The notes under the pieces were generated by a model. It was not told the DNA's origin. It saw only the letters and a program-made list of their open reading frames with translations, and searched no databases. From positions 1 through 64,000 of the forward strand of contig JADFWU010000015.1 in assembly GCA_015234045.1 (NCBI GenBank): 64,000 nt of DNA. Direction: 5' to 3'. This DNA comes from Magnetococcales bacterium. GTDB taxonomy: Bacteria; Pseudomonadota; Magnetococcia; Magnetococcales; JADFWU01. Every line of letters begins with the position of its first letter. Position 1 is the first letter of the stretch. Positions 1 to 64,000 of this stretch are shown here, piece by piece. The position numbers were made by a program, and so were the translations under genes.

Positions 1-30
1 ACACTGAATTTATGAAAGAGAGTCATCAGC

Positions 31-885
31 ATGGCTGATTTGGAACAGAGCGCTTTTGAGTCCCCTGAACTGTTTGTATCCTGTGATTGGTTGGAGAAAC
101 ATCTTTCCAATCCGAATCTACGCGTAGTTCAGTTGGGTGGTGAGATGTTTTATCACCGTGTTCATATCCCTGGGGCTGTTTTAGTCTCAATGCGTGATTT
201 AATTGCCATGCGGGATGGTGTGCCGGGTATGCGGCGTGATCCTGAAGAGATTTCTGAGCTGTTTGGTCGTTTGGGAATTACCAGAGAGACAACAGTGGTT
301 GCCTATGATGCCACTGGCGGTTTGGATGCGGCAAAAGTGATTTGGAACCTGTTTTTGATGGGCCATGAACGGGCAACCATTTTGGATGGTGGTATCAATG
401 TTTGGGCAGCAGATGAGCGACCGATGGTTGGCGATGTGCCGAATATTGAACCAGTTGATTTCTATGGTACATTTGACAATATTTATGAGGCGGACAAGTC
501 GTATGTTGAGCAGATAGTCAACGGTACGGTGACAGCGCGTTTGTTGGATACTCGGAGCTATCAGGAGTATACCGGCATGGGTGTGCGTCGTGGTCCGATG
601 GGTCACATTCCTGGTGCGCGGTTTTATGATTGGATCACTGCTTTAGCGGATCGACAACGGCCTGTGTTAAAGTCAGCGCACGCGTTGATGGATGAGTTGA
701 AAGAGATCGGTATTGAGGATACACAAGTCGAGGTGGTCTGTTATTGTCAGACCGCACATCGTGCGGCGCACACTTGGATGTTGCTCAAATGGCTGGGATT
801 TCAGAAAGTACGCTTATACGATGGTTCAATGTCTGAGTGGGGTTTGCGAGGCGGTACTTTGGTTGCCGGTGATGCGCCGGGATGA
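31..885 (+). CDS. Rhodanese-type sulfurtransferase (thiosulfate/3-mercaptopyruvate)
   Basis: The 284-residue protein has two tandem rhodanese domains, the usual layout of thiosulfate or 3-mercaptopyruvate sulfurtransferases. The N-terminal domain (about 15-125) is the non-catalytic copy. The C-terminal domain (about 160-278) carries the active-site loop CYCQTAHRA, with Cys239 as the likely persulfide carrier. The family moves sulfane sulfur from thiosulfate or mercaptopyruvate to cyanide or thiol acceptors. No signal peptide is seen, so it is probably cytoplasmic. The start at 31 follows a purine-rich AAAGAGAG stretch. It stands just upstream of ffh but is separated from it by a small tandem repeat. 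Which donor it prefers cannot be read from the sequence. Confidence 0.9.
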   Translation: MADLEQSAFESPELFVSCDWLEKHLSNPNLRVVQLGGEMFYHRVHIPGAVLVSMRDLIAMRDGVPGMRRDPEEISELFGRLGITRETTVVAYDATGGLDAAKVIWNLFLMGHERATILDGGINVWAADERPMVGDVPNIEPVDFYGTFDNIYEADKSYVEQIVNGTVTARLLDTRSYQEYTGMGVRRGPMGHIPGARFYDWITALADRQRPVLKSAHALMDELKEIGIEDTQVEVVCYCQTAHRAAHTWMLLKWLGFQKVRLYDGSMSEWGLRGGTLVAGDAPG

Positions 886-939
886 ATTCATGTATGCTGG
901 GATGAATTCATGTATGCCGTGGATGTATTCAAGTATGAT
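880..939. repeat. Short tandem repeat, 20-bp unit
   Basis: Two nearly identical 20-bp units (GGATGAATTCATGTATGCYG) lie head to tail at 880-899 and 900-919, and a third degenerate unit follows at 920-939. The first unit overlaps the stop codon region of the sulfurtransferase gene. Each unit contains the palindrome GAATTC and an ATG triplet. The array looks like slippage or duplication and has no evident coding role. Confidence 0.75.
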
Positions 940-1004
940 ATTAACACGCACTAAGATTGAGTCTGTCACAAAGGCAGACGATTCCAGAAATAGTAGGGAT
1001 AAAA

Positions 1005-2363
1005 ATGTTTGATAATCTTTCCGATCGGCTGGACAAAGTATTCAAAAAGTTGCGAGGCCGTGGTCGTCTGAGTGAGCAGAATATCAAAGATGCCCTGCGT
1101 GAAGTGCGTTTGGCCCTGCTGGAAGCGGATGTTCATCTAAATGTGGTGAAATCGTTCATCAGTCGGGTGCGTGAAAAGGCGATTGGTGTCGAGGTTGTTG
1201 GTTCTTTATCACCGGGTCAGCAGGTTATCAAGGTTGTTCATGATGAGTTAGTCGAGATGATGGGGGCCGCCAATGAGCGGTTAAATCTCGCGGCTCAACC
1301 GCCTGCGGTGGTGATGATGGTAGGCCTTCAAGGGTCTGGTAAGACGACCAGTACCGCCAAGCTGGCCAAAATGTTACGGGAAAAAGAGCGTAAGAAGTGT
1401 CTTCTGGCTTCGTTGGACGTTTATCGCCCTGCGGCCATGGATCAGTTGGCCACGGTGGGTAAGCAGGTGGGGGTCGATGTTCTCGAGACCTCACCGATGG
1501 AAAATCCGCGTGCCATTGCCACTCGGGCAAAAGATACGGCCTTGAAGAAGGGCTACGATGTTCTGTTTTTAGATACGGCGGGTCGTCTGCACATTGATGA
1601 TGAGTTGATGGCCGAGTTGGGCGATGTTCAAGGTTTGGTTGAGCCTATTGAGGTGTTGCTGGTAGCCGACTCCATGACTGGTCAGGATGCGGTGACCGTA
1701 GCGGAGCAGTTTGACCAGCGCCTGAACATCACCGGCGTGATATTGACTAAAACCGATGGTGATGCGCGTGGTGGTGCGGCGCTCTCTATTCGGCATGTTA
1801 CGGGCAAGCCCATCAAGTTTCTCGGCACTGGTGAGAAACTTGAAAATATTGAGGCATTTCATCCTGATCGGGTGGCATCCCGAATTCTCGGTATGGGTGA
1901 TGTGCTCACCCTGGTTGAGACGGCCATGGAAAAGGTTGACCTTAACGAGGCAGCCCGACTTCAGGCAAAAATTCAGAAAACCGCTTTTACGTTGGATGAT
2001 TTTCTCAAACAGCTTCAACAGGTTAAAAAGATGGGATCGTTGACCGATCTTGTCGGCATGATTCCCGGAGCCAAACAGGCAATGAAAGGGCGTGATGCGG
2101 AAATTGATGATAAGGAATTAAAGCGTGTTGAGGCGATCATTCTTTCAATGACCGCTAAAGAGCGTCAACGGCATCAGATTTTGAATGCCTCGCGTAAGCG
2201 TCGGATTGCCAAAGGTTCAGGCACGACGATTCAGGATGTGAACCGGCTGTTGAAGCAGTTTGTTCAGACCCAGAAAATGATGAAGCGGCTGGGTAAGTTA
2301 GGTAAAAAAGGCTTTATGCGCGGTGGTATTCCAGGGTTACCCTTTGGTGGAACAGGCAGATAA
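1005..2363 (+). CDS. ffh: Signal recognition particle protein Ffh (SRP54 GTPase)
   Basis: This 452-residue protein is the GTPase subunit of the bacterial signal recognition particle. It binds 4.5S RNA and signal sequences of nascent membrane proteins and docks with FtsY. The N domain (about 1-85) is followed by the G domain with GLQGSGKT at about 107-114, DTAGR at about 190 and TKTDGDARGG at about 248. The Met-rich M domain starts near 295 and ends in a GGIPGLPF tail. I place the start at the ATG at 1005 (MFDNLSDRLDKVF) because it matches the family N terminus. An upstream TTG at 957 would add residues unlike the family. It heads the ffh-rpsP-rimM-trmD-rplS-rnhB run. Confidence 0.97.
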   Translation: MFDNLSDRLDKVFKKLRGRGRLSEQNIKDALREVRLALLEADVHLNVVKSFISRVREKAIGVEVVGSLSPGQQVIKVVHDELVEMMGAANERLNLAAQPPAVVMMVGLQGSGKTTSTAKLAKMLREKERKKCLLASLDVYRPAAMDQLATVGKQVGVDVLETSPMENPRAIATRAKDTALKKGYDVLFLDTAGRLHIDDELMAELGDVQGLVEPIEVLLVADSMTGQDAVTVAEQFDQRLNITGVILTKTDGDARGGAALSIRHVTGKPIKFLGTGEKLENIEAFHPDRVASRILGMGDVLTLVETAMEKVDLNEAARLQAKIQKTAFTLDDFLKQLQQVKKMGSLTDLVGMIPGAKQAMKGRDAEIDDKELKRVEAIILSMTAKERQRHQILNASRKRRIAKGSGTTIQDVNRLLKQFVQTQKMMKRLGKLGKKGFMRGGIPGLPFGGTGR

Positions 2364-2422
2364 TACAGCCTTTGGCGGCGTAGTGTGGCTTTCATTGGGC
2401 GTGGCCCATGGGAATTAACACC

Positions 2423-2450
2423 TTGACTGGCTTGACATGCCTGTTAAAAT
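2423..2450 (+). promoter_or_regulatory. Candidate sigma-70 promoter upstream of rpsP
   Basis: TTGACT (2423-2428) and TAAAAT (2445-2450) are separated by 16 bp in the 213-bp gap between ffh and rpsP. A second TTGACA at 2432-2437 has no well-spaced -10. This is a pattern match only. It would give rpsP-rimM-trmD-rplS their own promoter. Confidence 0.35.
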
Positions 2451-2576
2451 GCACCGCTTTTAATCGTATGGTAATGTGCAAAAAAAATGTGACACAAGTG
2501 CATTGATTTTTTTGCGTGAAGTACACAAGGGCGAAAGCCTAAAACTATCGTATCTTTAGTAGATGAAGGAGCAAGC

Positions 2577-2840
2577 ATGGCGGTTCGTATTCGGTTAGCG
2601 CGGCGAGGATCAAAGAAGCGGCCTTTTTACGCAGTTGTGGCTGCGGATTCCCGTAGAGCCAGAGATGGCCGGTTTCTTGAGAAACTGGGCACTTTCGATC
2701 CCCTCAGTGAGAGCGACAACCTCAATTTGGATATGGCACGGGTTAACTACTGGATTTCAGTAGGTGCTACACCTTCAGATACGGTTGGTGGTTTGATCAA
2801 ACAAGCAGAAGCCGCAGTTGCAGCCGCACCTGCTGCCTGA
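2577..2840 (+). CDS. rpsP: 30S ribosomal protein S16
   Basis: The 87-residue product begins MAVRIRLARRGSKKRPFYAV, the signature N terminus of S16, and continues with the conserved DSRRARDGRF and LGTFDP segments. S16 is a small-subunit assembly protein bound to 16S rRNA. The length is normal for the family and the tail is Ala-rich. The start has a good GAAGGAG ribosome-binding site a few bases upstream. It sits in the conserved order rpsP-rimM-trmD-rplS. Confidence 0.98.
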   Translation: MAVRIRLARRGSKKRPFYAVVAADSRRARDGRFLEKLGTFDPLSESDNLNLDMARVNYWISVGATPSDTVGGLIKQAEAAVAAAPAA

Positions 2841-2862
2841 TTATTGCGACTGAATACCCAGC

Positions 2863-3405
2863 ATGGGATCTTCAAGCGTAATGGATGATGACTGGATTGT
2901 GGTCGGTCGATTCCGCGGTGTGTTTGGTGTGCGTGGTGAATTGAGAGTGGAGTCCTTCATGGAAGTGGAGACATCGCTACTTGATTTTTCTTCCTGGTGG
3001 GTAAGCCGGGAGGAGGGCGCACAGCGGCAAAAGAGGGAACTGGTTCGAGGTCGGTCTCACAGCAAAGGATTGGTTGTGAGTCTGAAGCAGATTCAAAGCC
3101 CCGAAGCAGCCCAAGCCCTTAATGGGTATATCATTGAAGTGCCACGTGAGGATCTTCCCTTTTTGGATGATCAAGAGGGAGAAGAGCAATACTATTGGCA
3201 CGATCTGATTGATTGTGAGGTCATCGAGGCGGATGGTAATCGGTTAGGGGTGGTGAGCCATCTCTTTGAAACCGGTTCCAATGATGTGCTCGCGTTGAAA
3301 GATCTTCAGGGAAAAGAGCGGCTATTGCCCTTTACCAAAGAGGTAGTGCGGCAGGTGGACCTTGATAAGAAAGTGATCACGGTTCGTCTTCTGCCTGGGA
3401 TGTGA
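2863..3405 (+). CDS. rimM: 16S rRNA processing protein RimM
   Basis: RimM helps mature the 30S subunit head and binds S19. The N-terminal RimM beta-barrel (about 8-100) begins with WIVVGRFRGVFGVRGELRV, typical of the family, and the C-terminal PRC-barrel (about 105-178) includes YYWHDLIDCEV and VLALKD. The 180-residue length is usual. Two starts are possible: ATG at 2863 and ATG at 2881 (MDDDWIVVG). Neither has a strong ribosome-binding site. The stop codon overlaps the GTG start of trmD by four bases, which suggests translational coupling. Confidence 0.94.
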   Translation: MGSSSVMDDDWIVVGRFRGVFGVRGELRVESFMEVETSLLDFSSWWVSREEGAQRQKRELVRGRSHSKGLVVSLKQIQSPEAAQALNGYIIEVPREDLPFLDDQEGEEQYYWHDLIDCEVIEADGNRLGVVSHLFETGSNDVLALKDLQGKERLLPFTKEVVRQVDLDKKVITVRLLPGM

Positions 3406-4163
3406 AATTTTCTATTATCACCTTGTTTCCCGAAATGTTTGCAGACCCTTTGGGGGTCTCAATTCTAGGGCGAGGTCAGCGTGCTGGCCTGATTGAGGTG
3501 GTTTTAACCTCGTTGCGTGATTTTGGTACTGGTCGCCATCGTCAGGTGGATGATGCCTCTTTTGGTGGCGGTCCTGGCATGGTGATTAAGCCAGATGTCA
3601 TGGATGCTGCTTTGAAAACGGCTAACCCGGATGGATCTGGGTATGTGGTTTATCTCTCTCCGCAGGGAGCCTGTTTTGATCAAGAGCGTGCGGTTAAATT
3701 GGCCTCTCTGGATCATTTGGTACTGATCTGTGGTCACTACGAGGGATTGGATGAACGCTTTATCCAATCACGGGTAGATGAAGAGATCTCACTGGGCGAC
3801 TTTGTGTTGACCGGTGGTGAAATCCCTGCAATGGCGGTGGTGGATGCCACTGCGCGGATGATTCCCGGTGTATTGGGTGATTCAGCCAGCTACGCTGAAG
3901 ACTCCTTTTATGACGGTATGTTGGATCATCCACACTATACCCGACCGGCAGAATGGTCGGATCAGGTTGTTCCTGATGTATTACTGTCTGGCAACCATGC
4001 GGCTATAGCAGCTTGGAGAAGGCGGCAGTCGTTGTTGAGAACGTTGATACGCAGGCCCGATATTTTGAAAAATGCCCGTCTGACGCGCCATGAAAAACGG
4101 TTGATTCAGGCACTGGCCGAGGAGTTGGATCTCCTCAATGACGATATTAATGCTGTGGGCTAG
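3402..4163 (+). CDS. trmD: tRNA (guanine-N1)-methyltransferase
   Basis: TrmD methylates G37 at N1 in tRNAs with G36, using S-adenosylmethionine, and prevents +1 frameshifting. The 253-residue protein starts MKFSIITLFPEMF (from GTG) and has the SPOUT trefoil-knot segments LICGHYEGLDERF (about 108-120) and SLGDFVLTGGE (about 131-141), which form the cofactor pocket. It overlaps rimM by GTGA. A 174-bp gap without clear signals separates it from rplS. Confidence 0.97.
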   Translation: MKFSIITLFPEMFADPLGVSILGRGQRAGLIEVVLTSLRDFGTGRHRQVDDASFGGGPGMVIKPDVMDAALKTANPDGSGYVVYLSPQGACFDQERAVKLASLDHLVLICGHYEGLDERFIQSRVDEEISLGDFVLTGGEIPAMAVVDATARMIPGVLGDSASYAEDSFYDGMLDHPHYTRPAEWSDQVVPDVLLSGNHAAIAAWRRRQSLLRTLIRRPDILKNARLTRHEKRLIQALAEELDLLNDDINAVG

Positions 4164-4337
4164 ATCTACAGCAAAAAAGATCACGGTACGCTCCAAGGAT
4201 GGACCCGGACCCAATGATCGTCCTAATAAAATCAAGTAGTTTTGGTTTGGTCCCAATTTGGACTGTTCCGAAGCCGCCAAAAGGTTTGTCACTACAGCAG
4301 AAGGCTGATCAGGCAAGCCGTAATGAGGTTGAACGTC

Positions 4338-4706
4338 ATGAATGTAGTACAAGAATTTGAACAAAATCAGATGAAGGCCATGACTGAAGGCAAGGAAAAA
4401 GAGATTCCTAAATTCGGTGCTGGTGATACCTTGCGGGTTCATGTTCGTGTTGTTGAAGGTACGCGTGAACGTGTGCAGATTTTTGAAGGCGTATGTATTG
4501 CCCGCCGTAACCATGGTTTAGGTTCGACCTTCACGGTTCGTAAGATCTCCATGGGCGAAGGTGTTGAGCGTAATTTCCCGCTCTACTCACCTCGTTTGGA
4601 CCAGATCGAAGTAGTGCGTCGCGGTGATGTGCGTCGTGCCAAACTGTTCTATCTGCGTGGACGTACTGGTAAAGCCAGCCGCATCAAGGAAAAACGGGAC
4701 TGGTAG
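4338..4706 (+). CDS. rplS: 50S ribosomal protein L19
   Basis: The 122-residue L19 lies at the 30S-50S interface. Diagnostic segments are [35 protein letters not shown] and [10 protein letters not shown]. The reading frame is open from 4242, but the ATG at 4338 (MNVVQEFEQ) matches the family N terminus and has GAGG about 10 bases upstream. It is followed three bases later by rnhB. Confidence 0.97.
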
Positions 4707-4709
4707 TTC

Positions 4710-5378
4710 ATGGCCAGGGCAAGCGCTTCTGGCGGACCCGATTTTTCTAGAGAGTCTGCCCTGTTGGCCGAAGGTTTGGTCAGGGTTTGTGGTGTGGATG
4801 AGGCCGGGCGCGGTCCGCTGGTTGGCCCGGTTGTGGCCGCAGCAGTCATTCTGAATCCAGAATCAATTCCAGCAGGGTTGGACGACTCAAAAAAGCTGAC
4901 TTCCCAAAAGCGTCAGACCCTGATTGAGAAAATCAATCACTCTGGTGCCATCCATGCTGTCTCGGTAGTCTCAGCCCAAGAGATAGATCGGATCAATATC
5001 CGTCAGGCAACGTTGTTGGCAATGACCCAGGCGGTTAATGGTCTCGTACATCGGGCAGAATATGTTCTGATTGATGGACGAGATTATCCTCCAGCACTTG
5101 ATGTGCCTTGTGAAGCGGTCATCAAAGGAGATGCCAAAATAGTCTCCATTGCAGCGGCTTCAATTATTGCCAAAGAAACGCGGGATGCCATCATGAAAGA
5201 TCTGGATCAGCATTTTCCGGGTTACGGTTGGGCGCATAATAGCGGCTATCCTACACGGCAACATATTGAAGCATTGAACACCCTTGGTGTGACACCGCAC
5301 CACCGTAGGAGTTATGCACCAGTTAAAAAGATACTTGCTCAAACGCGTACGGTTCAAGCAAGGCAATCTGGTGATTAG
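4710..5378 (+). CDS. rnhB: Ribonuclease HII
   Basis: RNase HII cuts RNA in RNA-DNA hybrids and starts removal of single ribonucleotides misincorporated in DNA. The 222-residue protein has the family signature VCGVDEAGRGPLVGPV (about 26-41) with the catalytic Asp-Glu pair, plus LIDGRD and ASIIAKETRDA carrying the remaining acidic residues. It lies three bases after rplS and is the last gene of the operon, with a hairpin terminator just downstream. Confidence 0.96.
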   Translation: MARASASGGPDFSRESALLAEGLVRVCGVDEAGRGPLVGPVVAAAVILNPESIPAGLDDSKKLTSQKRQTLIEKINHSGAIHAVSVVSAQEIDRINIRQATLLAMTQAVNGLVHRAEYVLIDGRDYPPALDVPCEAVIKGDAKIVSIAAASIIAKETRDAIMKDLDQHFPGYGWAHNSGYPTRQHIEALNTLGVTPHHRRSYAPVKKILAQTRTVQARQSGD

Positions 5379-5394
5379 CATATGCGTATATGAC

Positions 5395-5427
5395 AAGGCC
5401 GGCACAAATGTCGGCCTTTCTCATTTT
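5395..5427 (+). terminator. Intrinsic terminator after rnhB
   Basis: AAGGCCG (5395-5401) pairs with CGGCCTT (5412-5418) around a 10-base loop and is followed by a T-rich tail. It closes the ffh-rnhB operon and separates it from hrcA. Confidence 0.75.
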
Positions 5428-5461
5428 CCAAGATACGGCATTCGGTTGGATTCCGTGAGCT

Positions 5462-6505
5462 ATGTTAAGTAAACGACAATCACAGGTTCTAAAAGGCGTT
5501 GTTGATACCTATATCCAAGTCGGTGAACCGGTTGGGTCAGCGACTGTCTGTCGCAGTTCGGATCTGAGTATCTCATCGGCAACGGTTCGGCAAGTCATGG
5601 TGGAGTTAGACCAGTTAGGCTATCTCTATCAACCGCATACCTCTGCGGGACGGATTCCGACTGATCGTGGTTTCCGCGCTTTTGTAGACTCTTTGGATGT
5701 TATTCCACTCTCCGATGATGAACGCGCTCTGATTATCAAAACGCTCAATACCGGTGATGGCGATGTGGATCTGACTCTCAAAGAGATGAGTCGGATACTG
5801 GCACTGATTTCTCAGCAGGCCTGTCTGGTACTAACGCCGGGTTTAGAGAATGCTGTGATTCGAAAGGTGCAATTGGTGGGGCTTGGCAGTGGAAAATGTA
5901 GCCGAATTTTAATGTTGTTGGTTTCCGATTCTGGACAGCTGTTAAATCGTATTTTTAGTACAAATAACAAATATATACAGAAGGATCTTGATCGTTTTGG
6001 TGGTGAGTTGAGTACCCGGTTGGCGGGCTTGACATTGCGTCAAGCGCGAAAAAAACTGGTCACTGAGCTTGCGGATGGCGTTGAGGCATACCATATAGTG
6101 TGCAAGTGGATGCTGGACTTGGTATTCCAAGTCTCAATGACCAATGATCAGCTGATCATTAACGGTCGTAGTAATCTCATCGGCGGTAGTGGATTCAATC
6201 AGGCGCGGTTGAGTGAGATTCTTGAGGCGTTGGAAGAAAAACGCCATCTGGCAGATCTGTTGGAAAACTGTCTGCAAGTGGATGGTGTACAGTTGTTTAT
6301 CGGCACAGAGTCCCAGGTTTGTCCCATGGATGAGTGCTCAGTGGTTGCGGCCAAGTTTGCAGGTCCTGAAGATCAACGGTTTGGCACCATGGGCGTGTTG
6401 GGACCAATGCGGCTCAATTATGCCCGGATCATTCCACTGGTTGATTATGCAGCCAAGGCACTGGGTGAGCGTTTCTCCCAGGATCTGGTTTTTTCGAGAG
6501 TGTAG
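5462..6505 (+). CDS. hrcA: Heat-inducible transcription repressor HrcA
   Basis: HrcA represses class I heat-shock operons by binding the CIRCE inverted repeat. The 347-residue protein has an N-terminal winged helix (about 1-75: LSKRQSQVLKGVVDTYI, then SISSATVRQVMVELDQLGYL and HTSAGRIPTDRGFRAFVD) and the C-terminal dimerisation region with GLENAV and GPMRLNYARIIPLVDY. It is followed 23 bp later by grpE. No CIRCE element is visible upstream of hrcA, grpE, dnaK or dnaJ in this window, so its target is probably elsewhere, for example groESL. Confidence 0.95.
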   Translation: MLSKRQSQVLKGVVDTYIQVGEPVGSATVCRSSDLSISSATVRQVMVELDQLGYLYQPHTSAGRIPTDRGFRAFVDSLDVIPLSDDERALIIKTLNTGDGDVDLTLKEMSRILALISQQACLVLTPGLENAVIRKVQLVGLGSGKCSRILMLLVSDSGQLLNRIFSTNNKYIQKDLDRFGGELSTRLAGLTLRQARKKLVTELADGVEAYHIVCKWMLDLVFQVSMTNDQLIINGRSNLIGGSGFNQARLSEILEALEEKRHLADLLENCLQVDGVQLFIGTESQVCPMDECSVVAAKFAGPEDQRFGTMGVLGPMRLNYARIIPLVDYAAKALGERFSQDLVFSRV

Positions 6506-6528
6506 GCTGACAGGAAAGAGTGAAATTT

Positions 6529-7170
6529 ATGAGTCAGGGCAAGGATTCCGAGCAGGAGAGCAATGATTCCGAGGATATTAGCCCGGAAGACATTGCCAAA
6601 GCTTTTGAACAGGTAGACGCAGGTAACCAAGATGAGGACGATCAGACCGATCAGCAAGAGCATGCTGGTTCCGCTGAAGATCAAGAGGATCTTCAGGAGC
6701 AGTTGGCGCTTGCAGAAGGTAAAGTGGAAGCCTTGAAAAACGAGTTTTTACGTGCTCGGGCTGACATGGATAATCTGCGTAAAAGAACCGCACGTGAAAA
6801 AGAACAGGCACGAAAATTCGCTGTGGAAGGCTTTGCCAAGGATCTGTTGAGCGTGGCCGACAACATGGAACGCGCTTTGGCAGCGATGCCTGATCAGGAA
6901 GAAAAAGACACCGATAGCGGCGCACTTGAGGCGCTTCGAGATGGTGTGGTGATGGTGCAAAACGAGTTGAACAGCGTATTCACCAAACATGGTGTCACCC
7001 GTGTTGAAGCGATGGATCAACCGTTTGATCCTAATCTGCATCAGGCCATGATGCAGATAGAAAATGACGAAGTAGATCCCGATACCGTGGTTCAGGAGAT
7101 GCAGGCGGGTTACATGCTCAACGAGCGGTTGCTGCGGCCTGCAATGGTGGGTATTTCCAAGCGGTCATAA
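6529..7170 (+). CDS. grpE: Nucleotide exchange factor GrpE
   Basis: GrpE releases ADP from DnaK. The 213-residue protein has a long acidic N-terminal tail (about 1-60), a coiled coil (about 60-110) with the conserved FLRARADMDNLRKRT, and the C-terminal beta domain with FDPNLHQAMM, YMLNERLLRPAMVGIS. A GTG at 6520 could also start the frame. I prefer the ATG at 6529 because AGGAAAGAG lies directly upstream at the right distance. It lies between hrcA and dnaK in the heat-shock block. Confidence 0.95.
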   Translation: MSQGKDSEQESNDSEDISPEDIAKAFEQVDAGNQDEDDQTDQQEHAGSAEDQEDLQEQLALAEGKVEALKNEFLRARADMDNLRKRTAREKEQARKFAVEGFAKDLLSVADNMERALAAMPDQEEKDTDSGALEALRDGVVMVQNELNSVFTKHGVTRVEAMDQPFDPNLHQAMMQIENDEVDPDTVVQEMQAGYMLNERLLRPAMVGISKRS

Positions 7171-7194
7171 AATAGAGAAAATGGGTGCCCCCTG

Positions 7195-7223
7195 CTTGAC
7201 AGAAGGGGATACCGTTTCCATAT
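7195..7223 (+). promoter_or_regulatory. Candidate sigma-32 heat-shock promoter for dnaK
   Basis: CTTGACA (7195-7201), 14 bp, then TTCCATAT (7216-7223). This resembles the sigma-32 consensus CTTGAAA-N13/14-CCCCATNT, and the same architecture is found upstream of lon. TTGACA followed 17 bp later by CATATG could also be read as a sigma-70 promoter. The leader to the dnaK ATG would be about 165 bases. Confidence 0.5.
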
Positions 7224-7394
7224 GTAAGCTTAGTCCGTTATCAAATCTATGTATCAAATAAGATTTATGCGGATGAATACAGAACTATTTTGAATGCAAT
7301 GTCTCTGTAAAAATTGTGAGGCGTGTTTTCAAAGTCATAGGGTGAGGGAAGATTTCCCCATCCATGCAATGAGAAAGAGAGAGGACTTCCGGTT

Positions 7395-9362
7395 ATGGGC
7401 AAGGTGATCGGCATTGATTTGGGTACTACTAACTCCTGTGTCGCAGTAATGGACGGCGGAGAACCCAAAGTTATCGAAAATAGTGAAGGTACGCGTACCA
7501 CGCCATCCATGGTCGCTTTTGCCAATAATGGTGAACGGCTGGTTGGACAGTCAGCCAAACGGCAGGCTGTGACCAATCCTAAAAATACTCTTTTTGCCAT
7601 CAAGCGGTTGATCGGTCGTCGTTATGATGATCCCATGACCCAAAGAGACCGCGAATTGGTACCATTCAATATCGTCAAGGCTGATAATGGTGATGCCTGG
7701 GTTGAGATTGATGGTAAGAAAATGAGTCCTTCTGAAGTGGCTGCCATGGTCCTTCAGAAAATGAAACAGACTGCTGAAGATCATCTTGGTGAGTCCGTTA
7801 CCGAAGCGGTTATTACCGTACCTGCTTATTTCAATGACGCTCAGCGTCAGGCGACCAAAGATGCTGGTCGGATCGCTGGTCTGGAAGTCAAGCGGGTTAT
7901 CAACGAACCAACGGCCGCGGCATTGGCTTATGGTCTGGATAAGAAAGATGGTCAGACTATCGTTGTATACGATCTAGGTGGCGGTACGTTCGACGTGTCG
8001 ATCCTGGAGATTGGTGACGGCGTTTTCGAAGTGAAAGCCACCAATGGTGATACGTTCCTGGGTGGTGAAGATTTCGATAAAACCATCATTGACTATTTGG
8101 TTGATGAGTTCACCAAAGAGTCAGGCGTTGATCTCAGTAAAGACAGCATGGCTTTGCAACGGCTGAAAGAAGCCGGTGAAAAAGCGAAGATTGAGCTGTC
8201 CAGCTCTACCCAGACTGATATCAATCTGCCCTTTATCACCGCTGATGCCACTGGGCCTAAGCATCTCAATATCAATCTGACCCGCGCTAAACTGGAGACG
8301 TTGGTTGAAGGGTTGATTAAACGGACGCTGACACCCTGCCGGACCGCCATGCACGATGCTGGTGTTTCTTCCAGTGAAGTGGATGAGGTGATCCTGGTTG
8401 GCGGCATGACCCGTATGCCTAAGGTTCAGGAGATTGTGTCCGAGTTCTTCGGTAAAACACCGCATAGGGGCGTTAATCCTGATGAAGTTGTGGCCATTGG
8501 TGCTGCGGTTCAGGGTGGTGTGCTCAAGGGTGATGTGAAGGACGTTCTGCTTCTGGATGTCACACCGCTTTCATTGGGTATTGAGACCCTTGGTGGTGTG
8601 TTTACCAAGCTGATCGACAAAAACACCACCATCCCAACCAAAAAGTCACAGGTGTTCTCTACGGCCACTGACAATCAGCCTGCGGTAACCATTCGGGTTG
8701 CTCAGGGTGAACGTGAACTGTTCAATGACAATAAAATGCTCGGTCAGTTTGACTTGGTTGGTATTGCACCGGCACCGCGTGGTATGCCTCAGATTGAGGT
8801 GACCTTTGATATTGATGCTGATGGTCTTGTGCATGTGTCCGCAAAAGATAAAGGCACGGGCAAGGAGCACTCTATCCGTATCCAAGCCTCCGGTGGTCTC
8901 ACCGATGATGAGATTGACCGCATGGTTCAGGAAGCGGAATCAAACGCTGATTCTGATACTGCCAAGCGGAAGTTGATTGATGCGCGTAACGGTGCCGATT
9001 CGCTCATCTATACCACTGAGAAGTCCGTTAAAGAGCATGAAGACAAACTGGACGATGAACTGAAAAGCAGTATCGCGGCTGCGATCAGTGAGTTGAAAGG
9101 TTTGGTTGGTGGTGAAGATTCGGATGCCATTGAAGCCAAAACACAGGAATTGATGGAAATTTCCATGAAAATGGGTGAAGCCATCTACAAAGCAGATCCT
9201 GAAGCCGCCGCCGCCGCTGCTGCTGCCGCTGGTATGGATCCCACTGGTGGTGCTGCTGGACCCGGAGGTCCTGGTGCCGCACCTGGTGACGATGCTGCTG
9301 GTAAGGCTGATGAAGATGTCGTTGAAGCTGAATATGAAGAAGTCAAAGACGACAAAAAGTAA
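7395..9362 (+). CDS. dnaK: Chaperone DnaK (Hsp70)
   Basis: DnaK is the ATP-dependent Hsp70 chaperone working with DnaJ and GrpE. The 655-residue protein starts [19 protein letters not shown]. Further ATPase signatures are [19 protein letters not shown] and [14 protein letters not shown]. The substrate-binding domain follows the linker [19 protein letters not shown] (about 390). The tail has a long Ala run, a Gly/Pro-rich stretch and the usual acidic end with EEVKDD. The ATG at 7395 has a GAGAGAGGA ribosome-binding site. It is preceded by a sigma-32-like promoter and followed by a large hairpin before dnaJ. Confidence 0.98.
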
Positions 9363-9437
9363 GAGAAATCATATCAAAAGGGCGGATGAGTGCTTTCGTC
9401 CTTTAGGTATGATCGTGTAGATTTCCAGGATTTCAAA

Positions 9438-9490
9438 GCCTGTTTACCAGTTCTTGGTTGTAATGAACGGGTAGACGGGCTTTGACTTCT
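9438..9490 (+). terminator. Strong stem-loop between dnaK and dnaJ
   Basis: A 16-position stem (arm 9438-9453, arm 9465-9480) with three G-U pairs and one A-G mismatch encloses an 11-base loop, and TTTGACTTCTT follows. A weaker 8-bp hairpin precedes it at 9377-9404. It probably terminates or attenuates dnaK transcription so that dnaJ is made in lower amount. The tail is not a pure T run, so termination may be partial. Confidence 0.55.
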
Positions 9491-9584
9491 TATACCGTGT
9501 ATTGCCATGCTGCCTGTTGCGTGGAATCGGAAGAGTGAATTGATTTTGCTCTTGATCAGATGTAACTGAGGATATCCCTGACCC

Positions 9585-10730
9585 ATGCCCAATGACTACT
9601 ACGAAACCCTTGGTGTCCAGCGGAATGCTTCGGAAACGGACCTGAAAAAGGCCTACCGCAAGTTGGCCATGCAGTATCATCCAGACCGTAATCCCGACAA
9701 TAAACAGTCCGAAGCCAAGTTTAAGGAAGTGAATGAGGCTTACGAGACTCTGAAAGATCCCAAAAAACGGGCGATCTATGATCAGTATGGTCACGCAGGC
9801 CTGAATCAACAGGGCGGAGGCGGCGGTGGAGGCTTTCCTGGTGGCGGTGCCGCAGGCGGTGGATTTAATGATATTTTTGATGAATTTTTCGGTGATATCT
9901 TTGGTGGCGGTGGACGCGGTGGTGCCCGTGGACGCGGACCAGGTGGCGCACAACGGGGCGAAGATTTTCGCTACGATCTCAGTGTAACACTCGAAGATGT
10001 CATGCATGGCGGTGAGAAACGGATCCGTATTCCCTCCATTATCAGTTGTACCAGCTGTGGTGGTTCAGGTGCCAAGAAAGGCACAAGCCCTGAGGTGTGT
10101 ACCACCTGTGGTGGTGCGGGTCAGGTACGTACTCAGCAAGGTTTTTTCTCAATTTCTCGGGCTTGTCCTGCCTGTGGAGGGCAAGGGCGTGTGGTCCGAG
10201 ATCCTTGTACAGCGTGTCAGGGACAAGGGCGGACACGCTCTGAAAAGAATCTGACTGTTAAAATCCCTGCCGGTGTTGAGACAGGAACCCGCATTCGGCT
10301 CAATAATGAAGGTGGTGCCGGTATTCAGGGTGGTCCTCCTGGTGATCTCTATCTGGTTGTGGAAGTAAAGGATCACGCCATCTTTGCCCGTGAAGGGGCT
10401 GATCTGATCTGTCAGGTGCCCATCACATTTATGCTGGCCGCGTTGGGCGGCAAACTGGAAGTACCTACGTTGACCGGTCGTGCACGAATCAGCCTGCCAG
10501 CTGGCACACAAAATGGACGGCGGATGGTGCTTAAGGGTAAGGGCTTGCCTTATCTGAATCGTCCGGGTGTGTATGGTAATTTGGTGGTAGAGATTCGTGT
10601 GGAAACGCCAGTTAATCTCAATCGTGAACAGAAAGATCTATTAGAGCAATTTGCTCGTATTTCCGATCAGGACAGCCAGCCGGAGTCTTCAGGTTTTTTT
10701 GATCGGGTCAAAGACTTTTTGGGTGGTTGA
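9585..10730 (+). CDS. dnaJ: Chaperone DnaJ (Hsp40, type I)
   Basis: DnaJ delivers substrates to DnaK and stimulates its ATPase. The 381-residue protein has the J domain (about 1-70) with YHPDRNPDN, a Gly/Phe-rich linker (about 75-125), four zinc-binding CxxCxGxG repeats ([32 protein letters not shown]; about 145-215) and the C-terminal substrate-binding beta domains. Length and order are those of a full type I DnaJ. GAGG lies about 14 bases before the ATG, so the ribosome-binding site is not optimal. Confidence 0.97.
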
Positions 10731-10755
10731 GTTCTGTTCTCGCTTAGGAGCTAAG

Positions 10756-11562
10756 ATGACTGTAGAAGTAGGTATTGTTGGTGCAGCAGGACGTATGGGT
10801 CAAATGCTTATTCAGGCCGTTGAACAGCGCGAAGATGCGCGGGTTTCAGCCGCTGCGGAGCATCCCAAGTCCGAGGCGGTTGGTCGTGATGCAGGGAGTG
10901 TTGCTGGATTGAATCCTTTGGGGGTGAAAATCGCCAATGATGCGGCATCGGTATTTAAGAATTCTCAGGTCGTGATTGATTTTACGCTTCCCGAAGCCAC
11001 GGTTTATAATCTGCAACAGGCTGTCGAAACTGGCACCGCGTTGGTGATTGGAACAACCGGTTTTGATGCGGCTGGCAAGGCGCGTATTGAAGAGGCTGCA
11101 CGCAAGGTGCCTATCGTGTTTGCGCCCAATTTTAGTGTGGGTGTAAATTTGATGTTCAAGGTAGCAGCTGAAGTGGCTCAGGTGCTCGAAGAGAATTTTG
11201 ATATCGAAATTATCGAAGCCCATCACCGAAATAAAGTAGATGCGCCGTCAGGAACCGCCATTGGCTTGGGGGATGCTATTGCCGAAGCTATTGGGCGCTC
11301 ACTGCCTGAGGTTGCGATCTATGGTCGTGAAGGGCACACCGGTGCGCGGGATCGTCAAACCATCGGTTTTTCTACCATTCGGGGTGGTGATATCGTGGGC
11401 GACCATACTGCACTGTTTGCTGGAGAAGGTGAACGGATTGAGATTACTCACCGGGCTTCCAGCAGAATGACCTTTGCTTCTGGAGCGGTTCGTGCGGCAC
11501 TCTGGGTGTTGGGTAAAGAACCAAAACTGTACGATATGCGAGATATTTTGAACTTCAGATAA
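10756..11562 (+). CDS. dapB: 4-hydroxy-tetrahydrodipicolinate reductase
   Basis: DapB catalyses the NAD(P)H-dependent second step of the diaminopimelate/lysine branch. The 268-residue protein starts with the Rossmann motif GIVGAAGRMGQ and has the active-site segment EAHHRNKVDAPSGTA (about 154-168) with the catalytic His and Lys. I take the ATG at 10756, which has AGGAG five bases upstream, rather than upstream in-frame starts that run into dnaJ. Its position after dnaJ is common in proteobacteria. Confidence 0.96.
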   Translation: MTVEVGIVGAAGRMGQMLIQAVEQREDARVSAAAEHPKSEAVGRDAGSVAGLNPLGVKIANDAASVFKNSQVVIDFTLPEATVYNLQQAVETGTALVIGTTGFDAAGKARIEEAARKVPIVFAPNFSVGVNLMFKVAAEVAQVLEENFDIEIIEAHHRNKVDAPSGTAIGLGDAIAEAIGRSLPEVAIYGREGHTGARDRQTIGFSTIRGGDIVGDHTALFAGEGERIEITHRASSRMTFASGAVRAALWVLGKEPKLYDMRDILNFR

Positions 11563-11704
11563 TCGGAAAAGATGCCTTTTCCCTTGCTCCTTTTGGCGTA
11601 CAGCGGTACAAATTTTACTGGGTGTAGCAATACGCACTCTCGTGCCATGACCAGTATCATGGAAGCGACACATCCTGTAACACGATCTATGAGGAAACAA
11701 CATC

Positions 11705-12025
11705 GTGGAATCCATCGAAATCGCCACACTGAAAACCGGTCAGACTTTCACTTTGGAATTTGGCAATAAAGAAGCCATCATGACCAAGTTGGACGAACCA
11801 AAGAAATTTAACGTGGAAGATTGGTTCGAAGAAGAAGGTGAAGTCTATCTCATTGAAGATGTTATTGAGGAAGATGAGCCGCTGCACTATAGCTTGGAGC
11901 CCTTAACTGGTGATCCAAAAGCGCTCATAGAGAAAGATAAGGCCATCTTTGGAGCTAAAAAGAAAGTATGGGATTTCTTGGGCAGGACTGTTGATGGCAT
12001 TGAGATGGAAGAGGAAGAGGGCTGA
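11705..12025 (+). CDS. Small acidic protein of unknown function
   Basis: The 106-residue product is strongly acidic (many Glu and Asp, ending EMEEEEG) and has no signal peptide, membrane segment or motif I recognise. Translation appears to start at GTG 11705, preceded by GAGGAAA at a suitable distance. Its stop codon overlaps the pyrF ATG by one base, so the two are probably co-translated. It follows dapB by 142 bp. The coupling to pyrF suggests a real gene, but no function can be given. Confidence 0.7.
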   Translation: MESIEIATLKTGQTFTLEFGNKEAIMTKLDEPKKFNVEDWFEEEGEVYLIEDVIEEDEPLHYSLEPLTGDPKALIEKDKAIFGAKKKVWDFLGRTVDGIEMEEEEG

Positions 12026-12750
12026 TGGTGTCCGCTTCAACTGATGGTATGGGCATTGCGCTTGAAGATCGTTTGATCTTCGCGTTGGATGTACCAACGG
12101 TTGCGGAGGCTAAAGCACTTGTCGAGAAGCTTGATGACTCGGTTAATGTGTTTAAAATTGGCTTGGAGCTGTTTTGCTCGGGTGGCTACTTTGAATTGAG
12201 CGAATGGCTTCTGTCGCGTGATAAGAAGATTTTTGCTGATTTAAAGTTATATGATATTCCTGCCACAGTTGGACGTGCTGTAGCGCGTCTGAGTGGTCAG
12301 GGTTATACGTTTCTAACAGTTCATGGTGATAATGCCGTCATGGAAGCGGCTGCGGCTAACAAAGGCCCAGATATGAAAATTCTGGCTGTGACTGTGCTTA
12401 CCAGTGCCAATGATGCCTATTTGTTGGAAAAAGGCTATCAGAGTAGTGTTGAAGCATTGGTCTTGAAGCGGGCGGCAAAAGCGTTGGAGATTGGTTGTGA
12501 TGGTGTGATCTCTTCAGCAGTGGAAGCACCTCGGTTGAAAAGCCAGTTTGGTGATCAATTGCTGGTGGTGACACCTGGCATTCGACCGGTTGGAACTGCT
12601 TCTCAGGATCAGAAGCGCGTTGTAACGGTTGAGCAGGCGTTTAAAAACGGATCCGATTATATCGTCATTGGCCGACCTGTTCGAGATGCAGTCGATCCGG
12701 CACAGGCAGCGCGTGAGATACAAAATCAGATTCAAGCTGTGTTTGTATAG
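12025..12750 (+). CDS. pyrF: Orotidine 5'-phosphate decarboxylase
   Basis: PyrF makes UMP from OMP, the last step of de novo pyrimidine synthesis. The 241-residue protein has the catalytic segment FADLKLYDIPATVGRA (Asp-Lys-Asp; about 71-86) and the phosphate-binding TPGIRPVG near 190. It begins about 15 residues before the conserved LIFALDVP strand. The TAG stop and the last base of the preceding codon coincide with the left end of a ~160-bp inverted-repeat element, so the natural 3' end was probably remodelled by its insertion. Confidence 0.95.
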   Translation: MVSASTDGMGIALEDRLIFALDVPTVAEAKALVEKLDDSVNVFKIGLELFCSGGYFELSEWLLSRDKKIFADLKLYDIPATVGRAVARLSGQGYTFLTVHGDNAVMEAAAANKGPDMKILAVTVLTSANDAYLLEKGYQSSVEALVLKRAAKALEIGCDGVISSAVEAPRLKSQFGDQLLVVTPGIRPVGTASQDQKRVVTVEQAFKNGSDYIVIGRPVRDAVDPAQAAREIQNQIQAVFV

Positions 12751-12907
12751 TGGATTACGTCTAAAATTTGAACAGTCAGCCGTTCCAGCCCTGGTGATGT
12801 TTTTGCTCTGATGACCTGCTTCGCATATCACAAAGCGGCGCAAAAACATCACCAGGGCTTTCACTCAGGTTGTGACTCATTGTAAAATTTTGGCTCGAAA
12901 TGACTAT
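12746..12907. mobile_element. MITE-like repeat, TATAGTG family, copy 1
   Basis: A 162-bp non-coding element. The ends are imperfect inverted repeats: TATAGTGGATTACG on the left and CGAAATGACTAT on the right. Inside, AGCCCTGGTGATGTTTTTG (12787-12805) and its exact complement at 12841-12859 form a perfect 19-bp inverted pair. Copies with the same ends and core lie at 19250-19410 and 31787-31947, with a remnant at 52801-52844. It lies between convergent pyrF and the kinase-like gene and contributes the pyrF stop codon. No transposase is encoded. Confidence 0.8.
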
Positions 12908-12941
12908 CTGAATTTTACAGTGATCACTATAAAATTCAGAT

Positions 12942-12979
12942 AAAAAAAGCACTCTCATTTAAAAGAGAGTGCTTTTTTT
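12942..12979. terminator. Bidirectional intrinsic terminator
   Basis: AAAAAAAGCACTCTC (12942-12956) and GAGAGTGCTTTTTTT (12965-12979) form a perfect 15-bp stem with an 8-base loop and T tracts on both strands. It serves pyrF on the plus strand and the kinase-like gene on the minus strand. Confidence 0.9.
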
Positions 12980-13000
12980 TTGCGAAACGCTTGTTGAAAT

Positions 13001-13669
13001 TTAAATATCAGCTGCTTTGATGGCAGCGGCAATTACTTCAACCGCTTGTTCCGGTGTGTATAGATCGGAGTTAATCACCAGATCATAGTAGGTTTTGCGT
13101 GTGCTGTAGCGTTTAAAGATTCGGCGTACATAGCGCACACGGTCTTCATTGGTATTGATGATTAATTCTTTAGCACGCGACTTTTTAATGCCAAGACGAC
13201 GTGTAACACGCTCTACACAGCGGTCAAGAGAACCATCAATGCGAACGCGCAGTGCTTTACGTGCAGGCAGGAGAAGATGAGCACCACGACCAACGATAAC
13301 GCCACCGCCAGATTTGCTGATTGTGAGAATCACTTTAATCATGGCTCGATAAAAATCATCTTTGGAGCCATGGCGAACAAACAGACTATGCACCAATTCG
13401 TCAATGACACCAGTGACTTGTTCGTCCAACTGCTCCATGAGATAAGGATCAGTTTGCGCCTCTTTTGCTGCTTCTCGGAGAAGGGCACGATCATAAAAGC
13501 GAATATTAAGTTTTTCAGACAGCAGTTTGGCAATTTGGGTTCCGTTAGCACCAAAACCACGGGAAATGGTAATTAAAGGGCCATCGGTTGGACCTTCATC
13601 GCCTTGAGTGTCCTCATAGATTTGGGCACCGATGATGGATTGAATGATTTTATGTGGATCGTCAGCCAT
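13001..13669 (-). CDS. Cytidylate kinase-like family protein
   Basis: The 222-residue protein resembles the cytidylate-kinase-like P-loop family (Cytidylate_kin_2). It has a modified P-loop ITISRGFGANGTQIAK (about 33-48), FYDRALLREAAKEAQ near 58, and GGGVIVGRGAHLLL near 120, followed by an Arg-rich lid. The frame is open further upstream, but the ATG at 13669 (MADDPHKII) is preceded by AGGAGAGAG and fits the family length. The true substrate is uncertain, because members of this family are often annotated without biochemical proof. It is followed by a shared bidirectional terminator. Confidence 0.85.
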   Translation of the reverse strand: MADDPHKIIQSIIGAQIYEDTQGDEGPTDGPLITISRGFGANGTQIAKLLSEKLNIRFYDRALLREAAKEAQTDPYLMEQLDEQVTGVIDELVHSLFVRHGSKDDFYRAMIKVILTISKSGGGVIVGRGAHLLLPARKALRVRIDGSLDRCVERVTRRLGIKKSRAKELIINTNEDRVRYVRRIFKRYSTRKTYYDLVINSDLYTPEQAVEVIAAAIKAADI

Positions 13670-13779
13670 ATTATCTCTCTCCTGGATGCAATCATTCACC
13701 GCGAACACACTGCTGGTGTATATAATTTTATCGGGTGTATTGTCTACTAAACAATATTCCAACCCAGTTCACAAGGCAA

Positions 13780-13810
13780 AATGAGGTTGCCGAAACTCGA
13801 CAACCTCATT
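13780..13810 (-). terminator. Terminator of ppk2
   Basis: AATGAGGTTG (13780-13789) and CAACCTCATT (13801-13810) form a perfect 10-bp stem. Read on the minus strand it is followed by a T-rich tail. It lies 49 bp past the ppk2 stop codon. Confidence 0.7.
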
Positions 13811-13859
13811 GTGCGTGATCAACGTTCCCTGTTGAAAGTTCCTTGTTGCCAAGGAAGAA

Positions 13860-14729
13860 CTATTTTGTCCAGTTCATTTCTTCAGGAACAGTTCTTACAA
13901 TCTGGCTATCGTACTTCAGCAAGCTTTCATCCTTGTCAGGATAGTCAACTTGGCTCAAGAAGTAGCGGATGCAGTTGATACGGGCGCGTTTTTTGTCATC
14001 GGACTTGATGATGGTCCAAGGAGCCCAAGGTGTATCTGTGTACCAGAACATGTCATCTTTGGCTTCGGTGTATACGTCCCAAACACCCTGAGAATCTTTA
14101 TCAACTGGGCTGAGTTTCCACTGTTTGAGTGGGTTGGTCAGGCGGCGGTTGAAGCGGAACAGCTGCTCTTCTTTGCTGACCGAGAACCAGAATTTGAAGA
14201 CGATGATGCCGGAGTTAACCAAGGAACGCTCGTACTCAGGTACGAAACGGAGGAACTCACGAGTTTGATCTTTTTCGCAGAAGCCCATCACGCGCTCAAC
14301 AACAGCACGGTTGTACCAGGAGCGATCAAAGAACACCCATTGGCCAGCATGAGGCAGATGCTTGACATAGCGTTGGAAGTACCATTGGGTACGTTCAATG
14401 TCAGTGGGCTTGTCAAGAGCAACGACATTAACGGAGCGTGGGTTCAAGAACTCGATGAAGCGCTTGAGTGTGCCGCCTTTACCGCCAGCGTCACGACCTT
14501 CATAGATGCACATGACGCGCAGGTCATTCTCACGAATCCAGTTCTGAGCTTTCAGAAGTTCGATCCGAAGAGGATGCATGGTCTCCTCGTAGGGAATCCG
14601 CTTCAACTTTTTCGTTGTTGCGCGGGGAGCCTGATTGGCACGTGCGTGACCGGCACCCAGCTCAATGGCTTCCAAATCTTTCATGGGGTTATGGTTCAGC
14701 GTATAGGGGAGACCGTTATCTTGTCCCAT
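13860..14729 (-). CDS. ppk2: Polyphosphate kinase 2 family protein
   Basis: PPK2 enzymes transfer phosphate between polyphosphate and nucleotides, mostly making NTP or NDP from polyphosphate. The 289-residue protein has a single PPK2 domain, as in class I. The Walker A motif EGRDAGGKGG lies at about 78-87 and the Walker B-like FFDRSWYNR at about 134-142, followed by the lid region RFNRRLTNPLKQWKLS. The ATG has a strong AGGAGG upstream. The divergent neighbours are two CHAD-domain genes, whose family binds polyphosphate, which supports a shared role. Nucleotide preference cannot be told from sequence. Confidence 0.92.
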   Translation of the reverse strand: MGQDNGLPYTLNHNPMKDLEAIELGAGHARANQAPRATTKKLKRIPYEETMHPLRIELLKAQNWIRENDLRVMCIYEGRDAGGKGGTLKRFIEFLNPRSVNVVALDKPTDIERTQWYFQRYVKHLPHAGQWVFFDRSWYNRAVVERVMGFCEKDQTREFLRFVPEYERSLVNSGIIVFKFWFSVSKEEQLFRFNRRLTNPLKQWKLSPVDKDSQGVWDVYTEAKDDMFWYTDTPWAPWTIIKSDDKKRARINCIRYFLSQVDYPDKDESLLKYDSQIVRTVPEEMNWTK

Positions 14730-15246
14730 TGATTCCTCCTAGCTTTCTATTATCTGCCAAAAGTTCGGCAAGTATGGTTCAGTATTTTGCCATCATATTG
14801 AATTTATGGCATATAGTGAACAAGTAAATGCTCTTCTATGTATTGATTAATGACGTAACCGATAAAAGATTAAGCGCAACGGATTGGCACGATCCCGTTG
14901 TCAAACACCTAGTCCTGGCAGGAACCTAGATAAGGAAACGCCTGAATATTGAGGGAAATCGGTGATTGAGCTTCGTCACATCACGCTACACAGGGTAAAA
15001 ACAGTGCAAATATAGTGGGATCACCTCGCCCTGTCCACCGTTTATGGTGTTTTTTTCACGTTTATGTAAAAAAATATCGGAAAGAGGGCGATACAATGGT
15101 GAATTGTCCTCTCTGCATTTTGATGATAACTGGACTGTGAAATCCTGGACAAAGGGGCATGTCAAACTGTATAGTGCGCGTTAATTACACACAGTAGTAA
15201 CTGTACGTTACCCGCTAATCCCACAATATTTGAGAGGGGAAGCCGC
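14730..15246. other. 517-bp divergent intergenic region
   Basis: It lies between ppk2 (minus) and the first CHAD gene (plus). It is AT-rich in parts. It holds a weak CACC/GGTG hairpin with a T7 run at about 15037-15058 and a candidate promoter for the CHAD gene at 15146-15175. I see no open frame with a ribosome-binding site and no clear Pho box. Confidence 0.6.
15146..15175 (+). promoter_or_regulatory. Candidate promoter for the first CHAD gene
   Basis: TGGACA (15146-15151) and TATAGT (15170-15175) are 18 bp apart, and the start codon lies about 70 bases further on. Pattern match only. Confidence 0.4.
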
Positions 15247-16158
15247 ATGTCGCAATCACCGGTTCTCGCAGAACATTCAGTGGATGATGCGTTTCAGGCT
15301 ATTCTGAAAGCCAACTATGCCTATATGGAAACATGGTTGGATAACGCCTATCACCGTGAGACAATTCGAGGTGTCCATCAGACCCGTGTTTCTTTCCGTC
15401 GCATGCGTTCTGCTTTGTCCGTATTTCGTAAAGCCATCCCTCGGGAAGCGGTACAAAAAATGGGCGACGAAATGAAGTGGTTTGCCAGTGAGTTAGGTCC
15501 GGCCCGTGACTCCGATGTGTTCATTGATGAAGGTCTGGGTGATAAGAATATCAAAGGTAAAATCGGTCCTGCTGCCGGTGAAGCGAAGATGTTGGCTTTG
15601 ACTGAAGCCAAAAATGCAGAAGCCTATATCAAGGTCCGTGCCGCCATTGATGATCCGCGTTTTGCACAGTTTCGCAAAGACTTTACCGAGTGGGTTGATA
15701 GTAAAGGCTGGCGTAATGACATGTCGCCCAAGATGGTCAAAAGACTCGATAAAAATATTACGGGTTTTGCTGTCAAGGTGATGACCAAACGGTTTAATAA
15801 AATTCTTGCTGCTGGTGATGATCTGGGTGTGCTGCCTGATTATGAACTGCATGAGTTACGCATTCAGTGTAAGAAGTTGCGCTACTCCATTGAGTTTTTC
15901 TCAGGTCTGTTTGATGCGGATGAAATGGCCGAATTTACTGCACGTTTCAAAGCGGTTCAACGCCAGTTGGGTATCATCAACGATGTTGCTGTAATGCCCG
16001 GTCTGCTTGAGTGGGTACTTGGTGACTCTGATGATGCAGAAGTAAAAGAGTTTGCAGATGGTGTTGCAAAACTGCGTTGGGAACAGCAGGGTGTTGCTAA
16101 ATCCAAATTGCCTGGTTTGTGGACGGATCTTGGTGCAACGAAAATTCCCTGGGCCTGA
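15247..16158 (+). CDS. CHAD domain protein, copy 1
   Basis: The 303-residue protein is essentially one CHAD domain, an all-alpha module with conserved His and basic residues. The N-terminal half has the signature GVHQTRVSFRRMRSALSVF (about 40-58) and ELGPARDSDVF. The second half repeats the pattern with ELHELRIQCKKLRYSIEFF and QLGIINDVAVMP. CHAD proteins bind inorganic polyphosphate and localise to polyphosphate granules. The ATG has GAGAGGGG upstream. A paralogue follows at 16349, and ppk2 is divergent upstream. No catalytic domain such as CYTH is fused to it. Confidence 0.92.
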   Translation: MSQSPVLAEHSVDDAFQAILKANYAYMETWLDNAYHRETIRGVHQTRVSFRRMRSALSVFRKAIPREAVQKMGDEMKWFASELGPARDSDVFIDEGLGDKNIKGKIGPAAGEAKMLALTEAKNAEAYIKVRAAIDDPRFAQFRKDFTEWVDSKGWRNDMSPKMVKRLDKNITGFAVKVMTKRFNKILAAGDDLGVLPDYELHELRIQCKKLRYSIEFFSGLFDADEMAEFTARFKAVQRQLGIINDVAVMPGLLEWVLGDSDDAEVKEFADGVAKLRWEQQGVAKSKLPGLWTDLGATKIPWA

Positions 16159-16222
16159 TTTCGCCTATGTAATACACTGATGATTATGATGGAAGTATCT
16201 CATGATCACTCGATAAAATCGG

Positions 16223-16268
16223 AAAAAGGGGGAAGAGCGGCTGGTTCGTTCATCCTCCTTTTTTTTTC
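16223..16268 (+). terminator. Intrinsic terminator between the CHAD genes
   Basis: AAAAAGGGGGA (16223-16233) pairs with TCCTCCTTTTT (16253-16263), with one G-U pair, and a T run continues. The two CHAD genes are therefore probably separate transcripts or only partly co-transcribed. Confidence 0.7.
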
Positions 16269-16348
16269 CTGAGTCGTTCGGAAAAACGGTTTGTGTTTTT
16301 CAGTTCGGCTTATCTTTCAGATTCCTGTTGGTACGGAGTATTGCCACC

Positions 16349-17272
16349 ATGTCTCTCCCAAAAAAAACACCAGCACCGGTGACACTAAGACAATCTGCTG
16401 ACGAAGCATTTGCAACCATCTTGTTGCATAATTTTCAGTACTTAAAACAGTATGAACCGGTAGCATATAAGGGCGAGAGTATACGTGGTGTGCATCAGGT
16501 TCGTGTATCGTATCGTCGGATGCGTTCAGCGGTAAAAAACTTTCGCCGCGCCTTGCCGCGTGAGTTGACCGACCCAATGGCCGGTGAAATGAAATGGTTT
16601 TCCCGCGAGCTTGGACCGGCTCGGGATCTTGACGTTTTCCTGGATGAAGTGCTCGAACCCCTTTCAGGCAAGTTGGAGCCATCAGCAGGTGAAGCCAAGT
16701 TGAAGGAGCTCATCCAGAAAGAGCGTGAGAGCGCGTATAACCGTGTTCGCAGTGCCATAGGCAGCAAGCGGTATCGTCGTTTTTGTCATGATTTTGAGAT
16801 CTGGGTTAAAGAGAGTGGTTGGCGAAAGCGGGCGAGTGGAAAACAGAAAAAAGTGATGGATACACCCATCAAGAAATACGCGGCCAAAGAGTTGGAGCGG
16901 CGGTTTGTTCGCTTTGTAGCGTTTGGCAAAAAGCGCCAGGAAATGGATGATGATCAGTTGCACCGCTTGCGCATCCAGGGCAAAGAGATTCGCTATGCGT
17001 GTGAGTTTTTCACTCCAATTTTTGGTGCACAGAGCATTCAGTCATTTGTAAATAAGATGAAGGGTGTTCAAAGCATTTTAGGTACAGTTCATGATATGGC
17101 GGTAATGCCTGAAATGTTGGACCGAATTGCCGAAAAGGCTCAGGATGACGATGTGACGGCTTATATTAAAGCCATTGTCGAGAGTCGGACCTCCGCGCGG
17201 GATGAGTTGATGGCGCAGCTGGAACGAGATTGGCGCTCTTTGGCAGGTGCTAGAAGGCCTTGGAAGCGGTAG
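16349..17272 (+). CDS. CHAD domain protein, copy 2
   Basis: The 307-residue protein is a paralogue of the CHAD protein encoded just upstream, sharing GVHQVRVSYRRMRSAVKNF, ELGPARDLDVFLDE, HRLRIQGKEIRYACEFF and the final ARRPW segment. It is more basic than copy 1, with many Lys and Arg, which fits binding of polyphosphate. The frame is open from a TTG at 16328. I choose the ATG at 16349, with GGAG about 10 bases upstream. An 11-bp perfect hairpin (17287-17297 with 17311-17321) follows the gene. Confidence 0.9.
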   Translation: MSLPKKTPAPVTLRQSADEAFATILLHNFQYLKQYEPVAYKGESIRGVHQVRVSYRRMRSAVKNFRRALPRELTDPMAGEMKWFSRELGPARDLDVFLDEVLEPLSGKLEPSAGEAKLKELIQKERESAYNRVRSAIGSKRYRRFCHDFEIWVKESGWRKRASGKQKKVMDTPIKKYAAKELERRFVRFVAFGKKRQEMDDDQLHRLRIQGKEIRYACEFFTPIFGAQSIQSFVNKMKGVQSILGTVHDMAVMPEMLDRIAEKAQDDDVTAYIKAIVESRTSARDELMAQLERDWRSLAGARRPWKR

Positions 17273-17667
17273 AAAAGTTGAAAAGATCCACAGGAAAGGA
17301 GCGTTTCTCTTTTCCTGTGGAACGCTTACTCAGTAACCATGCTGTCACACCAGACAGATTTATCTTGATCCCCATCATAAGAAACTGTTGACCCCACTTC
17401 CTTCTCCAATAGACCAAAACTGAGAGATAAAGACTTTATCAAAGCGATAAAAGCCTTTATCCTTCACAGCCCTTCAACTTTCCATTCATGCTGTTGATAC
17501 CCTCTAACATAGTGTATTGGTCTACTGTTTATTCAAGCCCTTGTAATTGACGGGTAAAGCATGTTGTTGACTGGGGATTGGTTCATCCAACTATATGGAG
17601 TTGTTCAATAGATCATGATTGTTCTATCTGATTGTTTTACAAATAATATTAACTTGGCTAAGGTGAT
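17273..17667 (+). other. 395-bp intergenic region before the SulP gene
   Basis: It contains the 11-bp hairpin 17287-17321 (no T tract) after the CHAD gene and an AT-rich stretch with TTGACT near 17571 and TATATG 19 bp later, a poor promoter match. No small gene with a ribosome-binding site was seen. Confidence 0.5.
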
Positions 17668-19221
17668 ATGATTAATCTGTGTTCAAAAGGTCAAGTTTGC
17701 CATTATAAAAATGAGATCCTGTCTGGTTTGACTGTGGCTCTGGCGTTGGTGCCAGAAGCCATTGCGTTTGCCATTGTGGCGCAGTTGGAGCCGTTGGTTG
17801 GTCTTTATGCTGCGTTAATTGTTGTGTTTATTACCTCAATAATAGGTGGTCGTCCTGGTATGATCTCCGGCGCAACTGGTGCGCTGGCTGTTATTATGAT
17901 GGGGTTGGTGGTGATTCACGGGGTTGAGTATCTGTTTGCTGCTGTGGTTTTGATGGGGCTTATTCAGATATTGTTTGGCATTTTACGGCTGGGGAAGTTT
18001 GTCCGGCTGGTGCCACACTCAGTGATGCTGGGCTTTGTGAATGGTTTGGCCATTGTAATCTTGTTGGCTCAACTGACTCAGTTTAAGGTTGCTGATCCAG
18101 TCGATGGCACTTTGTCCTGGATGAGTGGTACACCGTTATGGACAATTATGGGACTGATTGCCCTGACCATGGCCATCATCCATTTTTTGCCGAAATTGAC
18201 CAAAGCCATTCCAGCCTCTTTGGCCGGTATTCTGGTTGTCTCAACCATCACCATCGTCTTTGAACTACCAGTGAGAACGGTAGGGGATATCGCTTCAATT
18301 GCTGGTGGTTTTCCTGATTTTCATATTCCCATGGTGCCGTTTTCAAACATGACAGAGATTATGGACACGCTGTTCATAATCTTTCCCTATGCGGCAGCCT
18401 TTGCAGCGATTGGCTTGACCGAGTCGCTGTTGACCATGACTGTCATTGATGAGATGACTGAAACCCGTGGCCGAGGCAATAAAGAGTGTGTGGGGCAGGG
18501 CGTTGCAAATATTGCCTGTGGATTTTTCGGAGCCATGGGCGGGTGTGCGATGATCGGTCAATCCATGATCAATGTGAATTCTGGAGGGCGTTGTCGGGTG
18601 TCTGGAATTGCAGCGGGGTTGTTTTTACTGAGTTTTATCATGTTTACTTCGGCGCTGATTTCTAAGATTCCCATGGCGGCGTTGGTGGGTGTGATGTTTA
18701 TGGTGGTGATTGGTACTTTTGAGTGGTCCAGCTTCCGTATTATTGGAAAAATTCCCAAATCCGATGCCTTTATTCTTATTGCGGTCTCCGCTGTCACCGT
18801 TATTACCGATAATCTGGCAATAGCGGTTCTTATTGGTGTTATCATTTCCGCATTGGTATTTGCTTGGGATCATGCAAAAAATATTGGTGTAGAAATTACC
18901 CGAGATAATGAAGATTCCAAGGTGTATGAACTGCGTGGACCGCTGTTTTTTGGATCAACCCACGCCTTTCAAGCCTTGTTTGATCCAATCAATGATCCCG
19001 ATGATGTGGTGGTGGAGTTTCAACAGTCGCGTGTTTTTGATCACAGTGGCATCGAAGCTATTGATACCCTGGCAGAGCGTTATCTTAGTATGGATAAACG
19101 TCTGCATATCAGATATCTCAGCCCGGAGTGTGTCAAGTTATTAACAAAAGCGGGTGATCTGTGTGAAGTGAACCTTATTAAAGATCCTGTTTACCATGTG
19201 GCCGATGATTCTTTGGCATAG
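17668..19221 (+). CDS. SulP/SLC26 family anion transporter
   Basis: The 517-residue protein is an inner-membrane transporter of the SulP family (sulfate, bicarbonate or other anions). About ten to twelve hydrophobic segments fill residues 15-410, starting with the family's LTVALALVPEAIAFAIVA. A cytoplasmic STAS domain occupies about 425-510 (GPLFFGSTHAF, FDHSGIEAIDTLAERY). AAGGTGAT precedes the ATG. The substrate is not predictable from sequence. It has no carbonic anhydrase neighbour, and it converges on mscS across a TATAGTG-family repeat. Confidence 0.92.
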   Translation: MINLCSKGQVCHYKNEILSGLTVALALVPEAIAFAIVAQLEPLVGLYAALIVVFITSIIGGRPGMISGATGALAVIMMGLVVIHGVEYLFAAVVLMGLIQILFGILRLGKFVRLVPHSVMLGFVNGLAIVILLAQLTQFKVADPVDGTLSWMSGTPLWTIMGLIALTMAIIHFLPKLTKAIPASLAGILVVSTITIVFELPVRTVGDIASIAGGFPDFHIPMVPFSNMTEIMDTLFIIFPYAAAFAAIGLTESLLTMTVIDEMTETRGRGNKECVGQGVANIACGFFGAMGGCAMIGQSMINVNSGGRCRVSGIAAGLFLLSFIMFTSALISKIPMAALVGVMFMVVIGTFEWSSFRIIGKIPKSDAFILIAVSAVTVITDNLAIAVLIGVIISALVFAWDHAKNIGVEITRDNEDSKVYELRGPLFFGSTHAFQALFDPINDPDDVVVEFQQSRVFDHSGIEAIDTLAERYLSMDKRLHIRYLSPECVKLLTKAGDLCEVNLIKDPVYHVADDSLA

Positions 19222-19249
19222 AGCGTGTTCAGGAACGCAATTTTTCTAG

Positions 19250-19410
19250 TATCGTGGTTTCGTCTAAAATTTGAACAGTCAGCCGTTCCATCCCTGGTGA
19301 TATTTTTTTACTCTGATGATCTGCTTCGCATATCAAAAGCGGCGCAAAAACATCACCAGGGCTTCCACTCAGGTCGAGATTTGTTGTTAAACTTTGGATG
19401 AAAATGACTA
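19250..19410. mobile_element. MITE-like repeat, TATAGTG family, copy 2
   Basis: This 161-bp element has left end TATCGTGGTTTCGTC and right end TGAAAATGACTA, with the same internal inverted pair CCCTGGTGAT / ATCACCAGGG as copy 1. It is the most diverged of the three full copies at its right end. It lies between the convergent SulP and mscS genes. Confidence 0.78.
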
Positions 19411-19450
19411 AAGCGTCTCTCTGAGTTTCTAAACAGGTTGTTGGAGTGAT

Positions 19451-21106
19451 CTATTCTTTCTCTGGAAAATGAACCGACATTTGTGTGAACGGAATTTCCC
19501 AGCCATGTTCAGTACAGGCATCTACAGACCAGCGCTGTAAAGCGCGTCGTAACCGGTTATAAAGCGGTGCCTGATTGCCAGTGAAATCTGCGATAACCAC
19601 AAGATCCAATGAAGATGCACCAGCGCTTTGGAATTCTACACGTAGATTCAGCAGATATTTTCCATAGCCATCATTTTGAATGCGGTGCTCAACCGTTTCT
19701 TTCAGGGTTTTAAGAATATCGGTAGTGGCGTTAGCCTGAAGATCGTAGCTAATGCCAATGGTCTCTTTAAGGCGGAAATTGACCGAGATGTTTTCCGGTG
19801 ACAGGCTAAGAAAGTCAGCCATCGGATAGGTTTTATGTGCGCCACCACGTTGGACCAACCGCACCATGTCGTGGGTAATGGATATCACTTTACCTCGGGT
19901 GGTGTCGGAAAGAATAACCCAATCGCCCTTTCTACAGGGAAACCAAGTGATATCTTCGGTCAGTGGCATGGAGATTTTACCCAGCAAAGCTTCTAATGGC
20001 AGGCGCAGTTTTAACCCGGCATCCGGGTTTTCCAGGGTTGAGAAGAGATTGATTTGTCGGATCTGCCAGGGCAGGCCGGCATACTCCATTCGTTCGCCTT
20101 CTCTGACTGAGCCAATGTTGAGCATGAGTCGGGATTGCTGTAATAGCCCGGGCAAGGTGCGGCGGATGGTCCAGGCCATGCCGAGTAGGATAAGCACACC
20201 GAGGCTGAATAAAACCCAATCTTCGGCAAAGTAGAACACGGTCATTGGACCGGCAATCAATAGGAAAATTGTGACAATCCGGTAGAGCAAACTAAAGAGC
20301 CGGATTGAAAAAGGGCGATGCACCTTGTTATAGCCGGGTATGATTTTCTTCAGAACGCTGTAGAATCCTTTGCTGATGAAAAAAATCAGTAGAAATACCA
20401 ATAAACCACCTGCCAGATAACGACCACGTTTGCGAAAAAAGTCCTTGATGCCGCTTTTGGACATTTCGGTAAAGGACTCTTCTTCCTGTTCCATTTTATC
20501 CAATTGGAACTGAGTGATTTTGAGCCCATTGTTTATCCGTTCAATCCGTAAACGCCAACGCTCTTTGATCTCTGTTAAACTGGAGCGTACTGAAGGCTCT
20601 TTAGATGTGGAGAGCAGTGTTTCAATATGTTGAGCCGCTTTTTTTGCTTCAGGAAGCGCTTGTTGCAGGTTTAGGATTTTTTCTTTCAGTCTCGACTTGT
20701 CTCGCATGCGCGCGGTCATCATCTTCATTTCTGTGATGATCGGCTCAACCAGTGCAACAACTTCCTCTTGAATATCAAACTGCTTTTCATTTTCATCCGC
20801 GCCATCCGGGCTTTCAATATTGGTGGCGATCTGAAGAAAATTATTTTTTGTATCAAGTAATTGTTGTTCTAACTTGTCCAGTTCCTCTTGCAGCTCTTTT
20901 TTCTCTAAAGAGGTTGTGGTTGTCTTGATTTTCTGTTGAGTCTTGCTGATTTCGTTTTCCAAATCCCGCTGCATTTTGAGTACGGAATTCAGGGCTTCCA
21001 GTGCTTGCACAGAATTTGAAACGCGGGAAGATTTGATTTCTGAGTAGGCAATGATGGGATGTATAAATAAAGCGCAGAGCAGGAAAAAAAACAGAGGGCG
21101 AAGCAT
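19451..21106 (-). CDS. MscS-family mechanosensitive channel with periplasmic coiled-coil domain
   Basis: The 551-residue protein starts with a signal peptide (MLRPLFFFLLCALFIHPIIA) and continues with a long coiled-coil region (about 25-210) expected in the periplasm. Membrane segments follow near 225-245 and 265-320. The MscS beta domain (CRKGDWVILSDTTRGKVISI, about 395-415) and a C-terminal alpha/beta domain complete it. This is the layout of larger MscS-like channels (MscK/YnaI type). GTG 21118 is another possible start, but ATG 21106 has GGAG at a better distance. It is the last gene of the osmC-dsbA-etfB-etfA run. Confidence 0.88.
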   Translation of the reverse strand: MLRPLFFFLLCALFIHPIIAYSEIKSSRVSNSVQALEALNSVLKMQRDLENEISKTQQKIKTTTTSLEKKELQEELDKLEQQLLDTKNNFLQIATNIESPDGADENEKQFDIQEEVVALVEPIITEMKMMTARMRDKSRLKEKILNLQQALPEAKKAAQHIETLLSTSKEPSVRSSLTEIKERWRLRIERINNGLKITQFQLDKMEQEEESFTEMSKSGIKDFFRKRGRYLAGGLLVFLLIFFISKGFYSVLKKIIPGYNKVHRPFSIRLFSLLYRIVTIFLLIAGPMTVFYFAEDWVLFSLGVLILLGMAWTIRRTLPGLLQQSRLMLNIGSVREGERMEYAGLPWQIRQINLFSTLENPDAGLKLRLPLEALLGKISMPLTEDITWFPCRKGDWVILSDTTRGKVISITHDMVRLVQRGGAHKTYPMADFLSLSPENISVNFRLKETIGISYDLQANATTDILKTLKETVEHRIQNDGYGKYLLNLRVEFQSAGASSLDLVVIADFTGNQAPLYNRLRRALQRWSVDACTEHGWEIPFTQMSVHFPEKE

Positions 21107-21133
21107 AGTGAACTCCACAGAGAGTGAATGTTA

Positions 21134-22063
21134 TCAGACCCTGATCCACTCAGGAATAATCTGTTCCATCATGCCGGAAAGGGTATAGTCGGCGATGGAA
21201 CAGATCGGCGCTTTGGGGTCTTTATTGATGGCAACGATGGTACCCGCATCTTTAATTCCCGCCAGATGCTGAATGGCTCCAGAGATGCCCACAGCAATGT
21301 AAAGACGCGGTGCAATGATGCGACCAGTTTGACCAATCTGCCAAGTATTGGGTGCAAAACCAGCATCCACTGCCGAACGTGTTGCGCCCAAAGCAGCACC
21401 GAGTTTATCCGCTAATTCACCAAGTTGTTGCCAGCCCTGTTCCGTGTTTACGCCTGCACCACCTGCTACCACAATTTCAGCGCTGCCCAAGTCTGGGCGG
21501 TCGGTGTTGGGTTGGGTCAGTGCGATATGGTTGGAGTGGCGTGGCCATTTTTTTGGTTTTGAAATGGTGTGACGCTCTGCGGGTTGCTCACCCATCAATG
21601 CTGGAGAAAATGCTGTTGGGCGAATCGTCAACAGTGTTGGTGTGTGTTGATGTTGGATGGTTTGGTACACATTGCCTGCAAACAGCGGACGAACAAACCG
21701 CTCTGAATCGAGAATTTGGACAACATCAGAGAGCATATCCACACCCAGCTTGGCAGCAAGACGCGGAAGTAGATCTTTTCCAAAGGTGGTGGCTGGTGCC
21801 AAAATATGACGGTAGCGTTGTTTCAGGGAAAGAATGATGCTAACCAGTTGTTCAGCCCCTGTTTTTTCCAGTTGTTCGTCTTGTAAAAACAGTACCGAGT
21901 CTACACCGTTGATCAGTTCACAACGGCTTGCCATTTCATTGATTTCCGAGCCAGCCAACAACAGCGTAACGGGTCCCAATTGTTTGGCTGCGGTGATGGT
22001 TGTACACAGAGCATGATCGGGTTGATTCGGTGCGGTTGGATCAGTGATTACCAGTACACTCAT
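21134..22063 (-). CDS. etfA: Electron transfer flavoprotein alpha subunit
   Basis: EtfA binds FAD and passes electrons from acyl-CoA or other dehydrogenases towards ETF-quinone oxidoreductase. The 309-residue protein has an N-terminal ETF domain and the C-terminal FAD-binding domain with GQTGRIIAPRLYIAVGISG, QHLAGIKDAGTIVAINKD and the final ADYTL. Its start overlaps the etfB stop by four bases (ATGA). No dehydrogenase or ETF-quinone oxidoreductase gene is nearby, so the partner is unknown. Confidence 0.95.
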   Translation of the reverse strand: MSVLVITDPTAPNQPDHALCTTITAAKQLGPVTLLLAGSEINEMASRCELINGVDSVLFLQDEQLEKTGAEQLVSIILSLKQRYRHILAPATTFGKDLLPRLAAKLGVDMLSDVVQILDSERFVRPLFAGNVYQTIQHQHTPTLLTIRPTAFSPALMGEQPAERHTISKPKKWPRHSNHIALTQPNTDRPDLGSAEIVVAGGAGVNTEQGWQQLGELADKLGAALGATRSAVDAGFAPNTWQIGQTGRIIAPRLYIAVGISGAIQHLAGIKDAGTIVAINKDPKAPICSIADYTLSGMMEQIIPEWIRV

Positions 22064-22824
22064 GACAAAATACCGGCGTGAGACAAAGCATTAAGCAGTG
22101 TGGATAGGTTCTCTACATGTTGGCCTTTTGGCCGCAGTGGTGGATGTGCGTTCTCTAATACAGTCATACATGATTCAGGCAATGGATTGATGAAATCTGA
22201 CAGCGGTAGCGTTTCCAAAGGTTTGCGCCGGGCTTTCATGATTTTTGGCAGGCTGGCATAACGCGGCGTGTTGAGCCTAAGATCGGTTGTGATCACTGCT
22301 GGAAGAGAAAGGCTACAGGTTTCCAAACCGTAATCCAGTTCACGTTGTGTCACAACTGTACCGTTATCCTGACTCTCTAAGCGAGAAACAAAGGTGGATT
22401 GTGGCCAGTCCAGAAGACCAGCCAACATTTGACCGGTTTGGTTATTGTCCTGATCCACCGACTGTTTGCCCATAAAGACCAAATCAAAGGACGCTTTACA
22501 GACTAAAGCCGCCACTGTTTGAGCAATCAGGCGTGGTGTGAGGAGGATTTGATCTGAATCAGGATGGATATGGAGGGCGCGGTCTGCATCAAGAGCCAAA
22601 GCGGTACGTAGGCAGTCGATTATGTTATTTCCACCGATGCTGACTACGGTTACCTCATCGGCCTTACCTGCTTCTTTCAGTTGAACGGCTGCCTCCAAGG
22701 CGATCTCATCAAACGGATTGATCACGCCTTGGGCATGGCTTGTTTCAATAGCCAGTGGTGTGCCGGACAGACGAACAGGCACCGCTGGATCAGGTACCTG
22801 ACGGATAGCAACAAGAACCTTCAT
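22060..22824 (-). CDS. etfB: Electron transfer flavoprotein beta subunit
   Basis: EtfB pairs with EtfA and binds AMP. The 254-residue protein starts MKVLVAIRQVPDP and has NPFDEIALEAAVQLKEAG, VFMGKQSVDQDNNQTGQMLA and the later TTDLRLNTPRYASLPKIMKA, all typical. Its stop overlaps the etfA start, and it begins 14 bp after the dsbA-family gene, so all lie in one minus-strand operon. Confidence 0.95.
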   Translation of the reverse strand: MKVLVAIRQVPDPAVPVRLSGTPLAIETSHAQGVINPFDEIALEAAVQLKEAGKADEVTVVSIGGNNIIDCLRTALALDADRALHIHPDSDQILLTPRLIAQTVAALVCKASFDLVFMGKQSVDQDNNQTGQMLAGLLDWPQSTFVSRLESQDNGTVVTQRELDYGLETCSLSLPAVITTDLRLNTPRYASLPKIMKARRKPLETLPLSDFINPLPESCMTVLENAHPPLRPKGQHVENLSTLLNALSHAGILS

Positions 22825-22838
22825 GAGTAATTGATGAT

Positions 22839-23528
22839 CTATTTGACCGCAAGTGCTTCAATAGCACGCAGCAGTCCGTTCCACTTAGTATCATCCGAGG
22901 CCAACTCTTCTGGAGTGGCCAAACTTTTTCCAGAGGAAGGTGGAACGCGGTATTTGCCGTTCACCACCAACATGGGAGTGCCACTAACGCCATAAGACTC
23001 TTTTAAAGTACGTGCCTGGGCCAGTTTGGCAATTACGCCAAATGATTTCATGTTCTGTTTGAACAGATCAGGGTCCAGCCCTACGGCTTCAACGACAAAG
23101 ATCAATTCTCCAAAATTGTCGATATCAATACCATCCACGAAACGTGCTTTGAAGATGGCATCCTTCATTTCGATGCCTTTGCCCATGAATTCGGCGGTGT
23201 AGTAGGCGCGGGCCGGAATGTCGGATTGATTGCCCCAGAAAATCGGCAAGGCTTTTACTGTAAATCGACTGCTATTCTGTTTTGCCCAACGGTCAAAATG
23301 GGGATGCAGGTAGTAGCAGTGCGGACAGTGGAAGTTGAACACCTCTACAATTTCAGGTTTGTCACCTGAAGGCGGTATAGGTGGAGAGATGAGGTGATAA
23401 TCTTCACCTTCCATAAGGTCGGCACTGTTGAAATCAGTTGCGCTGACTTCAGAGACAGTCAGGACGAAACTGAGCAATAGTGTAATCAGAACGGACTGGA
23501 TCAGTGTAGCAAATGAAACAGGTTTCAT
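22839..23528 (-). CDS. dsbA: DsbA-family thiol:disulfide oxidoreductase
   Basis: The 229-residue protein has a signal peptide (about 1-30) and a thioredoxin fold with an inserted helical domain. The active site is HCPHC within EVFNFHCPHCYYLHPHF (about 61-77), and the cis-Pro loop is GVSGTPMLVVNGKYRV. DsbA oxidises cysteine pairs in exported proteins. DsbB was not found in the window. Placement between osmC and etfB in one operon is unusual and may only reflect shared expression. Confidence 0.92.
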   Translation of the reverse strand: MKPVSFATLIQSVLITLLLSFVLTVSEVSATDFNSADLMEGEDYHLISPPIPPSGDKPEIVEVFNFHCPHCYYLHPHFDRWAKQNSSRFTVKALPIFWGNQSDIPARAYYTAEFMGKGIEMKDAIFKARFVDGIDIDNFGELIFVVEAVGLDPDLFKQNMKSFGVIAKLAQARTLKESYGVSGTPMLVVNGKYRVPPSSGKSLATPEELASDDTKWNGLLRAIEALAVK

Positions 23529-23538
23529 GGCGATTCAC

Positions 23539-23964
23539 TCAGGCTTCGATGATTTCATAGCTGGTATGGATTTGAGCGGTTTTGCCCAACATGATTGATG
23601 CAGAGCAGTATTTCTCTTCAGAAAGGCTGATCGCACGTTGTACTGCTTTTTCCGGGATTTTGGTTCCGGTGATTTTAAAATGGACTGTGATATCGGTATA
23701 CACTTTTGGTTCGGTATCAGCCCGTTTTCCGGAAACGGAGACATCACAGTCTTTCACATCGTGACGCCCTTTGCGCAGAATATTCAGCACATCAATAGAG
23801 GTGCAACCGCCCATCCCGATCAATAACAGCTCCATGGGTCTGACACCCATATTGCGACCGCCCATTTCTGGTGCGGCATCCATGACCACCGTGTGCCCGG
23901 AACCGGACTCTCCGAGCATTTGAATCCCTTCAATCAATTTGATACGCGCCTTGGTCTCGGCCAT
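23539..23964 (-). CDS. OsmC/YhfA-family peroxide-linked protein
   Basis: The 141-residue protein has the OsmC fold features RPMELLLIGMGGCTSIDVLN (about 42-61) and KYCSASIMLGKTA (about 117-129). These two segments carry the conserved cysteines used to reduce organic hydroperoxides in Ohr/OsmC proteins. The YhfA-like subgroup has no fixed function. It is the first gene of the minus-strand operon that continues with dsbA and etfBA. Upstream, on the minus strand, TATACT near 24020 could be a -10 box. Confidence 0.88.
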   Translation of the reverse strand: MAETKARIKLIEGIQMLGESGSGHTVVMDAAPEMGGRNMGVRPMELLLIGMGGCTSIDVLNILRKGRHDVKDCDVSVSGKRADTEPKVYTDITVHFKITGTKIPEKAVQRAISLSEEKYCSASIMLGKTAQIHTSYEIIEA

Positions 23965-24046
23965 CTAAATCGTCTCCTGCAAATACGGTAAGCAGTGCCT
24001 GAACGCTTCATACAATAGTATACTCTAAAAAAGGTAGAAGTGTCCC

Positions 24047-24092
24047 CCAAACTTGTTTCCTAGGGGCAATCTAATTTTTCCGTGGTCCTTAG
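24047..24092. repeat. Dispersed motif (family 3), partial copy
   Basis: The core GGGGCAATCTAATTTTTCC followed by GTGGTCCTTAG matches copies at 34046-34120 and 44417-44491. Only the right half is recognisable. It lies in the divergent region between osmC and the DHH gene. Confidence 0.45.
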
Positions 24093-24153
24093 GGTATGTT
24101 AATATCGATCATTTTTCCGACCCTAGTGGCGTGTTTTTTTCAGGAATCACACA

Positions 24154-25326
24154 ATGGATGAACAATTGATAGAAAATGATGAAGCAATGCCGGAAAATAG
24201 TCGCGTAGCTGCTGATGACTCAGATAATTGTGGTGCGTGTGGTAATGAAAAAACGGTTGAGCTTTGTACGGTACTGAAAAAGCATCGTGGTGAACGTCAT
24301 GCAGTGTTGCTTCAGGACTATCCTGATCCTGATGCCATCTCATGTGGAGAGGCGTACCGGCGGATTGTAGAAAAATTTGGTATTGAGGTTGATTTGCTCT
24401 ACGCCGGACGTGTCAGTCATCAGGAAAATATTGCGCTTATTAATTTGCTCAACATCAGTCTGACCTGTTGGGATTCTGAATTTGTTCCGCAAGATCAGTA
24501 TCAAGGTGTGGTCTTCGTGGATAATCAGGGAACCACCTGCCGCCTGACAGATCGTTTCCTTGCAGCTGGCATTCCGGTTGTGGCCATGATGGATCACCAT
24601 GCATGGCAGGAAAATTTGGATCAATTAAAACCCGAGTTTGTAGATGTACGCTTTGTCGGTGCGTGTGCCACATTATTTGCTACCTACTTGGAACAGGGTA
24701 TCATGCCTCTGGAGAATAGTAATTCCGATCATCGGAATCTGGCTACCGCTTTGATGCATGGTATCGTTTCGGATACTGGTGCAATGATTCAAGCGCAATC
24801 ATTGGATTTGAATGCTGCCGCCTATCTACAGCCTTTCTTCGATACTGAAATGCTTCTGGAAATTCTGCATCAGAAACGCAGCCATAAGACCATGGAAGTG
24901 ATCCGTATCGCTTTGGCGGATCGGGTAACACGGGCGGGTGTCTGTCTTGCGGGTGTTGGTTTTCTGCGTACTGCGGATCGAGATGCGGTGCCACAGGCTG
25001 CGGAGTTTCTGCTCAGTGAAGAGAATGTCCATACGGTAATCGTTTATGCCATCGTTACGAAGAAAAACGGTGAAGAGATGTTAAGTGGTTCTCTACGTAC
25101 CTCCAAACATACCCTGGCACCGGATACCTTCTTAAAAGATGTCCTTGGTCACGATAGAGAGGGTAAATATTATGGTGGCGGTAAGGATGCAGCAGGCGGT
25201 TTTGAAATTCCATTGGGATTTTTGTCTGGTACAGATGGAAAAGTGCTCTCAAATATGAAGTGGGATGCGTATAGCCGGAAGTTGCGTAAGCGCTTTTTTG
25301 AAAAAATCGGTGTTGAGGATGTTTGA
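24154..25326 (+). CDS. DHH-family phosphoesterase (NrnA-like)
   Basis: The 390-residue protein has a DHH domain with DYPDPDA (Asp58, Asp60), VDNQG (Asp123) and the DHH signature at 147-149, and a C-terminal DHHA1 domain with SGSLRTSKHTL and YYGGGKDAAGGF. Such proteins hydrolyse oligoribonucleotides, pAp or cyclic dinucleotide products using Mn2+. Residues 1-45 form an extra acidic N-terminal tail with a CGACGN cysteine pair not needed by the core. Its stop overlaps the lipA start by one base. The precise substrate is not clear. Confidence 0.88.
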   Translation: MDEQLIENDEAMPENSRVAADDSDNCGACGNEKTVELCTVLKKHRGERHAVLLQDYPDPDAISCGEAYRRIVEKFGIEVDLLYAGRVSHQENIALINLLNISLTCWDSEFVPQDQYQGVVFVDNQGTTCRLTDRFLAAGIPVVAMMDHHAWQENLDQLKPEFVDVRFVGACATLFATYLEQGIMPLENSNSDHRNLATALMHGIVSDTGAMIQAQSLDLNAAAYLQPFFDTEMLLEILHQKRSHKTMEVIRIALADRVTRAGVCLAGVGFLRTADRDAVPQAAEFLLSEENVHTVIVYAIVTKKNGEEMLSGSLRTSKHTLAPDTFLKDVLGHDREGKYYGGGKDAAGGFEIPLGFLSGTDGKVLSNMKWDAYSRKLRKRFFEKIGVEDV

Positions 25327-26201
25327 TGGCGGATAATGCTCCGTTTATTCGAAAGCCACGCTGGTTGACGGTGAAGGCACCAACGTCACCAGAATACCTT
25401 AAATTACGCGCCATGATGCAGCGTGAGAAGCTTCAGACTGTTTGTCAGTCCGCATCCTGTCCTAATATCGGTGGATGCTGGCATGATGGTCATGCCGCTT
25501 TCATGATTCTCGGGAATATTTGTACCCGAAATTGTACTTTCTGTGATGTGCCTACTGGTCGTCCCGCGCCGGTGGATTTCGAAGAGCCTCAACGTCTGGC
25601 TAAAGTGGTTCAAAGAATGGGGCTGCGCCATGTGGTGATCACCTCCGTTGATCGGGATGATCTGGAGGATGGTGGAGCGGCTCAATTTGTTGCTTGTCTG
25701 GATATTTTACATGGTCAGCAGGCGGGATATACCATTGAAGTGTTGACCCCGGATTTTCGGGATAAAAGCGGTGCACTTGAGAAAGTGCTTTTCGCAAAGC
25801 CAACAATTTTCAACCATAATATAGAGACCGTTCAGCGTCTATTTACATCGGTTAGACCTGCGGCAGATTATCGTTATTCTCTAGATGTATTGAAAAAAGC
25901 TGCCGATTATAATGGGGCTTCAATACAGATTAAGTCGGGATTTATGGTTGGCCTGGGTGAGCATTGGGCGGAGGTGGTCCAGTTGTTGGATGACTTGCGT
26001 GATTCTGGTGTTACGCTACTGACTGTCGGTCAATATTTACGCCCCAGCCTGAAACATCATCCTGTTGAATCCTACTGGCCACCTGAACGTTTTGATCATC
26101 TGAAAGAGATCGCGCTACAAAAAGGGTTTGTCAAGGTGATGAGTAATCCTTTGGCACGTTCTTCAATTCGCGAGGATGATAGAGCTGTTAAATTTGGTTA
26201 G
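25326..26201 (+). CDS. lipA: Lipoyl synthase
   Basis: LipA is a radical-SAM enzyme that inserts two sulfurs into octanoyl chains on lipoyl domains. The 291-residue protein has the auxiliary cluster motif CQSASCPNIGGCW (about 38-50) and the radical-SAM motif CTRNCTFC (about 65-72), then LTVGQYLRPS and the C-terminal arm with ARSSIRED, which supplies the Ser ligand. The ATG at 25326 overlaps the DHH stop codon. lipB follows after one intervening amine oxidase gene. Confidence 0.97.
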   Translation: MADNAPFIRKPRWLTVKAPTSPEYLKLRAMMQREKLQTVCQSASCPNIGGCWHDGHAAFMILGNICTRNCTFCDVPTGRPAPVDFEEPQRLAKVVQRMGLRHVVITSVDRDDLEDGGAAQFVACLDILHGQQAGYTIEVLTPDFRDKSGALEKVLFAKPTIFNHNIETVQRLFTSVRPAADYRYSLDVLKKAADYNGASIQIKSGFMVGLGEHWAEVVQLLDDLRDSGVTLLTVGQYLRPSLKHHPVESYWPPERFDHLKEIALQKGFVKVMSNPLARSSIREDDRAVKFG

Positions 26202-26436
26202 TATGTTGATTTTTAAGTGTATAGAGACAGGAAAGTTGGTTGTTGATCTAAGAATTATGTTAAATCATTATTTCATTAGGTCTTTCTATGGCTCATAATG
26301 AGCCACCAGTATGAGAACTGCTTGATAAATCATGTAGATTATGGTACGTTGTCAAGGTGTGCTGTGGTTGCGAAGGAAATAGAGGGGCGCACGATACCCT
26401 GATCATAATGTAGGAATCGCATAGCGGATTCGGCTT

Positions 26437-27945
26437 ATGAAGAGACGGCAAGTGGTTAAAGCGATGCTTTCCGGGGCCCTGTTGGCAGGGCTTCCAATAC
26501 CGCTGACTACTGCGCGTGCCGCTCTGTCTAACCCGAGACAACCTCTCCGCGCCAAAAGGCATCAACGCGATGTCGCTATTATCGGTGCTGGTATCGCTGG
26601 CTTGAGTGCCGGATACTTTCTGCGTGACCTTGATGTGGTACTCCTGGAAGCTGAACAATCAGTGGGTGGACGCTCACTGACCGGGCAAATGGGCGACCGC
26701 ACCTTCTCCAAAGGCGCACAATACATTACCTCTCTCAACGGTGCCTTAGGCCAAATCATCACTGATTTGGGTCTTGACCCTGTCGAAATACCGGGTCAGG
26801 TGGATGCGATTTATCGTAAAGGCAAGGTGTTTATCGGTGAGGATGAGATCCTCCAGATGTTCAGTGATCGTGGTGACCTGGCCGCTCTTGATCACTTTCT
26901 GGATACCCTGTCAGAAATTTCCAGACATTATGGCAATGTGCCAGATCATCGCCAAGATAGCCTTGTGGGTCGCTTGGACCGCCAAACGGCTCGAGAATGG
27001 TTGAATGCACTGCGTTTGCCGCCTGTTTATCCCAGAGTTCTTAACAATCTGGCCCGTCGGGCCTCTGGTGCCAACCTGGATGAGCTTTCCGCCCTTGGAT
27101 TGATGCCTATCCTGTTTGCGCTGTTCAAACAGACGCTGGCTGATATGAACACCGATGATCAGGCCAGAGTTGAGAGTGGAAACTATACGTTTGATGGTGG
27201 GTTGAACCAGGTCAATATCAATCTGGCTAATATGTTGGGTGATCGCATTCGGTTTAATTCGGCGGTTATTCAGCTTGAAAAACTTTCTGATGGTTTGGGA
27301 TATCGAATTCTCTATGCCGATGGCAGTGGAGAAGGGCGTTGGGTAGAAGCCAAGACGGTCATTTTTACCTCGCCTGCACCGATGATCATGCGTATTGCTG
27401 CTCAGCTGTTTCCTTCTGAAGTGCTCAATCTGCTGGATCAGGTGCGCTATGCGCCTGCAATCACTGTTGGTTTATATGGATCTTCGCCGATTTATTCGCC
27501 AGCATTTGATCTTTCTTTGTCAGATCGTACGTTCATTACTGATATTTATGATGCGTGTCGGCTCTCTCGTTTGGACAATCCAGATGTGCGTACTGGTGCG
27601 GTTTCCAGCGTGATTATCCCAGCCGAACGGTTTCGGGACAGCTATTTTATGCATCTGTCCGATCGGGCAATTCTCAGTCGGGTTCATAAAGAGTTGGAAG
27701 TGGTTCTGCCTGGATCTTCAGATCGTATATTGGACTGGAGTGTGCAGCGTTTTTCACACGCCTTTCCCGTGACGACATTGGGTGCTTTTCGGCGTTTATC
27801 CGCTTTGCATGGATTTATGGAGAGTGGCAGTCCGCTGCAACTTGCTGGTGATTACACAATCTATCCTTCCTTTGATCTGGCGGCTGAGTCAGGATATTTG
27901 GCGGCTATGCGTTTGCGTCGTCTGCTTGGTCATACTACTGCATGA
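26437..27945 (+). CDS. Flavin amine oxidase-like protein with Tat signal
   Basis: The 502-residue protein starts with a twin-arginine-type signal (KRRQVVKAMLSGALLAGLP). The FAD-binding dinucleotide fold follows: VAIIGAGIAGLSAGYFL (about 46-62), VVLLEAEQSVGGRS, and SKGAQYITSLNG. The C-terminal flavin motif LAGDYTIYPSFDLAAESGYLAA ends the fold, abbreviated here to its ends. Export of a flavoprotein by Tat is consistent with folding before translocation. The substrate (amine, carotenoid, other) is unknown. It lies between lipA and lipB and overlaps the lipB start by four bases. Confidence 0.85.
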   Translation: MKRRQVVKAMLSGALLAGLPIPLTTARAALSNPRQPLRAKRHQRDVAIIGAGIAGLSAGYFLRDLDVVLLEAEQSVGGRSLTGQMGDRTFSKGAQYITSLNGALGQIITDLGLDPVEIPGQVDAIYRKGKVFIGEDEILQMFSDRGDLAALDHFLDTLSEISRHYGNVPDHRQDSLVGRLDRQTAREWLNALRLPPVYPRVLNNLARRASGANLDELSALGLMPILFALFKQTLADMNTDDQARVESGNYTFDGGLNQVNINLANMLGDRIRFNSAVIQLEKLSDGLGYRILYADGSGEGRWVEAKTVIFTSPAPMIMRIAAQLFPSEVLNLLDQVRYAPAITVGLYGSSPIYSPAFDLSLSDRTFITDIYDACRLSRLDNPDVRTGAVSSVIIPAERFRDSYFMHLSDRAILSRVHKELEVVLPGSSDRILDWSVQRFSHAFPVTTLGAFRRLSALHGFMESGSPLQLAGDYTIYPSFDLAAESGYLAAMRLRRLLGHTTA

Positions 27946-28637
27946 CCGCACTGGCTGAAGCTGTTCCAGTCATTCCTCCGGCTGTTTGTCCTCCGACCGT
28001 CTGGCAGGTTCAACATCTTCAGGAACAGTCGTATCAACAGACCCTCACACTACAAAAAAATCTGGCCAGTGCCATTGCCGATGGACGACAGAGCAATATT
28101 TTGCTTTTGACGGAACATGCGCCTATCTATACCCTTGGACCCAGAACCCGACCTGAACATGCACGGGTTGTGGACCCAGCCTATGAGACTGTTCCACAAT
28201 TGGTAACTGATCGAGGCGGTGAGATCACCTATCATGGACCAGGTCAGTTGATCGCCTATGTGATTCGGGATTTGCGTCCAGCGATTCATGCTGTTCGTGC
28301 CCATGTAGACGCTCTTGAAAGTGTCATTATCAATGTGCTTGCTGAACTGACTATTCAGGCAGCGCGTGATAAACGTTATCCTGGTGTCTGGGTGGCAGGT
28401 AGTAAGGTGGCTGCGCTTGGTGTTCGTGTGCGGCGAGGCGTTGCCTATCATGGTATTGCGCTCAATAATCGACCTGATTTAGGCGCATTCAACGCCATTG
28501 TTCCTTGTGGTATTGAGGGAGGGGCCGTTACCTCGTTACAAAAATTGGGAGTGGATATCACCATGGATGCATTGGCGGATCTTTTTATCCAACACTTTCA
28601 ACCTGTTTTTAATGTAAAATGGGAATCCGCATCATGA
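27942..28637 (+). CDS. lipB: Octanoyltransferase
   Basis: LipB moves octanoate from acyl carrier protein to lipoyl domains, upstream of LipA. The 231-residue protein has RGGEITYHGPGQLIAYVI (about 87-104), KVAALGVRVRRGVAYHGIAL with the catalytic Lys, and VPCGIEGGAVTSL with the catalytic Cys189. It overlaps the amine oxidase stop codon and the nudix start codon, so expression is coupled on both sides. Confidence 0.96.
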   Translation: MTALAEAVPVIPPAVCPPTVWQVQHLQEQSYQQTLTLQKNLASAIADGRQSNILLLTEHAPIYTLGPRTRPEHARVVDPAYETVPQLVTDRGGEITYHGPGQLIAYVIRDLRPAIHAVRAHVDALESVIINVLAELTIQAARDKRYPGVWVAGSKVAALGVRVRRGVAYHGIALNNRPDLGAFNAIVPCGIEGGAVTSLQKLGVDITMDALADLFIQHFQPVFNVKWESAS

Positions 28638-29077
28638 CAAAACATGCTACACCCGCTTTGACTGCTGATATCATTATTGAATTGCTTGATGATGAAGATC
28701 GTCCTATCATATTGATTGAACGACTTAATCCACCATATGGTTGGGCTATTCCCGGTGGATTCGCTGATGTGGGTGAGCGTATTGAGGCCACAGCCGTGCG
28801 TGAGGCCAAAGAAGAGGTCTGTTTGGACGTGACCTTAAAGGCGTTATTGGGCCTTTACAGTGATCCAAAGCGGGATCAACGTGGCCACACCGTGACAGCG
28901 GTGTATGTAGCCGAAGCACATGGTATGCCCTGTCCCGCTGATGATGCAAAAAACTTGATTATCATTCATCCTGATAAAATTGATATGCCTTTGGCATTTG
29001 ATCACGCTCAGGTGTTGGCAGATTATAGAAACTATAGAAATAATGGAGCGGTAACACCGTTACGCTTTGAACCATGA
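28634..29077 (+). CDS. Nudix hydrolase
   Basis: The 147-residue protein has a Nudix box GGFADVGERIEATAVREAKE followed by EVCL. It matches GX5EX7REUXEEXGU except that the late Gly is Cys. The catalytic Glu residues are kept, so activity is still likely. ADP-ribose or nucleotide sugars are common substrates of related proteins, but the specificity here is unknown. I place the start at ATG 28634, which overlaps the lipB stop (ATGA). An ATG at 28619 is an alternative. Its own stop overlaps the htrA start. Confidence 0.9.
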   Translation: MTKHATPALTADIIIELLDDEDRPIILIERLNPPYGWAIPGGFADVGERIEATAVREAKEEVCLDVTLKALLGLYSDPKRDQRGHTVTAVYVAEAHGMPCPADDAKNLIIIHPDKIDMPLAFDHAQVLADYRNYRNNGAVTPLRFEP

Positions 29078-30432
29078 AACGATCTTTTTCCTTCCTTGTA
29101 CTTTTCCTGGTCTCTTTTTGCTTTTCAGGTATGGTTGAAGCGACTTTACCGCCTTCGGTCAATGGCAAGCCCTTGCCTTCTCTGGCTGATATGCTGGAAA
29201 AGGTCACGCCGGCTGTGGTGAATATTGCATCCAGTACCGTCATTCATGCGCCGGATCATCCTCTGTTGCGAGACCCGTTTTTTAAATTTTTCCTCGAAAG
29301 ACGCAAGAAGAAAAAAAAGAATGAGCAGCACCGAAGCTTGGGCTCTGGTGTGGTGGTGGATGCCAAGTTGGGCTATATTCTGACTAATCAACATGTGATT
29401 GATAAAGCAGATAAAATATCTGTAACATTGCAGGATGGTCGAACTGTTCTTGCCCGTTTGGTTGGTGTTGATCCTGAGACCGATGTGGCAGTCATCCAGG
29501 TTAAAGTCCGTGGTCTGACTGCGTTGCCGATTGGCGATTCTGAGGCGTTGCGCGTTGGTGATTTTGTTGTTGCGGTGGGTAATCCGTTTGGTTTGGGGCA
29601 GACAGTGACATCAGGCATTGTGTCCGCTTTGGGCCGTAAAGGGTTGGGCATCAAAGGGTATGAGGATTTTATCCAAACCGATGCATCCATCAATCCAGGT
29701 AATTCAGGCGGTGCTTTGGTCAATCTGGCTGGCGAGTTGATCGGAATCAATACTGCGATTTTGGCACCTAATGGCGGAAATGTTGGGATCGGGTTTGCAA
29801 TTCCAGTGTCTATGGCGCAGCAGATCATGGCGCAGTTGATCGACTATGGTGAAGTGCAGCGCGGTCTTTTAGGTGTGCAAACCCAGGATTTAACAGCAGA
29901 TCTTGCCCGCGCTTTTGGAGTGCCGGATCAGAGTGGTGCGGTTGTAACACGGGTTGTTCCTGGTTCTGCGGCTGATCAAGCTGGGTTAACCACTGGTGAT
30001 GTGATTGTTTCAGCTAATGGCCATTCTATTGGTGATGCATCCGATTTGCGGAATGTCATTGGTCTTCTGCGGGTTGGTGAGCAGATCCAGCTTGACTATA
30101 TTCGTGATGGACGTAAAAAGCGCGTAACTGCCACGATTCTTCAGCCAACATGGCATAAGCTGGATGGAACAAGTGTTGATCAGCGGATGGAAGGGGCGAT
30201 GTTTGGTGTGCCCAAGGCGGGCAGTCGTATTGCGGGTGTTGGGGTGTTGGATGTTGGACCGAACAGTCCGGCCTGGAAGATCGGCTTGCGGCCTGGAGAT
30301 TGGATTACGGCGGTGAATCGTCATCCGATTGCCAATTTAAATGATCTGAAACGCAATCTACGCCGTAGAACGCGTAAGCTATTGATACAGATTTTGCGCG
30401 ATGAAGAAGAGTTTCTGATCATTGTGCGTTGA
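29074..30432 (+). CDS. Periplasmic serine protease, DegP/HtrA family
   Basis: The 452-residue protein has a signal peptide (about 1-25), a trypsin-like protease domain with the triad His107 (LTNQHVID), Asp137 (ETDVAVI) and Ser211 (NPGNSGGA), and two PDZ domains (about 260-345 and 375-450). It would degrade or refold damaged envelope proteins. The region after residue 70 is unusually basic, with the run RRKKKKKN. The gene is the last of the DHH-lipA-lipB-nudix run, with four-base overlap to nudix. A GTTACGC-type repeat follows 12 bp after the stop. Confidence 0.94.
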   Translation: MKRSFSFLVLFLVSFCFSGMVEATLPPSVNGKPLPSLADMLEKVTPAVVNIASSTVIHAPDHPLLRDPFFKFFLERRKKKKKNEQHRSLGSGVVVDAKLGYILTNQHVIDKADKISVTLQDGRTVLARLVGVDPETDVAVIQVKVRGLTALPIGDSEALRVGDFVVAVGNPFGLGQTVTSGIVSALGRKGLGIKGYEDFIQTDASINPGNSGGALVNLAGELIGINTAILAPNGGNVGIGFAIPVSMAQQIMAQLIDYGEVQRGLLGVQTQDLTADLARAFGVPDQSGAVVTRVVPGSAADQAGLTTGDVIVSANGHSIGDASDLRNVIGLLRVGEQIQLDYIRDGRKKRVTATILQPTWHKLDGTSVDQRMEGAMFGVPKAGSRIAGVGVLDVGPNSPAWKIGLRPGDWITAVNRHPIANLNDLKRNLRRRTRKLLIQILRDEEEFLIIVR

Positions 30433-30443
30433 TACTATTATGC

Positions 30444-30633
30444 GTTACGCAGTTGCTGGCCTGTCTGTGTTTTGCGTCGCTTCGCGGCTATGCCTTCGGC
30501 ATGCCAGTCCTTTGGGCTGGGACGGCTGTTACGCAGCCTATTAATTGTGTGGCCCTTTGCGCTGGGGACCTTCGGTCCCCAGGCCCTTGTAGAAGTTGGC
30601 CCTTCGGGCCTCTGATGCAGTCAACTGCGTAAC
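30444..30633. mobile_element. MITE-like repeat, GTTACGC family, copy 1
   Basis: This 190-bp element is bounded by perfect 12-bp inverted repeats, GTTACGCAGTTG (30444-30455) and CAACTGCGTAAC (30622-30633). Inside are several compact hairpins closed by TTCG loops, for example GGGGACCTTCGGTCCCC, GGCCCTTCGGGCC and TGCCTTCGGCA. Related elements with the same ends lie at 37308-37404 and 38901-38961. It lies between co-directional htrA and the TRAP binding-protein gene. Confidence 0.8.
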
Positions 30634-30667
30634 TCCCAACTATAAGAAAGAACATTGGAGAAGCGAG

Positions 30668-31771
30668 ATGTCGAATCCCGATAAAAATGTATCCCGTCGA
30701 GCAGTGGTCAAAGGGGTTTTGGGGGGTGCAGCACTGGTGGCAGCACCAAAGGTGGCGGATGCCTTTCCCAGTCTTGGTAAGACGATTAAATGGAAAATGG
30801 TTACAACGTGGCCGAAGAATTTTCCTGGTTTGGGCGCAGGCGCAAACTATTTAGCTAAACTCATCAATGAGATGAGTGGTGGTCGAATTAAGGTTAAAGT
30901 GTATGGTGCCAAAGAGTTGGTTGGCGCTTTTGAGGTGTTTGATGCGGTTTCTCGCGGCACAGCACAGATGGGGCATGGTGCGGCCTATTACTGGAAAGGC
31001 AAGCATCCGGCCACGCAGTTTTTTGCAGCGGTGCCTTTTGGTCTCACAGCACAGGAGATGAATGGCTGGCTTTATCATGGCGGAGGTATGGCGCTGTGGA
31101 AAGAGTTGTATGATCGCTTTGATTTGATTCCAACGGCTATTGGCAATACTGGTGTGCAGATGGGCGGATGGTTTAACCGTAAAATTGATGCGGTTACTGA
31201 CCTGAAGGGCCTTAAGATGCGTATCCCTGGTCTGGGTGGTGAGGTGTTGAATCGGGCGGGTGGTACACCTGTGAGTTTGCCGGGTGGTGAAATTTTTCCG
31301 GCTTTGCAGTCTGGTTCCATTGATGCGACTGAGTGGGTTGGTCCTTATAATGATCTCGCCTTTGGTCTCTATAAGGCGGCAAAATTCTACTACTATCCCG
31401 GTTGGCATGAGCCTGGAACCACATTGGAAGGCATTATCAATAAGACCGCATTTAATGCATTGCCCAAGGATCTTCAATCCATTGTTATCGCAGCGTGTAG
31501 GGTTGCTAATCAGGATATGCTGTCAGACTTTACTGCACGAAACAATACTGCCTTGGATACATTAGTCAATCATCATGGTGTTAAATTGCTGCGTTTTCCT
31601 GATGATGTTCTCAAGCGCATCAAGATGCTTTCTAACGAAGTGGTTGCGGAGATTGCAGGTCAAGATCCATTTTCCAAACGTGTTTATGACTCTTTTTCAA
31701 CATTCCGAAAGCAAGCGATTTCCTGGCACGCTGTTTCAGAGCAGGCCTATATGGATGCGCGAACGTTGTAA
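30668..31771 (+). CDS. TRAP transporter solute-binding protein (DctP family)
   Basis: The 367-residue protein has a Tat-type signal (SRRAVVKGVLGGAALVAAP) and a mature DctP-like domain beginning at about residue 36 (IKWKMVTTWPKNFPGLG). Other family features are GTAQMGHGAAYYWKGK, DLKGLKMRIPGLGGEV and DATEWVGPYND. TRAP proteins bind carboxylates in the periplasm. The start at 30668 has GGAG upstream; an earlier in-frame start lies inside the repeat. No DctQ or DctM membrane genes are adjacent, so this is an orphan binding protein in this window. A terminator lies at 31947-31983. Confidence 0.93.
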   Translation: MSNPDKNVSRRAVVKGVLGGAALVAAPKVADAFPSLGKTIKWKMVTTWPKNFPGLGAGANYLAKLINEMSGGRIKVKVYGAKELVGAFEVFDAVSRGTAQMGHGAAYYWKGKHPATQFFAAVPFGLTAQEMNGWLYHGGGMALWKELYDRFDLIPTAIGNTGVQMGGWFNRKIDAVTDLKGLKMRIPGLGGEVLNRAGGTPVSLPGGEIFPALQSGSIDATEWVGPYNDLAFGLYKAAKFYYYPGWHEPGTTLEGIINKTAFNALPKDLQSIVIAACRVANQDMLSDFTARNNTALDTLVNHHGVKLLRFPDDVLKRIKMLSNEVVAEIAGQDPFSKRVYDSFSTFRKQAISWHAVSEQAYMDARTL

Positions 31772-31786
31772 TTCTTTCCGAGATCC

Positions 31787-31947
31787 TATAGTGGTTTCGT
31801 CTGAAATTTGAACAGTCAGCCGTTTCAGTCCTGGTGATATTTTTGCTCTGATGATCTGCTTCGCTTATGCAAAACGGCGCAAAAACATCACCAGGGCTTC
31901 CACTCAGGTTGTGGTTCATTGTCTAATTTCGGATCGAAATCACTATA
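31787..31947. mobile_element. MITE-like repeat, TATAGTG family, copy 3
   Basis: This is the best-preserved copy. Its left end TATAGTGGTTTCG and right end CGAAATCACTATA are inverted repeats matching at 12 of 13 positions. The internal CCTGGTGAT / ATCACCAGG pair is present. It starts 15 bp after the dctP stop codon and lies before a convergent small gene. Confidence 0.82.
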
Positions 31948-31985
31948 AAACAGGTCCAGGATAAATCTGCTTGGACCTGTTTTAT
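31947..31985 (+). terminator. Intrinsic terminator after the TRAP binding-protein gene
   Basis: AAAACAGGTCCA (31947-31958) and TGGACCTGTTTT (31972-31983) form a perfect 12-bp stem directly at the right end of the repeat. The A and T runs allow use in both directions. Confidence 0.8.
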
Positions 31986-32222
31986 TGGTAATTTTTACAT
32001 TTTAATAAAACAATAAGCTTTTAATGTGTTTTTATATAATTTAAATCGTTATAAATCCACATCCTGTCGATTCCAACCTAAAGGTTGTTTTGTTGTCAAT
32101 AGAACAATATATTATGTTCTAATGCGTGAAGGGTAGAGTGATGTTTTCTTGGAAGTCGATCAAGTCAAGTACGGAATATGCATTGAGGATTTGAGCATAA
32201 TTCAGAGCGTTTTTTTTTGAAT
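31986..32222. other. AT-rich non-coding stretch
   Basis: This 237-bp stretch, together with the preceding repeat and terminator, fills a 451-bp gap after the TRAP binding-protein gene. It is strongly AT-rich and I see no gene, hairpin or promoter I would support. It marks the left edge of the accessory patch. Confidence 0.5.
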
Positions 32223-32432
32223 TCAAGCTATCTGGTTATGGGTGGGTCGGTTGTTGGCCATTTGGCGTAGCGTGTTAGAGACACCATCCAATAACAGGCC
32301 GGCACCATTCAATTCATGTTCACTCAAATAGGAGGGGTCTGCCCGAACAATAGCGCTTACAGCAGCGGTGATATCAGCTAGGTCTTCAATTAAAGCTTTT
32401 TGAGTATCGGTGTGAGTGAAGTCAAAGCGCAT
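32223..32432 (-). CDS. Small hypothetical protein
   Basis: The 69-residue product has no signal peptide or recognised motif. It is predicted to be mainly helical (LIEDLADITAAVSAIVRADP). Support for a real gene comes from the AAGGAG ribosome-binding site upstream of the ATG and its place in a patch of small phage-like genes. Function unknown. Confidence 0.55.
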   Translation of the reverse strand: MRFDFTHTDTQKALIEDLADITAAVSAIVRADPSYLSEHELNGAGLLLDGVSNTLRQMANNRPTHNQIA

Positions 32433-32644
32433 TTGGTGGTCTCCTTGTCAGGTGATGGTATATAAAACCGTAACAGGTAGTTGCTGGATACGGTTGTGGC
32501 CTTATTCCACCAATACTTCTCGATGCCAATCCGAATCAAAATCAGTGAAACAGTGCCTACCACTTATATTCGGACGTAATTATATAAGCATTAGAGATTT
32601 TTTTGTGTAATTTGATCTATGTAATTAGTTGTATGCTATAAATT

Positions 32645-32860
32645 TCATTTATTTTCATAAGTATTCCCAAAAAGGATTTCGTGGGCATCAAGGTGGGCCA
32701 TTTCTATCATCACTTTGAAATCATTGATAAATACCTTCTCACGGGAGAGCGAGGCGGAAACAGCTTGACGCTTTTTTCCTATCCTCTCTGCCACCATTTC
32801 TTGTGTTATTCCGGCTTCGCGCATGCCTGATTTTAGGCGGTCAACCCATCCTGCATTCAT
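32645..32860 (-). CDS. XRE-family helix-turn-helix regulator (phage-type repressor)
   Basis: The 71-residue protein is a single HTH domain: WVDRLKSGMREAGITQEMVA and RIGKKRQAVSASLSR form the recognition region. I choose ATG 32860 because GGAGGT lies just upstream; the frame is open further but without a site. It is divergent from a Cro/YdaS-like gene across a 125-bp region containing a perfect dyad, the layout of a phage or integrative element control switch. Confidence 0.75.
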   Translation of the reverse strand: MNAGWVDRLKSGMREAGITQEMVAERIGKKRQAVSASLSREKVFINDFKVMIEMAHLDAHEILFGNTYENK

Positions 32861-32937
32861 TATTACCTCCATTATGTACAGTATGTTGTTAACAAAACGT
32901 AACATGGAGTTGCTTTTTATGCAATAGGAAGAATAAT

Positions 32938-32962
32938 GCAACTGACAGTTGCTATTTATAAT
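32938..32962. promoter_or_regulatory. Perfect dyad operator overlapping a promoter
   Basis: GCAACTG-A-CAGTTGC (32938-32952) is a perfect 15-bp dyad. TATAAT follows at 32957-32962, a consensus -10 for the plus-strand Cro/YdaS-like gene. A looser pair of half-sites, GTTGC (32909-32913) and GCAAT (32921-32925), lies nearer the repressor gene. It is the likely binding site of one or both divergent regulators. Confidence 0.65.
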
Positions 32963-32985
32963 ATCTTGAGGTATACAGTGAGGCT

Positions 32986-33219
32986 ATGAGTGATTTAAAA
33001 ACATATTTGAAAGCGTTTCCATACGGTGCACGGGAAATGGAGAAAAAACGGCTTGCACATGCAGCGGGTGTCGCGTGGCGCACCGTGGAATCTTGGGCCG
33101 CAGGTAGGCGGGCTTGTCCGCCAGATAGAGCGCAAAAAATTGAGAGAGAGACAGATGGTCAGGTATCGGCTATTGCGTTGGTTTTTGGCAAAATTGAGTG
33201 CGATCTATCTGAGAGATAA
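32986..33219 (+). CDS. Cro/YdaS-like HTH protein
   Basis: The 77-residue protein matches the YdaS/Cro-like HTH type: GVAWRTVESWAAGRRACPP followed by DRAQKIERETDGQVS, the pattern in which the helix-turn-helix is followed by 'P..A..IE..T.G.V'. Such proteins are found opposite CI-type repressors in prophages. The start lies just after GTGAGG. It probably regulates the switch and the downstream plus-strand gene at 33368. Confidence 0.72.
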   Translation: MSDLKTYLKAFPYGAREMEKKRLAHAAGVAWRTVESWAAGRRACPPDRAQKIERETDGQVSAIALVFGKIECDLSER

Positions 33220-33367
33220 AGAAGCATGACTTCAAAATACTAAACGTTCATTAATGCGCCAAAATGAACCGATTCAACAATAAAAATAGTTGTCAATAAT
33301 ATATTTTTAGTTTTTTCAACTTTATACAATATAAAATATACAAACCAATATCCTATGGAGTTGCTTT

Positions 33368-34012
33368 ATGAAAACACTTCGCAGTATTGTTAATTCTCTT
33401 CCTGGTGAGACAATCACCACACAATATGCGCCTGTTTGTCGAGTTTGGATAAATGAGCCAGATCAAGGACATAAACACTCTGACGGTCGTTATAAAATCA
33501 GTCAGATTTTTGAAGCCAATCATTCAGGGGTTAGAGAAATACAAGCGCTTTGTAATCGGGTTGTCGAGCGTATTCAACCCTCTTTGGTCGAGGAAATGAC
33601 AGATAAGGGCTATCACCTCAATATGGGTGCGATAATATGGCCGTGGCGTTATTTTGATATGGAAGAAAAAGCCGCACATTTACGAGGTCGGGTATTGGTG
33701 ACTTCCAGAAGCCGCTTCAAACCAACAATTATTGATTCCTATGGCGTAAAGCGGAATACAGCTGTACCAATTCGAAAAAATGATCGTGTGGCGATCACCG
33801 CAGAGGCCAAGGGGATTGTGGTTCCGCATTGGAATGGTCAATTCCATCCAGGTGTTACGTTGCGTTTAAACCTGGTTCATTTGACTTCAAAGGCGATATA
33901 TCGGGTTGCGCGACCCTCTCGAGTCATACCGTTTCGGCAGCGTCATTCAGATGTGAAAAATCAGGATAGGGGCGACGAAATAAACAGAGTGTTCCCTTCA
34001 CCAGTCTATTGA
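33368..34012 (+). CDS. Putative phage-type ssDNA-binding protein (gp2.5/DUF2815-like)
   Basis: The 214-residue protein is not recognised with certainty. Segments RVWINEPDQ, GRYKISQIFEANHSG, GRVLVTSRSRFKPTIIDSYG, IRKNDRVAITAEAKGI and PGVTLRLNLVHL follow the order of OB-fold phage ssDNA-binding proteins (gp2.5/DUF2815 type): a first strand, a short insertion, then a 'R..F.P...D..G' segment, 'G..V......A' and 'GV...L..V'. The context of phage-type regulators supports this reading. The tail (about 190-214) is basic and lacks the acidic end typical of SSBs. It is preceded by GGAGTTGC, which repeats the operator half-site. Confidence 0.4.
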   Translation: MKTLRSIVNSLPGETITTQYAPVCRVWINEPDQGHKHSDGRYKISQIFEANHSGVREIQALCNRVVERIQPSLVEEMTDKGYHLNMGAIIWPWRYFDMEEKAAHLRGRVLVTSRSRFKPTIIDSYGVKRNTAVPIRKNDRVAITAEAKGIVVPHWNGQFHPGVTLRLNLVHLTSKAIYRVARPSRVIPFRQRHSDVKNQDRGDEINRVFPSPVY

Positions 34013-34045
34013 TCCCTAAAGCTGGGTTGCAGAAAGGGGGTATAG

Positions 34046-34120
34046 GGCTCCCTTTCTGTGCTGTGCGGACCAATTCATATCCTGCGCAACGGGAATAATT
34101 AATTTTTCCACGGCCCTTAA
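34046..34120. repeat. Dispersed motif (family 3), copy 2
   Basis: The segment GGGCTCCCTTTCTGTGC, then GGACCAATTC, CCTGCGCAACGGGAATAATT and CCACGGCCCTTAA aligns with 44417-44491 over its full length with small gaps. Its left end forms a hairpin with CAGAAAGGG at 34030-34038 (partner 34050-34058). It lies between the convergent 33368 and 34117 genes. Confidence 0.5.
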
Positions 34121-34761
34121 TTTATATCATAGCCAAATTCCAGCGCTCTTTTTTCGACATTTTCCGCCAGCGTTTTGTCTGCTTCTTTCAGCTTATCCCA
34201 AGTCAGCTGAGTATATCCTTTTCTGCCAACGCGGGAGTCACGGGCCTCTTTTTGTAAGACTGGAAGATTTTGCACGGGCAATCCCAATTTCGATAACAAT
34301 TCAGGAAAAATCTCCTGAAAATCCTCTATCCGATAGCGCCAATCCGCCCTCTGTTCGATACGTTTAGTCCAGCCCAGCCAGGTACGCATACAACGCCGAA
34401 TTCGATGATTACGCTTCTTGTGGCCAAACAGTGTGAAAAGGGCGTTTCCTTTCGGATCTGAATCTGTGTCAATCCCCAGCTTTTGTTCCATATAGCATAG
34501 AGAACTTTCAGAAAATGTTTGTGCAGAAGTGAGTACTTTGAGTGGATTTCGAACTTGATGAATCACTGTGTCGTAGGAAATATCAGGAATGATCTGTTCG
34601 CGGTTTTTGCCAATAACGACAAAGGTGCCTGGAACAATGTGCTTCCAGGATGTGACACCATCTTTACCTTCGGTTTCATGGGGCGCATCCACACCGAGTG
34701 CCTGAAGAATTCGTGAGGTATAATGGGTGCCGCTGCGTCCGTAACCAGTTATTAGAAACAT
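34117..34761 (-). CDS. Sulfotransferase-like protein
   Basis: The 214-residue protein starts MFLITGYGRSGTHYTSRIL, the 5'-phosphosulfate (PAPS) binding loop of sulfotransferases. The segment DTVIHQVRNPLKVLTSAQ (about 69-86) contains the R-P pair that contacts the 3'-phosphate. The family transfers sulfuryl groups from PAPS to glycans, lipids or small molecules. It is short for the family but appears complete. No ribosome-binding site stands out. It lies at the end of the accessory patch, with no polysaccharide genes around it. Confidence 0.7.
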   Translation of the reverse strand: MFLITGYGRSGTHYTSRILQALGVDAPHETEGKDGVTSWKHIVPGTFVVIGKNREQIIPDISYDTVIHQVRNPLKVLTSAQTFSESSLCYMEQKLGIDTDSDPKGNALFTLFGHKKRNHRIRRCMRTWLGWTKRIEQRADWRYRIEDFQEIFPELLSKLGLPVQNLPVLQKEARDSRVGRKGYTQLTWDKLKEADKTLAENVEKRALEFGYDIN

Positions 34762-35080
34762 AATGATAGAATTCCAAGTAAATTTACTGCACGAACAGTT
34801 AGTTAGATAATGCCTTTCCCAAGCTGTACTAACAGATAATGCATTCTAACATAGTGTGGCGTGTATCAAGAAGTGTGCTGTAGTTGTGTACGTTAATGAT
34901 AATTATTTGCAGTACTGTCTGTTCATGTGCTCGATAAATGATAAACTGAATTATAAAAAACAGACACATTTTCCAAAAAATAGGGTAACATTGCCCATTT
35001 ATCAGTTTTGGGTAGTGTATTTGAAATCGTTTTCTACGTGTTGTATTTATTGTGGAAAATGTGACAGGGAGTCCGTTGTG
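34762..35080 (+). other. 319-bp region upstream of the outer-membrane cluster
   Basis: This AT-rich region separates the sulfotransferase-like gene from the FlgT-like gene. It contains a possible promoter, TTGAAA (35021-35026) and TATTTA (35044-35049) with 17-bp spacing. The plus-strand frame is open from 34856, but residues encoded there resemble no exported protein start. No other gene was seen. Confidence 0.4.
35021..35049 (+). promoter_or_regulatory. Candidate promoter of the outer-membrane cluster
   Basis: TTGAAA-17-TATTTA lies 32 bases before the ATG at 35081. The -35 is good and the -10 is weak. Confidence 0.3.
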
Positions 35081-36226
35081 ATGAATGTTCTGTATCGAAC
35101 AATAAAACGTTTTGTTTTCATGGTGCTGATTGTGTTTTTTGCATCAACTGTGACGGTGCATGCTCAAAGTGTGGTTGCTGTGGGCGAAGGTGCAACAAAA
35201 CAGGCGGCCATCAATGATGCGATTCGTGCCGCCGTAGAAAAAGCGTTGGGTGCCTACGTTCAAGCAGACTCAAAAGTGAGTAACGGCAATCTGGAATATG
35301 ACCGCATTATCTCTTCAAGCAGTGGATACGTGCGCGATTATACCGTCCTCAAAGAGGGACATGATCCCATTGAGGAAGCCTACAAGGTTAAACTCCAAGC
35401 TGAAGTTGATGATGTTAAATTGAAAAGCGCTCTGGATGCGTTTCTCAACGATACGCGATTCCAAAAGACTTTCCAAAAGACCAGCTTTGATTCCCGCAAG
35501 GTGGTGGTTTTGTACAAGCGCCGCAGTACTGAAGATCTGGAGTATGACTCCAAGGGTGTTCAGACGGTTATGGATTTAATACAAGATAAATTGGTTGGTT
35601 ACGGTTTCCGGGTGTTTCTTCAGGACCAGTTAAGCCGAATCAAGGATCTGGCTTCAGATGGAATGATCAATGAAAATGATGCGATACGGGTCGCGCAACA
35701 AGAAGATGGTGATGCTGTGGTTTTGGTCAGCATTGATGCCGGCAAACGCAGAACATCGGATGGTTATTATCTGATTCACTCTACATTGGGTATGAAGGCC
35801 TTTGATGTGACCACTGGTGAGTTGTTTGCCAATGTTCAGGATCGTGGCAAAACAGTCAGTCGTGGTGGTGAATACGGCATCTCTGATGGCGTGTCCCGTG
35901 TGGCGATTAAAATTGGTAGTGCTGCGGCTGAAAATCTGGTCAAAAAGATAGTTGAGCGTTTCTCGGGTGCCCGTTCGAAATTCATTACGCTGATTGTCCG
36001 GGATGTTGCATTGGATGTGCAGGATCGAATTGAAGACTTGATTATGGATCTCGGTTGGGAATACCGCATTGGTCGGCAAGCTGGCAGCTATCTGGAGTTA
36101 GAGGTGTTCAGTGAGTCTGATCCAACATCCATCAGAAGTGAGTTTCGCCGTCAAGCGAGGCGGGCAGGGATAGCGCTTCAATCTGTTGGTATGAAGGGCA
36201 GTCGGATTATTTTCTCCAGTCCATAA
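35081..36226 (+). CDS. FlgT-like periplasmic protein, paralogue 1
   Basis: The 381-residue protein has a signal peptide ending near HAQS (about 27). Residues 28-120 form a FlgT-N-like domain: VVAVGEGATKQAAINDAIRA, then AVEKALGAYVQADSKVSNG and YVRDYTVL. A central alpha/beta region (about 140-285, VVVLYKRR ... AVVLVSIDAGKR) is of the TolB-N/CsgG-like type. A C-terminal domain of about 85 residues follows. FlgT in Vibrio builds the flagellar H ring, but no flagellar gene is present here. A second protein with the same three parts is encoded at 42334. ATG 35081 has AGGGAG upstream. It opens the cluster. Confidence 0.7.
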   Translation: MNVLYRTIKRFVFMVLIVFFASTVTVHAQSVVAVGEGATKQAAINDAIRAAVEKALGAYVQADSKVSNGNLEYDRIISSSSGYVRDYTVLKEGHDPIEEAYKVKLQAEVDDVKLKSALDAFLNDTRFQKTFQKTSFDSRKVVVLYKRRSTEDLEYDSKGVQTVMDLIQDKLVGYGFRVFLQDQLSRIKDLASDGMINENDAIRVAQQEDGDAVVLVSIDAGKRRTSDGYYLIHSTLGMKAFDVTTGELFANVQDRGKTVSRGGEYGISDGVSRVAIKIGSAAAENLVKKIVERFSGARSKFITLIVRDVALDVQDRIEDLIMDLGWEYRIGRQAGSYLELEVFSESDPTSIRSEFRRQARRAGIALQSVGMKGSRIIFSSP

Positions 36227-36286
36227 ATTGGCTGTTTATTCTCAGCACGTGAATGTGGTATTGCACGGGTATCTAAGGGGTTTCGT

Positions 36287-37297
36287 ATGACCAGTTGGAA
36301 ATGCATTGAGAAGAAATTGCGGACACCTGCACTGATTATTGCGGTTGGATTTTTGCTGTCTGCCTGTGCCACAGGTGGTTCAACAGTTGCTCCGAAAGGT
36401 GTGGCAGTAAAAGTGTTGCGGCCTGTCACCATGGTCCAGGGGAATACCTGCAATGCGGTGAATCTAATCTGGATTGATCAGGAACGGGTGATTTCATCAG
36501 AAGGAATCTTTCTGAGTGGGGTTGAACGGTCTCAACTGGCTGAGAAAGCGCGTTCTGTTGTCAATGAGACTGGGTTCCTTCAATCCACCAGCCTGCCACC
36601 AGAGTCGGATTCTGTGCGTTACCACACCATGCTGATCAAACTGATCAATATGGATATTGATCAAGCTCAAACCGCTGCACATGCCACAAAGACCGGGCGC
36701 ATTGAATTATCCATCGCCCTGAAGGAAGGGGGCGAGTTGTCTGGCTTTACCGAATGCTATTCAACCGATTTCTCCAAAGAAATCGTTCGGCGTGTACCAA
36801 AATACAAACACAGTCAGTTGCCCAGTGACTTCGATATGAAAAAAATGCTCATCGCTCGAGCTATTCGAAGTGTGTTACGCAAGTTTACACCTGCGCGGGT
36901 ATCTACTTTTCGCCCTGTCTATGGTGGTCTTGGAGAGGCTGCCAAGGTTTCTGATTTATTGAATGGTGGAAATTGTAAACTTGCTTTTAAGGTTGCGCTT
37001 ACTGCTTTGAAGGACAATGAAACAGATCAATCCATGCTCTTCAACGCCGGGGTGGCGGCTGAATGTTTGGCGGGAAAGAGTAGAAAACAACTCGAAAAAA
37101 TTAAAGCGCTAAAGAAATCACTGGAATTTTACGAAAAGGTCTTGATGGCTTCTCCATCCGATAAAGAGGCAAATCGAGCAGCGAAAGAGGTGGCGCAGAC
37201 TCTGGAATTGTATGGTGATGCCGCAAGTAATCAGAGTGACTCTCGTATTAAACTTCAAAAACTGGAGCAGGAGTACTCAACACCATCTGGTTTCTGA
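36287..37297 (+). CDS. Lipoprotein of unknown function
   Basis: The 336-residue protein has a lipoprotein signal with lipobox LSAC (Cys27). The mature part has a beta-rich N-terminal half (about 35-200) and a helical C-terminal part (about 225-325) that looks like TPR-type repeats (AFKVALTALKDNETDQSMLF, then KKSLEFYEKVLMASPSDKEA). The N-terminal half contains three cysteines besides the lipid Cys. I do not recognise the family. It lies 60 bp after the FlgT-like gene and is followed by a GTTACGC-type repeat. Probably an outer-membrane lipoprotein acting with its neighbours. Confidence 0.75.
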   Translation: MTSWKCIEKKLRTPALIIAVGFLLSACATGGSTVAPKGVAVKVLRPVTMVQGNTCNAVNLIWIDQERVISSEGIFLSGVERSQLAEKARSVVNETGFLQSTSLPPESDSVRYHTMLIKLINMDIDQAQTAAHATKTGRIELSIALKEGGELSGFTECYSTDFSKEIVRRVPKYKHSQLPSDFDMKKMLIARAIRSVLRKFTPARVSTFRPVYGGLGEAAKVSDLLNGGNCKLAFKVALTALKDNETDQSMLFNAGVAAECLAGKSRKQLEKIKALKKSLEFYEKVLMASPSDKEANRAAKEVAQTLELYGDAASNQSDSRIKLQKLEQEYSTPSGF

Positions 37298-37307
37298 TAT
37301 CTTAGGC

Positions 37308-37404
37308 GTTACGCAATTGCCGGTTGAAACAGACAGTAAAGTGTCTACCCATCATTCCCGCTTCCTCGGGAATGATGGGTGCAAAATGCATTCAACTGCG
37401 TAAC
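37308..37404. mobile_element. MITE-like repeat, GTTACGC family, copy 2
   Basis: This 97-bp element has ends GTTACGCAATTG (37308) and CAACTGCGTAAC (37393-37404). A perfect internal hairpin, CCCATCATTCCCG / CGGGAATGATGGG, occupies the middle. It lies 10 bp after the lipoprotein stop codon and is the longer version of the element at 38901-38961. Confidence 0.8.
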
Positions 37405-37502
37405 TTTCATATCTATCGAAAATGAGTAATAAACGCGGCATGCCGACACATTTTACAGGTGCCGCTTTGTTTGAAAAATATTTTGTTTAGGAGATCAGTA
37501 TA

Positions 37503-38879
37503 GTGAAAAAAATCAAATATTTAGCAATGGCTGGTGCCTGTGCTTTGATATTGAGTGGTTGTGGTGGTGCTGCGATGCAGATGGCTGGTGGTCTGGCCAG
37601 TGGCATGATGGGTGGTGGCGCACAGAGCAACTCTCTCAAAGGTGTGGAGATGGATTTCACCTTTGTGGATCAGGTAACCTCCATGCTAAGGGTCAACGAA
37701 TTAATGTTGACTCGAATGGAAATATCCAGTGATGCCGAGTGGCCACTGGCGGTGATGCGTCCAGAGGGAGAGGGCGCTGATATCGCAGCATATGATAGTT
37801 GGTTGGAACAGAAGCTGAAAGAAGATTTCAGCTACTTTGAATATTACGGTGAGCTTTCAGGTATGGAGATGCTTGGGGCCATTGGTTCTATGGGACAGAT
37901 GTTTAATACCGCTAAAGATCGAATTCTGACTGAAGCGATTAAATCTGTCGGTATGGATCTTGAGCATCAACGTCAGGTGTTGGACTATCGTCCTGATGGC
38001 TGTGTCAGCCCAGCTTATGGTGGTGCTCAGAGTGCGAGTGAATCTGTCTGTGCTGCGGTGGAAAAAGAGAATAACCGGACAAAACTGTGTGGTTTTTTCA
38101 ACGCGCCTTTGGAAGATCAGCTATTTGAATTTTTGTCCGGTGATCATTCAGCGGCAGACTGGTTGGATACACCGGTGGATGATCTCTGTTTGAGGCCGGT
38201 TACCGCATTGTCTGGTTCAATTCATAAGAATGTTAATGCCGCCTTTATCAGTCTGCTTCCTGAGCATCTCTCAGAGGAGATTCAAGCTGTTGAGTCCAAT
38301 ATCACTGAGATGACTGAACAGAAATCAGATTTGGAAGCGCAGATCAAACAGGCAGAAGCCAGCGAAGAGAATAGCATCAGTGCAGATGAAATTACCGCTC
38401 TGAAACAACAGGTCACAGATCTGGAAGAGCAAATTAAAGCAGGACAAGCCACCTATGCCAAGCTGTTTGAAGAGGCTATGGGTGCTGTTGAAGGAACGGA
38501 CGCTAATGTCGTTTTGGCCCGTCAGGTCCGTCGGGTGATTGGTGCGGTTGATGGCAACCTGTCAATTGCTTCTACGGGTGCTGTCGCAGTAATGGCCAAA
38601 ATGGTCATTGATATGAAGGATCTTGCTAGAGCAGGTCTCGATCCCTTGGGTACGGCGGCTGTTATGGCAGGTGAAGCGGCCGGTAAGAATGAAGCGCTTA
38701 CTGCTGAGGAATTACAACAGAAAATGCAGGAGCGTGTTGAACGTTTGATCAAACGTTCAATCTCCTTCTTGCCCAATGCGTTGGGTATTCTGAATAGGAT
38801 TATGGTGCAACGGGATCTTGTTTCAAGTAAAGTGGAATACCTTGATAAGTTGATCAAGATTGGCGAAAAGCAGGGATAA
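37503..38879 (+). CDS. Lipoprotein with central coiled coil
   Basis: The 458-residue protein has a lipobox LSGC (Cys20) followed by a Gly/Met-rich stretch (AMQMAGGLASGMMGGG). A coiled coil occupies about 258-325 (LEEQIKAG, ESNITEMTEQKSDLEAQI). The C-terminal third is helical. Translation starts at GTG 37503, with AGGAG nine bases upstream. I do not recognise the family; close homologues would be expected only in organisms with the same cluster. It is flanked on both sides by GTTACGC-type repeats. Confidence 0.75.
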   Translation: MKKIKYLAMAGACALILSGCGGAAMQMAGGLASGMMGGGAQSNSLKGVEMDFTFVDQVTSMLRVNELMLTRMEISSDAEWPLAVMRPEGEGADIAAYDSWLEQKLKEDFSYFEYYGELSGMEMLGAIGSMGQMFNTAKDRILTEAIKSVGMDLEHQRQVLDYRPDGCVSPAYGGAQSASESVCAAVEKENNRTKLCGFFNAPLEDQLFEFLSGDHSAADWLDTPVDDLCLRPVTALSGSIHKNVNAAFISLLPEHLSEEIQAVESNITEMTEQKSDLEAQIKQAEASEENSISADEITALKQQVTDLEEQIKAGQATYAKLFEEAMGAVEGTDANVVLARQVRRVIGAVDGNLSIASTGAVAVMAKMVIDMKDLARAGLDPLGTAAVMAGEAAGKNEALTAEELQQKMQERVERLIKRSISFLPNALGILNRIMVQRDLVSSKVEYLDKLIKIGEKQG

Positions 38880-38900
38880 TAGCTTCGGCTTGATGTAGGC

Positions 38901-38961
38901 ATTACGCAGTTGAATGACGGGTACACGCTTTGATATCTGTTTCAAACGGCAATTGCGTAAC
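38901..38961. mobile_element. MITE-like repeat, GTTACGC family, copy 3 (inverted)
   Basis: This 61-bp element, read on the minus strand, starts GTTACGCAATTGCCG and continues TTGAAACAGA, the same as the left end of the copy at 37308. It ends CATTCAACTGCGTAAT. It lacks the internal hairpin of that copy, so it is a deletion form in opposite orientation. Confidence 0.78.
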
Positions 38962-38989
38962 TCCTATGATGATTGATATCGGAGAGTGA

Positions 38990-40225
38990 ATGATGGATAG
39001 ACGGTTTAAGTCTGCAAAAACCTGGTTAAGCAGTATAACAGCCGTGCTGGTCATGGGGTTGTTTCTGAGTGGCTGTCAAGAGAAGCCTAAAGCAGCTGTT
39101 TCCGAAATGGATAATCCCTGGCATCACTATGCTCAGGGTATGGAAGCACTGGATGAAGGCCGTGTGGATCGCGCCTCTGCCAAGTTCAGTCGAGCCATAG
39201 CACTTTCCGAGGATTTTTCACCAGCCCTGGCTGGCCAAAGTCTGATCATGGCCCTTAAGGCCGCTGATCAGGAAGATGCTGGTCACCGCCGTGTTGATTG
39301 GGAAAAAGCGGAAGATCTGCTTGATGCGGCCAGAAGTGCAGCGGATACCGATGCCGATACTTTTATCTACCAAACCACTGCAATTCGTGTTCTGACGGCA
39401 GCCCAACCTGATCGTTGGATTGACAAAGCCCGTATTCACCATGTCAGTGCGCTGGAAGTGGATGATCTAAAAGATACTGATTTGCCTTACTATCAGTACA
39501 AAGCCGCTGCCGATTACTTCATGGCCGAGGCGTGGTTTAAAGCGGACTTCCGTAAAGCACCTCAGTTGTTGACCAAAGTACTGGGAGCGCGCGGAGATGG
39601 TAAATGGCAAGGGCCAGCCGACAAATTGTATCAACGGGTTCAGAAAATCATCCGGGCTTCTGCTGGCCATATGGTGAGCGGTAAAGCGTTGCAGATTGCC
39701 ATCAAAGATTCAGTCACACGTGGGGATGCGGCTGCTCTGTTGGTTGATGAGTTGAAACTCGATAAACTTCTGGCCGGTCGGATTCGGGTTGCTTCAGTTG
39801 AGGCTAATCGTAAAGCTGAATACACACCGGCTGATGTGTTGAATCATCCGTTCCGTGATGAAATCAGCACCATGATGAAGTGGCGTGTTCGTGGACTTGA
39901 GCCTAACTATGATGAGTCCACACGTGCTTGGCTGTTTAAACCACAGGACTCCGTTCCTCGGAAAGATCTGGCTTTGGCCTTAGAGGATGTGCTGATTGGT
40001 CTAACAAAGGATCAGGGCATTGCAACAGCTCATATCGGAGCAGAACGTTCGCCCTATCCTGATGTTTCTCCTAATCTGCCTTGGTTTAATGCGTGTATGA
40101 CCTCGGTCACACGGGGATTGATGCAGTTGGGATTGTCCGGTGAGTTTCGTCCTGATGAGCCGGTCAGTGGTGCTGATCTTCTATTGGCTGTTTTTAAACT
40201 GCGCAGCGTAATGAACATTCACTGA
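38990..40225 (+). CDS. Lipoprotein with TPR-like region and SLH-like C terminus
   Basis: The 411-residue protein has a lipobox LSGC (Cys29). TPR-like helices occupy about 40-215 (WHHYAQGMEALDEGRVDRAS, then AKFSRAIALSEDFSPALAGQ). The last ~100 residues resemble an S-layer-homology module: RKDLALALEDVLIGL, SPYPDVSPNLPWFNACM, GEFRPDEPVSGADLLLAVFK. SLH modules bind cell-wall-linked polymers. GGAG lies just before two overlapping ATG codons (38990 and 38993). It is the fourth gene of the cluster. Function is inferred only as envelope scaffold. Confidence 0.72.
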   Translation: MMDRRFKSAKTWLSSITAVLVMGLFLSGCQEKPKAAVSEMDNPWHHYAQGMEALDEGRVDRASAKFSRAIALSEDFSPALAGQSLIMALKAADQEDAGHRRVDWEKAEDLLDAARSAADTDADTFIYQTTAIRVLTAAQPDRWIDKARIHHVSALEVDDLKDTDLPYYQYKAAADYFMAEAWFKADFRKAPQLLTKVLGARGDGKWQGPADKLYQRVQKIIRASAGHMVSGKALQIAIKDSVTRGDAAALLVDELKLDKLLAGRIRVASVEANRKAEYTPADVLNHPFRDEISTMMKWRVRGLEPNYDESTRAWLFKPQDSVPRKDLALALEDVLIGLTKDQGIATAHIGAERSPYPDVSPNLPWFNACMTSVTRGLMQLGLSGEFRPDEPVSGADLLLAVFKLRSVMNIH

Positions 40226-40325
40226 GATTGGGGCTGAGTGATGCATCGGTTTTGTATCTATTGATGGCGTGCTCAAAGATAGATGGATTGCAAGCATACT
40301 TTGAAAAAATGGAACTGAGGGGGAT

Positions 40326-42329
40326 ATGGTGAAGCCAGACCAAATGAATCATAAAAAAGGCATGTGGTTGAGTGGATTGCTCATGCTGATGGCCTTGGTG
40401 TTTGCTGCCTGTGCGCCTGTGGAAGAGTTTGCCAAACGTGCGGATCAGATGGAAGCGCGTGGCCAATATTCATCAGCAGTCCGGGAGTTGCAAAAAGGGT
40501 TGAAAGAAGCGCCTGGCAATCCGCTACTCACCAAGTCCATGCAGCGTATTAAAACCAACTGGGCTAATCACACATTGGGTGAAGCGCGTTCTGCTTCCCG
40601 AGATATGGACCAATCCCTTGCTCGGCGTCTTAAAGCAGGTCTGACACTCGCCAAACAGGCAAAAAATATTGCTGATACAGCGGCAATCTCCTCTTTCATC
40701 ACCAAGATGGAAGCGGAGCTAAAATCAATCAGCGATCGACAGAGAAAGTGTATTGAAGCGGGCAATGAAGCGCTGAAAAATGAGAGCGTCATTGATGCCG
40801 CACGTACTACGTTGCGCCGCTGTATTGAGGAGGATCCAGACAATAGTGAGGTGCAGGACCTTTCTGCAAAGGTTAACCGCCGTTGGGGTGACAAGGTCTA
40901 TATGGAGGCCGATGAAGCCCTGAAAAAAGGTCAGGAAGAGCTGGCTTTGATGCTGATTGATCGTCTATTGAAAGTGGATGCCAAATATCCTGGTGCTGTT
41001 TTGCTCCGCAAACAGGCAGATGGTGCCGCAACTGCCCGGCGTCGCCTTGTTAAGGTGCGTTCTTTCATGGAAGAAGGGGCTTCACTGCGTGCTCTGGAGG
41101 CCTATCGTAGCATTGATCCCAACAATGTCCGGGTCAATGAAAGTTTGGCGGTGGAGATGGATAGCATCGTTGAACAGTTGGGTAATACGCTTCTGCGTCA
41201 AGCACGTGATTTGATGGCGACGCGCCGTTTGGGTAAAGCCATGTTGCGTTTAGAAGGAGCTGTGGATGTTTTGCCCAGTGTGCGGTTTACACCAGAGGCT
41301 GAGTCAATCATTCGGAAACTGGAAAATCGTGCATTGTCGTTTCAAGATGAAGGGCTACTGGGTAATGCCTATTATGCTTTTCTGAAGTTGAAAAAAATTG
41401 CTCAGTGGGGTGGACGCAATCGGGATGTGATGGATGAACTTCATCATCAACTGCGTGAACGCAACATCGTGACTATCAGTTTGGTTGATTTCGGTACGCC
41501 ATCCAATGAACCAGATGCAGGCACCTATTTCACTTCTCAGCTGACCAATATGCTTTTTGAGCGTCGTGAATCTGATCTGAAAATCGTTGAACGTGAGCGG
41601 ATCAAGGATGTCATCAAGGAACTTCAGCTGGACACCAGTGGTATGACCAGTATGGAGAGTGCCAAGAAGATTGGTCATATCCAAGGTATTGACTACTTCA
41701 TCTTTGGCAATGTGGTGGAGTATCAGGTAGAAACCGTTGATCAACCAACACAGCGAACCGTAAAAGTGGAAGTGGGACGCAGAAAAATTCCCAACCCTGC
41801 ATTCCAGACCTTTATTCTGATGAATCCCAATACCTGGCAGGAGATGATGCGTCAGGGTGTGGCACCTCAAAAGACCATTGAAGAGGCGCAGCATCAGCTC
41901 ATTCAGTTCCAGGAGGGCACGATTGCCAAGCGTACTACCGGCAATCTCTATATGCGTATCATTGAGGTCGAACGGGGTGATATTTTTACCACTCGTGCGT
42001 TTAAGAAAAAGCACGAAGAGTCGGACCACTATTCCGATGGGGTTGGATTGGCGAATATCCAGGCTGATCCCAAGGAAATTGCCAGTGATAAAGCGATGCT
42101 GGGTAAAATTTCCAAAGAGATTCTGGATGAAGCATCCTCCTTTGTGCTCGACCTGTTTGCCGACCGCGAAACGTCCAAATCAACCACAGCGGCTAATCTG
42201 GTAAAGCAGGGTGATATGCTTTCTGCGGTTGAGAAGTGGGTGGATGCATGGATGATTGCTGAAACAAAGAAAAAAGAGGTTAAACCATTTGTTCAGGGTG
42301 CAACTGACGCAGTCCTGGAAGCGTGGTAG
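40326..42329 (+). CDS. CsgG-domain lipoprotein with N-terminal TPR-like region
   Basis: The 667-residue lipoprotein has lipobox FAAC (Cys29). Residues 35-345 are helical repeats of TPR type. Residues about 375-600 form a CsgG-like domain: IVTISLVDFGTPSNEPDAGT, FTSQLTNMLFERRESDLKIV, and the IDYFIFGNVVEYQVE strand, followed by a KRTTGNLYMRIIEVERGDIF strand pair. CsgG forms the outer-membrane channel for curli subunits; related proteins (HfaB, FlgO) anchor other surface structures. It is much larger than CsgG (about 277 residues) because of the N-terminal repeats. No csgA/B/E/F genes occur here. The next gene starts four bases after its stop. Confidence 0.82.
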   Translation: MVKPDQMNHKKGMWLSGLLMLMALVFAACAPVEEFAKRADQMEARGQYSSAVRELQKGLKEAPGNPLLTKSMQRIKTNWANHTLGEARSASRDMDQSLARRLKAGLTLAKQAKNIADTAAISSFITKMEAELKSISDRQRKCIEAGNEALKNESVIDAARTTLRRCIEEDPDNSEVQDLSAKVNRRWGDKVYMEADEALKKGQEELALMLIDRLLKVDAKYPGAVLLRKQADGAATARRRLVKVRSFMEEGASLRALEAYRSIDPNNVRVNESLAVEMDSIVEQLGNTLLRQARDLMATRRLGKAMLRLEGAVDVLPSVRFTPEAESIIRKLENRALSFQDEGLLGNAYYAFLKLKKIAQWGGRNRDVMDELHHQLRERNIVTISLVDFGTPSNEPDAGTYFTSQLTNMLFERRESDLKIVERERIKDVIKELQLDTSGMTSMESAKKIGHIQGIDYFIFGNVVEYQVETVDQPTQRTVKVEVGRRKIPNPAFQTFILMNPNTWQEMMRQGVAPQKTIEEAQHQLIQFQEGTIAKRTTGNLYMRIIEVERGDIFTTRAFKKKHEESDHYSDGVGLANIQADPKEIASDKAMLGKISKEILDEASSFVLDLFADRETSKSTTAANLVKQGDMLSAVEKWVDAWMIAETKKKEVKPFVQGATDAVLEAW

Positions 42330-42333
42330 CGTT

Positions 42334-43458
42334 ATGCGACAACTTATTGCTCTGTTTTTCTGTTTGTCGCTGATAGGTATCGTGGCACCTGACACTGGAA
42401 TGGCTCAGGAGCTTGTTGTCACTGGTATGGCTGATCTTGAAGAGTTTCGGGATCGTGGTCGTGCGCGGGATGAAGCGCTGAAGGATGCATTGGTCAAAGC
42501 AGTTGAACAGGGACTTGGGGTTCAGATTCAGGCCGAATCCCAGGTTTCAAATGGTATGCTTGGTCGGGATGATGTGTTGTCTCGCACTGGTGGTTTTGTC
42601 AAATCACATCAAATCATTCGGGAGTGGGTTGATTCAGATCTGTTTTATGTCAAAGTTAAGGTTCTCTTACAAAAAGGGAGTGTTGCTGACGACAAACAGG
42701 GAAAAGGGATGGTTAAACAGTGCCAGCACCGTCCACGGATGGTATTGATAGTTGACGGGGCGGAGCGTGCTCAGACGCGAGAGATGGAAGGTGTGTTTTT
42801 TCGCGCTTTGAAGAAACAGGGCTTTCCGAGTGTCGATCCGGAAGTTGTGCGCTCATCTCTGGCCCGTCAAGCTGCTGCGATGGATGTGGCAGGTTATGAA
42901 AAAGCAGGGCGTTCAGTGGCGCTTCAGTATGGTGGTGAAGTATTGGTGAAGGTTGCTGTTGAAAGTCAACAGCAGGGTGGTGGAAGCTACGGTGATATGA
43001 AACTGCCGGGCACTGTACGTTCAATCATTACTGCTCGTGCCGTTCGTGTTGATTCTGGTGAAGTGATCGCCAGTGCGGATGATGCCATCTCAGGTGGCGC
43101 GCGGCGTATGAGTAGCTCAGCACGACGTATGGCAAATAAGATTGCCCAGAAGTTGGGCAATTCCATCTGGAAAAGTTGGCAGTCTCAGTGTTATGACAAA
43201 GATGTCCTGACCTTGATATTGACTGGCAAAGATGTGTGTGCCAAATCTCTACAGTTTGGTCAGTATATCAAAGATAAGATGCGCGGCGTAAAAGCCATGC
43301 ATATCAGAGCTTGTTTAGGCGCAAGTGCCACGGTCGAATTAGAGTATCAAGGCAAGCCGCAGGCATTTATAACAAAGCTGAAATCCATGCGCGGTTTACC
43401 GAATCGTTATTCTCTGGTCGGCTTTACTGCCAATCAGGTATCATTGGAATTGAAGTAA
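42334..43458 (+). CDS. FlgT-like periplasmic protein, paralogue 2
   Basis: The 374-residue protein has a signal peptide (about 1-24, ending MAQE) and the same three-part layout as the protein encoded at 35081: an N-terminal domain (VVTGMADLEEFRDRGRARDE, ALKDALVKAVEQGLGVQIQA, VSNGMLG, GGFVKSHQII), a central alpha/beta region (about 130-290) and an ~85-residue C-terminal domain (TLILTGKDVC ... NQVSLELK). The frame is open from 42256, but ATG 42334 gives the signal peptide. It follows the CsgG-type gene by four bases, so the two are very likely co-translated. Confidence 0.7.
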   Translation: MRQLIALFFCLSLIGIVAPDTGMAQELVVTGMADLEEFRDRGRARDEALKDALVKAVEQGLGVQIQAESQVSNGMLGRDDVLSRTGGFVKSHQIIREWVDSDLFYVKVKVLLQKGSVADDKQGKGMVKQCQHRPRMVLIVDGAERAQTREMEGVFFRALKKQGFPSVDPEVVRSSLARQAAAMDVAGYEKAGRSVALQYGGEVLVKVAVESQQQGGGSYGDMKLPGTVRSIITARAVRVDSGEVIASADDAISGGARRMSSSARRMANKIAQKLGNSIWKSWQSQCYDKDVLTLILTGKDVCAKSLQFGQYIKDKMRGVKAMHIRACLGASATVELEYQGKPQAFITKLKSMRGLPNRYSLVGFTANQVSLELK

Positions 43459-43513
43459 GGCGAATTCGGGATTTATAAATAACCGCCAAGTGACACAAAC
43501 AAAGGGTGGATTG

Positions 43514-44389
43514 ATGAAACAACGGATTAGTTCGAAATGGGCAACAGTGGGCACCATGATGGTTGCTCTGTTTGGTTGGTTTGCCTTGGCTGGAGGGCTA
43601 CAGGCAAACACGGATGGTGAAGGGTTTGAGACCATCTCCGATCAGTTTGATATCTTCAATAAAGGCTATATCCAAGTAGTCGGATATTCTGAAGCTGGTC
43701 AGAGCCGATTTCGTGCGGTACGTGCTGCAACGGTTGTGGCACAACGTGATATTTTGGAAATATTCAAAGGCGTTGCCGTTGATGGTGAGACCACCGTCAA
43801 TGATGGTATGCTCGAAAGTGATGTCATTCGGACTCGAGTGAGTGGATTTTTGCGCGGTGCTCAGAAATGTGGTGTTCGTTACGATGCCCGTGAGCGCTAT
43901 GCGGAAGTGTGTTTGCGTCTCTACATGCACGGTGAAAAAGGGGCATACAAAGCCATTCTTCCTACACTTCAGGAACAGGGAATGGTGCAACAAGGTATGA
44001 GTGGTGGTATCCAAAACGTGAACAGTGCGCCAGCTGTTTCCAGTGAGCCTGAGTTTGATGGCTTGGTTATAGAAATGGCTGGAAAGAACTTCAAGCCTGC
44101 CATTGTTAATCGGATTCTTGCGGACAATGGTAACGTGATTTTTGATCCGTCCAAAATCGTCAATGCCATTCTGATAGAGCGTGGCTGTGGTGGGTTTACC
44201 AATAAAGTGGACAAAGCTAAAGGTCTGCTCGCCTCCTGGGGTGTTAAAAAGCCTTTGATTGTCAAAGCGCATGACACCAATAAGGGCACAGATGTGATTG
44301 TGACTTCGAGCCATGCTGCTTCTATTACTGCATCGGACCAGGTCAGCAGTTATCTGTCACAAGCCAAAGTAGTGTTCGTGGTTAACTGA
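43514..44389 (+). CDS. LPP20/FlgP-like exported protein, paralogue 1
   Basis: The 291-residue protein has a signal peptide (about 1-28). Residues about 45-150 form an LPP20-like domain: VVGYSEAGQSRFRAVRAATV, ILEIFKGVAVDGETTVNDGM and SDVIRTRVSGFLRGA. A C-terminal domain (about 180-291) begins FDGLVIEMAGKNFKPAIVNR and ends SQAKVVFVV. The protein at 50341 has the same two-part layout. No lipobox is seen, unlike typical FlgP. Vibrio FlgP is part of the flagellar H ring, but here the context is the CsgG-type cluster. Confidence 0.72.
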   Translation: MKQRISSKWATVGTMMVALFGWFALAGGLQANTDGEGFETISDQFDIFNKGYIQVVGYSEAGQSRFRAVRAATVVAQRDILEIFKGVAVDGETTVNDGMLESDVIRTRVSGFLRGAQKCGVRYDARERYAEVCLRLYMHGEKGAYKAILPTLQEQGMVQQGMSGGIQNVNSAPAVSSEPEFDGLVIEMAGKNFKPAIVNRILADNGNVIFDPSKIVNAILIERGCGGFTNKVDKAKGLLASWGVKKPLIVKAHDTNKGTDVIVTSSHAASITASDQVSSYLSQAKVVFVVN

Positions 44390-44416
44390 TTGACCTGAGT
44401 TACGTGCAATAAGCAC

Positions 44417-44491
44417 GTGCCCTTTTCTGTGCCTTGCTGAGAGACCAATATTCTGCGTGACTGGGACAATCAATTTTTTCGAGGTCCTGAA
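44417..44491. repeat. Dispersed motif (family 3), copy 3
   Basis: GTGCCCTTTTCTGTGCC, GAGACCAATATTCTGCG and GGGACAATCAATTTTTTCG, then AGGTCCTGAA, align with 34046-34120. It lies in the gap between the LPP20-like gene and the next gene, just ahead of the terminator at 44544. Confidence 0.5.
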
Positions 44492-44518
44492 AAGGCGCTC
44501 TATTATGGTGGATCTGTA

Positions 44519-46294
44519 ATGATCAGAAGGCAGTCAAATATAGGGATACCCGGCTATTGTCCGGGTATCCTTTTTTGGCATTGTGTCACTGTTTATCGGT
44601 GTACAGCCTTAATTTTTTTTATTTCTGCATTTATTGCTGCATCACTGCTTGCTCCATCACTGGCTCAGGCGGACTCTGATGTAACTGACTCTTATGCGTT
44701 CCAATCCCTTGAAAGACCAGTAAGTGCTTTACGGCGGCGTGAACCGCTTATTTCTCAGTTTATCAATATCAAGAGTGAAAAGTTATTGATGCGTGGCAAA
44801 GTGGTTATCCGCTCGCTGCGTCCTTTGTATGTTGAAGTGGTACTGAGTCAAACAAGTGGTCAACCCTGGGATATTTTGCAAAAAATATCGTCTTGGGTAA
44901 CTTTGCCTACCAAGGACTTATTGTGGCTTCAATCAATTCCTGAAATTACAGCGCGAAATGTTCATCTGGTGTTTTCCAATGTACATGGGCGTTTTTATAT
45001 GGAGTGGCTCTCTGCGCAGCGGATTGATATATCTCAAGGGTGGTTGGATCAGGTCCGTGCCAGGGTTTTGGATGGATTGGGGCGCTGGAGTCTTCAGTGG
45101 CAGAAAGGTTGGTTGTCGTCTCTACCAGTGGGTGAAGGATTCTGGAAAGGGGTGCGTGATCTCTCCAGTGAGTGGGTTACACTTTCGGGTGAGGGGGGTG
45201 ATCAACTTCAGATTCAAGCGCAAAAATTGGATATGGCCGGCATGACAGTGAATGGACTGATGGGACGGCTTCAGCGATTGGACCATATTAACCGTCAGCG
45301 GCATTGGCAACTCTATTCCAGCACTGTTGATTTTATTCTGGATAAGTTGCATTCCCATTTGAGAAGTACGCCTGCAATTTGGCAGTATATGCAAGTTCAT
45401 TTGGCTCAACAGGGTGTTGATGATCAGATGATTTTTTCAGGTCAGGCCAGGGTGGATAAAGTGCGCCTCTCCTGTCAGATGTCCGACCAGGATCAACCGT
45501 TGTGGTCTACGCTTTCCTTGAATGGTCATGCGGCGTTGACGCATGTGAACCTGAAGTCAACGCCGGATGGTGTGCGATTACTTGAAATACCGGCTCTGAC
45601 CTTTGATCTTACTCGGCAACAGGATGGACAGTGGCAGCTTGCTAATTCTCAAGGCGTTTTTGAGCATCAGGGTGGTCGTTTAAAGGTCAAGTCCTTGGAT
45701 CTTACATGGCCGAAGATCTCCTCGGTAAGTCGCGGACAAGTTGAAGCGGTAGCTTGGCCTGTTGGTCAATGGCGGCTAAATGGCAGTTTGGGGGGAGATC
45801 GTGCCAGCGGAATTGATTTTGAAGGTCGATTCACTCTTAATAGTCTGCCCGGTCAACTCAGATTAACCGGTCGGGTAACGGCGCAGGAGGGTATCGCGGA
45901 AGATGCTGCTCTGGTGCGGCTCTATCAATTGGACTTGCCACTCTGGAGTGTGCAGCAGCAAAATGTTCATACCATGCTGCATCTATCCAGAGATATCAAT
46001 ACGCCGGTACAAATGGAGATTGATCAGCTTCAGGTAGAAGGTCAAACCGTATTGAACCAAATCCTAATGCGTGTAATCAACAAGGATACTTCTTCTCTGC
46101 CTGAGAGCAGTCTCATTGCCTTTTGGCAGGGGGGGGATAAGTGCGGTCAAGCTTGGCAAGGTGGCGCACGTTTTTCGTCGGATATGGCATCCTGGTGGAT
46201 GATTGATGATAAGGATGAGGGTATGCACAACGGATTGTCACAGTTGGTGTCTGGTTGTTCACAACAGGTCATACTGGGAGAGTCTATCCAGTGA
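44519..46294 (+). CDS. Large secreted protein of unknown function
   Basis: The 591-residue protein has a long N-terminal region and a hydrophobic signal core ending SLAQADS (about 52). The rest is predicted beta-rich, with no membrane segments, and resembles the loose pattern of AsmA/TamB-type envelope proteins, but no firm match can be made. The start at ATG 44519 follows GGTGGATC. A textbook terminator (44544-44576) lies inside the first 20 codons, so either transcription reads through or the true start differs. No better in-frame start exists before the signal core. It overlaps the SpoIID-like gene by four bases. Confidence 0.65.
   Translation: MIRRQSNIGIPGYCPGILFWHCVTVYRCTALIFFISAFIAASLLAPSLAQADSDVTDSYAFQSLERPVSALRRREPLISQFINIKSEKLLMRGKVVIRSLRPLYVEVVLSQTSGQPWDILQKISSWVTLPTKDLLWLQSIPEITARNVHLVFSNVHGRFYMEWLSAQRIDISQGWLDQVRARVLDGLGRWSLQWQKGWLSSLPVGEGFWKGVRDLSSEWVTLSGEGGDQLQIQAQKLDMAGMTVNGLMGRLQRLDHINRQRHWQLYSSTVDFILDKLHSHLRSTPAIWQYMQVHLAQQGVDDQMIFSGQARVDKVRLSCQMSDQDQPLWSTLSLNGHAALTHVNLKSTPDGVRLLEIPALTFDLTRQQDGQWQLANSQGVFEHQGGRLKVKSLDLTWPKISSVSRGQVEAVAWPVGQWRLNGSLGGDRASGIDFEGRFTLNSLPGQLRLTGRVTAQEGIAEDAALVRLYQLDLPLWSVQQQNVHTMLHLSRDINTPVQMEIDQLQVEGQTVLNQILMRVINKDTSSLPESSLIAFWQGGDKCGQAWQGGARFSSDMASWWMIDDKDEGMHNGLSQLVSGCSQQVILGESIQ
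44544..44576 (+). terminator. Intrinsic terminator inside the start of a coding region
   Basis: GGATACCCGG (44544-44553) and CCGGGTATCC (44561-44570) form a perfect 10-bp stem with a 7-base loop, followed by TTTTTT (44571-44576). It lies 25 bases after the proposed ATG of the 44519 gene. It could end the upstream half of the cluster or act as an attenuator. Confidence 0.85.
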
Positions 46295-48312
46295 GAGTCA
46301 GAAGGAGTAGGCCGCTTTATTCTCTCTCTGTTGTGATCTCTATGCTGATGATCATGGTGACCCCGCTTGCTTCGTTTGGTCAGACAGTATCACTGGTCAA
46401 GCATAATCTTAAGAGTGATGCTGTTTATTTTGAGGATGTCGGACAGTATCTCGAAGCGCTTGTCGCTTATGATCATATGTACCGATTCAATGAAGTGCCT
46501 GAAAAAAAAGTCCGAGCGTTGATGGAACGTGCCCGAATATTGGCTGTTTATCTGGATGCTCCTGAGGCCTCGCGCAAGGTGTATCAGAAGATTCGCCGGG
46601 AATTTCCTTCTCGCGCTGGTCAAGCTTGGTACGCTGAAGGACGGTTATTGGTCGAAATGGAGCGCTGGAATGACGCGCAGACACTGTTGAGTGAATATCG
46701 CAAGCAGTTGCCAAATGATCTCTATGCGTTTCATGCTCAATATTTAATGACTGTTGCTGAACAACGGCGAAGCAAAGCCAATAATACACCGGTAACTGGC
46801 GTTGTATCGAACAACGCACCATCCTCAGAACAGAAGCCGGAAAAACAGTCTGTAGATGCATCTAAAAAAAAGACCACTGACGAACCGATTTCTCAACAAA
46901 CCAAGACCCCGATAGAAAACAGCAAAGAGGCAGTCAAACAGCAAGAGACCATTACGGAAAAAGCTGTAATTATCCCACCGGATATCGATTCGGTGTCGGA
47001 CGGTGATGCTCTTGTAGAAAGCGGTTTACCGGATATTGATTCAGTACCGGATGATGTGCCATTACCCATTCCGTTGCCCAAAAGGCGTTTACCACATGTT
47101 CAGCCAAACAGTGATGTGATTGTTCCATCCGTTCCTACGGATGCAGCCGCCAAAGAAGGTGCTGGTGGTCCAGCAGTGAAGGACCAGAAAGCTTTTTACT
47201 ATCAAATGTCCGAGGTTGAAGAGCCTACTGTACGCATACTCCTGCTTCGAAAATCACCACTGCTTCAGTTAGTAGCAAAAGGGCTGCAATTTTATCAAAA
47301 TGGTGAATTAGTTTGGCAAGGCACCCAGGCGGTTGTCAAAGTCATTCATGGTCGGCTGGTTTTGACTGGAGGTTGGCAGTATCCCAATGAACCAGCGCCA
47401 GCTTGGGCAGGCCCTATTCAGGTAAAAGCTGAGGAACCGATCCGTGTGGTCAGTGGTTCCGGTAATAGAAAAAGTGTGCGTGGTACAGTGTGGTTGGCGG
47501 TCCGTGATGAGCGGATACGAGTGATCAATCATGTGGGTATCGAATCCTATCTACGCGGTGTCATGCCGGTATCCTCTCAAGGCAGCTGGCCTGCTGAGGC
47601 ATTGAAAGCACAAGCCATAGCGGCTCGGACATTTGCTTACTTTCAAATTCGTCACCGTATCCACCTGGAATATGATATGGTGGATCAGCATGGAGAACAG
47701 GGATATGGCGGTGTCGGACGTGAAGTTGCGCCCGCTGATGCGGCTGTAGCGGAAACACGCGGGCGTATTCTTGTGTTGACTCAAGGTGTGGGTGCTGGCA
47801 TGCCCATCTACGCGAAATCGACCACCAATAATGGTGGTCGCAGTGCAGACTCTGGTGACCTATTCACCTTTTCGTTGCCCTATCTGGTTTTTCAGAACGA
47901 TCCCTGGAGCGAAAAAGGTAAAATGGTTTCATGGCAACGCAGATATGCCCTGGCGGATGTCGGACAATATCTGGTCAATAGAGGTGTTGTCGGAGCTGAA
48001 GAATTGGTTGGATTCAGAAGTGATCGTGTCAGCCGTTCAGGGAGAATGTTGACTGCCACTGCCGTGATGAAAGGTAGAAAAACAACCGTGCCGACTCAGT
48101 TTTTCCTGATGGGAGATTTGAAATTACCCAGCATGTTGACCACTGTGCAAGATAAGGGTGAATATGTTGTGTTCCAAGGTTATGGTTTTGGTCATGGGCT
48201 TGGTTACTCGAAGTGGGGCGGTGTTGTGATGGCCAAGGTACTTAAAAGCGTTTTTGGTCGTATCCTGGCATTTTATTATCCTGGCACATCGTTGGCTCAA
48301 GCATGGCACTAG
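46291..48312 (+). CDS. SpoIID/LytB-domain protein with TPR-like N terminus, catalytic Glu missing
   Basis: The 673-residue protein has a signal peptide (about 1-30), TPR-like helices (about 45-165), a low-complexity Pro/Ser/Thr linker (about 170-300) and a SpoIID-type domain (about 310-670). Domain features are GIESYLRGVMP, SWPAEALKAQAIAARTFAYF, YAKSTTNNGGRSADSGDLFT and GFGHGLGYSKWGG. SpoIID is a lytic transglycosylase whose essential Glu sits in an 'SEMP' motif; here the position is Ser428 (PVSSQGSW). Peptidoglycan binding without cleavage is likely. It starts at GTG 46291, with GGGAGAG upstream, overlapping the previous gene by GTGA. Confidence 0.82.
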   Translation: MRVRRSRPLYSLSVVISMLMIMVTPLASFGQTVSLVKHNLKSDAVYFEDVGQYLEALVAYDHMYRFNEVPEKKVRALMERARILAVYLDAPEASRKVYQKIRREFPSRAGQAWYAEGRLLVEMERWNDAQTLLSEYRKQLPNDLYAFHAQYLMTVAEQRRSKANNTPVTGVVSNNAPSSEQKPEKQSVDASKKKTTDEPISQQTKTPIENSKEAVKQQETITEKAVIIPPDIDSVSDGDALVESGLPDIDSVPDDVPLPIPLPKRRLPHVQPNSDVIVPSVPTDAAAKEGAGGPAVKDQKAFYYQMSEVEEPTVRILLLRKSPLLQLVAKGLQFYQNGELVWQGTQAVVKVIHGRLVLTGGWQYPNEPAPAWAGPIQVKAEEPIRVVSGSGNRKSVRGTVWLAVRDERIRVINHVGIESYLRGVMPVSSQGSWPAEALKAQAIAARTFAYFQIRHRIHLEYDMVDQHGEQGYGGVGREVAPADAAVAETRGRILVLTQGVGAGMPIYAKSTTNNGGRSADSGDLFTFSLPYLVFQNDPWSEKGKMVSWQRRYALADVGQYLVNRGVVGAEELVGFRSDRVSRSGRMLTATAVMKGRKTTVPTQFFLMGDLKLPSMLTTVQDKGEYVVFQGYGFGHGLGYSKWGGVVMAKVLKSVFGRILAFYYPGTSLAQAWH

Positions 48313-48397
48313 CCGTGAGTTACTGATTGATTTTGTTTTATATGTTTACTCGACCGTTTCCACAGGGGAGCAGACGGTTATTAGGGAGGAATTGCCC

Positions 48398-50299
48398 ATG
48401 AAGAAGTCTATTTTTTTTAGAAAGCCACAGATTTGGCTATTGGGTGGTCTGGTTGTGACAGCCCTTTTAACCGGCTGTGTTGCAGCGACCAAGACCGCCG
48501 TCGTCGGTGGTCCGGCTTTTACCACCAATATTGGTGAGACCGAATCGTCTGTAGATCGGGCGGGTCTACCCGCAACAGTAGCCTTTCTGCCCTTTGTCAA
48601 TGGTACCGATGCTGATCGGGCTTTTGAGATTGTACGTCGTACGATGTCCAGTCATTTTTCAGGCAAGAACTATCGGATGATGCATATTCGGGAAGTGGAT
48701 CGCCGTCTGAGAGCTGCCAAGTTGACAGATCCTGCTGAAATTGCCAAGAGACCAGCACATGAAATTGCCGGTATTCTGGGTGTCGATGGTTTGATGTATG
48801 GCACAATCACCCATTATGACAAGCTGTTTTTGCTCACCTATGCACAAGTGGCTGTGGGTGTGGAAATGCGTTTGGTAAATCTGAAAGGTAAAGAAATCTG
48901 GAATGGCAATCAGGTAAGCCGGAAGCATGAGGGCGGTGTGGCTACCACACCGGTGGGCTTGATTCTCAATGCTGCTTTTGCGGCTTGGCACATCAAGGAT
49001 GATGCCAATCTGTTCCGTGCGGCTGATGAGTTGGGCCGTGAACTGATGGGTACTATTCCAGAACCAAAAGCGATTGCCGGTGCTAAGCGTCCGCGTATCA
49101 TGCAGGTTGTTCATGATGGAATGGGCAAAATCCTCAAGTTTGGTGATTCTCTTTCTATAGCAGTTGAGGCTGAGCCGGGTCTTAAAGCTGCTTATGCTCG
49201 TGTGGATGGTCTGGGTTTGGTTGATCTGGTAGAAACGGAAAAGGGCTTCTACACAGCTAAAGTAGATATCAAGCCCAAGGATAATGTAAAGGCAGCCGCT
49301 GTTGTGGCTGTGGTTGAAAATGAAGAAGGCACTATGGTTGAACGTGTTTCACCGCTTGGCGTGGTGAATGTAGACAATATTCCACCAGAGCCAGTGACCG
49401 AGTTGAAAGTAGAAGGTAGAGATGATGGCTTGGTAGTCAGCTGGACATCGTCAAAATCGGAAGATCTCAAAGAGTATAAGATCGGTATCTCCGATGTGCC
49501 TCAAGGACCATTTGCTGAGTTGGCTAAAATCGGTGAAAGTCGCTATACCCATAAATCACCCAATTTCAAAGTTGTTCATGTTGAAGTGATTCCCGTAGAT
49601 CAGGCAGGTAATGTGGGACAAGCGGTTACTGTCGCTGGTCGTGCTGTACCTGATCCACGATTTGATACGGCTGCGTTGTTGCCGCGTATCGTGCCTGCTC
49701 GTATTACCGCTACTTCAGTTATGACTCGGGAAAACAGTCCCTATACCATCAATGCGCCTGTTGAATTGGCCAATACTGGTGTATTGCTGATCGAGCCAGG
49801 TGTTGCCATCCATTTGGAGCGTAAAACCGGTATCACAGTGCAAGGTGAGTTGCAGATATTTGGTACGCAGACCACACCGGTTACTGTGGCTGGTGTGAAT
49901 AACGGCTCATATACCACCTTTTTGCGTCTGGACAGTACATTGCCGGTATCTATTCGTGGTTTGAGAAGTTCCGGTGGTGATCTGCCTATTGTCATTACCG
50001 CTGGTGCGCCGATGATTCTGGACAGTCAGCTACTCAACAACACATACAGTGCGTTGGAAATCGGTGGCAGTAGTCGTCCGGTGATCCGTGGTTGCGAGAT
50101 TCGTGGTAGCAACGCGGCTGGTGTAGTTGTGAAAGAGCAGGCTCAGCCGCAGTTTACCGGTAATAACTTTGCTGAAAATAGCCCGTTTCATATCCAAAGC
50201 AGTTCACCCTATAAGCTGAATGCCCGTGACAACAGTTGGACACCAAAAGCAACCAACATCACTGTGCTTGGCAATGTGGACTTCAAACAATCCAAGTAA
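48398..50299 (+). CDS. GNA1162-like lipoprotein fused to beta-sandwich and beta-helix regions
   Basis: The 633-residue lipoprotein has lipobox LTGC (Cys27). Residues about 45-230 resemble GNA1162/DUF799: TVAFLPFVNGTDADRAFEIV, REVDRRLRAAKLTDPAEIAK, ILGVDGLMYGTITHYDKLFL and LVNLKGKEIWNGN. A region of beta-sandwich character follows (about 245-430, including fibronectin-III-like EPVTELKVEGRDDGLVVSWT). The last part (about 450-625) looks like a right-handed beta-helix, with repeated 'NTGVLLIEPG', 'TGITVQGELQIFG' type rungs. GNA1162 proteins normally end after the first domain. AGGGAGGAA precedes ATG 48398. The gene is in the 3' half of the cluster. Confidence 0.78.
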   Translation: MKKSIFFRKPQIWLLGGLVVTALLTGCVAATKTAVVGGPAFTTNIGETESSVDRAGLPATVAFLPFVNGTDADRAFEIVRRTMSSHFSGKNYRMMHIREVDRRLRAAKLTDPAEIAKRPAHEIAGILGVDGLMYGTITHYDKLFLLTYAQVAVGVEMRLVNLKGKEIWNGNQVSRKHEGGVATTPVGLILNAAFAAWHIKDDANLFRAADELGRELMGTIPEPKAIAGAKRPRIMQVVHDGMGKILKFGDSLSIAVEAEPGLKAAYARVDGLGLVDLVETEKGFYTAKVDIKPKDNVKAAAVVAVVENEEGTMVERVSPLGVVNVDNIPPEPVTELKVEGRDDGLVVSWTSSKSEDLKEYKIGISDVPQGPFAELAKIGESRYTHKSPNFKVVHVEVIPVDQAGNVGQAVTVAGRAVPDPRFDTAALLPRIVPARITATSVMTRENSPYTINAPVELANTGVLLIEPGVAIHLERKTGITVQGELQIFGTQTTPVTVAGVNNGSYTTFLRLDSTLPVSIRGLRSSGGDLPIVITAGAPMILDSQLLNNTYSALEIGGSSRPVIRGCEIRGSNAAGVVVKEQAQPQFTGNNFAENSPFHIQSSSPYKLNARDNSWTPKATNITVLGNVDFKQSK

Positions 50300-50340
50300 A
50301 CAGGCGTGCTTTTCACGGTTAAGTTTAGAGGGAGACGGTC

Positions 50341-51360
50341 ATGAGTGACCATACGGGATTAATAAAGAAAATTCTATCTGTCAGCACTCTGGTACTGATG
50401 ACGGCTCTGCCGGTAACCGGTTGGAGTCAGGGACCGGGCGAAGTGGTGGAGTGGAGTGGTTCAGCGGGTGCAGTAAACTGGACACGTGGCCGTGTGATGG
50501 CTGAAGGTAACGGCATGGGCAAGCGCAAAGGCCCGTCTCGGCTTGTGGCTGCTCAGGCGTGTCGTGCTGCGGTTGTGGATGCACAGCGTAATTTGTTGGA
50601 GACGGTCAAAGGTGTTCGTGTCGAGGGTGAAACTGTTGTCGAAAATATGATGCTCACCAGCGATGTGATTAAGTCATCAGTCAGCGGTGTGGTGCGTGGT
50701 GCGGTGGTTAAAAATCGGGAAGTGTTCCCTGATGAAGGGGCCTGTACCGTGACCATGGAAATGCCGATGGAAGGCTCTTTTGCTTCTGGAATTTTTCAGA
50801 ACATGCCCGATTCGCCTCAAGCCAATATGCGACCTGGAATATCGGACTGGAAACAGTGGGTAAGCTATGGACTGGATTGGTTGATTCGCCCAGCCCATGC
50901 CGCATCATCGGTTGGTGCGCCGTGGCAGAGCCAGATGAATCAGCTTATGGAGCGCTTGGAACGGTTGGAAAAAGTTGTACAAGCCCAGGCAGCAGGTAAT
51001 CAGTCCAAACAGAAACGCAGTGGCAGTCCTACCGGATTGGTGATTGATGCACGTGGGACAAACTTTATTCCCAGCTTGTCGCCTAAAGTCCGCCAATTAC
51101 GTGCTGGTATTCTCTACCCGACCCCAAGAAAACGCGAACAACAGCGTCAGGGTGAACTGGTTTCTCTGTTTATGAAAGACTTGGTTCTAGCACAGAATCA
51201 TCCACGAGTTGGTGATCGGCCTTTGGTACTCAAAGGACTCAAGACTTGGGGCAAGTATCGCACTGAAATTGTCTTGGGAACTGACTCCTCAAAAGAGTTG
51301 ACTGCACTGATTCAAAAAAATTTCCTTGCTGAAGCCGGTGTGATTATCGTTCTGGATTGA
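50341..51360 (+). CDS. LPP20/FlgP-like exported protein, paralogue 2
   Basis: The 339-residue protein has a signal peptide (about 1-29, ending GWSQ). An LPP20-like domain spans about 45-145 (VNWTRGRVMAEGNGMG, RAAVVDAQRNLLETVKGVRV, EGETVVENMMLTSDVIKSS, VSGVVRGAVV). A linker with a short coiled coil (about 195-225) leads to a C-terminal domain that begins TGLVIDARGTNFIPSLSPKV and ends AGVIIVLD, matching the C-terminal domain of the protein at 43514. It is the last gene of the cluster, and its 3' end overlaps the convergent gene by 17 bp. Confidence 0.72.
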   Translation: MSDHTGLIKKILSVSTLVLMTALPVTGWSQGPGEVVEWSGSAGAVNWTRGRVMAEGNGMGKRKGPSRLVAAQACRAAVVDAQRNLLETVKGVRVEGETVVENMMLTSDVIKSSVSGVVRGAVVKNREVFPDEGACTVTMEMPMEGSFASGIFQNMPDSPQANMRPGISDWKQWVSYGLDWLIRPAHAASSVGAPWQSQMNQLMERLERLEKVVQAQAAGNQSKQKRSGSPTGLVIDARGTNFIPSLSPKVRQLRAGILYPTPRKREQQRQGELVSLFMKDLVLAQNHPRVGDRPLVLKGLKTWGKYRTEIVLGTDSSKELTALIQKNFLAEAGVIIVLD

Positions 51361-52099
51361 CTCTGTTCTGTTGCGCTTTGAAGTGTAATGGTGTTGTTAA
51401 ATTATAACGATCGGCCAGTTTGATTGCCCGCCTGGAATAGGTACGGGCTGTATCAGACTGGCCTTTTTTTTTGGCTTCTTTGGAGAGTGTAATATAGCGA
51501 TCAACAGTGTGTTCCAGTATCTGTTTAATCCGAGTCCGTAGTTGTGGATGATCGGGTGCATAGTTGCGGACTTGTTTAAGGTAATAGAGCACATTATGTT
51601 GGCTAGGGCGGGAAAGCCGATCATTGGCCAGGGCATCTTCCGCTTTGGCGAGAAGCGTATTGACTATCGTTATCACATCCTGAGATTTGTCAATCAGTTC
51701 TCCACGCGCTTTATGTTCTGGTTCCCCTTTTTCCTGATGGCTCTGACCCGAGTAATTGGCCTGTTGATGTTCTGCTTCAATCACAGAGCGCTGAGCTTTT
51801 TTGACTTGGTTTCGGGCGTATTCAAAAACCTTTCTGGCACGGGCATAGTTGGCTTGTTCCTGATCAATGGGAACCGAAGGATCAAGTAGTGTCAGGGATT
51901 GTTTTTGTTTCAGTAACGCTGTGGCTTCGTTGAGAGTCTGTTTATGGATGGCAAGTTCTTTTTCTGCGGCGGCAAGTGCATTACGAGCCAGTTGCATGGT
52001 GAGTTGAGCGTTATCCGATGCTATGGTGACTGTTGGGATCAATAAAAGAAATCCATGAAGAAGTGCCAGCAGCATCAAGGATGGTGTGATCAGTCTCAT
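51344..52099 (-). CDS. Exported helical protein of unknown function
   Basis: The 251-residue protein has a signal peptide (about 1-27) and is then almost entirely helical: a coiled coil (about 28-115) and TPR-like helices (about 150-235, LLAKAEDALANDRLSRPSQH and DTARTYSRRAIKLADRYN). No family is recognised. ATG 52099 has AAGGAG upstream; the open frame extends further without a site. Its last 17 bp lie inside the end of the convergent LPP20-like gene. It may belong with the cluster, but it is on the other strand. Confidence 0.65.
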   Translation of the reverse strand: MRLITPSLMLLALLHGFLLLIPTVTIASDNAQLTMQLARNALAAAEKELAIHKQTLNEATALLKQKQSLTLLDPSVPIDQEQANYARARKVFEYARNQVKKAQRSVIEAEHQQANYSGQSHQEKGEPEHKARGELIDKSQDVITIVNTLLAKAEDALANDRLSRPSQHNVLYYLKQVRNYAPDHPQLRTRIKQILEHTVDRYITLSKEAKKKGQSDTARTYSRRAIKLADRYNLTTPLHFKAQQNRVNPER

Positions 52100-52236
52100 G
52101 GTTGCTCCTTTTCCGATACATGTCGGTAGAGCCTTTAAGGATAACGGATCTATAAAAATCAGGCAAATGGTCAATATGATGGATGTTTGTTTGCCTCTTT
52201 TCTTGTGTCGAATCAGTACTAAAGATATAGTGTCCC

Positions 52237-52749
52237 ATGCAAACTATTCTTCTTATTGATGAGATGCGTTACGGCATGGCAGAGCTTGCTTCCATGCGTA
52301 ATCTGGTAGCAGCGTTATTTCGTTTGGAAAAAAGCCAAAGTCCGAGGGAAATTCGAGAGGTTTTGGGATATTTGATTGACTGGTTAAAGGCTCCTGAACA
52401 GCAGAGTCTTCGTCGTGCTTTTACAGTGATGCTTGGCCGGGTTTTGCTGCCTAGAAAAGTGCCAGGGCAAACAATTCCGGAGTTGAACAATTTGCAGGAG
52501 GTAGATGCTATGTTAGCCGAAACAGTCCAAGAGTGGACACAGCAATGGAAACAAGAGGGGCGGCAAGAAGGTCGGCAAGAAGGTCGGCTTGAGGGTGAGG
52601 CTTATTTCCTTCTTCGGCTCCTTACTCGCCGTTTTGGGCCTTTGCCTGAATGGGTTTCAGAAAGGGTCAATAATGCAGATCAAAGTTTATTGGAGTTGTG
52701 GAGTGACCGGGTACTTGATGCAGAGATATTAAAAGAGATATTTGAGTAA
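52237..52749 (+). pseudogene. Truncated Rpn-family (DUF4351) protein
   Basis: The 170-residue product matches only the C-terminal half of Rpn/COG5464 proteins: a helical part (RNLVAALFRLEKSQSPREIR), a short basic repeat (WKQEGRQEGRQEGRLEGE) and the DUF4351 end (LLRLLTRRFGPLPEWVSERV). The N-terminal PD-(D/E)XK nuclease domain is absent, and nothing resembling it lies upstream. It is therefore probably a remnant. A partial TATAGTG-family repeat begins 51 bp after its stop codon, suggesting past rearrangement here. Confidence 0.65.
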
Positions 52750-52800
52750 AATCTGAAAATGTCTTCTATGACCTTGAGTCCGTGAGAATCAGCTGAGGTG

Positions 52801-52844
52801 CCAAGTTGTGATTCATTGTCCAATTTTGGAACGAAATCACCATA
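52801..52844. repeat. Remnant of TATAGTG-family element (copy 4)
   Basis: AAGTTGTGATTCATTGTCC, then AATTTTGGAACGAAATCACC, matches the right end of the full copies, especially 31905-31947. The left two-thirds and the internal hairpin are missing. It lies between convergent genes, as do the other copies. Confidence 0.7.
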
Positions 52845-52864
52845 ATCCATTTTTATTGGGAGTG

Positions 52865-52909
52865 GTGCAAAAAAAACGGTCTGGAAATTCCAGACCGTTT
52901 TTTTTGCAC
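52865..52909. terminator. Bidirectional intrinsic terminator
   Basis: A long perfect stem with core CGGTCTGGA / TCCAGACCG is flanked by an A8 run on one arm and a T8 run on the other, closed by GTGC/GCAC. It serves lon on the minus strand and the plus-strand remnant. Confidence 0.9.
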
Positions 52910-52928
52910 TGTGCTATTGGTTTGATAA

Positions 52929-55373
52929 TCAGGTTTCAGTGAAGACAAGTCGTGCTACATCGTCATACTTTTTGACATAGTGTACGGTAAAGCCATCACG
53001 GATATATTCAGGTACTTCATCAAAATCTTTACGGCATGCATCAGGAAGGATCAGTTCACGAATACCCACACGGCGTGCGGCAATAACTTTCTCACGAATA
53101 CCGCCAACAGGGAGGACATGACCTGTTACAGTCAATTCGCCAGTCATGGCAAGAGGACGGGTAACGGCTTTGTTTTTGACCAAAGAGAGCAGTGCGGTTG
53201 TCATGGTGACACCTGCTGAAGGGCCATCTTTGGGAGTGGCACCTTCTGGCACATGAAGATGGAACAAACCGTTGAGACGCTCTTCCTTAAAGCCCAGTTT
53301 TACGCGGTTGGCTTTGAGGTAGCTATAGGCAATCTGCGCGGACTCTTTCATCACATCGCCTAACTGACCGGTCAGTTGAATGCCGGGTTTGTCGCCTCCG
53401 GTGTTGATGGCTTCAATTGCCAGAGTTGCGCCACCCATAGCCGTCCAGGCCAGACCGGTTATTACACCAATACCTTTCAGTGGTTTCTCTTTGCGGAAGT
53501 CAGGTTTTCCGAGAAAATCTTCCACATCACTTTGTGCTACTGTGATCGGTTTTTCGGCATCCTCTTCAACAATTTTAACGGCTGATTTACGGGCGATTGT
53601 GCCGATTTTCTGTTCAAGACGGCGCACACCTGCTTCACGTGCATAACCGTCAGCAATGGTACGCAATGCCCCGGCTGTAATCCGTAGATCTCCTTTGACC
53701 AATCCATTCTTATCCAACTGTTTAGGAATCAGATGGTTGCGGGCAATACGCAGTTTTTCTTCTGTGATATAGCCGGACAGGCGGATGATTTCCATACGAT
53801 CCATCAATGGACGCGGAATGGTATCCAACTGGTTAGCGGTACAGATGAAGAGTACTTTGGAAAGATCAAAGCGCACATCCAGATAGTGATCAAGAAATTC
53901 ATTGTTTTGTTCTGGGTCAAGCACTTCAAGCAGAGCAGAGGCGGGATCACCTTGATAACTTGCACCAATTTTATCAATTTCATCCAACATGATAATCGGA
54001 TTGGATACCTTGGTATGGCGGATAGCTTGAACAAACTTACCGGGCATAGCACCGACATAGGTACGGCGGTGACCTTTGATTTCTGCTTCATCCCGCATGC
54101 CGCCTACTGAGAACCGATAGAACTCACGACCTACCGCACGGGCCACAGAGCGACCGATGGATGTTTTGCCTACACCGGGTGGACCCACCAGCAGGATGAT
54201 GGAGCCTCCGATTTCGCCTTTCAGCTTACCAACGGCTAGAAACTCCAAAATACGTTCTTTAACGTCTTCCAGGCCGTCATGATCCTGATTGAGGATTTTT
54301 CTGGCGCGTTTGATATCCAATTTATCCTTAGAGTGGATTCCCCAAGGAAGAATCGTCAACCAATCTACATAGTTACGTGTAACGCCATACTCTGAACTAC
54401 TATTTTCAAGCACGGAGAGTTTATCCAGTTCTTCCTGAATTTTTTCTTCAGCCTCTTCACTCAGAGTACGGGTTTTCAGGCGTTTCTTGAATTTTTCAAC
54501 ATCATGTGTGCGGTCATCCTTGGTGATACCAAGCTCTTTTTGAATCTCTTTGAGCTGTTCACGTAGGAAAAATTGACGCTGATTTTCAGAGATGCCCTGT
54601 TCAACCTGTTTGGAGATTTTATCTTGCAGGCGCACCATTTCCAGCTCTTTTTTCAGCAGAGCAAGAACTTTTTCAAGGCGATTCTGGATACTGATCGTTT
54701 CCAGAATTTCCTGGAGTTCCTCTCGGTTGGAACTTGTCATGGAGGCGACAAAGTCCGCCAGCCGGTCTGGTTCGCTAAAATTGTGTCTCGACAGGAACAT
54801 CTTTACCTGTTCCTGATAGAGTGAGTCATACTTCAGGATATCTTTCAGCGTGTTAATTACCGCCATGGTATAAGGCTTAAGAGCCTCGATTTCCTGAGAT
54901 GATTCAAGGGGTTTGTTGTCGTGAATAACACGGGCAACGATAGGCGGTGTTTTTTGGACGACCTCGCTGATTTCAAATCGGGAGATACCTTCAGCCAATA
55001 GCTTAATCTGTTTATCGCCTTCGTTGATGGCCGCTTCCATAATGCGTGCCACAGTACCGATGCGATACAGTTTGTCAGCTTCGAACACCTCTGCGCCATC
55101 CTCAGCATGGCTTAGGACAATACCAAACACTTTACCGGGGGCTTCAAGTGCGGTCTTGATAGTGTCGTAATAGGGAGAGCCTTCCACCTGAATTGGTGTA
55201 AGCATGCCTGGGAAGAAGGGACGACCGCCCAAGGGATAGATGACCAATTCAGTGGGCAGAACATCTTCTACGCGCACAGGCGGGCCGGATTTGCCTTCCA
55301 AGGGATCTATCGACACCTCTTCTTCGATGATGGCATCGACAACTTCCTCATTGAGTTCTTCATTATCGGACAT
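52929..55373 (-). CDS. lon: ATP-dependent protease Lon
   Basis: Lon degrades misfolded and regulatory proteins. The 814-residue protein has the N-terminal LON substrate domain (about 35-240), an AAA+ module with Walker A GPPGVGKT at about 396-403 and Walker [12 protein letters not shown], and the C-terminal protease domain with Ser719 (DGPSAGV) and a Lys at about 762 ([10 protein letters not shown]). The first 30 residues are acidic. The ATG follows GAGGGATC. A sigma-32-like promoter lies about 140 bases upstream and fits heat-shock control. A strong bidirectional terminator follows the gene. Confidence 0.97.
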
Positions 55374-55514
55374 TTTGATCCCTCAAGCGTATTTAATCCA
55401 TCAACAGAGTGTGCAGGGTTTTGACGCTTTGTTATGCAAAGTAGGTTCTCAATCGTCAACGGGTTGATACCGTCTATGATGACGATATGCCTGCAACCGC
55501 GCAGATTCTATTGT

Positions 55515-55543
55515 ATATGGTAATGAATGGTGCTCAAATCAAG
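55515..55543 (-). promoter_or_regulatory. Candidate sigma-32 heat-shock promoter for lon
   Basis: On the minus strand CTTGATT (55543-55537), 14 bp, then TACCATAT (55522-55515). The spacing and the CCATAT core are the same as in the element upstream of dnaK. lon is a known sigma-32 gene in other proteobacteria. Confidence 0.55.
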
Positions 55544-55605
55544 CACTCAAGCATTTTTTCCTTCTTTGTAATCGCAATCACAGGGCCAACGCATCATTAA
55601 ATGAC

Positions 55606-55641
55606 AAAAAAGCCCCGACATCCAGGATGCGGGGCTTTTTG
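55606..55641. terminator. Intrinsic terminator of erpA
   Basis: AAAAAGCCCCG (about 55607-55617) and CGGGGCTTTTT (55630-55640) form an 11-bp stem with A and T runs. It lies 22 bp after the erpA stop codon on the minus strand. Confidence 0.85.
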
Positions 55642-55662
55642 CGAATAAGTACCAAAAGGAAC

Positions 55663-56022
55663 TTATGAGTAGCTACAGCCACCACCACCGCCTTCAGCAG
55701 GTGTGAAGGATTTACCACAGCCACAACTGCTGGCTGCATTGGGATTCTTGATGACGAATTGAGCACCGGAGAGATCTTCAACAAAATCTACTTCTGAACC
55801 ATTCAAGTAGTTAATGGAGACCGGGTCAACCAGTACTTTAACGCCATCTCTTTCAACCATCACGTCTTTGGTGTCTTGATTTTCATCAAAGGTGAAACCG
55901 TACTGAAAGCCCGAACAGCCACCGCCGGAAACGAAGATCCGCAGTTTGAGATTGGGATTATTTTCTTCTTTAATCAGGCTAGAAAGCTTTTTAGCGGCAT
56001 TGGAAGTCAGGGTAAGCGACAT
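55663..56022 (-). CDS. erpA: A-type iron-sulfur carrier protein (ErpA/IscA family)
   Basis: The 119-residue protein carries and delivers Fe-S clusters. The three conserved cysteines are in [12 protein letters not shown] (about 32-43) and SSCGCGKSF (about 98-106). The [18 protein letters not shown] segment is typical of ErpA. A short Gly-rich tail GGGGGCSYS adds an extra cysteine that is not in most members. GAGGAGCG precedes the ATG. LipA, encoded at 25326, is a likely client in the same genome. Confidence 0.93.
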
Positions 56023-56684
56023 GAAACGCTCCTCGTTTATGGTGTAATTTTGTAAAAACAGATTCTGATAAGCATGGATGATTGGTCAGAGCAATCAATT
56101 CTCTACCGTATTCTATAGAATAAAAAACGCCCATCCGCCAGAAATTTGTTACCAACACAATTCTAATCTAACATACTATAGTTCAGATGTCAACTATTTT
56201 GTCGGTATCTCGTCAAGGACGAGCGCATTACCTACTTTGATGTTACAACGTTTGAAATGGTTCCCTTGTACGTGAAATTGATTATCCATGTGCACCGTTC
56301 AAACCACCGACTTTAGCCGGATTCGGACTTTTAGTCTGCAATACGAATCCACCTGTTTTAGCGGGTGGTTGTTCAGTGTGAACCGAAATTATACTCTATC
56401 AATCGGTAGGCTCGGAAAAGATGGTATTGCTTCGGGGGAGTTATCCAGATACCCATTTGGCGGATCTGTCGTGTTTTGTGGAGGCTATTGGGCGGATGAG
56501 GTCGGGAAAGGTTTACAAGCAGATCGGCTATGATGGTCTGCTTGGCAAAATAACAATGCCGGTTTTGGGTTATCTACCATCAGGGATCAGGAAAAATTAT
56601 TTCTGATGCCCTGAGGTATTTACCGTTTACACACTATACTGCGCGGATGGCGGATTAGCCTACCATCCTGATATTGAGATGTAA
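56023..56684. other. 662-bp gene-poor region with nested hairpins
   Basis: Short plus-strand frames occur at 56078-56275, 56288-56533 and 56421-56606, but none has a ribosome-binding site or a recognisable product. At 56319-56350 GGATTCG and CGAATCC enclose an inner GACT/AGTC hairpin. CCACCTG (56349-56355) can instead pair with CGGGTGG (56362-56368). This could be a structured RNA or a degraded gene. Confidence 0.45.
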
Positions 56685-56870
56685 TTACTTGGAAAAATTG
56701 TTCCACTGATCCACAATCTGACGACGTTGGTGATCACGGGTGCGGTTAATGGTCCGGCGTGTCATTTTGCGGAACATATCTTCTTGGCCACTGTAGCGTT
56801 TTAGGCGTTTACCAGCACCAGAAGTTGTAAAAATTGCGCTACTTGAAGTGGTGTTTGAAATGTTAAACAT
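56685..56870 (-). CDS. Small basic hypothetical protein
   Basis: The 61-residue product is rich in Arg, Lys, Thr and Asn and has no membrane segment. GAGG lies about 7 bases before the ATG, on the minus strand. It is followed upstream by another small minus-strand gene 56 bp away, so the pair may be an operon. No function is suggested. Confidence 0.45.
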   Translation of the reverse strand: MFNISNTTSSSAIFTTSGAGKRLKRYSGQEDMFRKMTRRTINRTRDHQRRQIVDQWNNFSK

Positions 56871-56926
56871 GGCTAATCCTCACAGAGTTTCTATTTGAAA
56901 ATGACGGCTTATATTTTCCGTCTTAA

Positions 56927-57139
56927 TTAACGGTCGTATTCTTGGCGTTCCAGAACCACATCCAGTGTGGTTAACAGAGTAAACGCGATCAGAGTCATGA
57001 TCTGGGAGTAGAGTAAAACAGTGCTGATTGAGTATCCCGAAAAACTGCCGATCAAGGCGGTGACCGGTGTAATGATGCAAAATACCACTACGAAGGTCAG
57101 GATCTGCTCTTTTTTGTTTACTAACATTTTCCAGTTCAT
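56927..57139 (-). CDS. Small membrane protein, two predicted helices
   Basis: The 70-residue product has two hydrophobic segments (ILTFVVVFCIITPVTALIG and LLYSQIMTLIAFTLLTTLDV) with a short charged tail. ATG 57139 is preceded by AAGGAG at the right distance, which supports translation. The family is not recognised. It is divergent from the lipoprotein peptidase gene at 57258 and upstream of a small basic protein gene. Confidence 0.6.
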   Translation of the reverse strand: MNWKMLVNKKEQILTFVVVFCIITPVTALIGSFSGYSISTVLLYSQIMTLIAFTLLTTLDVVLERQEYDR

Positions 57140-57257
57140 TGTACTTTCTCCTTCAGAGTCTTCCATGACTAATTGGGTGTGTTATTTGTTGCGTTTATCA
57201 CGTCCTTGTAATTTACCTAAGCAATTATGTTGCCAATTTTTTTTAAGGCTGGGTCGT

Positions 57258-58337
57258 ATGCGTCAATTAATTTTATATTTCACTGTTTTTATTGTTATTT
57301 TTCTGAGTGGTTGTGTGCCGATATCTTACTATATCCAGGCGATCAACGGTCAATTGGATGTGTGGAATCGTCGTCAGCCTGTTGACGATTGGCTTTCTAA
57401 CACAGCCATTGATGCGACGTTGAAAAGCCGTCTTCAACGGGCTAACAGTTTGAGAAACTACGCGATTACAGAGTTGGGACTGCCGGATCATGGTTCGTTT
57501 CGTCAATATGCCGACCTACAACGTGCTCATGCAGTGTGGGCGGTAGTGGCGACACCGGAATTTTCTTTACAGCCGGTTTCATGGTGTTTTCCGGTGGTGG
57601 GGTGTCTTTCATATCGGGGCTATTTTGTCGAGCGGGATGCAGAAGTGTTTGCTGATACACTGCGAGAAACGGGGCAGGATGTTCAAATTAATGGCGTGCC
57701 GGCTTATTCCACTTTGGGATGGTTTGCCGACCCGTTGCTCAATACTTTTATCCATTGGCCACAGGGGCACCTTGCTGGACTGATTTTTCATGAGATGGCA
57801 CATGAAAAGCTCTATATTGCCGATGATACGACCTTTAATGAATCCTTTGCTGAATCGGTAGCGCAAATTGGGGTCAGAAAATGGTTCACTGAAAACGGGC
57901 TGGTAGACCAAATGGATCGTTATGAATCCTATTTGGAGCAGAAACGCACTTTTCTTCAGCTTGTGGCAGAAACGCGCCATACACTGGAACAGCTTTATGC
58001 CTCTGAAAAGAGCGAGATAGAAAAACGAACGGAAAAAAAACGGGTGATAGAGGCCATGCGCCAATCCTATATCATCTACAAAGGGGGTAACACAGAGCCG
58101 ATGGCTTATGATGGTTGGTTCGAGTCGGAAATCAATAACGCCAAACTGGCCACTGTTTCCACCTATTCAAAATGGGTTCCGGCATTTCTGGCGCTATACA
58201 GAGAACAAGGTAATGATTTGGATCGGTACTACACTGAGATTCAGCGTGTATCAGAATTGCCCATCGCTCAGAGAGAGGCGGTTCTTGCGTGTATTGGTAA
58301 TACGGAAGAGTCCTGCAACAAGGAGAGTCCCAAGTGA
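57258..58337 (+). CDS. Lipoprotein, putative aminopeptidase (Aminopep family)
   Basis: The 359-residue protein has lipobox LSGC (Cys19). It matches the uncharacterised 'putative aminopeptidase' family: VSWCFPVVGCLSYRGYF, then AYSTLGWFADPLLNTFI, and the zinc site IFHEMAHEKLYIADDTTFNE (HExxH with a following Glu). Substrate and true activity are unknown for this family. ATG 57258 has AAGG upstream; the frame is open earlier. It overlaps the hydrolase gene by four bases (GTGA). Confidence 0.85.
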   Translation: MRQLILYFTVFIVIFLSGCVPISYYIQAINGQLDVWNRRQPVDDWLSNTAIDATLKSRLQRANSLRNYAITELGLPDHGSFRQYADLQRAHAVWAVVATPEFSLQPVSWCFPVVGCLSYRGYFVERDAEVFADTLRETGQDVQINGVPAYSTLGWFADPLLNTFIHWPQGHLAGLIFHEMAHEKLYIADDTTFNESFAESVAQIGVRKWFTENGLVDQMDRYESYLEQKRTFLQLVAETRHTLEQLYASEKSEIEKRTEKKRVIEAMRQSYIIYKGGNTEPMAYDGWFESEINNAKLATVSTYSKWVPAFLALYREQGNDLDRYYTEIQRVSELPIAQREAVLACIGNTEESCNKESPK

Positions 58338-59017
58338 AACACGATGGTGTTCACGGTATACCAACGCAGGGAACCGTTGTCTTGATTCACGGTTTATGGA
58401 TGCGCGGATGGGAGATGCGGTTGTTGGGGCGGCGGATTAAACAGAGTGGTTTTAAAGTGTGCTATTTCAGCTATCCATCCATACGCCGCTCGGTGAGTGA
58501 TAATGCACAACAGCTGAGTAACTTTCTACGCGCTCTGCCCGCGTGGCAACAGGCTCCACAGGATGTGCATTTGGTGTGTCATAGTCTGGGTGGATTGGTC
58601 AGTCTGACGATGCTACATCGTGATCCAACGCTTCGGCTTGGGCGTGTGGTTGCCATTGGTTCACCGTTTTATGGCAGTTGGATTGCCAAGAAACTGTCAC
58701 GTGGACCGTTGAAAATATTTTTTGGGAAAAGCATGCACAATGGGCTGGGCGGTGGTGGACCGGATAGCGTGCCAGAGCAGAGAGAGATCGCAGTGATTGC
58801 CGGTTCAATTGGTTCTAAATTCACGCCACTGTATTGGCTTCGCAGTCTATTTTATAAGGGATTGCCAAAACCAAACGATGGTACGGTCACTGTTGCAGAA
58901 ACGCAGTTGATCGGCACAAGTTGGCACAGGACAATCGCGTTAAACCATATGGCCTTGCTTTTTCCGAGGACGATAGCAGAATGGATCGTGGAATGGCTGA
59001 TCCAGCAACGGCAATAA
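58334..59017 (+). CDS. Alpha/beta hydrolase (lipase-like)
   Basis: The 227-residue protein has the alpha/beta-hydrolase start VVLIHGLWMRGWEMRLL (about 16-32), the nucleophile elbow VCHSLGGLVS (Ser at about 85) and a late His in ALNHMALLFP. It resembles small esterase/PGAP1-like hydrolases. No signal peptide is seen. It starts at GTG 58334 inside the end of the lipoprotein gene, so the two are co-translated. Confidence 0.85.
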   Translation: MKHDGVHGIPTQGTVVLIHGLWMRGWEMRLLGRRIKQSGFKVCYFSYPSIRRSVSDNAQQLSNFLRALPAWQQAPQDVHLVCHSLGGLVSLTMLHRDPTLRLGRVVAIGSPFYGSWIAKKLSRGPLKIFFGKSMHNGLGGGGPDSVPEQREIAVIAGSIGSKFTPLYWLRSLFYKGLPKPNDGTVTVAETQLIGTSWHRTIALNHMALLFPRTIAEWIVEWLIQQRQ

Positions 59018-59041
59018 CATCAACTGGTAGAACATCAAGAC

Positions 59042-59671
59042 TCAATCATGATCCGAGTTAAAAATAATGCGGGGCAGTGGACCACTCTTTAACTGATCTA
59101 CACGAACTTGAACGATACTGGCCATGGGAAGCATCAAGCGAGAAAGATGGTGCAGAGGCGTGCAGGTGATGGACGCAATGATGATACGTAACACACCACT
59201 ATGGGCGATAAGTAATAGGTGTTCGGTATCATGCATGGCGAGGGTATCATCCCAGGCTGCCAGGACACGTTCCTGAAGTTGTGAAAGATGTTCACCTTCG
59301 GGTGGCGGGTTGTTGAGCGGATCTTCCCAGAAGCTACGCAGAAGATGTTCATCTTCTGAGGTGAGAATATCTTCGGCAGTGCGTCCTTCCCAGCGCCCAA
59401 AGTTTAACTCTTGGAGGCGATCATCAATGGTCAGGGGAATGGTCAGCTTATCAGAGAGTTCACGGGCGAAATCCGAGCAACGGCAAAGCGGTGATGTAAC
59501 AATACGAGTCCAGGCTCTTTTCCTGAGGACGGCACAGCGCATCTGATCCCAGCCAAGGGTGCTAAGAGGATCATTGACAGATCCGCGATATCGAGTGCCA
59601 CCTTCAGGTTCTCCATGTCGAAGCAAGTCAACCAGGGTTGGTGGACCGACAGCACTGGAACGTATTTTCAT
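59042..59671 (-). CDS. cobC: Histidine phosphatase, likely alpha-ribazole phosphatase
   Basis: The 209-residue protein has the phosphoglycerate-mutase-type motif DLLRHGEPEGGTRYRGSVND (about 14-33), LQELNFGRWEGRTAEDI and the second His in LLLIAHSGVLR. CobC removes phosphate from alpha-ribazole phosphate, the CobT product. The gene overlaps cobT by four bases, which supports this assignment over a general phosphatase. Other B12 genes are not in the window. Confidence 0.82.
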   Translation of the reverse strand: MKIRSSAVGPPTLVDLLRHGEPEGGTRYRGSVNDPLSTLGWDQMRCAVLRKRAWTRIVTSPLCRCSDFARELSDKLTIPLTIDDRLQELNFGRWEGRTAEDILTSEDEHLLRSFWEDPLNNPPPEGEHLSQLQERVLAAWDDTLAMHDTEHLLLIAHSGVLRIIIASITCTPLHHLSRLMLPMASIVQVRVDQLKSGPLPRIIFNSDHD

Positions 59672-60720
59672 CGACGCGCAACTCCTGTTTGTTCAAGGGT
59701 ACAGCTTTTATCCAACAGTGTGCAGGCCATTTCCAACATGGGATAGGCAACCATAGCGCCAACACCTTGACCGGTATGCATGCCCAGATCCACAAGCGGT
59801 GTTGCTTCGATGGCATTGAGGATAGAACGTTGTCCAGGCTCGGCAGCATGGTGGGCAAAAATGAGCCAATTTTTAGTGGGTGGGCGTAGCGTGACAGCCA
59901 CCAAGGCAGCTACTGTAGCGGTGAAGCCATCCACAAGGGCGGCAATGCCTTCCTGAGCGCAGGCGATATACATGCCGGCCAGGGCAGCGATTTCAAAGCC
60001 ACCCAGATATTGCAGCGTATCCAGAGGTGTTCTTAAGAAAGTGATATGAAATTCAACGCATCCTTGGATAATTTGCGCTTTACGCACCATACCGTTTTCA
60101 TCGACACCGGAGCCTGGGCCGGAAACCAGTTCAGGACTCAATCCCAACAGTGCAGAGGCGATAGCACCGGCAGCAGTGGTATTCCCTACGCCCAGTTCAC
60201 CACCTATGATGACTTTTGTACCTTGTTCGGCTGCACGCAGAACAGCATCCCGACCAGCGATCATGGCCTGAGACATTTGGGAAATGCTCATGGCAGGGTG
60301 AGTCAGCAGATGGGCTGTACCACCGGCAACACGTGCATCAACCAAATTGTCGTGGGCTTCGATAGGATGGGCCAGTCCGACATTGACCAATTCAAACGGA
60401 ATGTTTCGACTATTGGCCAAAGCGGAGATAGGGGCAGTGCCATTGAGGACTTGTTGAGAAAAAATAGCGGTAGCGCTTTGATCAAAAGCGGAGACATGAT
60501 CTTCAGCGGTTACACCATGATCTCCGGCGAATACCACAACACGGGCTGGATTGGCCGTGGGGGAGAGCGTGTCTTGCTGTGCGGCCAGTTGGATAACAAG
60601 ATCTTCCAGAATGCCAAAACCACCGAGCGGTTTAGCCAGGGACGCGAGTTTTTTTCGCGCTTCACGGGCTGATCCACTGGACGTAGAGCGAATGGCCTTT
60701 CGAATCCAGGAATGGGGCAC
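59668..60720 (-). CDS. cobT: Nicotinate-nucleotide--dimethylbenzimidazole phosphoribosyltransferase
   Basis: CobT activates the lower ligand base of cobalamin using nicotinate mononucleotide. The 350-residue protein has VFAGDHGVTAEDHVSAF (about 60-76), GGELGVGNTTAAGAIASAL (about 167-185) and FDGFTATVAAL-type and LIFAHHAAEPGQ segments. The general base Glu of the family, in 'GEG', is Gln318 here (HTGQGVGA). Activity may be altered. I start it at GTG 60720 because AAGGAG lies just upstream; an earlier TTG is possible. No B12 riboswitch was seen upstream. Confidence 0.88.
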   Translation of the reverse strand: MPHSWIRKAIRSTSSGSAREARKKLASLAKPLGGFGILEDLVIQLAAQQDTLSPTANPARVVVFAGDHGVTAEDHVSAFDQSATAIFSQQVLNGTAPISALANSRNIPFELVNVGLAHPIEAHDNLVDARVAGGTAHLLTHPAMSISQMSQAMIAGRDAVLRAAEQGTKVIIGGELGVGNTTAAGAIASALLGLSPELVSGPGSGVDENGMVRKAQIIQGCVEFHITFLRTPLDTLQYLGGFEIAALAGMYIACAQEGIAALVDGFTATVAALVAVTLRPPTKNWLIFAHHAAEPGQRSILNAIEATPLVDLGMHTGQGVGAMVAYPMLEMACTLLDKSCTLEQTGVARR

Positions 60721-61054
60721 AGTTTTCTCCTTCTGGCAGACCAATTGCCCACTGGATGGGAAAAGGGTTTGACAGCTTGGACAACAGGCAATCAGTAACA
60801 GATTGCAACCTGTTGATTAACAATAGAAACAAACAAAAGTACAATTTATCAATAACAAGGTAAAACAAATCCGCAAAGGGAGCAAGGTTCAGGCTCTATT
60901 ATATTGATGGATATTGGCAACATTGAAGCGCATGATTGGAAAGTAAAGAGTTGTTGTGATGATGTTGCGAAAGTGCGTGCAATCATCGTACAGTATGCAG
61001 CCTGTTTCATAGAAAGTCGTATTCATACATTCTACAAAAAGTTGGGAGTTTGTC
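60721..61054. other. 334-bp divergent region between cobT and argS
   Basis: This AT-rich gap holds the cobT ribosome-binding site on the minus strand and the argS site (GGGAG at 61043-61047) on the plus strand. I see no well-spaced promoter, hairpin or B12-box. Short plus-strand frames there lack support. Confidence 0.45.
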
Positions 61055-62764
61055 ATGCAGGAGGCCATCAACGCCTTGATCCAGTCCACTTTGAGCCGAA
61101 TGACCGATGACGGTCTGTTTCCTGCTGATGTCACTCTGTCGTTTAAAGTGGAGCGACCCCGTGAAAAAGAGCATGGCGATTTTGCCACCAATGCTGCGTT
61201 GGTGAATGCCCGGCATGCGCGTATGAAACCCAGGGATCTTGCCGAAAAAATTCTAGCCGCTTTGCCAGAACATCAAACATTGGTGGATCGCTGGGAAGTG
61301 GCGGGGCCGGGCTTTATCAACTTCTTTATCACCAAATCGCGTTTAAGGGGGTTGGTGACTGAGATTCAGGATGCTGGAGAGACTTACGGCAGATCCACAA
61401 TTGGAGCTGGCAAGCGGGTGCAAGTGGAGTTTGTTTCTGCCAATCCAACCGGGCCGATGCATGTGGGGCATGGTCGTGGTGCGGTGTTGGGTGATGCGTT
61501 GTCATCTATTCTGACTGCGGCTGGATTTGAGGTGGAAAAAGAGTATTACATCAATGATGCGGGTGCTCAGGTTAAAGTGTTGGCGCATTCGTTATTGATC
61601 CGGTATCGGGCGTTGTTTGGTGAAAGCGTCACCATTCCTGAAGGGTGTTATCCCGGTGACTATGTTATTGAGCTTGCCGAGGTTTTAAAGGCGCGTGATG
61701 GGGATCGTTGGCTCTCTCTTTCTGCACAAGAAATGGCCGATCCTCCAGATGAACTGGTTGAATTTTCAATCAATGCCATGATGGATATCATCAAGGGTGA
61801 TCTAAAGAGTATTCGAATAGAGTTCGATCACTTCTTCTCGGAACAGACATTGCATAAAGAGGGAGGGATTGATCAGGCTGTTCAGACACTGGCAGATCGT
61901 GAATTGGTCTACGAAGGTGTTTTAGAGCCGCCCAAAGGCAAAAAGCTGGACGATTGGGAGCCGCGACCACAAACGCTGTTTCGTGCTTCGGAACATGGTG
62001 ATCAAGTGGACCGGCCTTTAAAGAAGTCAGACGGCAGTTATACCTATTTTGCTGCGGATATTGCGTACCATTTGAACAAGGCCCAGCGTGGATTTGATCG
62101 ATTGATCAATGTCTGGGGTGCGGATCATGGTGGCTATGTCAAACGGGTCCAAGTGGCTTTGGAGGCGTTGACCGGTAAGAAAGATCTGTTGGATGTCAAA
62201 CTGGTTCAGATGGTCAATCTGACCCGAGGCGGCGAGCCGGTTAAGATGTCCAAGCGTTCAGGCACGTTTGTCACTTTGCGTGAAGTGATTGATGAAGTGG
62301 GTGCTGATCCGATTCGTTTCTGGTTTTTGACCCGTTCGGCTGGGTCACAGCTGGATTTTGATCTTCAATTGGCTGTGTCCAAGTCCAATGATAATCCGGT
62401 GTTTTATGTGCAGTATGCCCATGCGCGTATTCATTCGGTTTGGCGTCAGTTGAAGGAGCGTGGTATAGCGAAAAAATGGGGATCACTGGACTTTTTGGAA
62501 TTGGATGCAGAAATGGATCTGATTCGGATGTTGTCTCAGTATCCAGAAAATGTGGAGAGTGCAGCCCTCAGTGGTGAACCGCACCGTGTGCCGTTTTACC
62601 TGCTTGAGTTGGCAGCCGCTTTTCATGCTTACTACAATGGCCATCGGATTCTGGTTGATGATGATGATGTGCGCGGTGCGCGGTTGGCGTTGATAGATGC
62701 TGTGCGCCAAGTACTCTATAATGGTCTCACCCTCCTGGGGGTTGAGCCCCGGGAAGAGATGTGA
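61055..62764 (+). CDS. argS: Arginyl-tRNA synthetase
   Basis: This 569-residue class I synthetase charges tRNA-Arg. It has the N-terminal Add1 domain (about 1-90), the HIGH-like NPTGPMHVGHGRGAVLGDAL (about 131-150), the KMSKRSG motif (about 401-407) and the C-terminal DALR anticodon domain (about 450-569). The ATG has GGGAG upstream. Its stop overlaps the GTG of the next gene. Confidence 0.97.
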   Translation: MQEAINALIQSTLSRMTDDGLFPADVTLSFKVERPREKEHGDFATNAALVNARHARMKPRDLAEKILAALPEHQTLVDRWEVAGPGFINFFITKSRLRGLVTEIQDAGETYGRSTIGAGKRVQVEFVSANPTGPMHVGHGRGAVLGDALSSILTAAGFEVEKEYYINDAGAQVKVLAHSLLIRYRALFGESVTIPEGCYPGDYVIELAEVLKARDGDRWLSLSAQEMADPPDELVEFSINAMMDIIKGDLKSIRIEFDHFFSEQTLHKEGGIDQAVQTLADRELVYEGVLEPPKGKKLDDWEPRPQTLFRASEHGDQVDRPLKKSDGSYTYFAADIAYHLNKAQRGFDRLINVWGADHGGYVKRVQVALEALTGKKDLLDVKLVQMVNLTRGGEPVKMSKRSGTFVTLREVIDEVGADPIRFWFLTRSAGSQLDFDLQLAVSKSNDNPVFYVQYAHARIHSVWRQLKERGIAKKWGSLDFLELDAEMDLIRMLSQYPENVESAALSGEPHRVPFYLLELAAAFHAYYNGHRILVDDDDVRGARLALIDAVRQVLYNGLTLLGVEPREEM

Positions 62765-63468
62765 ACCCAAGATATCCCACAAGATCACGCTATCGGCGTC
62801 ATCGGAATAGAAATGCGATTGGCTCGCCCTTGCTAGTCAAGGGTATGCTGTTTGTTTTGGCTATTGGTCTGTTTTTCACGCTATTTTCTGGTGGTCAAGA
62901 GCGTGTCGTTTCTGACGGTGTCGTACCAGAGCCGATGATGCCTGTTATAGAACCGTCTGAAATTTCTTCACCAGAGCCTCCTCAAGTGGTTGTTAATCAA
63001 CAAGAGGTCCCGCCAATAACGCCCATGCTGCATCCACCGCCGCCAAAGTTGCATAAACCGGATATTGATCTGCGTTTTTATCAGGATTTAGTCAAGCGCG
63101 AGTTTGTTCTACCGCCTGAACCAACCCCGGAGGAGAGTAAAAAAGGCGTTGATTTGGCGTTATTGGCCAATATGCCAGAGATAAAACCCGCACCACCGCC
63201 GGTTTCAATCAATAATGGCTGGGGTTCACAATCCTTTGTGGTCCAACTGGCCGCCTATCCAGAGCTTCAGGAAGCAGAAGGGGTTGCACGTATTTTACAG
63301 CGTGATGAAGCACCCTCTCATGTCATGCGGATGATTATTCGGGGCAGGGATGTCTTTCAAGTACGTCTCGGACCCTATGACACACGGGCTGAAGCCGCAC
63401 AAGCGGCAATGCGTTGGAAAATGGATGACCATTCGGCATTGATCATGCCTTACGATGGGGGGCGTTAG
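62761..63468 (+). CDS. SPOR-domain inner-membrane protein
   Basis: The 235-residue protein has a basic N terminus (about 1-22), one transmembrane helix (LLVKGMLFVLAIGLFFTLF, about 24-42), a Pro-rich periplasmic linker (about 50-150) and a SPOR domain (about 155-232: FVVQLAAYPELQEAEGVARI, DVFQVRLGPYDTRAEAAQAA). SPOR domains bind denuded glycan strands at division sites. It starts at GTG 62761, with GGGAAGAG upstream, overlapping argS by four bases. argS followed by a SPOR gene is a common pair. Confidence 0.9.
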   Translation: MNPRYPTRSRYRRHRNRNAIGSPLLVKGMLFVLAIGLFFTLFSGGQERVVSDGVVPEPMMPVIEPSEISSPEPPQVVVNQQEVPPITPMLHPPPPKLHKPDIDLRFYQDLVKREFVLPPEPTPEESKKGVDLALLANMPEIKPAPPPVSINNGWGSQSFVVQLAAYPELQEAEGVARILQRDEAPSHVMRMIIRGRDVFQVRLGPYDTRAEAAQAAMRWKMDDHSALIMPYDGGR

Positions 63469-63542
63469 CTGGTAAGAACGTATTGGGAGTTCTGGACGAG
63501 GGAGGCCAGCGGTTTGCCGGTGGGTTCAGTGGCAAGTTCTTT

Positions 63543-63590
63543 AAAGGGCTCTGCCCTTGCCCCGCTGGAAAGGAGCTCGCTCCTTTCCAG
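63543..63590. terminator. Pair of hairpins between convergent genes
   Basis: AAGGGC/GCCCTT (63543-63557 region) is followed by CTGGAAAGGAG (63565-63575) and CTCCTTTCCAG (63580-63590), a perfect 11-bp stem with a CTCG loop. There is no long T run. It lies between the SPOR gene and thrS and may limit transcription from both sides, or it may be part of a short dispersed palindrome. Confidence 0.5.
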
Positions 63591-63606
63591 ACCTATCCAT
63601 TTATTT

Positions 63607-64000
63607 CTACGCCTCTGGCATCTCAGGCATTTTCCTTGTCGTTACCTCAATGCGAAGGCGATCAATAAAGGCACTCAAATCCATAGCGCCTAAATCTTCA
63701 CCAGCCCGCTGACGTACCGCAACCTTACCCGCCTCAGCCTCTTTATCCCCAACAACCAACATGTAAGGAATCTTCTGCATCTGAGCATTGCGGATCTTCT
63801 TGCCCATGCGGTCACGACCATCATCAATCTTGACCCGCACAGTGCCAGTACCCGTAGGAATACCCGCACCAAACAAAGCATCCTGAACCTTGTGTGCATA
63901 GTCCATATGACGGTCAGCGATTGGAATGATCACGACCTGAATCGGTGCCAACCAAACCGGAAATGCGCCACCAAAATGCTCAATCAAAAACGCAACAAAA
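63607..64000 (-). CDS. thrS: Threonyl-tRNA synthetase, C-terminal part
   Basis: Only the 3' end lies in the window; the frame runs off the right edge. The visible ~131 residues are the anticodon-binding domain: IEHFGGAFPVWLAPIQVVII, then DRMGKKIRNAQMQKIPYMLV, then VGDKEAEAGKVAVRQRAGED and LGAMDLSAFIDRL, all typical of ThrRS. The tail after the domain is short (RKMPEMPEA). The catalytic domain would lie to the right of the window. Confidence 0.94.
   Translation of the reverse strand, partial: FVAFLIEHFGGAFPVWLAPIQVVIIPIADRHMDYAHKVQDALFGAGIPTGTGTVRVKIDDGRDRMGKKIRNAQMQKIPYMLVVGDKEAEAGKVAVRQRAGEDLGAMDLSAFIDRLRIEVTTRKMPEMPEA

Follow-up and report, generated by a model that had tools for sequence, protein, structure and literature searches.

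An exported-protein gene cluster of Magnetococcales whose recurring core probably encodes a previously undescribed ring or docking machine at the outer membrane

The locus analysed here raises the question of whether a long run of exported proteins encoded on one strand forms a single envelope assembly, and what such an assembly might do. The window, a stretch of 64,000 nucleotides from a magnetotactic-type Magnetococcales bacterium, had been described in a sequence-only reading as holding an unbroken plus-strand run of eleven genes whose products are exported, and all eleven open reading frames (ORFs) were found, spanning positions 35081-51360. They are listed here as g1 to g11, with "core" marking members of the neighbourhood that recurs in other lineages.

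g1, 35081..36226, plus strand: exported FlgT_N/FlgP-type protein, 381 aa
g2, 36287..37297, plus strand: lipoprotein, 336 aa, lipobox LSAC, without recognised family
g3, 37503..38879, plus strand: lipoprotein, 458 aa, coiled-coil segment, lipobox LSGC
g4, 38990..40225, plus strand: TPR-like lipoprotein, 411 aa, C-terminal SLH domain; core
g5, 40344..42329, plus strand: TPR and CsgG/LpoB-type lipoprotein, 661 aa
g6, 42334..43458, plus strand: exported FlgT_N/FlgP-type protein, about 375 aa
g7, 43514..44389, plus strand: exported FlgP/LPP20-type protein, 291 aa; core
g8, 44519..46294, plus strand: 591 aa, N-terminal membrane helix, then beta-rich domain
g9, 46342..48312, plus strand: SpoIID/LytB-domain protein, TPR-like N-terminus; core
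g10, 48398..50299, plus strand: lipoprotein, 633 aa, with GNA1162/PelC-type domain, two FN3 domains, and right-handed beta-helix; core
g11, 50341..51360, plus strand: exported FlgP/LPP20-type protein, 339 aa, additional C-terminal domain; core
51445..51464, plus strand: terminator-like hairpin followed by a T run, 85 bp 3' of g11 (consensus match only)

The eleven genes were spaced by 4 to 205 bp, with a single overlap that is contingent on the choice of g9 start. A lipobox was found in five of the eleven proteins (g2, C27; g3, C20; g4, C29; g5, C23; g10, C27), and g1, g6, g7, g8, g9, and g11 carried an N-terminal signal-like or anchor helix without a lipobox. Hydrophobicity, counted crudely, made 16 of the 50 window ORFs of at least 150 aa look exported, nine of them inside the 35081-51360 block; g1 and g10 went uncounted solely since the ORF scan had placed their starts too early. 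Promoter-like sites showed no excess (20 observed, 22.3 in shuffles). Pfam cut-offs were exceeded for CsgG (g5), GNA1162 and beta-helix (g10), SpoIID (g9), and SLH (g4), and were missed for FlgT_N (g1, g6) and LPP20 (g7, g11).

Conserved co-occurrence was checked against a scattering of homologues, and the gene neighbourhood was found to recur in Magnetococcales, Mariprofundales, Gammaproteobacteria, and Desulfobacterales, so that the single-system idea survived and is supported for a core consisting of g4, g7, g9, g10, g11, and a FlgT-type gene. Of the close g10 loci, 26 extended far enough to show the following gene, and in every one of them this was a g11-type gene; the g9-type neighbourhood was kept in four genomes (G005, G022, G030, and G048). 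In family f8, orthologues of g4 (51-53% identical) and g7 (about 50-55% identical) adjoined each other, and g4 relatives were also present in G048, Mariprofundales, and Desulfobacterales. Comparison with the G005 copies gave dN/dS of about 0.10 for g10 (0.143/1.46) and about 0.07 for g11 (0.158/2.23), indicating purifying selection. Wall hydrolases recurred by the core, as SpoIID proteins in Magnetococcales and G048, and as MltC-type proteins in Mariprofundales and one gammaproteobacterial locus. The proposal that all eleven genes form one assembly was narrowed to this co-located core, since g3 had no homologue across 47 other Magnetococcales genomes, g2 had none in any retrieved locus (and no Pfam family above cut-off), and g5 had only partial relatives, one of them in G018 immediately after DctP (E=3.3e-32); g1-g3, g5, and g8 are lineage-specific.

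Against FlgT_N, g1 scored E=1.2e-3, under the cut-off, and g6 reached 27.1 bits (cut-off 28.8), while FlgT_C had no match anywhere in the window's genome. Profiles built from homologues raised g1/g6 and g7/g11 to E of about 1e-8 against solved FlgP chains: profile A8 (g1/g6 and relatives) matched C. jejuni FlgP (9hmf_C) at E=2e-8, and profile A2 (g7/g11 relatives) matched FlgP chains 9hmf, 9yec, 8z5n, and 9yfg at E=2.6e-9 to 2.7e-8, with both profile alignments gapless across the helix and the ring-forming beta-hairpin. In FlgP, a beta-hairpin insert of the SHS2-type domain forms the ring (PMC12222027), and by these alignments an SHS2-type domain with the ring-forming insert is predicted in both families. 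All four proteins previously read as two FlgT-like and two LPP20/FlgP-like were present, and on these alignments they are better called FlgP-type. Ring formation at the outer membrane is plausible.

For g10, matches to GNA1162-like (E=6.3e-12) and Beta_helix (E=1.6e-6) families were obtained, and an AlphaFold2 model had a pLDDT of 81. In this model, the predicted N-domain aligned (VIA-align) with Z of 14.6 to GNA1162 and 13.4 to PelC, and the predicted C-terminus with Z of about 15 to pectate lyase PelI/Pel3; the Vibrio LPHT ring chain 8z5n_0 was matched with Z of 12.4. PqiC, which has PelC as a structural homologue, is an octameric outer-membrane ring in the system of the MCE protein PqiB (PMC10897342). 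Linked to PqiC through this PelC homology (PqiC is not among the fold matches listed), g10-type proteins of the gammaproteobacterial loci, and of these only, represent a PqiC/PelC-fold outer-membrane lipoprotein after an MCE gene.

Among the other members, g9 belongs to the SpoIID/LytB family (SpoIID, E=1.1e-20, 74.4 bits, cut-off 23; SpoIID_LytB, E=1.1e-39, 137 bits, cut-off 83.3). The SLH match of g4 had E=7.5e-6, and of five g4 relatives tested, three passed the SLH cut-off and two gave weak matches. The earlier inference of a CsgG pore is weak, because the g5 match (E=6.3e-8) is confined to profile positions 33-105 of 210, a stretch that LpoB (E=0.0068) also matches. Short proteins homologous to the g8 N-domain were found in 35 of 48 Magnetococcales genomes, several adjoining degP, and a g8 relative adjoined g10 in G002. 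The AlphaFold2 model of g8 was confident only at about residues 71-280; TamB was the top Foldseek match (E=0.06, from a low-confidence model), profile comparison gave a probability of 0.3 for the AsmA family, and sequence profile searches returned no AsmA domain match. The TamB/apoB-like similarity is no more than suggestive, and g8 is at most a possible AsmA/TamB-like lipid bridge.

A secretion complex had been suggested, and the strongest neighbourhood signal was instead an MCE/MlaE lipid-transport operon. MlaE-MlaF-MlaD genes preceded g10-g11-FlgT in all 11 gammaproteobacterial loci, and matches directly upstream of g10 had E=1.8e-36 for MlaE and E=1e-5 for MlaD. In all 11 MlaF copies, the Walker A lysine was replaced by G or A and LSGGQ by LNDVQ; these are not the motifs of a functional ABC ATPase, and judged by its sequence this MlaF is a pseudo-ATPase conserved across the loci, an argument against transport driven by ATP. 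An MlaF-like match in locus L094 was set aside, as it belongs to an unrelated ABC ATPase in which the motifs are intact. In the Magnetococcales genome G043, a separate MlaE-ATPase-MlaD set adjoined a divergent g10. No MCE, MlaE, or MlaF gene was found in the window cluster or the family f8 loci; the window's genome (G000) carried standard MlaD and PqiB-like genes, all on other contigs.

The recurring core probably amounts to a ring or docking machine of the outer membrane that has not been described before. As a tentative reading of its role, we propose that the core of the cluster encodes a non-flagellar ring or disk, anchored at the outer membrane and peptidoglycan, that docks an MCE-like trans-envelope lipid conduit. 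The FlgP-type domains of g1, g6, g7, and g11 would polymerise into rings under the outer membrane, and g10, with its PelC/PqiC-like ring domain, FN3 spacers, and beta-helix, would serve as a central docking collar there. The TPR/SLH parts of g4 would anchor the collar onto peptidoglycan, and g9 would open or trim glycan strands, allowing the assembly to cross the wall. The conduit would dock on the collar; in Gammaproteobacteria it would be the co-operonic MlaE-MlaF-MlaD (MCE) complex with its dead ATPase. The window cluster carries no MCE gene, so a conduit there is inferred; it may be g8 or a standard MCE system encoded at another place in the genome. It is a speculative and rather doubtful extension that an MCE lipid conduit working without ATP has, as its platform at the outer membrane, a FlgP-type concentric disk outside the flagellum, a machine with which Vibrio and Campylobacter flagellar disks share ancestry.

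Several genes beside the core suggest a scaffold with a sensing module, in which rings and SLH/TPR lipoproteins would tether the outer membrane to peptidoglycan and signal envelope strain to FecR, CHASE2-cyclase, or caspase/CHAT proteins, with no cargo. FecR genes adjoined the core in family f8, G048, Mariprofundales, and Desulfobacterales, a CHASE2-cyclase lay near it in G017 and G048, and genes for caspase or CHAT proteins accompanied it in Mariprofundus and in some of the gammaproteobacterial loci; a dead MlaF would also suit a non-pump. None of the FecR, CHASE2, or caspase genes has a counterpart in the window cluster, however, and MlaE and MlaD, needless for a pure tether, are kept in all 11 gammaproteobacterial loci, and we regard this explanation as possible but unlikely. 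A FecR assignment at a second locus of the window's own genome (L130) had a private-profile score of 19 bits, unconfirmed by Pfam, and was not used.

It is improbable that the cluster encodes a polysaccharide or protein export portal, with a PelC-like ring, TPR lipoproteins, and the pectate-lyase-like beta-helix of g10 guiding an exopolymer as in Pel or alginate export. The predicted g10 fold and the TPR and CsgG-type lipoproteins are what such a portal would hold, but the cluster contained no recognisable glycosyltransferase, polymerase, or PelB/AlgE-like barrel, nor was one recognised repeatedly by the core, and MCE genes would be unexpected.

A flagellar-motor accessory (H-ring or basal disk) encoded apart from the remaining flagellar genes is suggested by the match of the FlgP-type domains to flagellar disks, and by FlgH in 21 of 28 searched genomes, nearly all of them core-gene carriers. 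The observation that no flagellar gene is present holds within the window, but the same genome has FlgH and FlgI on contig C29. The g7/g11 profile was missing from 40 of 48 Magnetococcales genomes, including FlgH-positive G007 and G002, and neither FlgH nor FlgI was found in G048 (98% complete) or in the genomes of loci L078, L079, L085, and L091, all carriers; therefore, the FlgP-type proteins are not the Magnetococcales flagellar disk. The cluster's FlgP-type proteins are thus not restricted to flagellated bacteria, and no flagellar gene was recognised beside the core in the loci read. Identity with the flagellar H-ring was rejected on this genome distribution, in agreement with the sequence-only reading, and an accessory role is very unlikely. 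Least credible is a chance array of eleven unrelated exported proteins, which the lack of clear orthologues of g1-g3, g5, and g8 in distant loci would allow, but which is refuted for the core by its four-lineage recurrence and opposed by purifying selection on g10 and g11; g2 and g3 may still be such chance neighbours.

The combination was undescribed in the literature searched, which leaves out most subscription journals, and nothing on this cluster was found in the GNA1162/CsgG/LpoB and PelC/GNA1162 literature. If the docking proposal is true, ring-building components regarded as accessories of the flagellum also work in an envelope machine of their own, with implications for how motors gained disks. 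The proposal would in addition offer a testable account of the way some MCE lipid systems are docked to the outer membrane, and an example of an MCE operon retained with a conserved dead ATPase.

Among known systems, curli secretion shares the CsgG-family domain of g5, but the match is partial, and curli identity, already denied in the sequence-only reading, was rejected since CsgF was not found in the window's genome. PelBC exopolysaccharide export resembles the cluster in its PelC-like lipoprotein domain and TPR lipoproteins, and differs in that no PelB barrel or polysaccharide synthase was recognised near the cluster. Within the LipL46/LipL21 group of Leptospira, g1 resembles the LipL46 N-domain (E=3.3e-7) and g6 resembles LipL46 (E=1.3e-11), but both score far under the equivalog cut-off of 400 bits. 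PqiABC and other MCE systems with a ring lipoprotein (PqiC, XCC0632 operon) are matched by the gammaproteobacterial order of MlaE-MlaF-MlaD and then a lipoprotein with a PelC-resembling N-domain, whereas the g10-type lipoprotein adds FN3 and beta-helix domains, FlgP-type partners follow, MlaF is degenerate, and the window cluster is without an MCE gene. With the flagellar basal disk/H-ring (FlgP, FlgT; Campylobacter, Vibrio), the cluster shares a predicted FlgP-type ring domain with hairpin insert and outer-membrane proteins that are exported or lipid-anchored, but it is unlinked to flagellar genes and found in genomes without detectable FlgH/FlgI, its g7 and g11 carry extra C-terminal domains, and g4, g9, and g10 accompany them.

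The eleven consecutive plus-strand genes (g1 to g11, window 35081-51360) that the sequence-only reading took to encode exported proteins were confirmed in their coordinates and export signals, with lipoboxes in five of the eleven (g2, g3, g4, g5 and g10), in a genome of 3.65 Mb and 117 contigs. Pfam supported SLH in g4, CsgG in g5 (partial match), SpoIID in g9, and GNA1162 plus a beta-helix in g10; no informative relatives were found for g2 and g3. The FlgT- and LPP20-like labels first given to g1, g6, g7 and g11 were not sustained by Pfam, in which FlgT_N and LPP20 were sub-threshold, but comparison of profiles placed all four with FlgP: a profile of g7/g11 relatives matched FlgP chains of solved flagellar disks (E 2.6e-9 to 2.7e-8), a profile of g1/g6 relatives matched C. 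jejuni FlgP (E 2e-8), and the alignments were gapless across the segment that follows the long helix, the site of the FlgP hairpin. By these sequence matches the four are FlgP-type proteins. The hairpin after the long helix builds FlgP rings (PMC12222027), and the cluster proteins may likewise form rings.

A conserved neighbourhood was recovered for a core (g4, g7, g9, g10, g11 and a FlgT-type gene), co-located across Magnetococcales, Mariprofundales, Gammaproteobacteria and Desulfobacterales; g1, g5 and g8 are local additions. Three genomes of family f8 group g4, g7, g10 and g11, and two of these place g9 between g7 and g10; in a fourth f8 genome the core is split over two contigs, G005 carries two partial copies, and G048, from another family of the same phylum, has a single run with g4, g7, a FlgT-type gene, FecR, a CHASE2-cyclase and a SpoIID gene. 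Matches to g10 at E 1e-20 or better were obtained in 19 of 398 genomes drawn from the phylum, 13 of the 19 belonging to the window's own order. Scanning the collection with g10 returned 23 loci, spread over Magnetococcales, Mariprofundus and Mariprofundales, Gammaproteobacteria and Desulfobacterales; since two short seed patterns underlie the scan and the majority of loci come from metagenome-assembled genomes, the number of carriers is a lower bound. Wherever the gene directly after g10 could be read in a close locus (26 of 26), it is a g11-type gene; such a partner is lacking for the divergent G002 copy and for a second, often FHA-linked g10 type. The g10 tree unites the gammaproteobacterial copies at full support and those of Magnetococcales at moderate support, and nothing in it points to recent transfer between the two classes.

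Several side observations were made on these loci. The second g10 type (L037, L038, L040, L042, L045 and L046, Magnetococcales) is divergent, is without a g11 partner, and adjoins FHA-domain genes in several of the six, RND efflux genes in two and an AsmA gene in one. The second g9-g10-g11 copy of G005 (L031, contig C327) adjoins genes resembling an argS-like gene and its neighbour, which lie ~10 kb downstream in the window (61055-63468). Upstream of the cluster, degP and DctP occupy window 29074-31771, and g8-, g10- or g5-type genes adjoin DctP or degP in several other Magnetococcales (L036, L043, L100, L104 and L107); given this recurrence, the cluster may occupy an old site whose gene content varies. 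G+C is lower across window 32000-36000 (0.424 vs 0.476), which holds a sulfotransferase-like ORF and one weakly resembling a phage ssDNA-annealing protein (E 0.0023). The window's genome has a further locus (L130, contig C81, 5586-11692), with one FlgT_N-type gene plus two genes that carry a CsgG domain.

All 11 gammaproteobacterial loci share one order: a TPR gene (a second in some), MlaE, MlaF, MlaD, g10, g11 and a FlgT_N/DUF4384-type gene. An extra MlaD gene lies on another contig in both gammaproteobacterial genomes checked, so the g10-linked set is an additional lipid-transport (MCE) system there. In Magnetococcales G043, a divergent g10 is grouped with MlaE, an ATPase and MlaD. The window cluster contains no MCE gene; elsewhere in its genome are a MlaD gene (C54) and a three-MCE gene (C106). 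Walker B is retained and the Walker A lysine and LSGGQ signature are lost in 11 of 11 gammaproteobacterial MlaF copies, which by these motifs is a conserved pseudo-ATPase:

L078:8305-8961, with equivalents in L079, L084, L085, L086 and L088-L093: MlaF-like pseudo-ATPase, called by motif loss

Our best reading, held tentatively and at somewhat under even chances, is that rings at the outer membrane would be built from FlgP-type proteins and g10, with g4 as the link to the cell wall and g9 opening the wall, and that this assembly would dock a lipid conduit, for which g8 may be one candidate in the window. Ranked next is a tether or sensor module instead of a lipid conduit, since genes for FecR, CHASE2-cyclase and caspase/CHAT turn up repeatedly next to the core and MlaF is dead. 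In Mariprofundus, and in some of the gammaproteobacterial loci, caspase (C14) and CHAT genes adjoin the core (L070:3-4568, L070:11101-13371 and L078:1905-4649). A flagellar-motor accessory was rejected, in keeping with the original view that this is not a flagellum: the g7/g11 profile was not found in 40 of 48 Magnetococcales genomes, the two of these tested (G007 and G002) have FlgH, and FlgH and FlgI, present in the window's genome (C29), were not found in G048 (98% complete) or in four gammaproteobacterial carriers, whose completeness is not established.

For the ring assembly docked to a lipid conduit, a likeness is offered by the MCE system PqiABC: PelC is structurally homologous to its toroidal lipoprotein PqiC (PMC10897342). 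Structure comparison placed the predicted N-domain of g10 close to PelC and GNA1162, and g10 follows MlaD in the gammaproteobacterial loci; from this likeness and adjacency, g10 by analogy takes the place expected of a PqiC-like docking lipoprotein.
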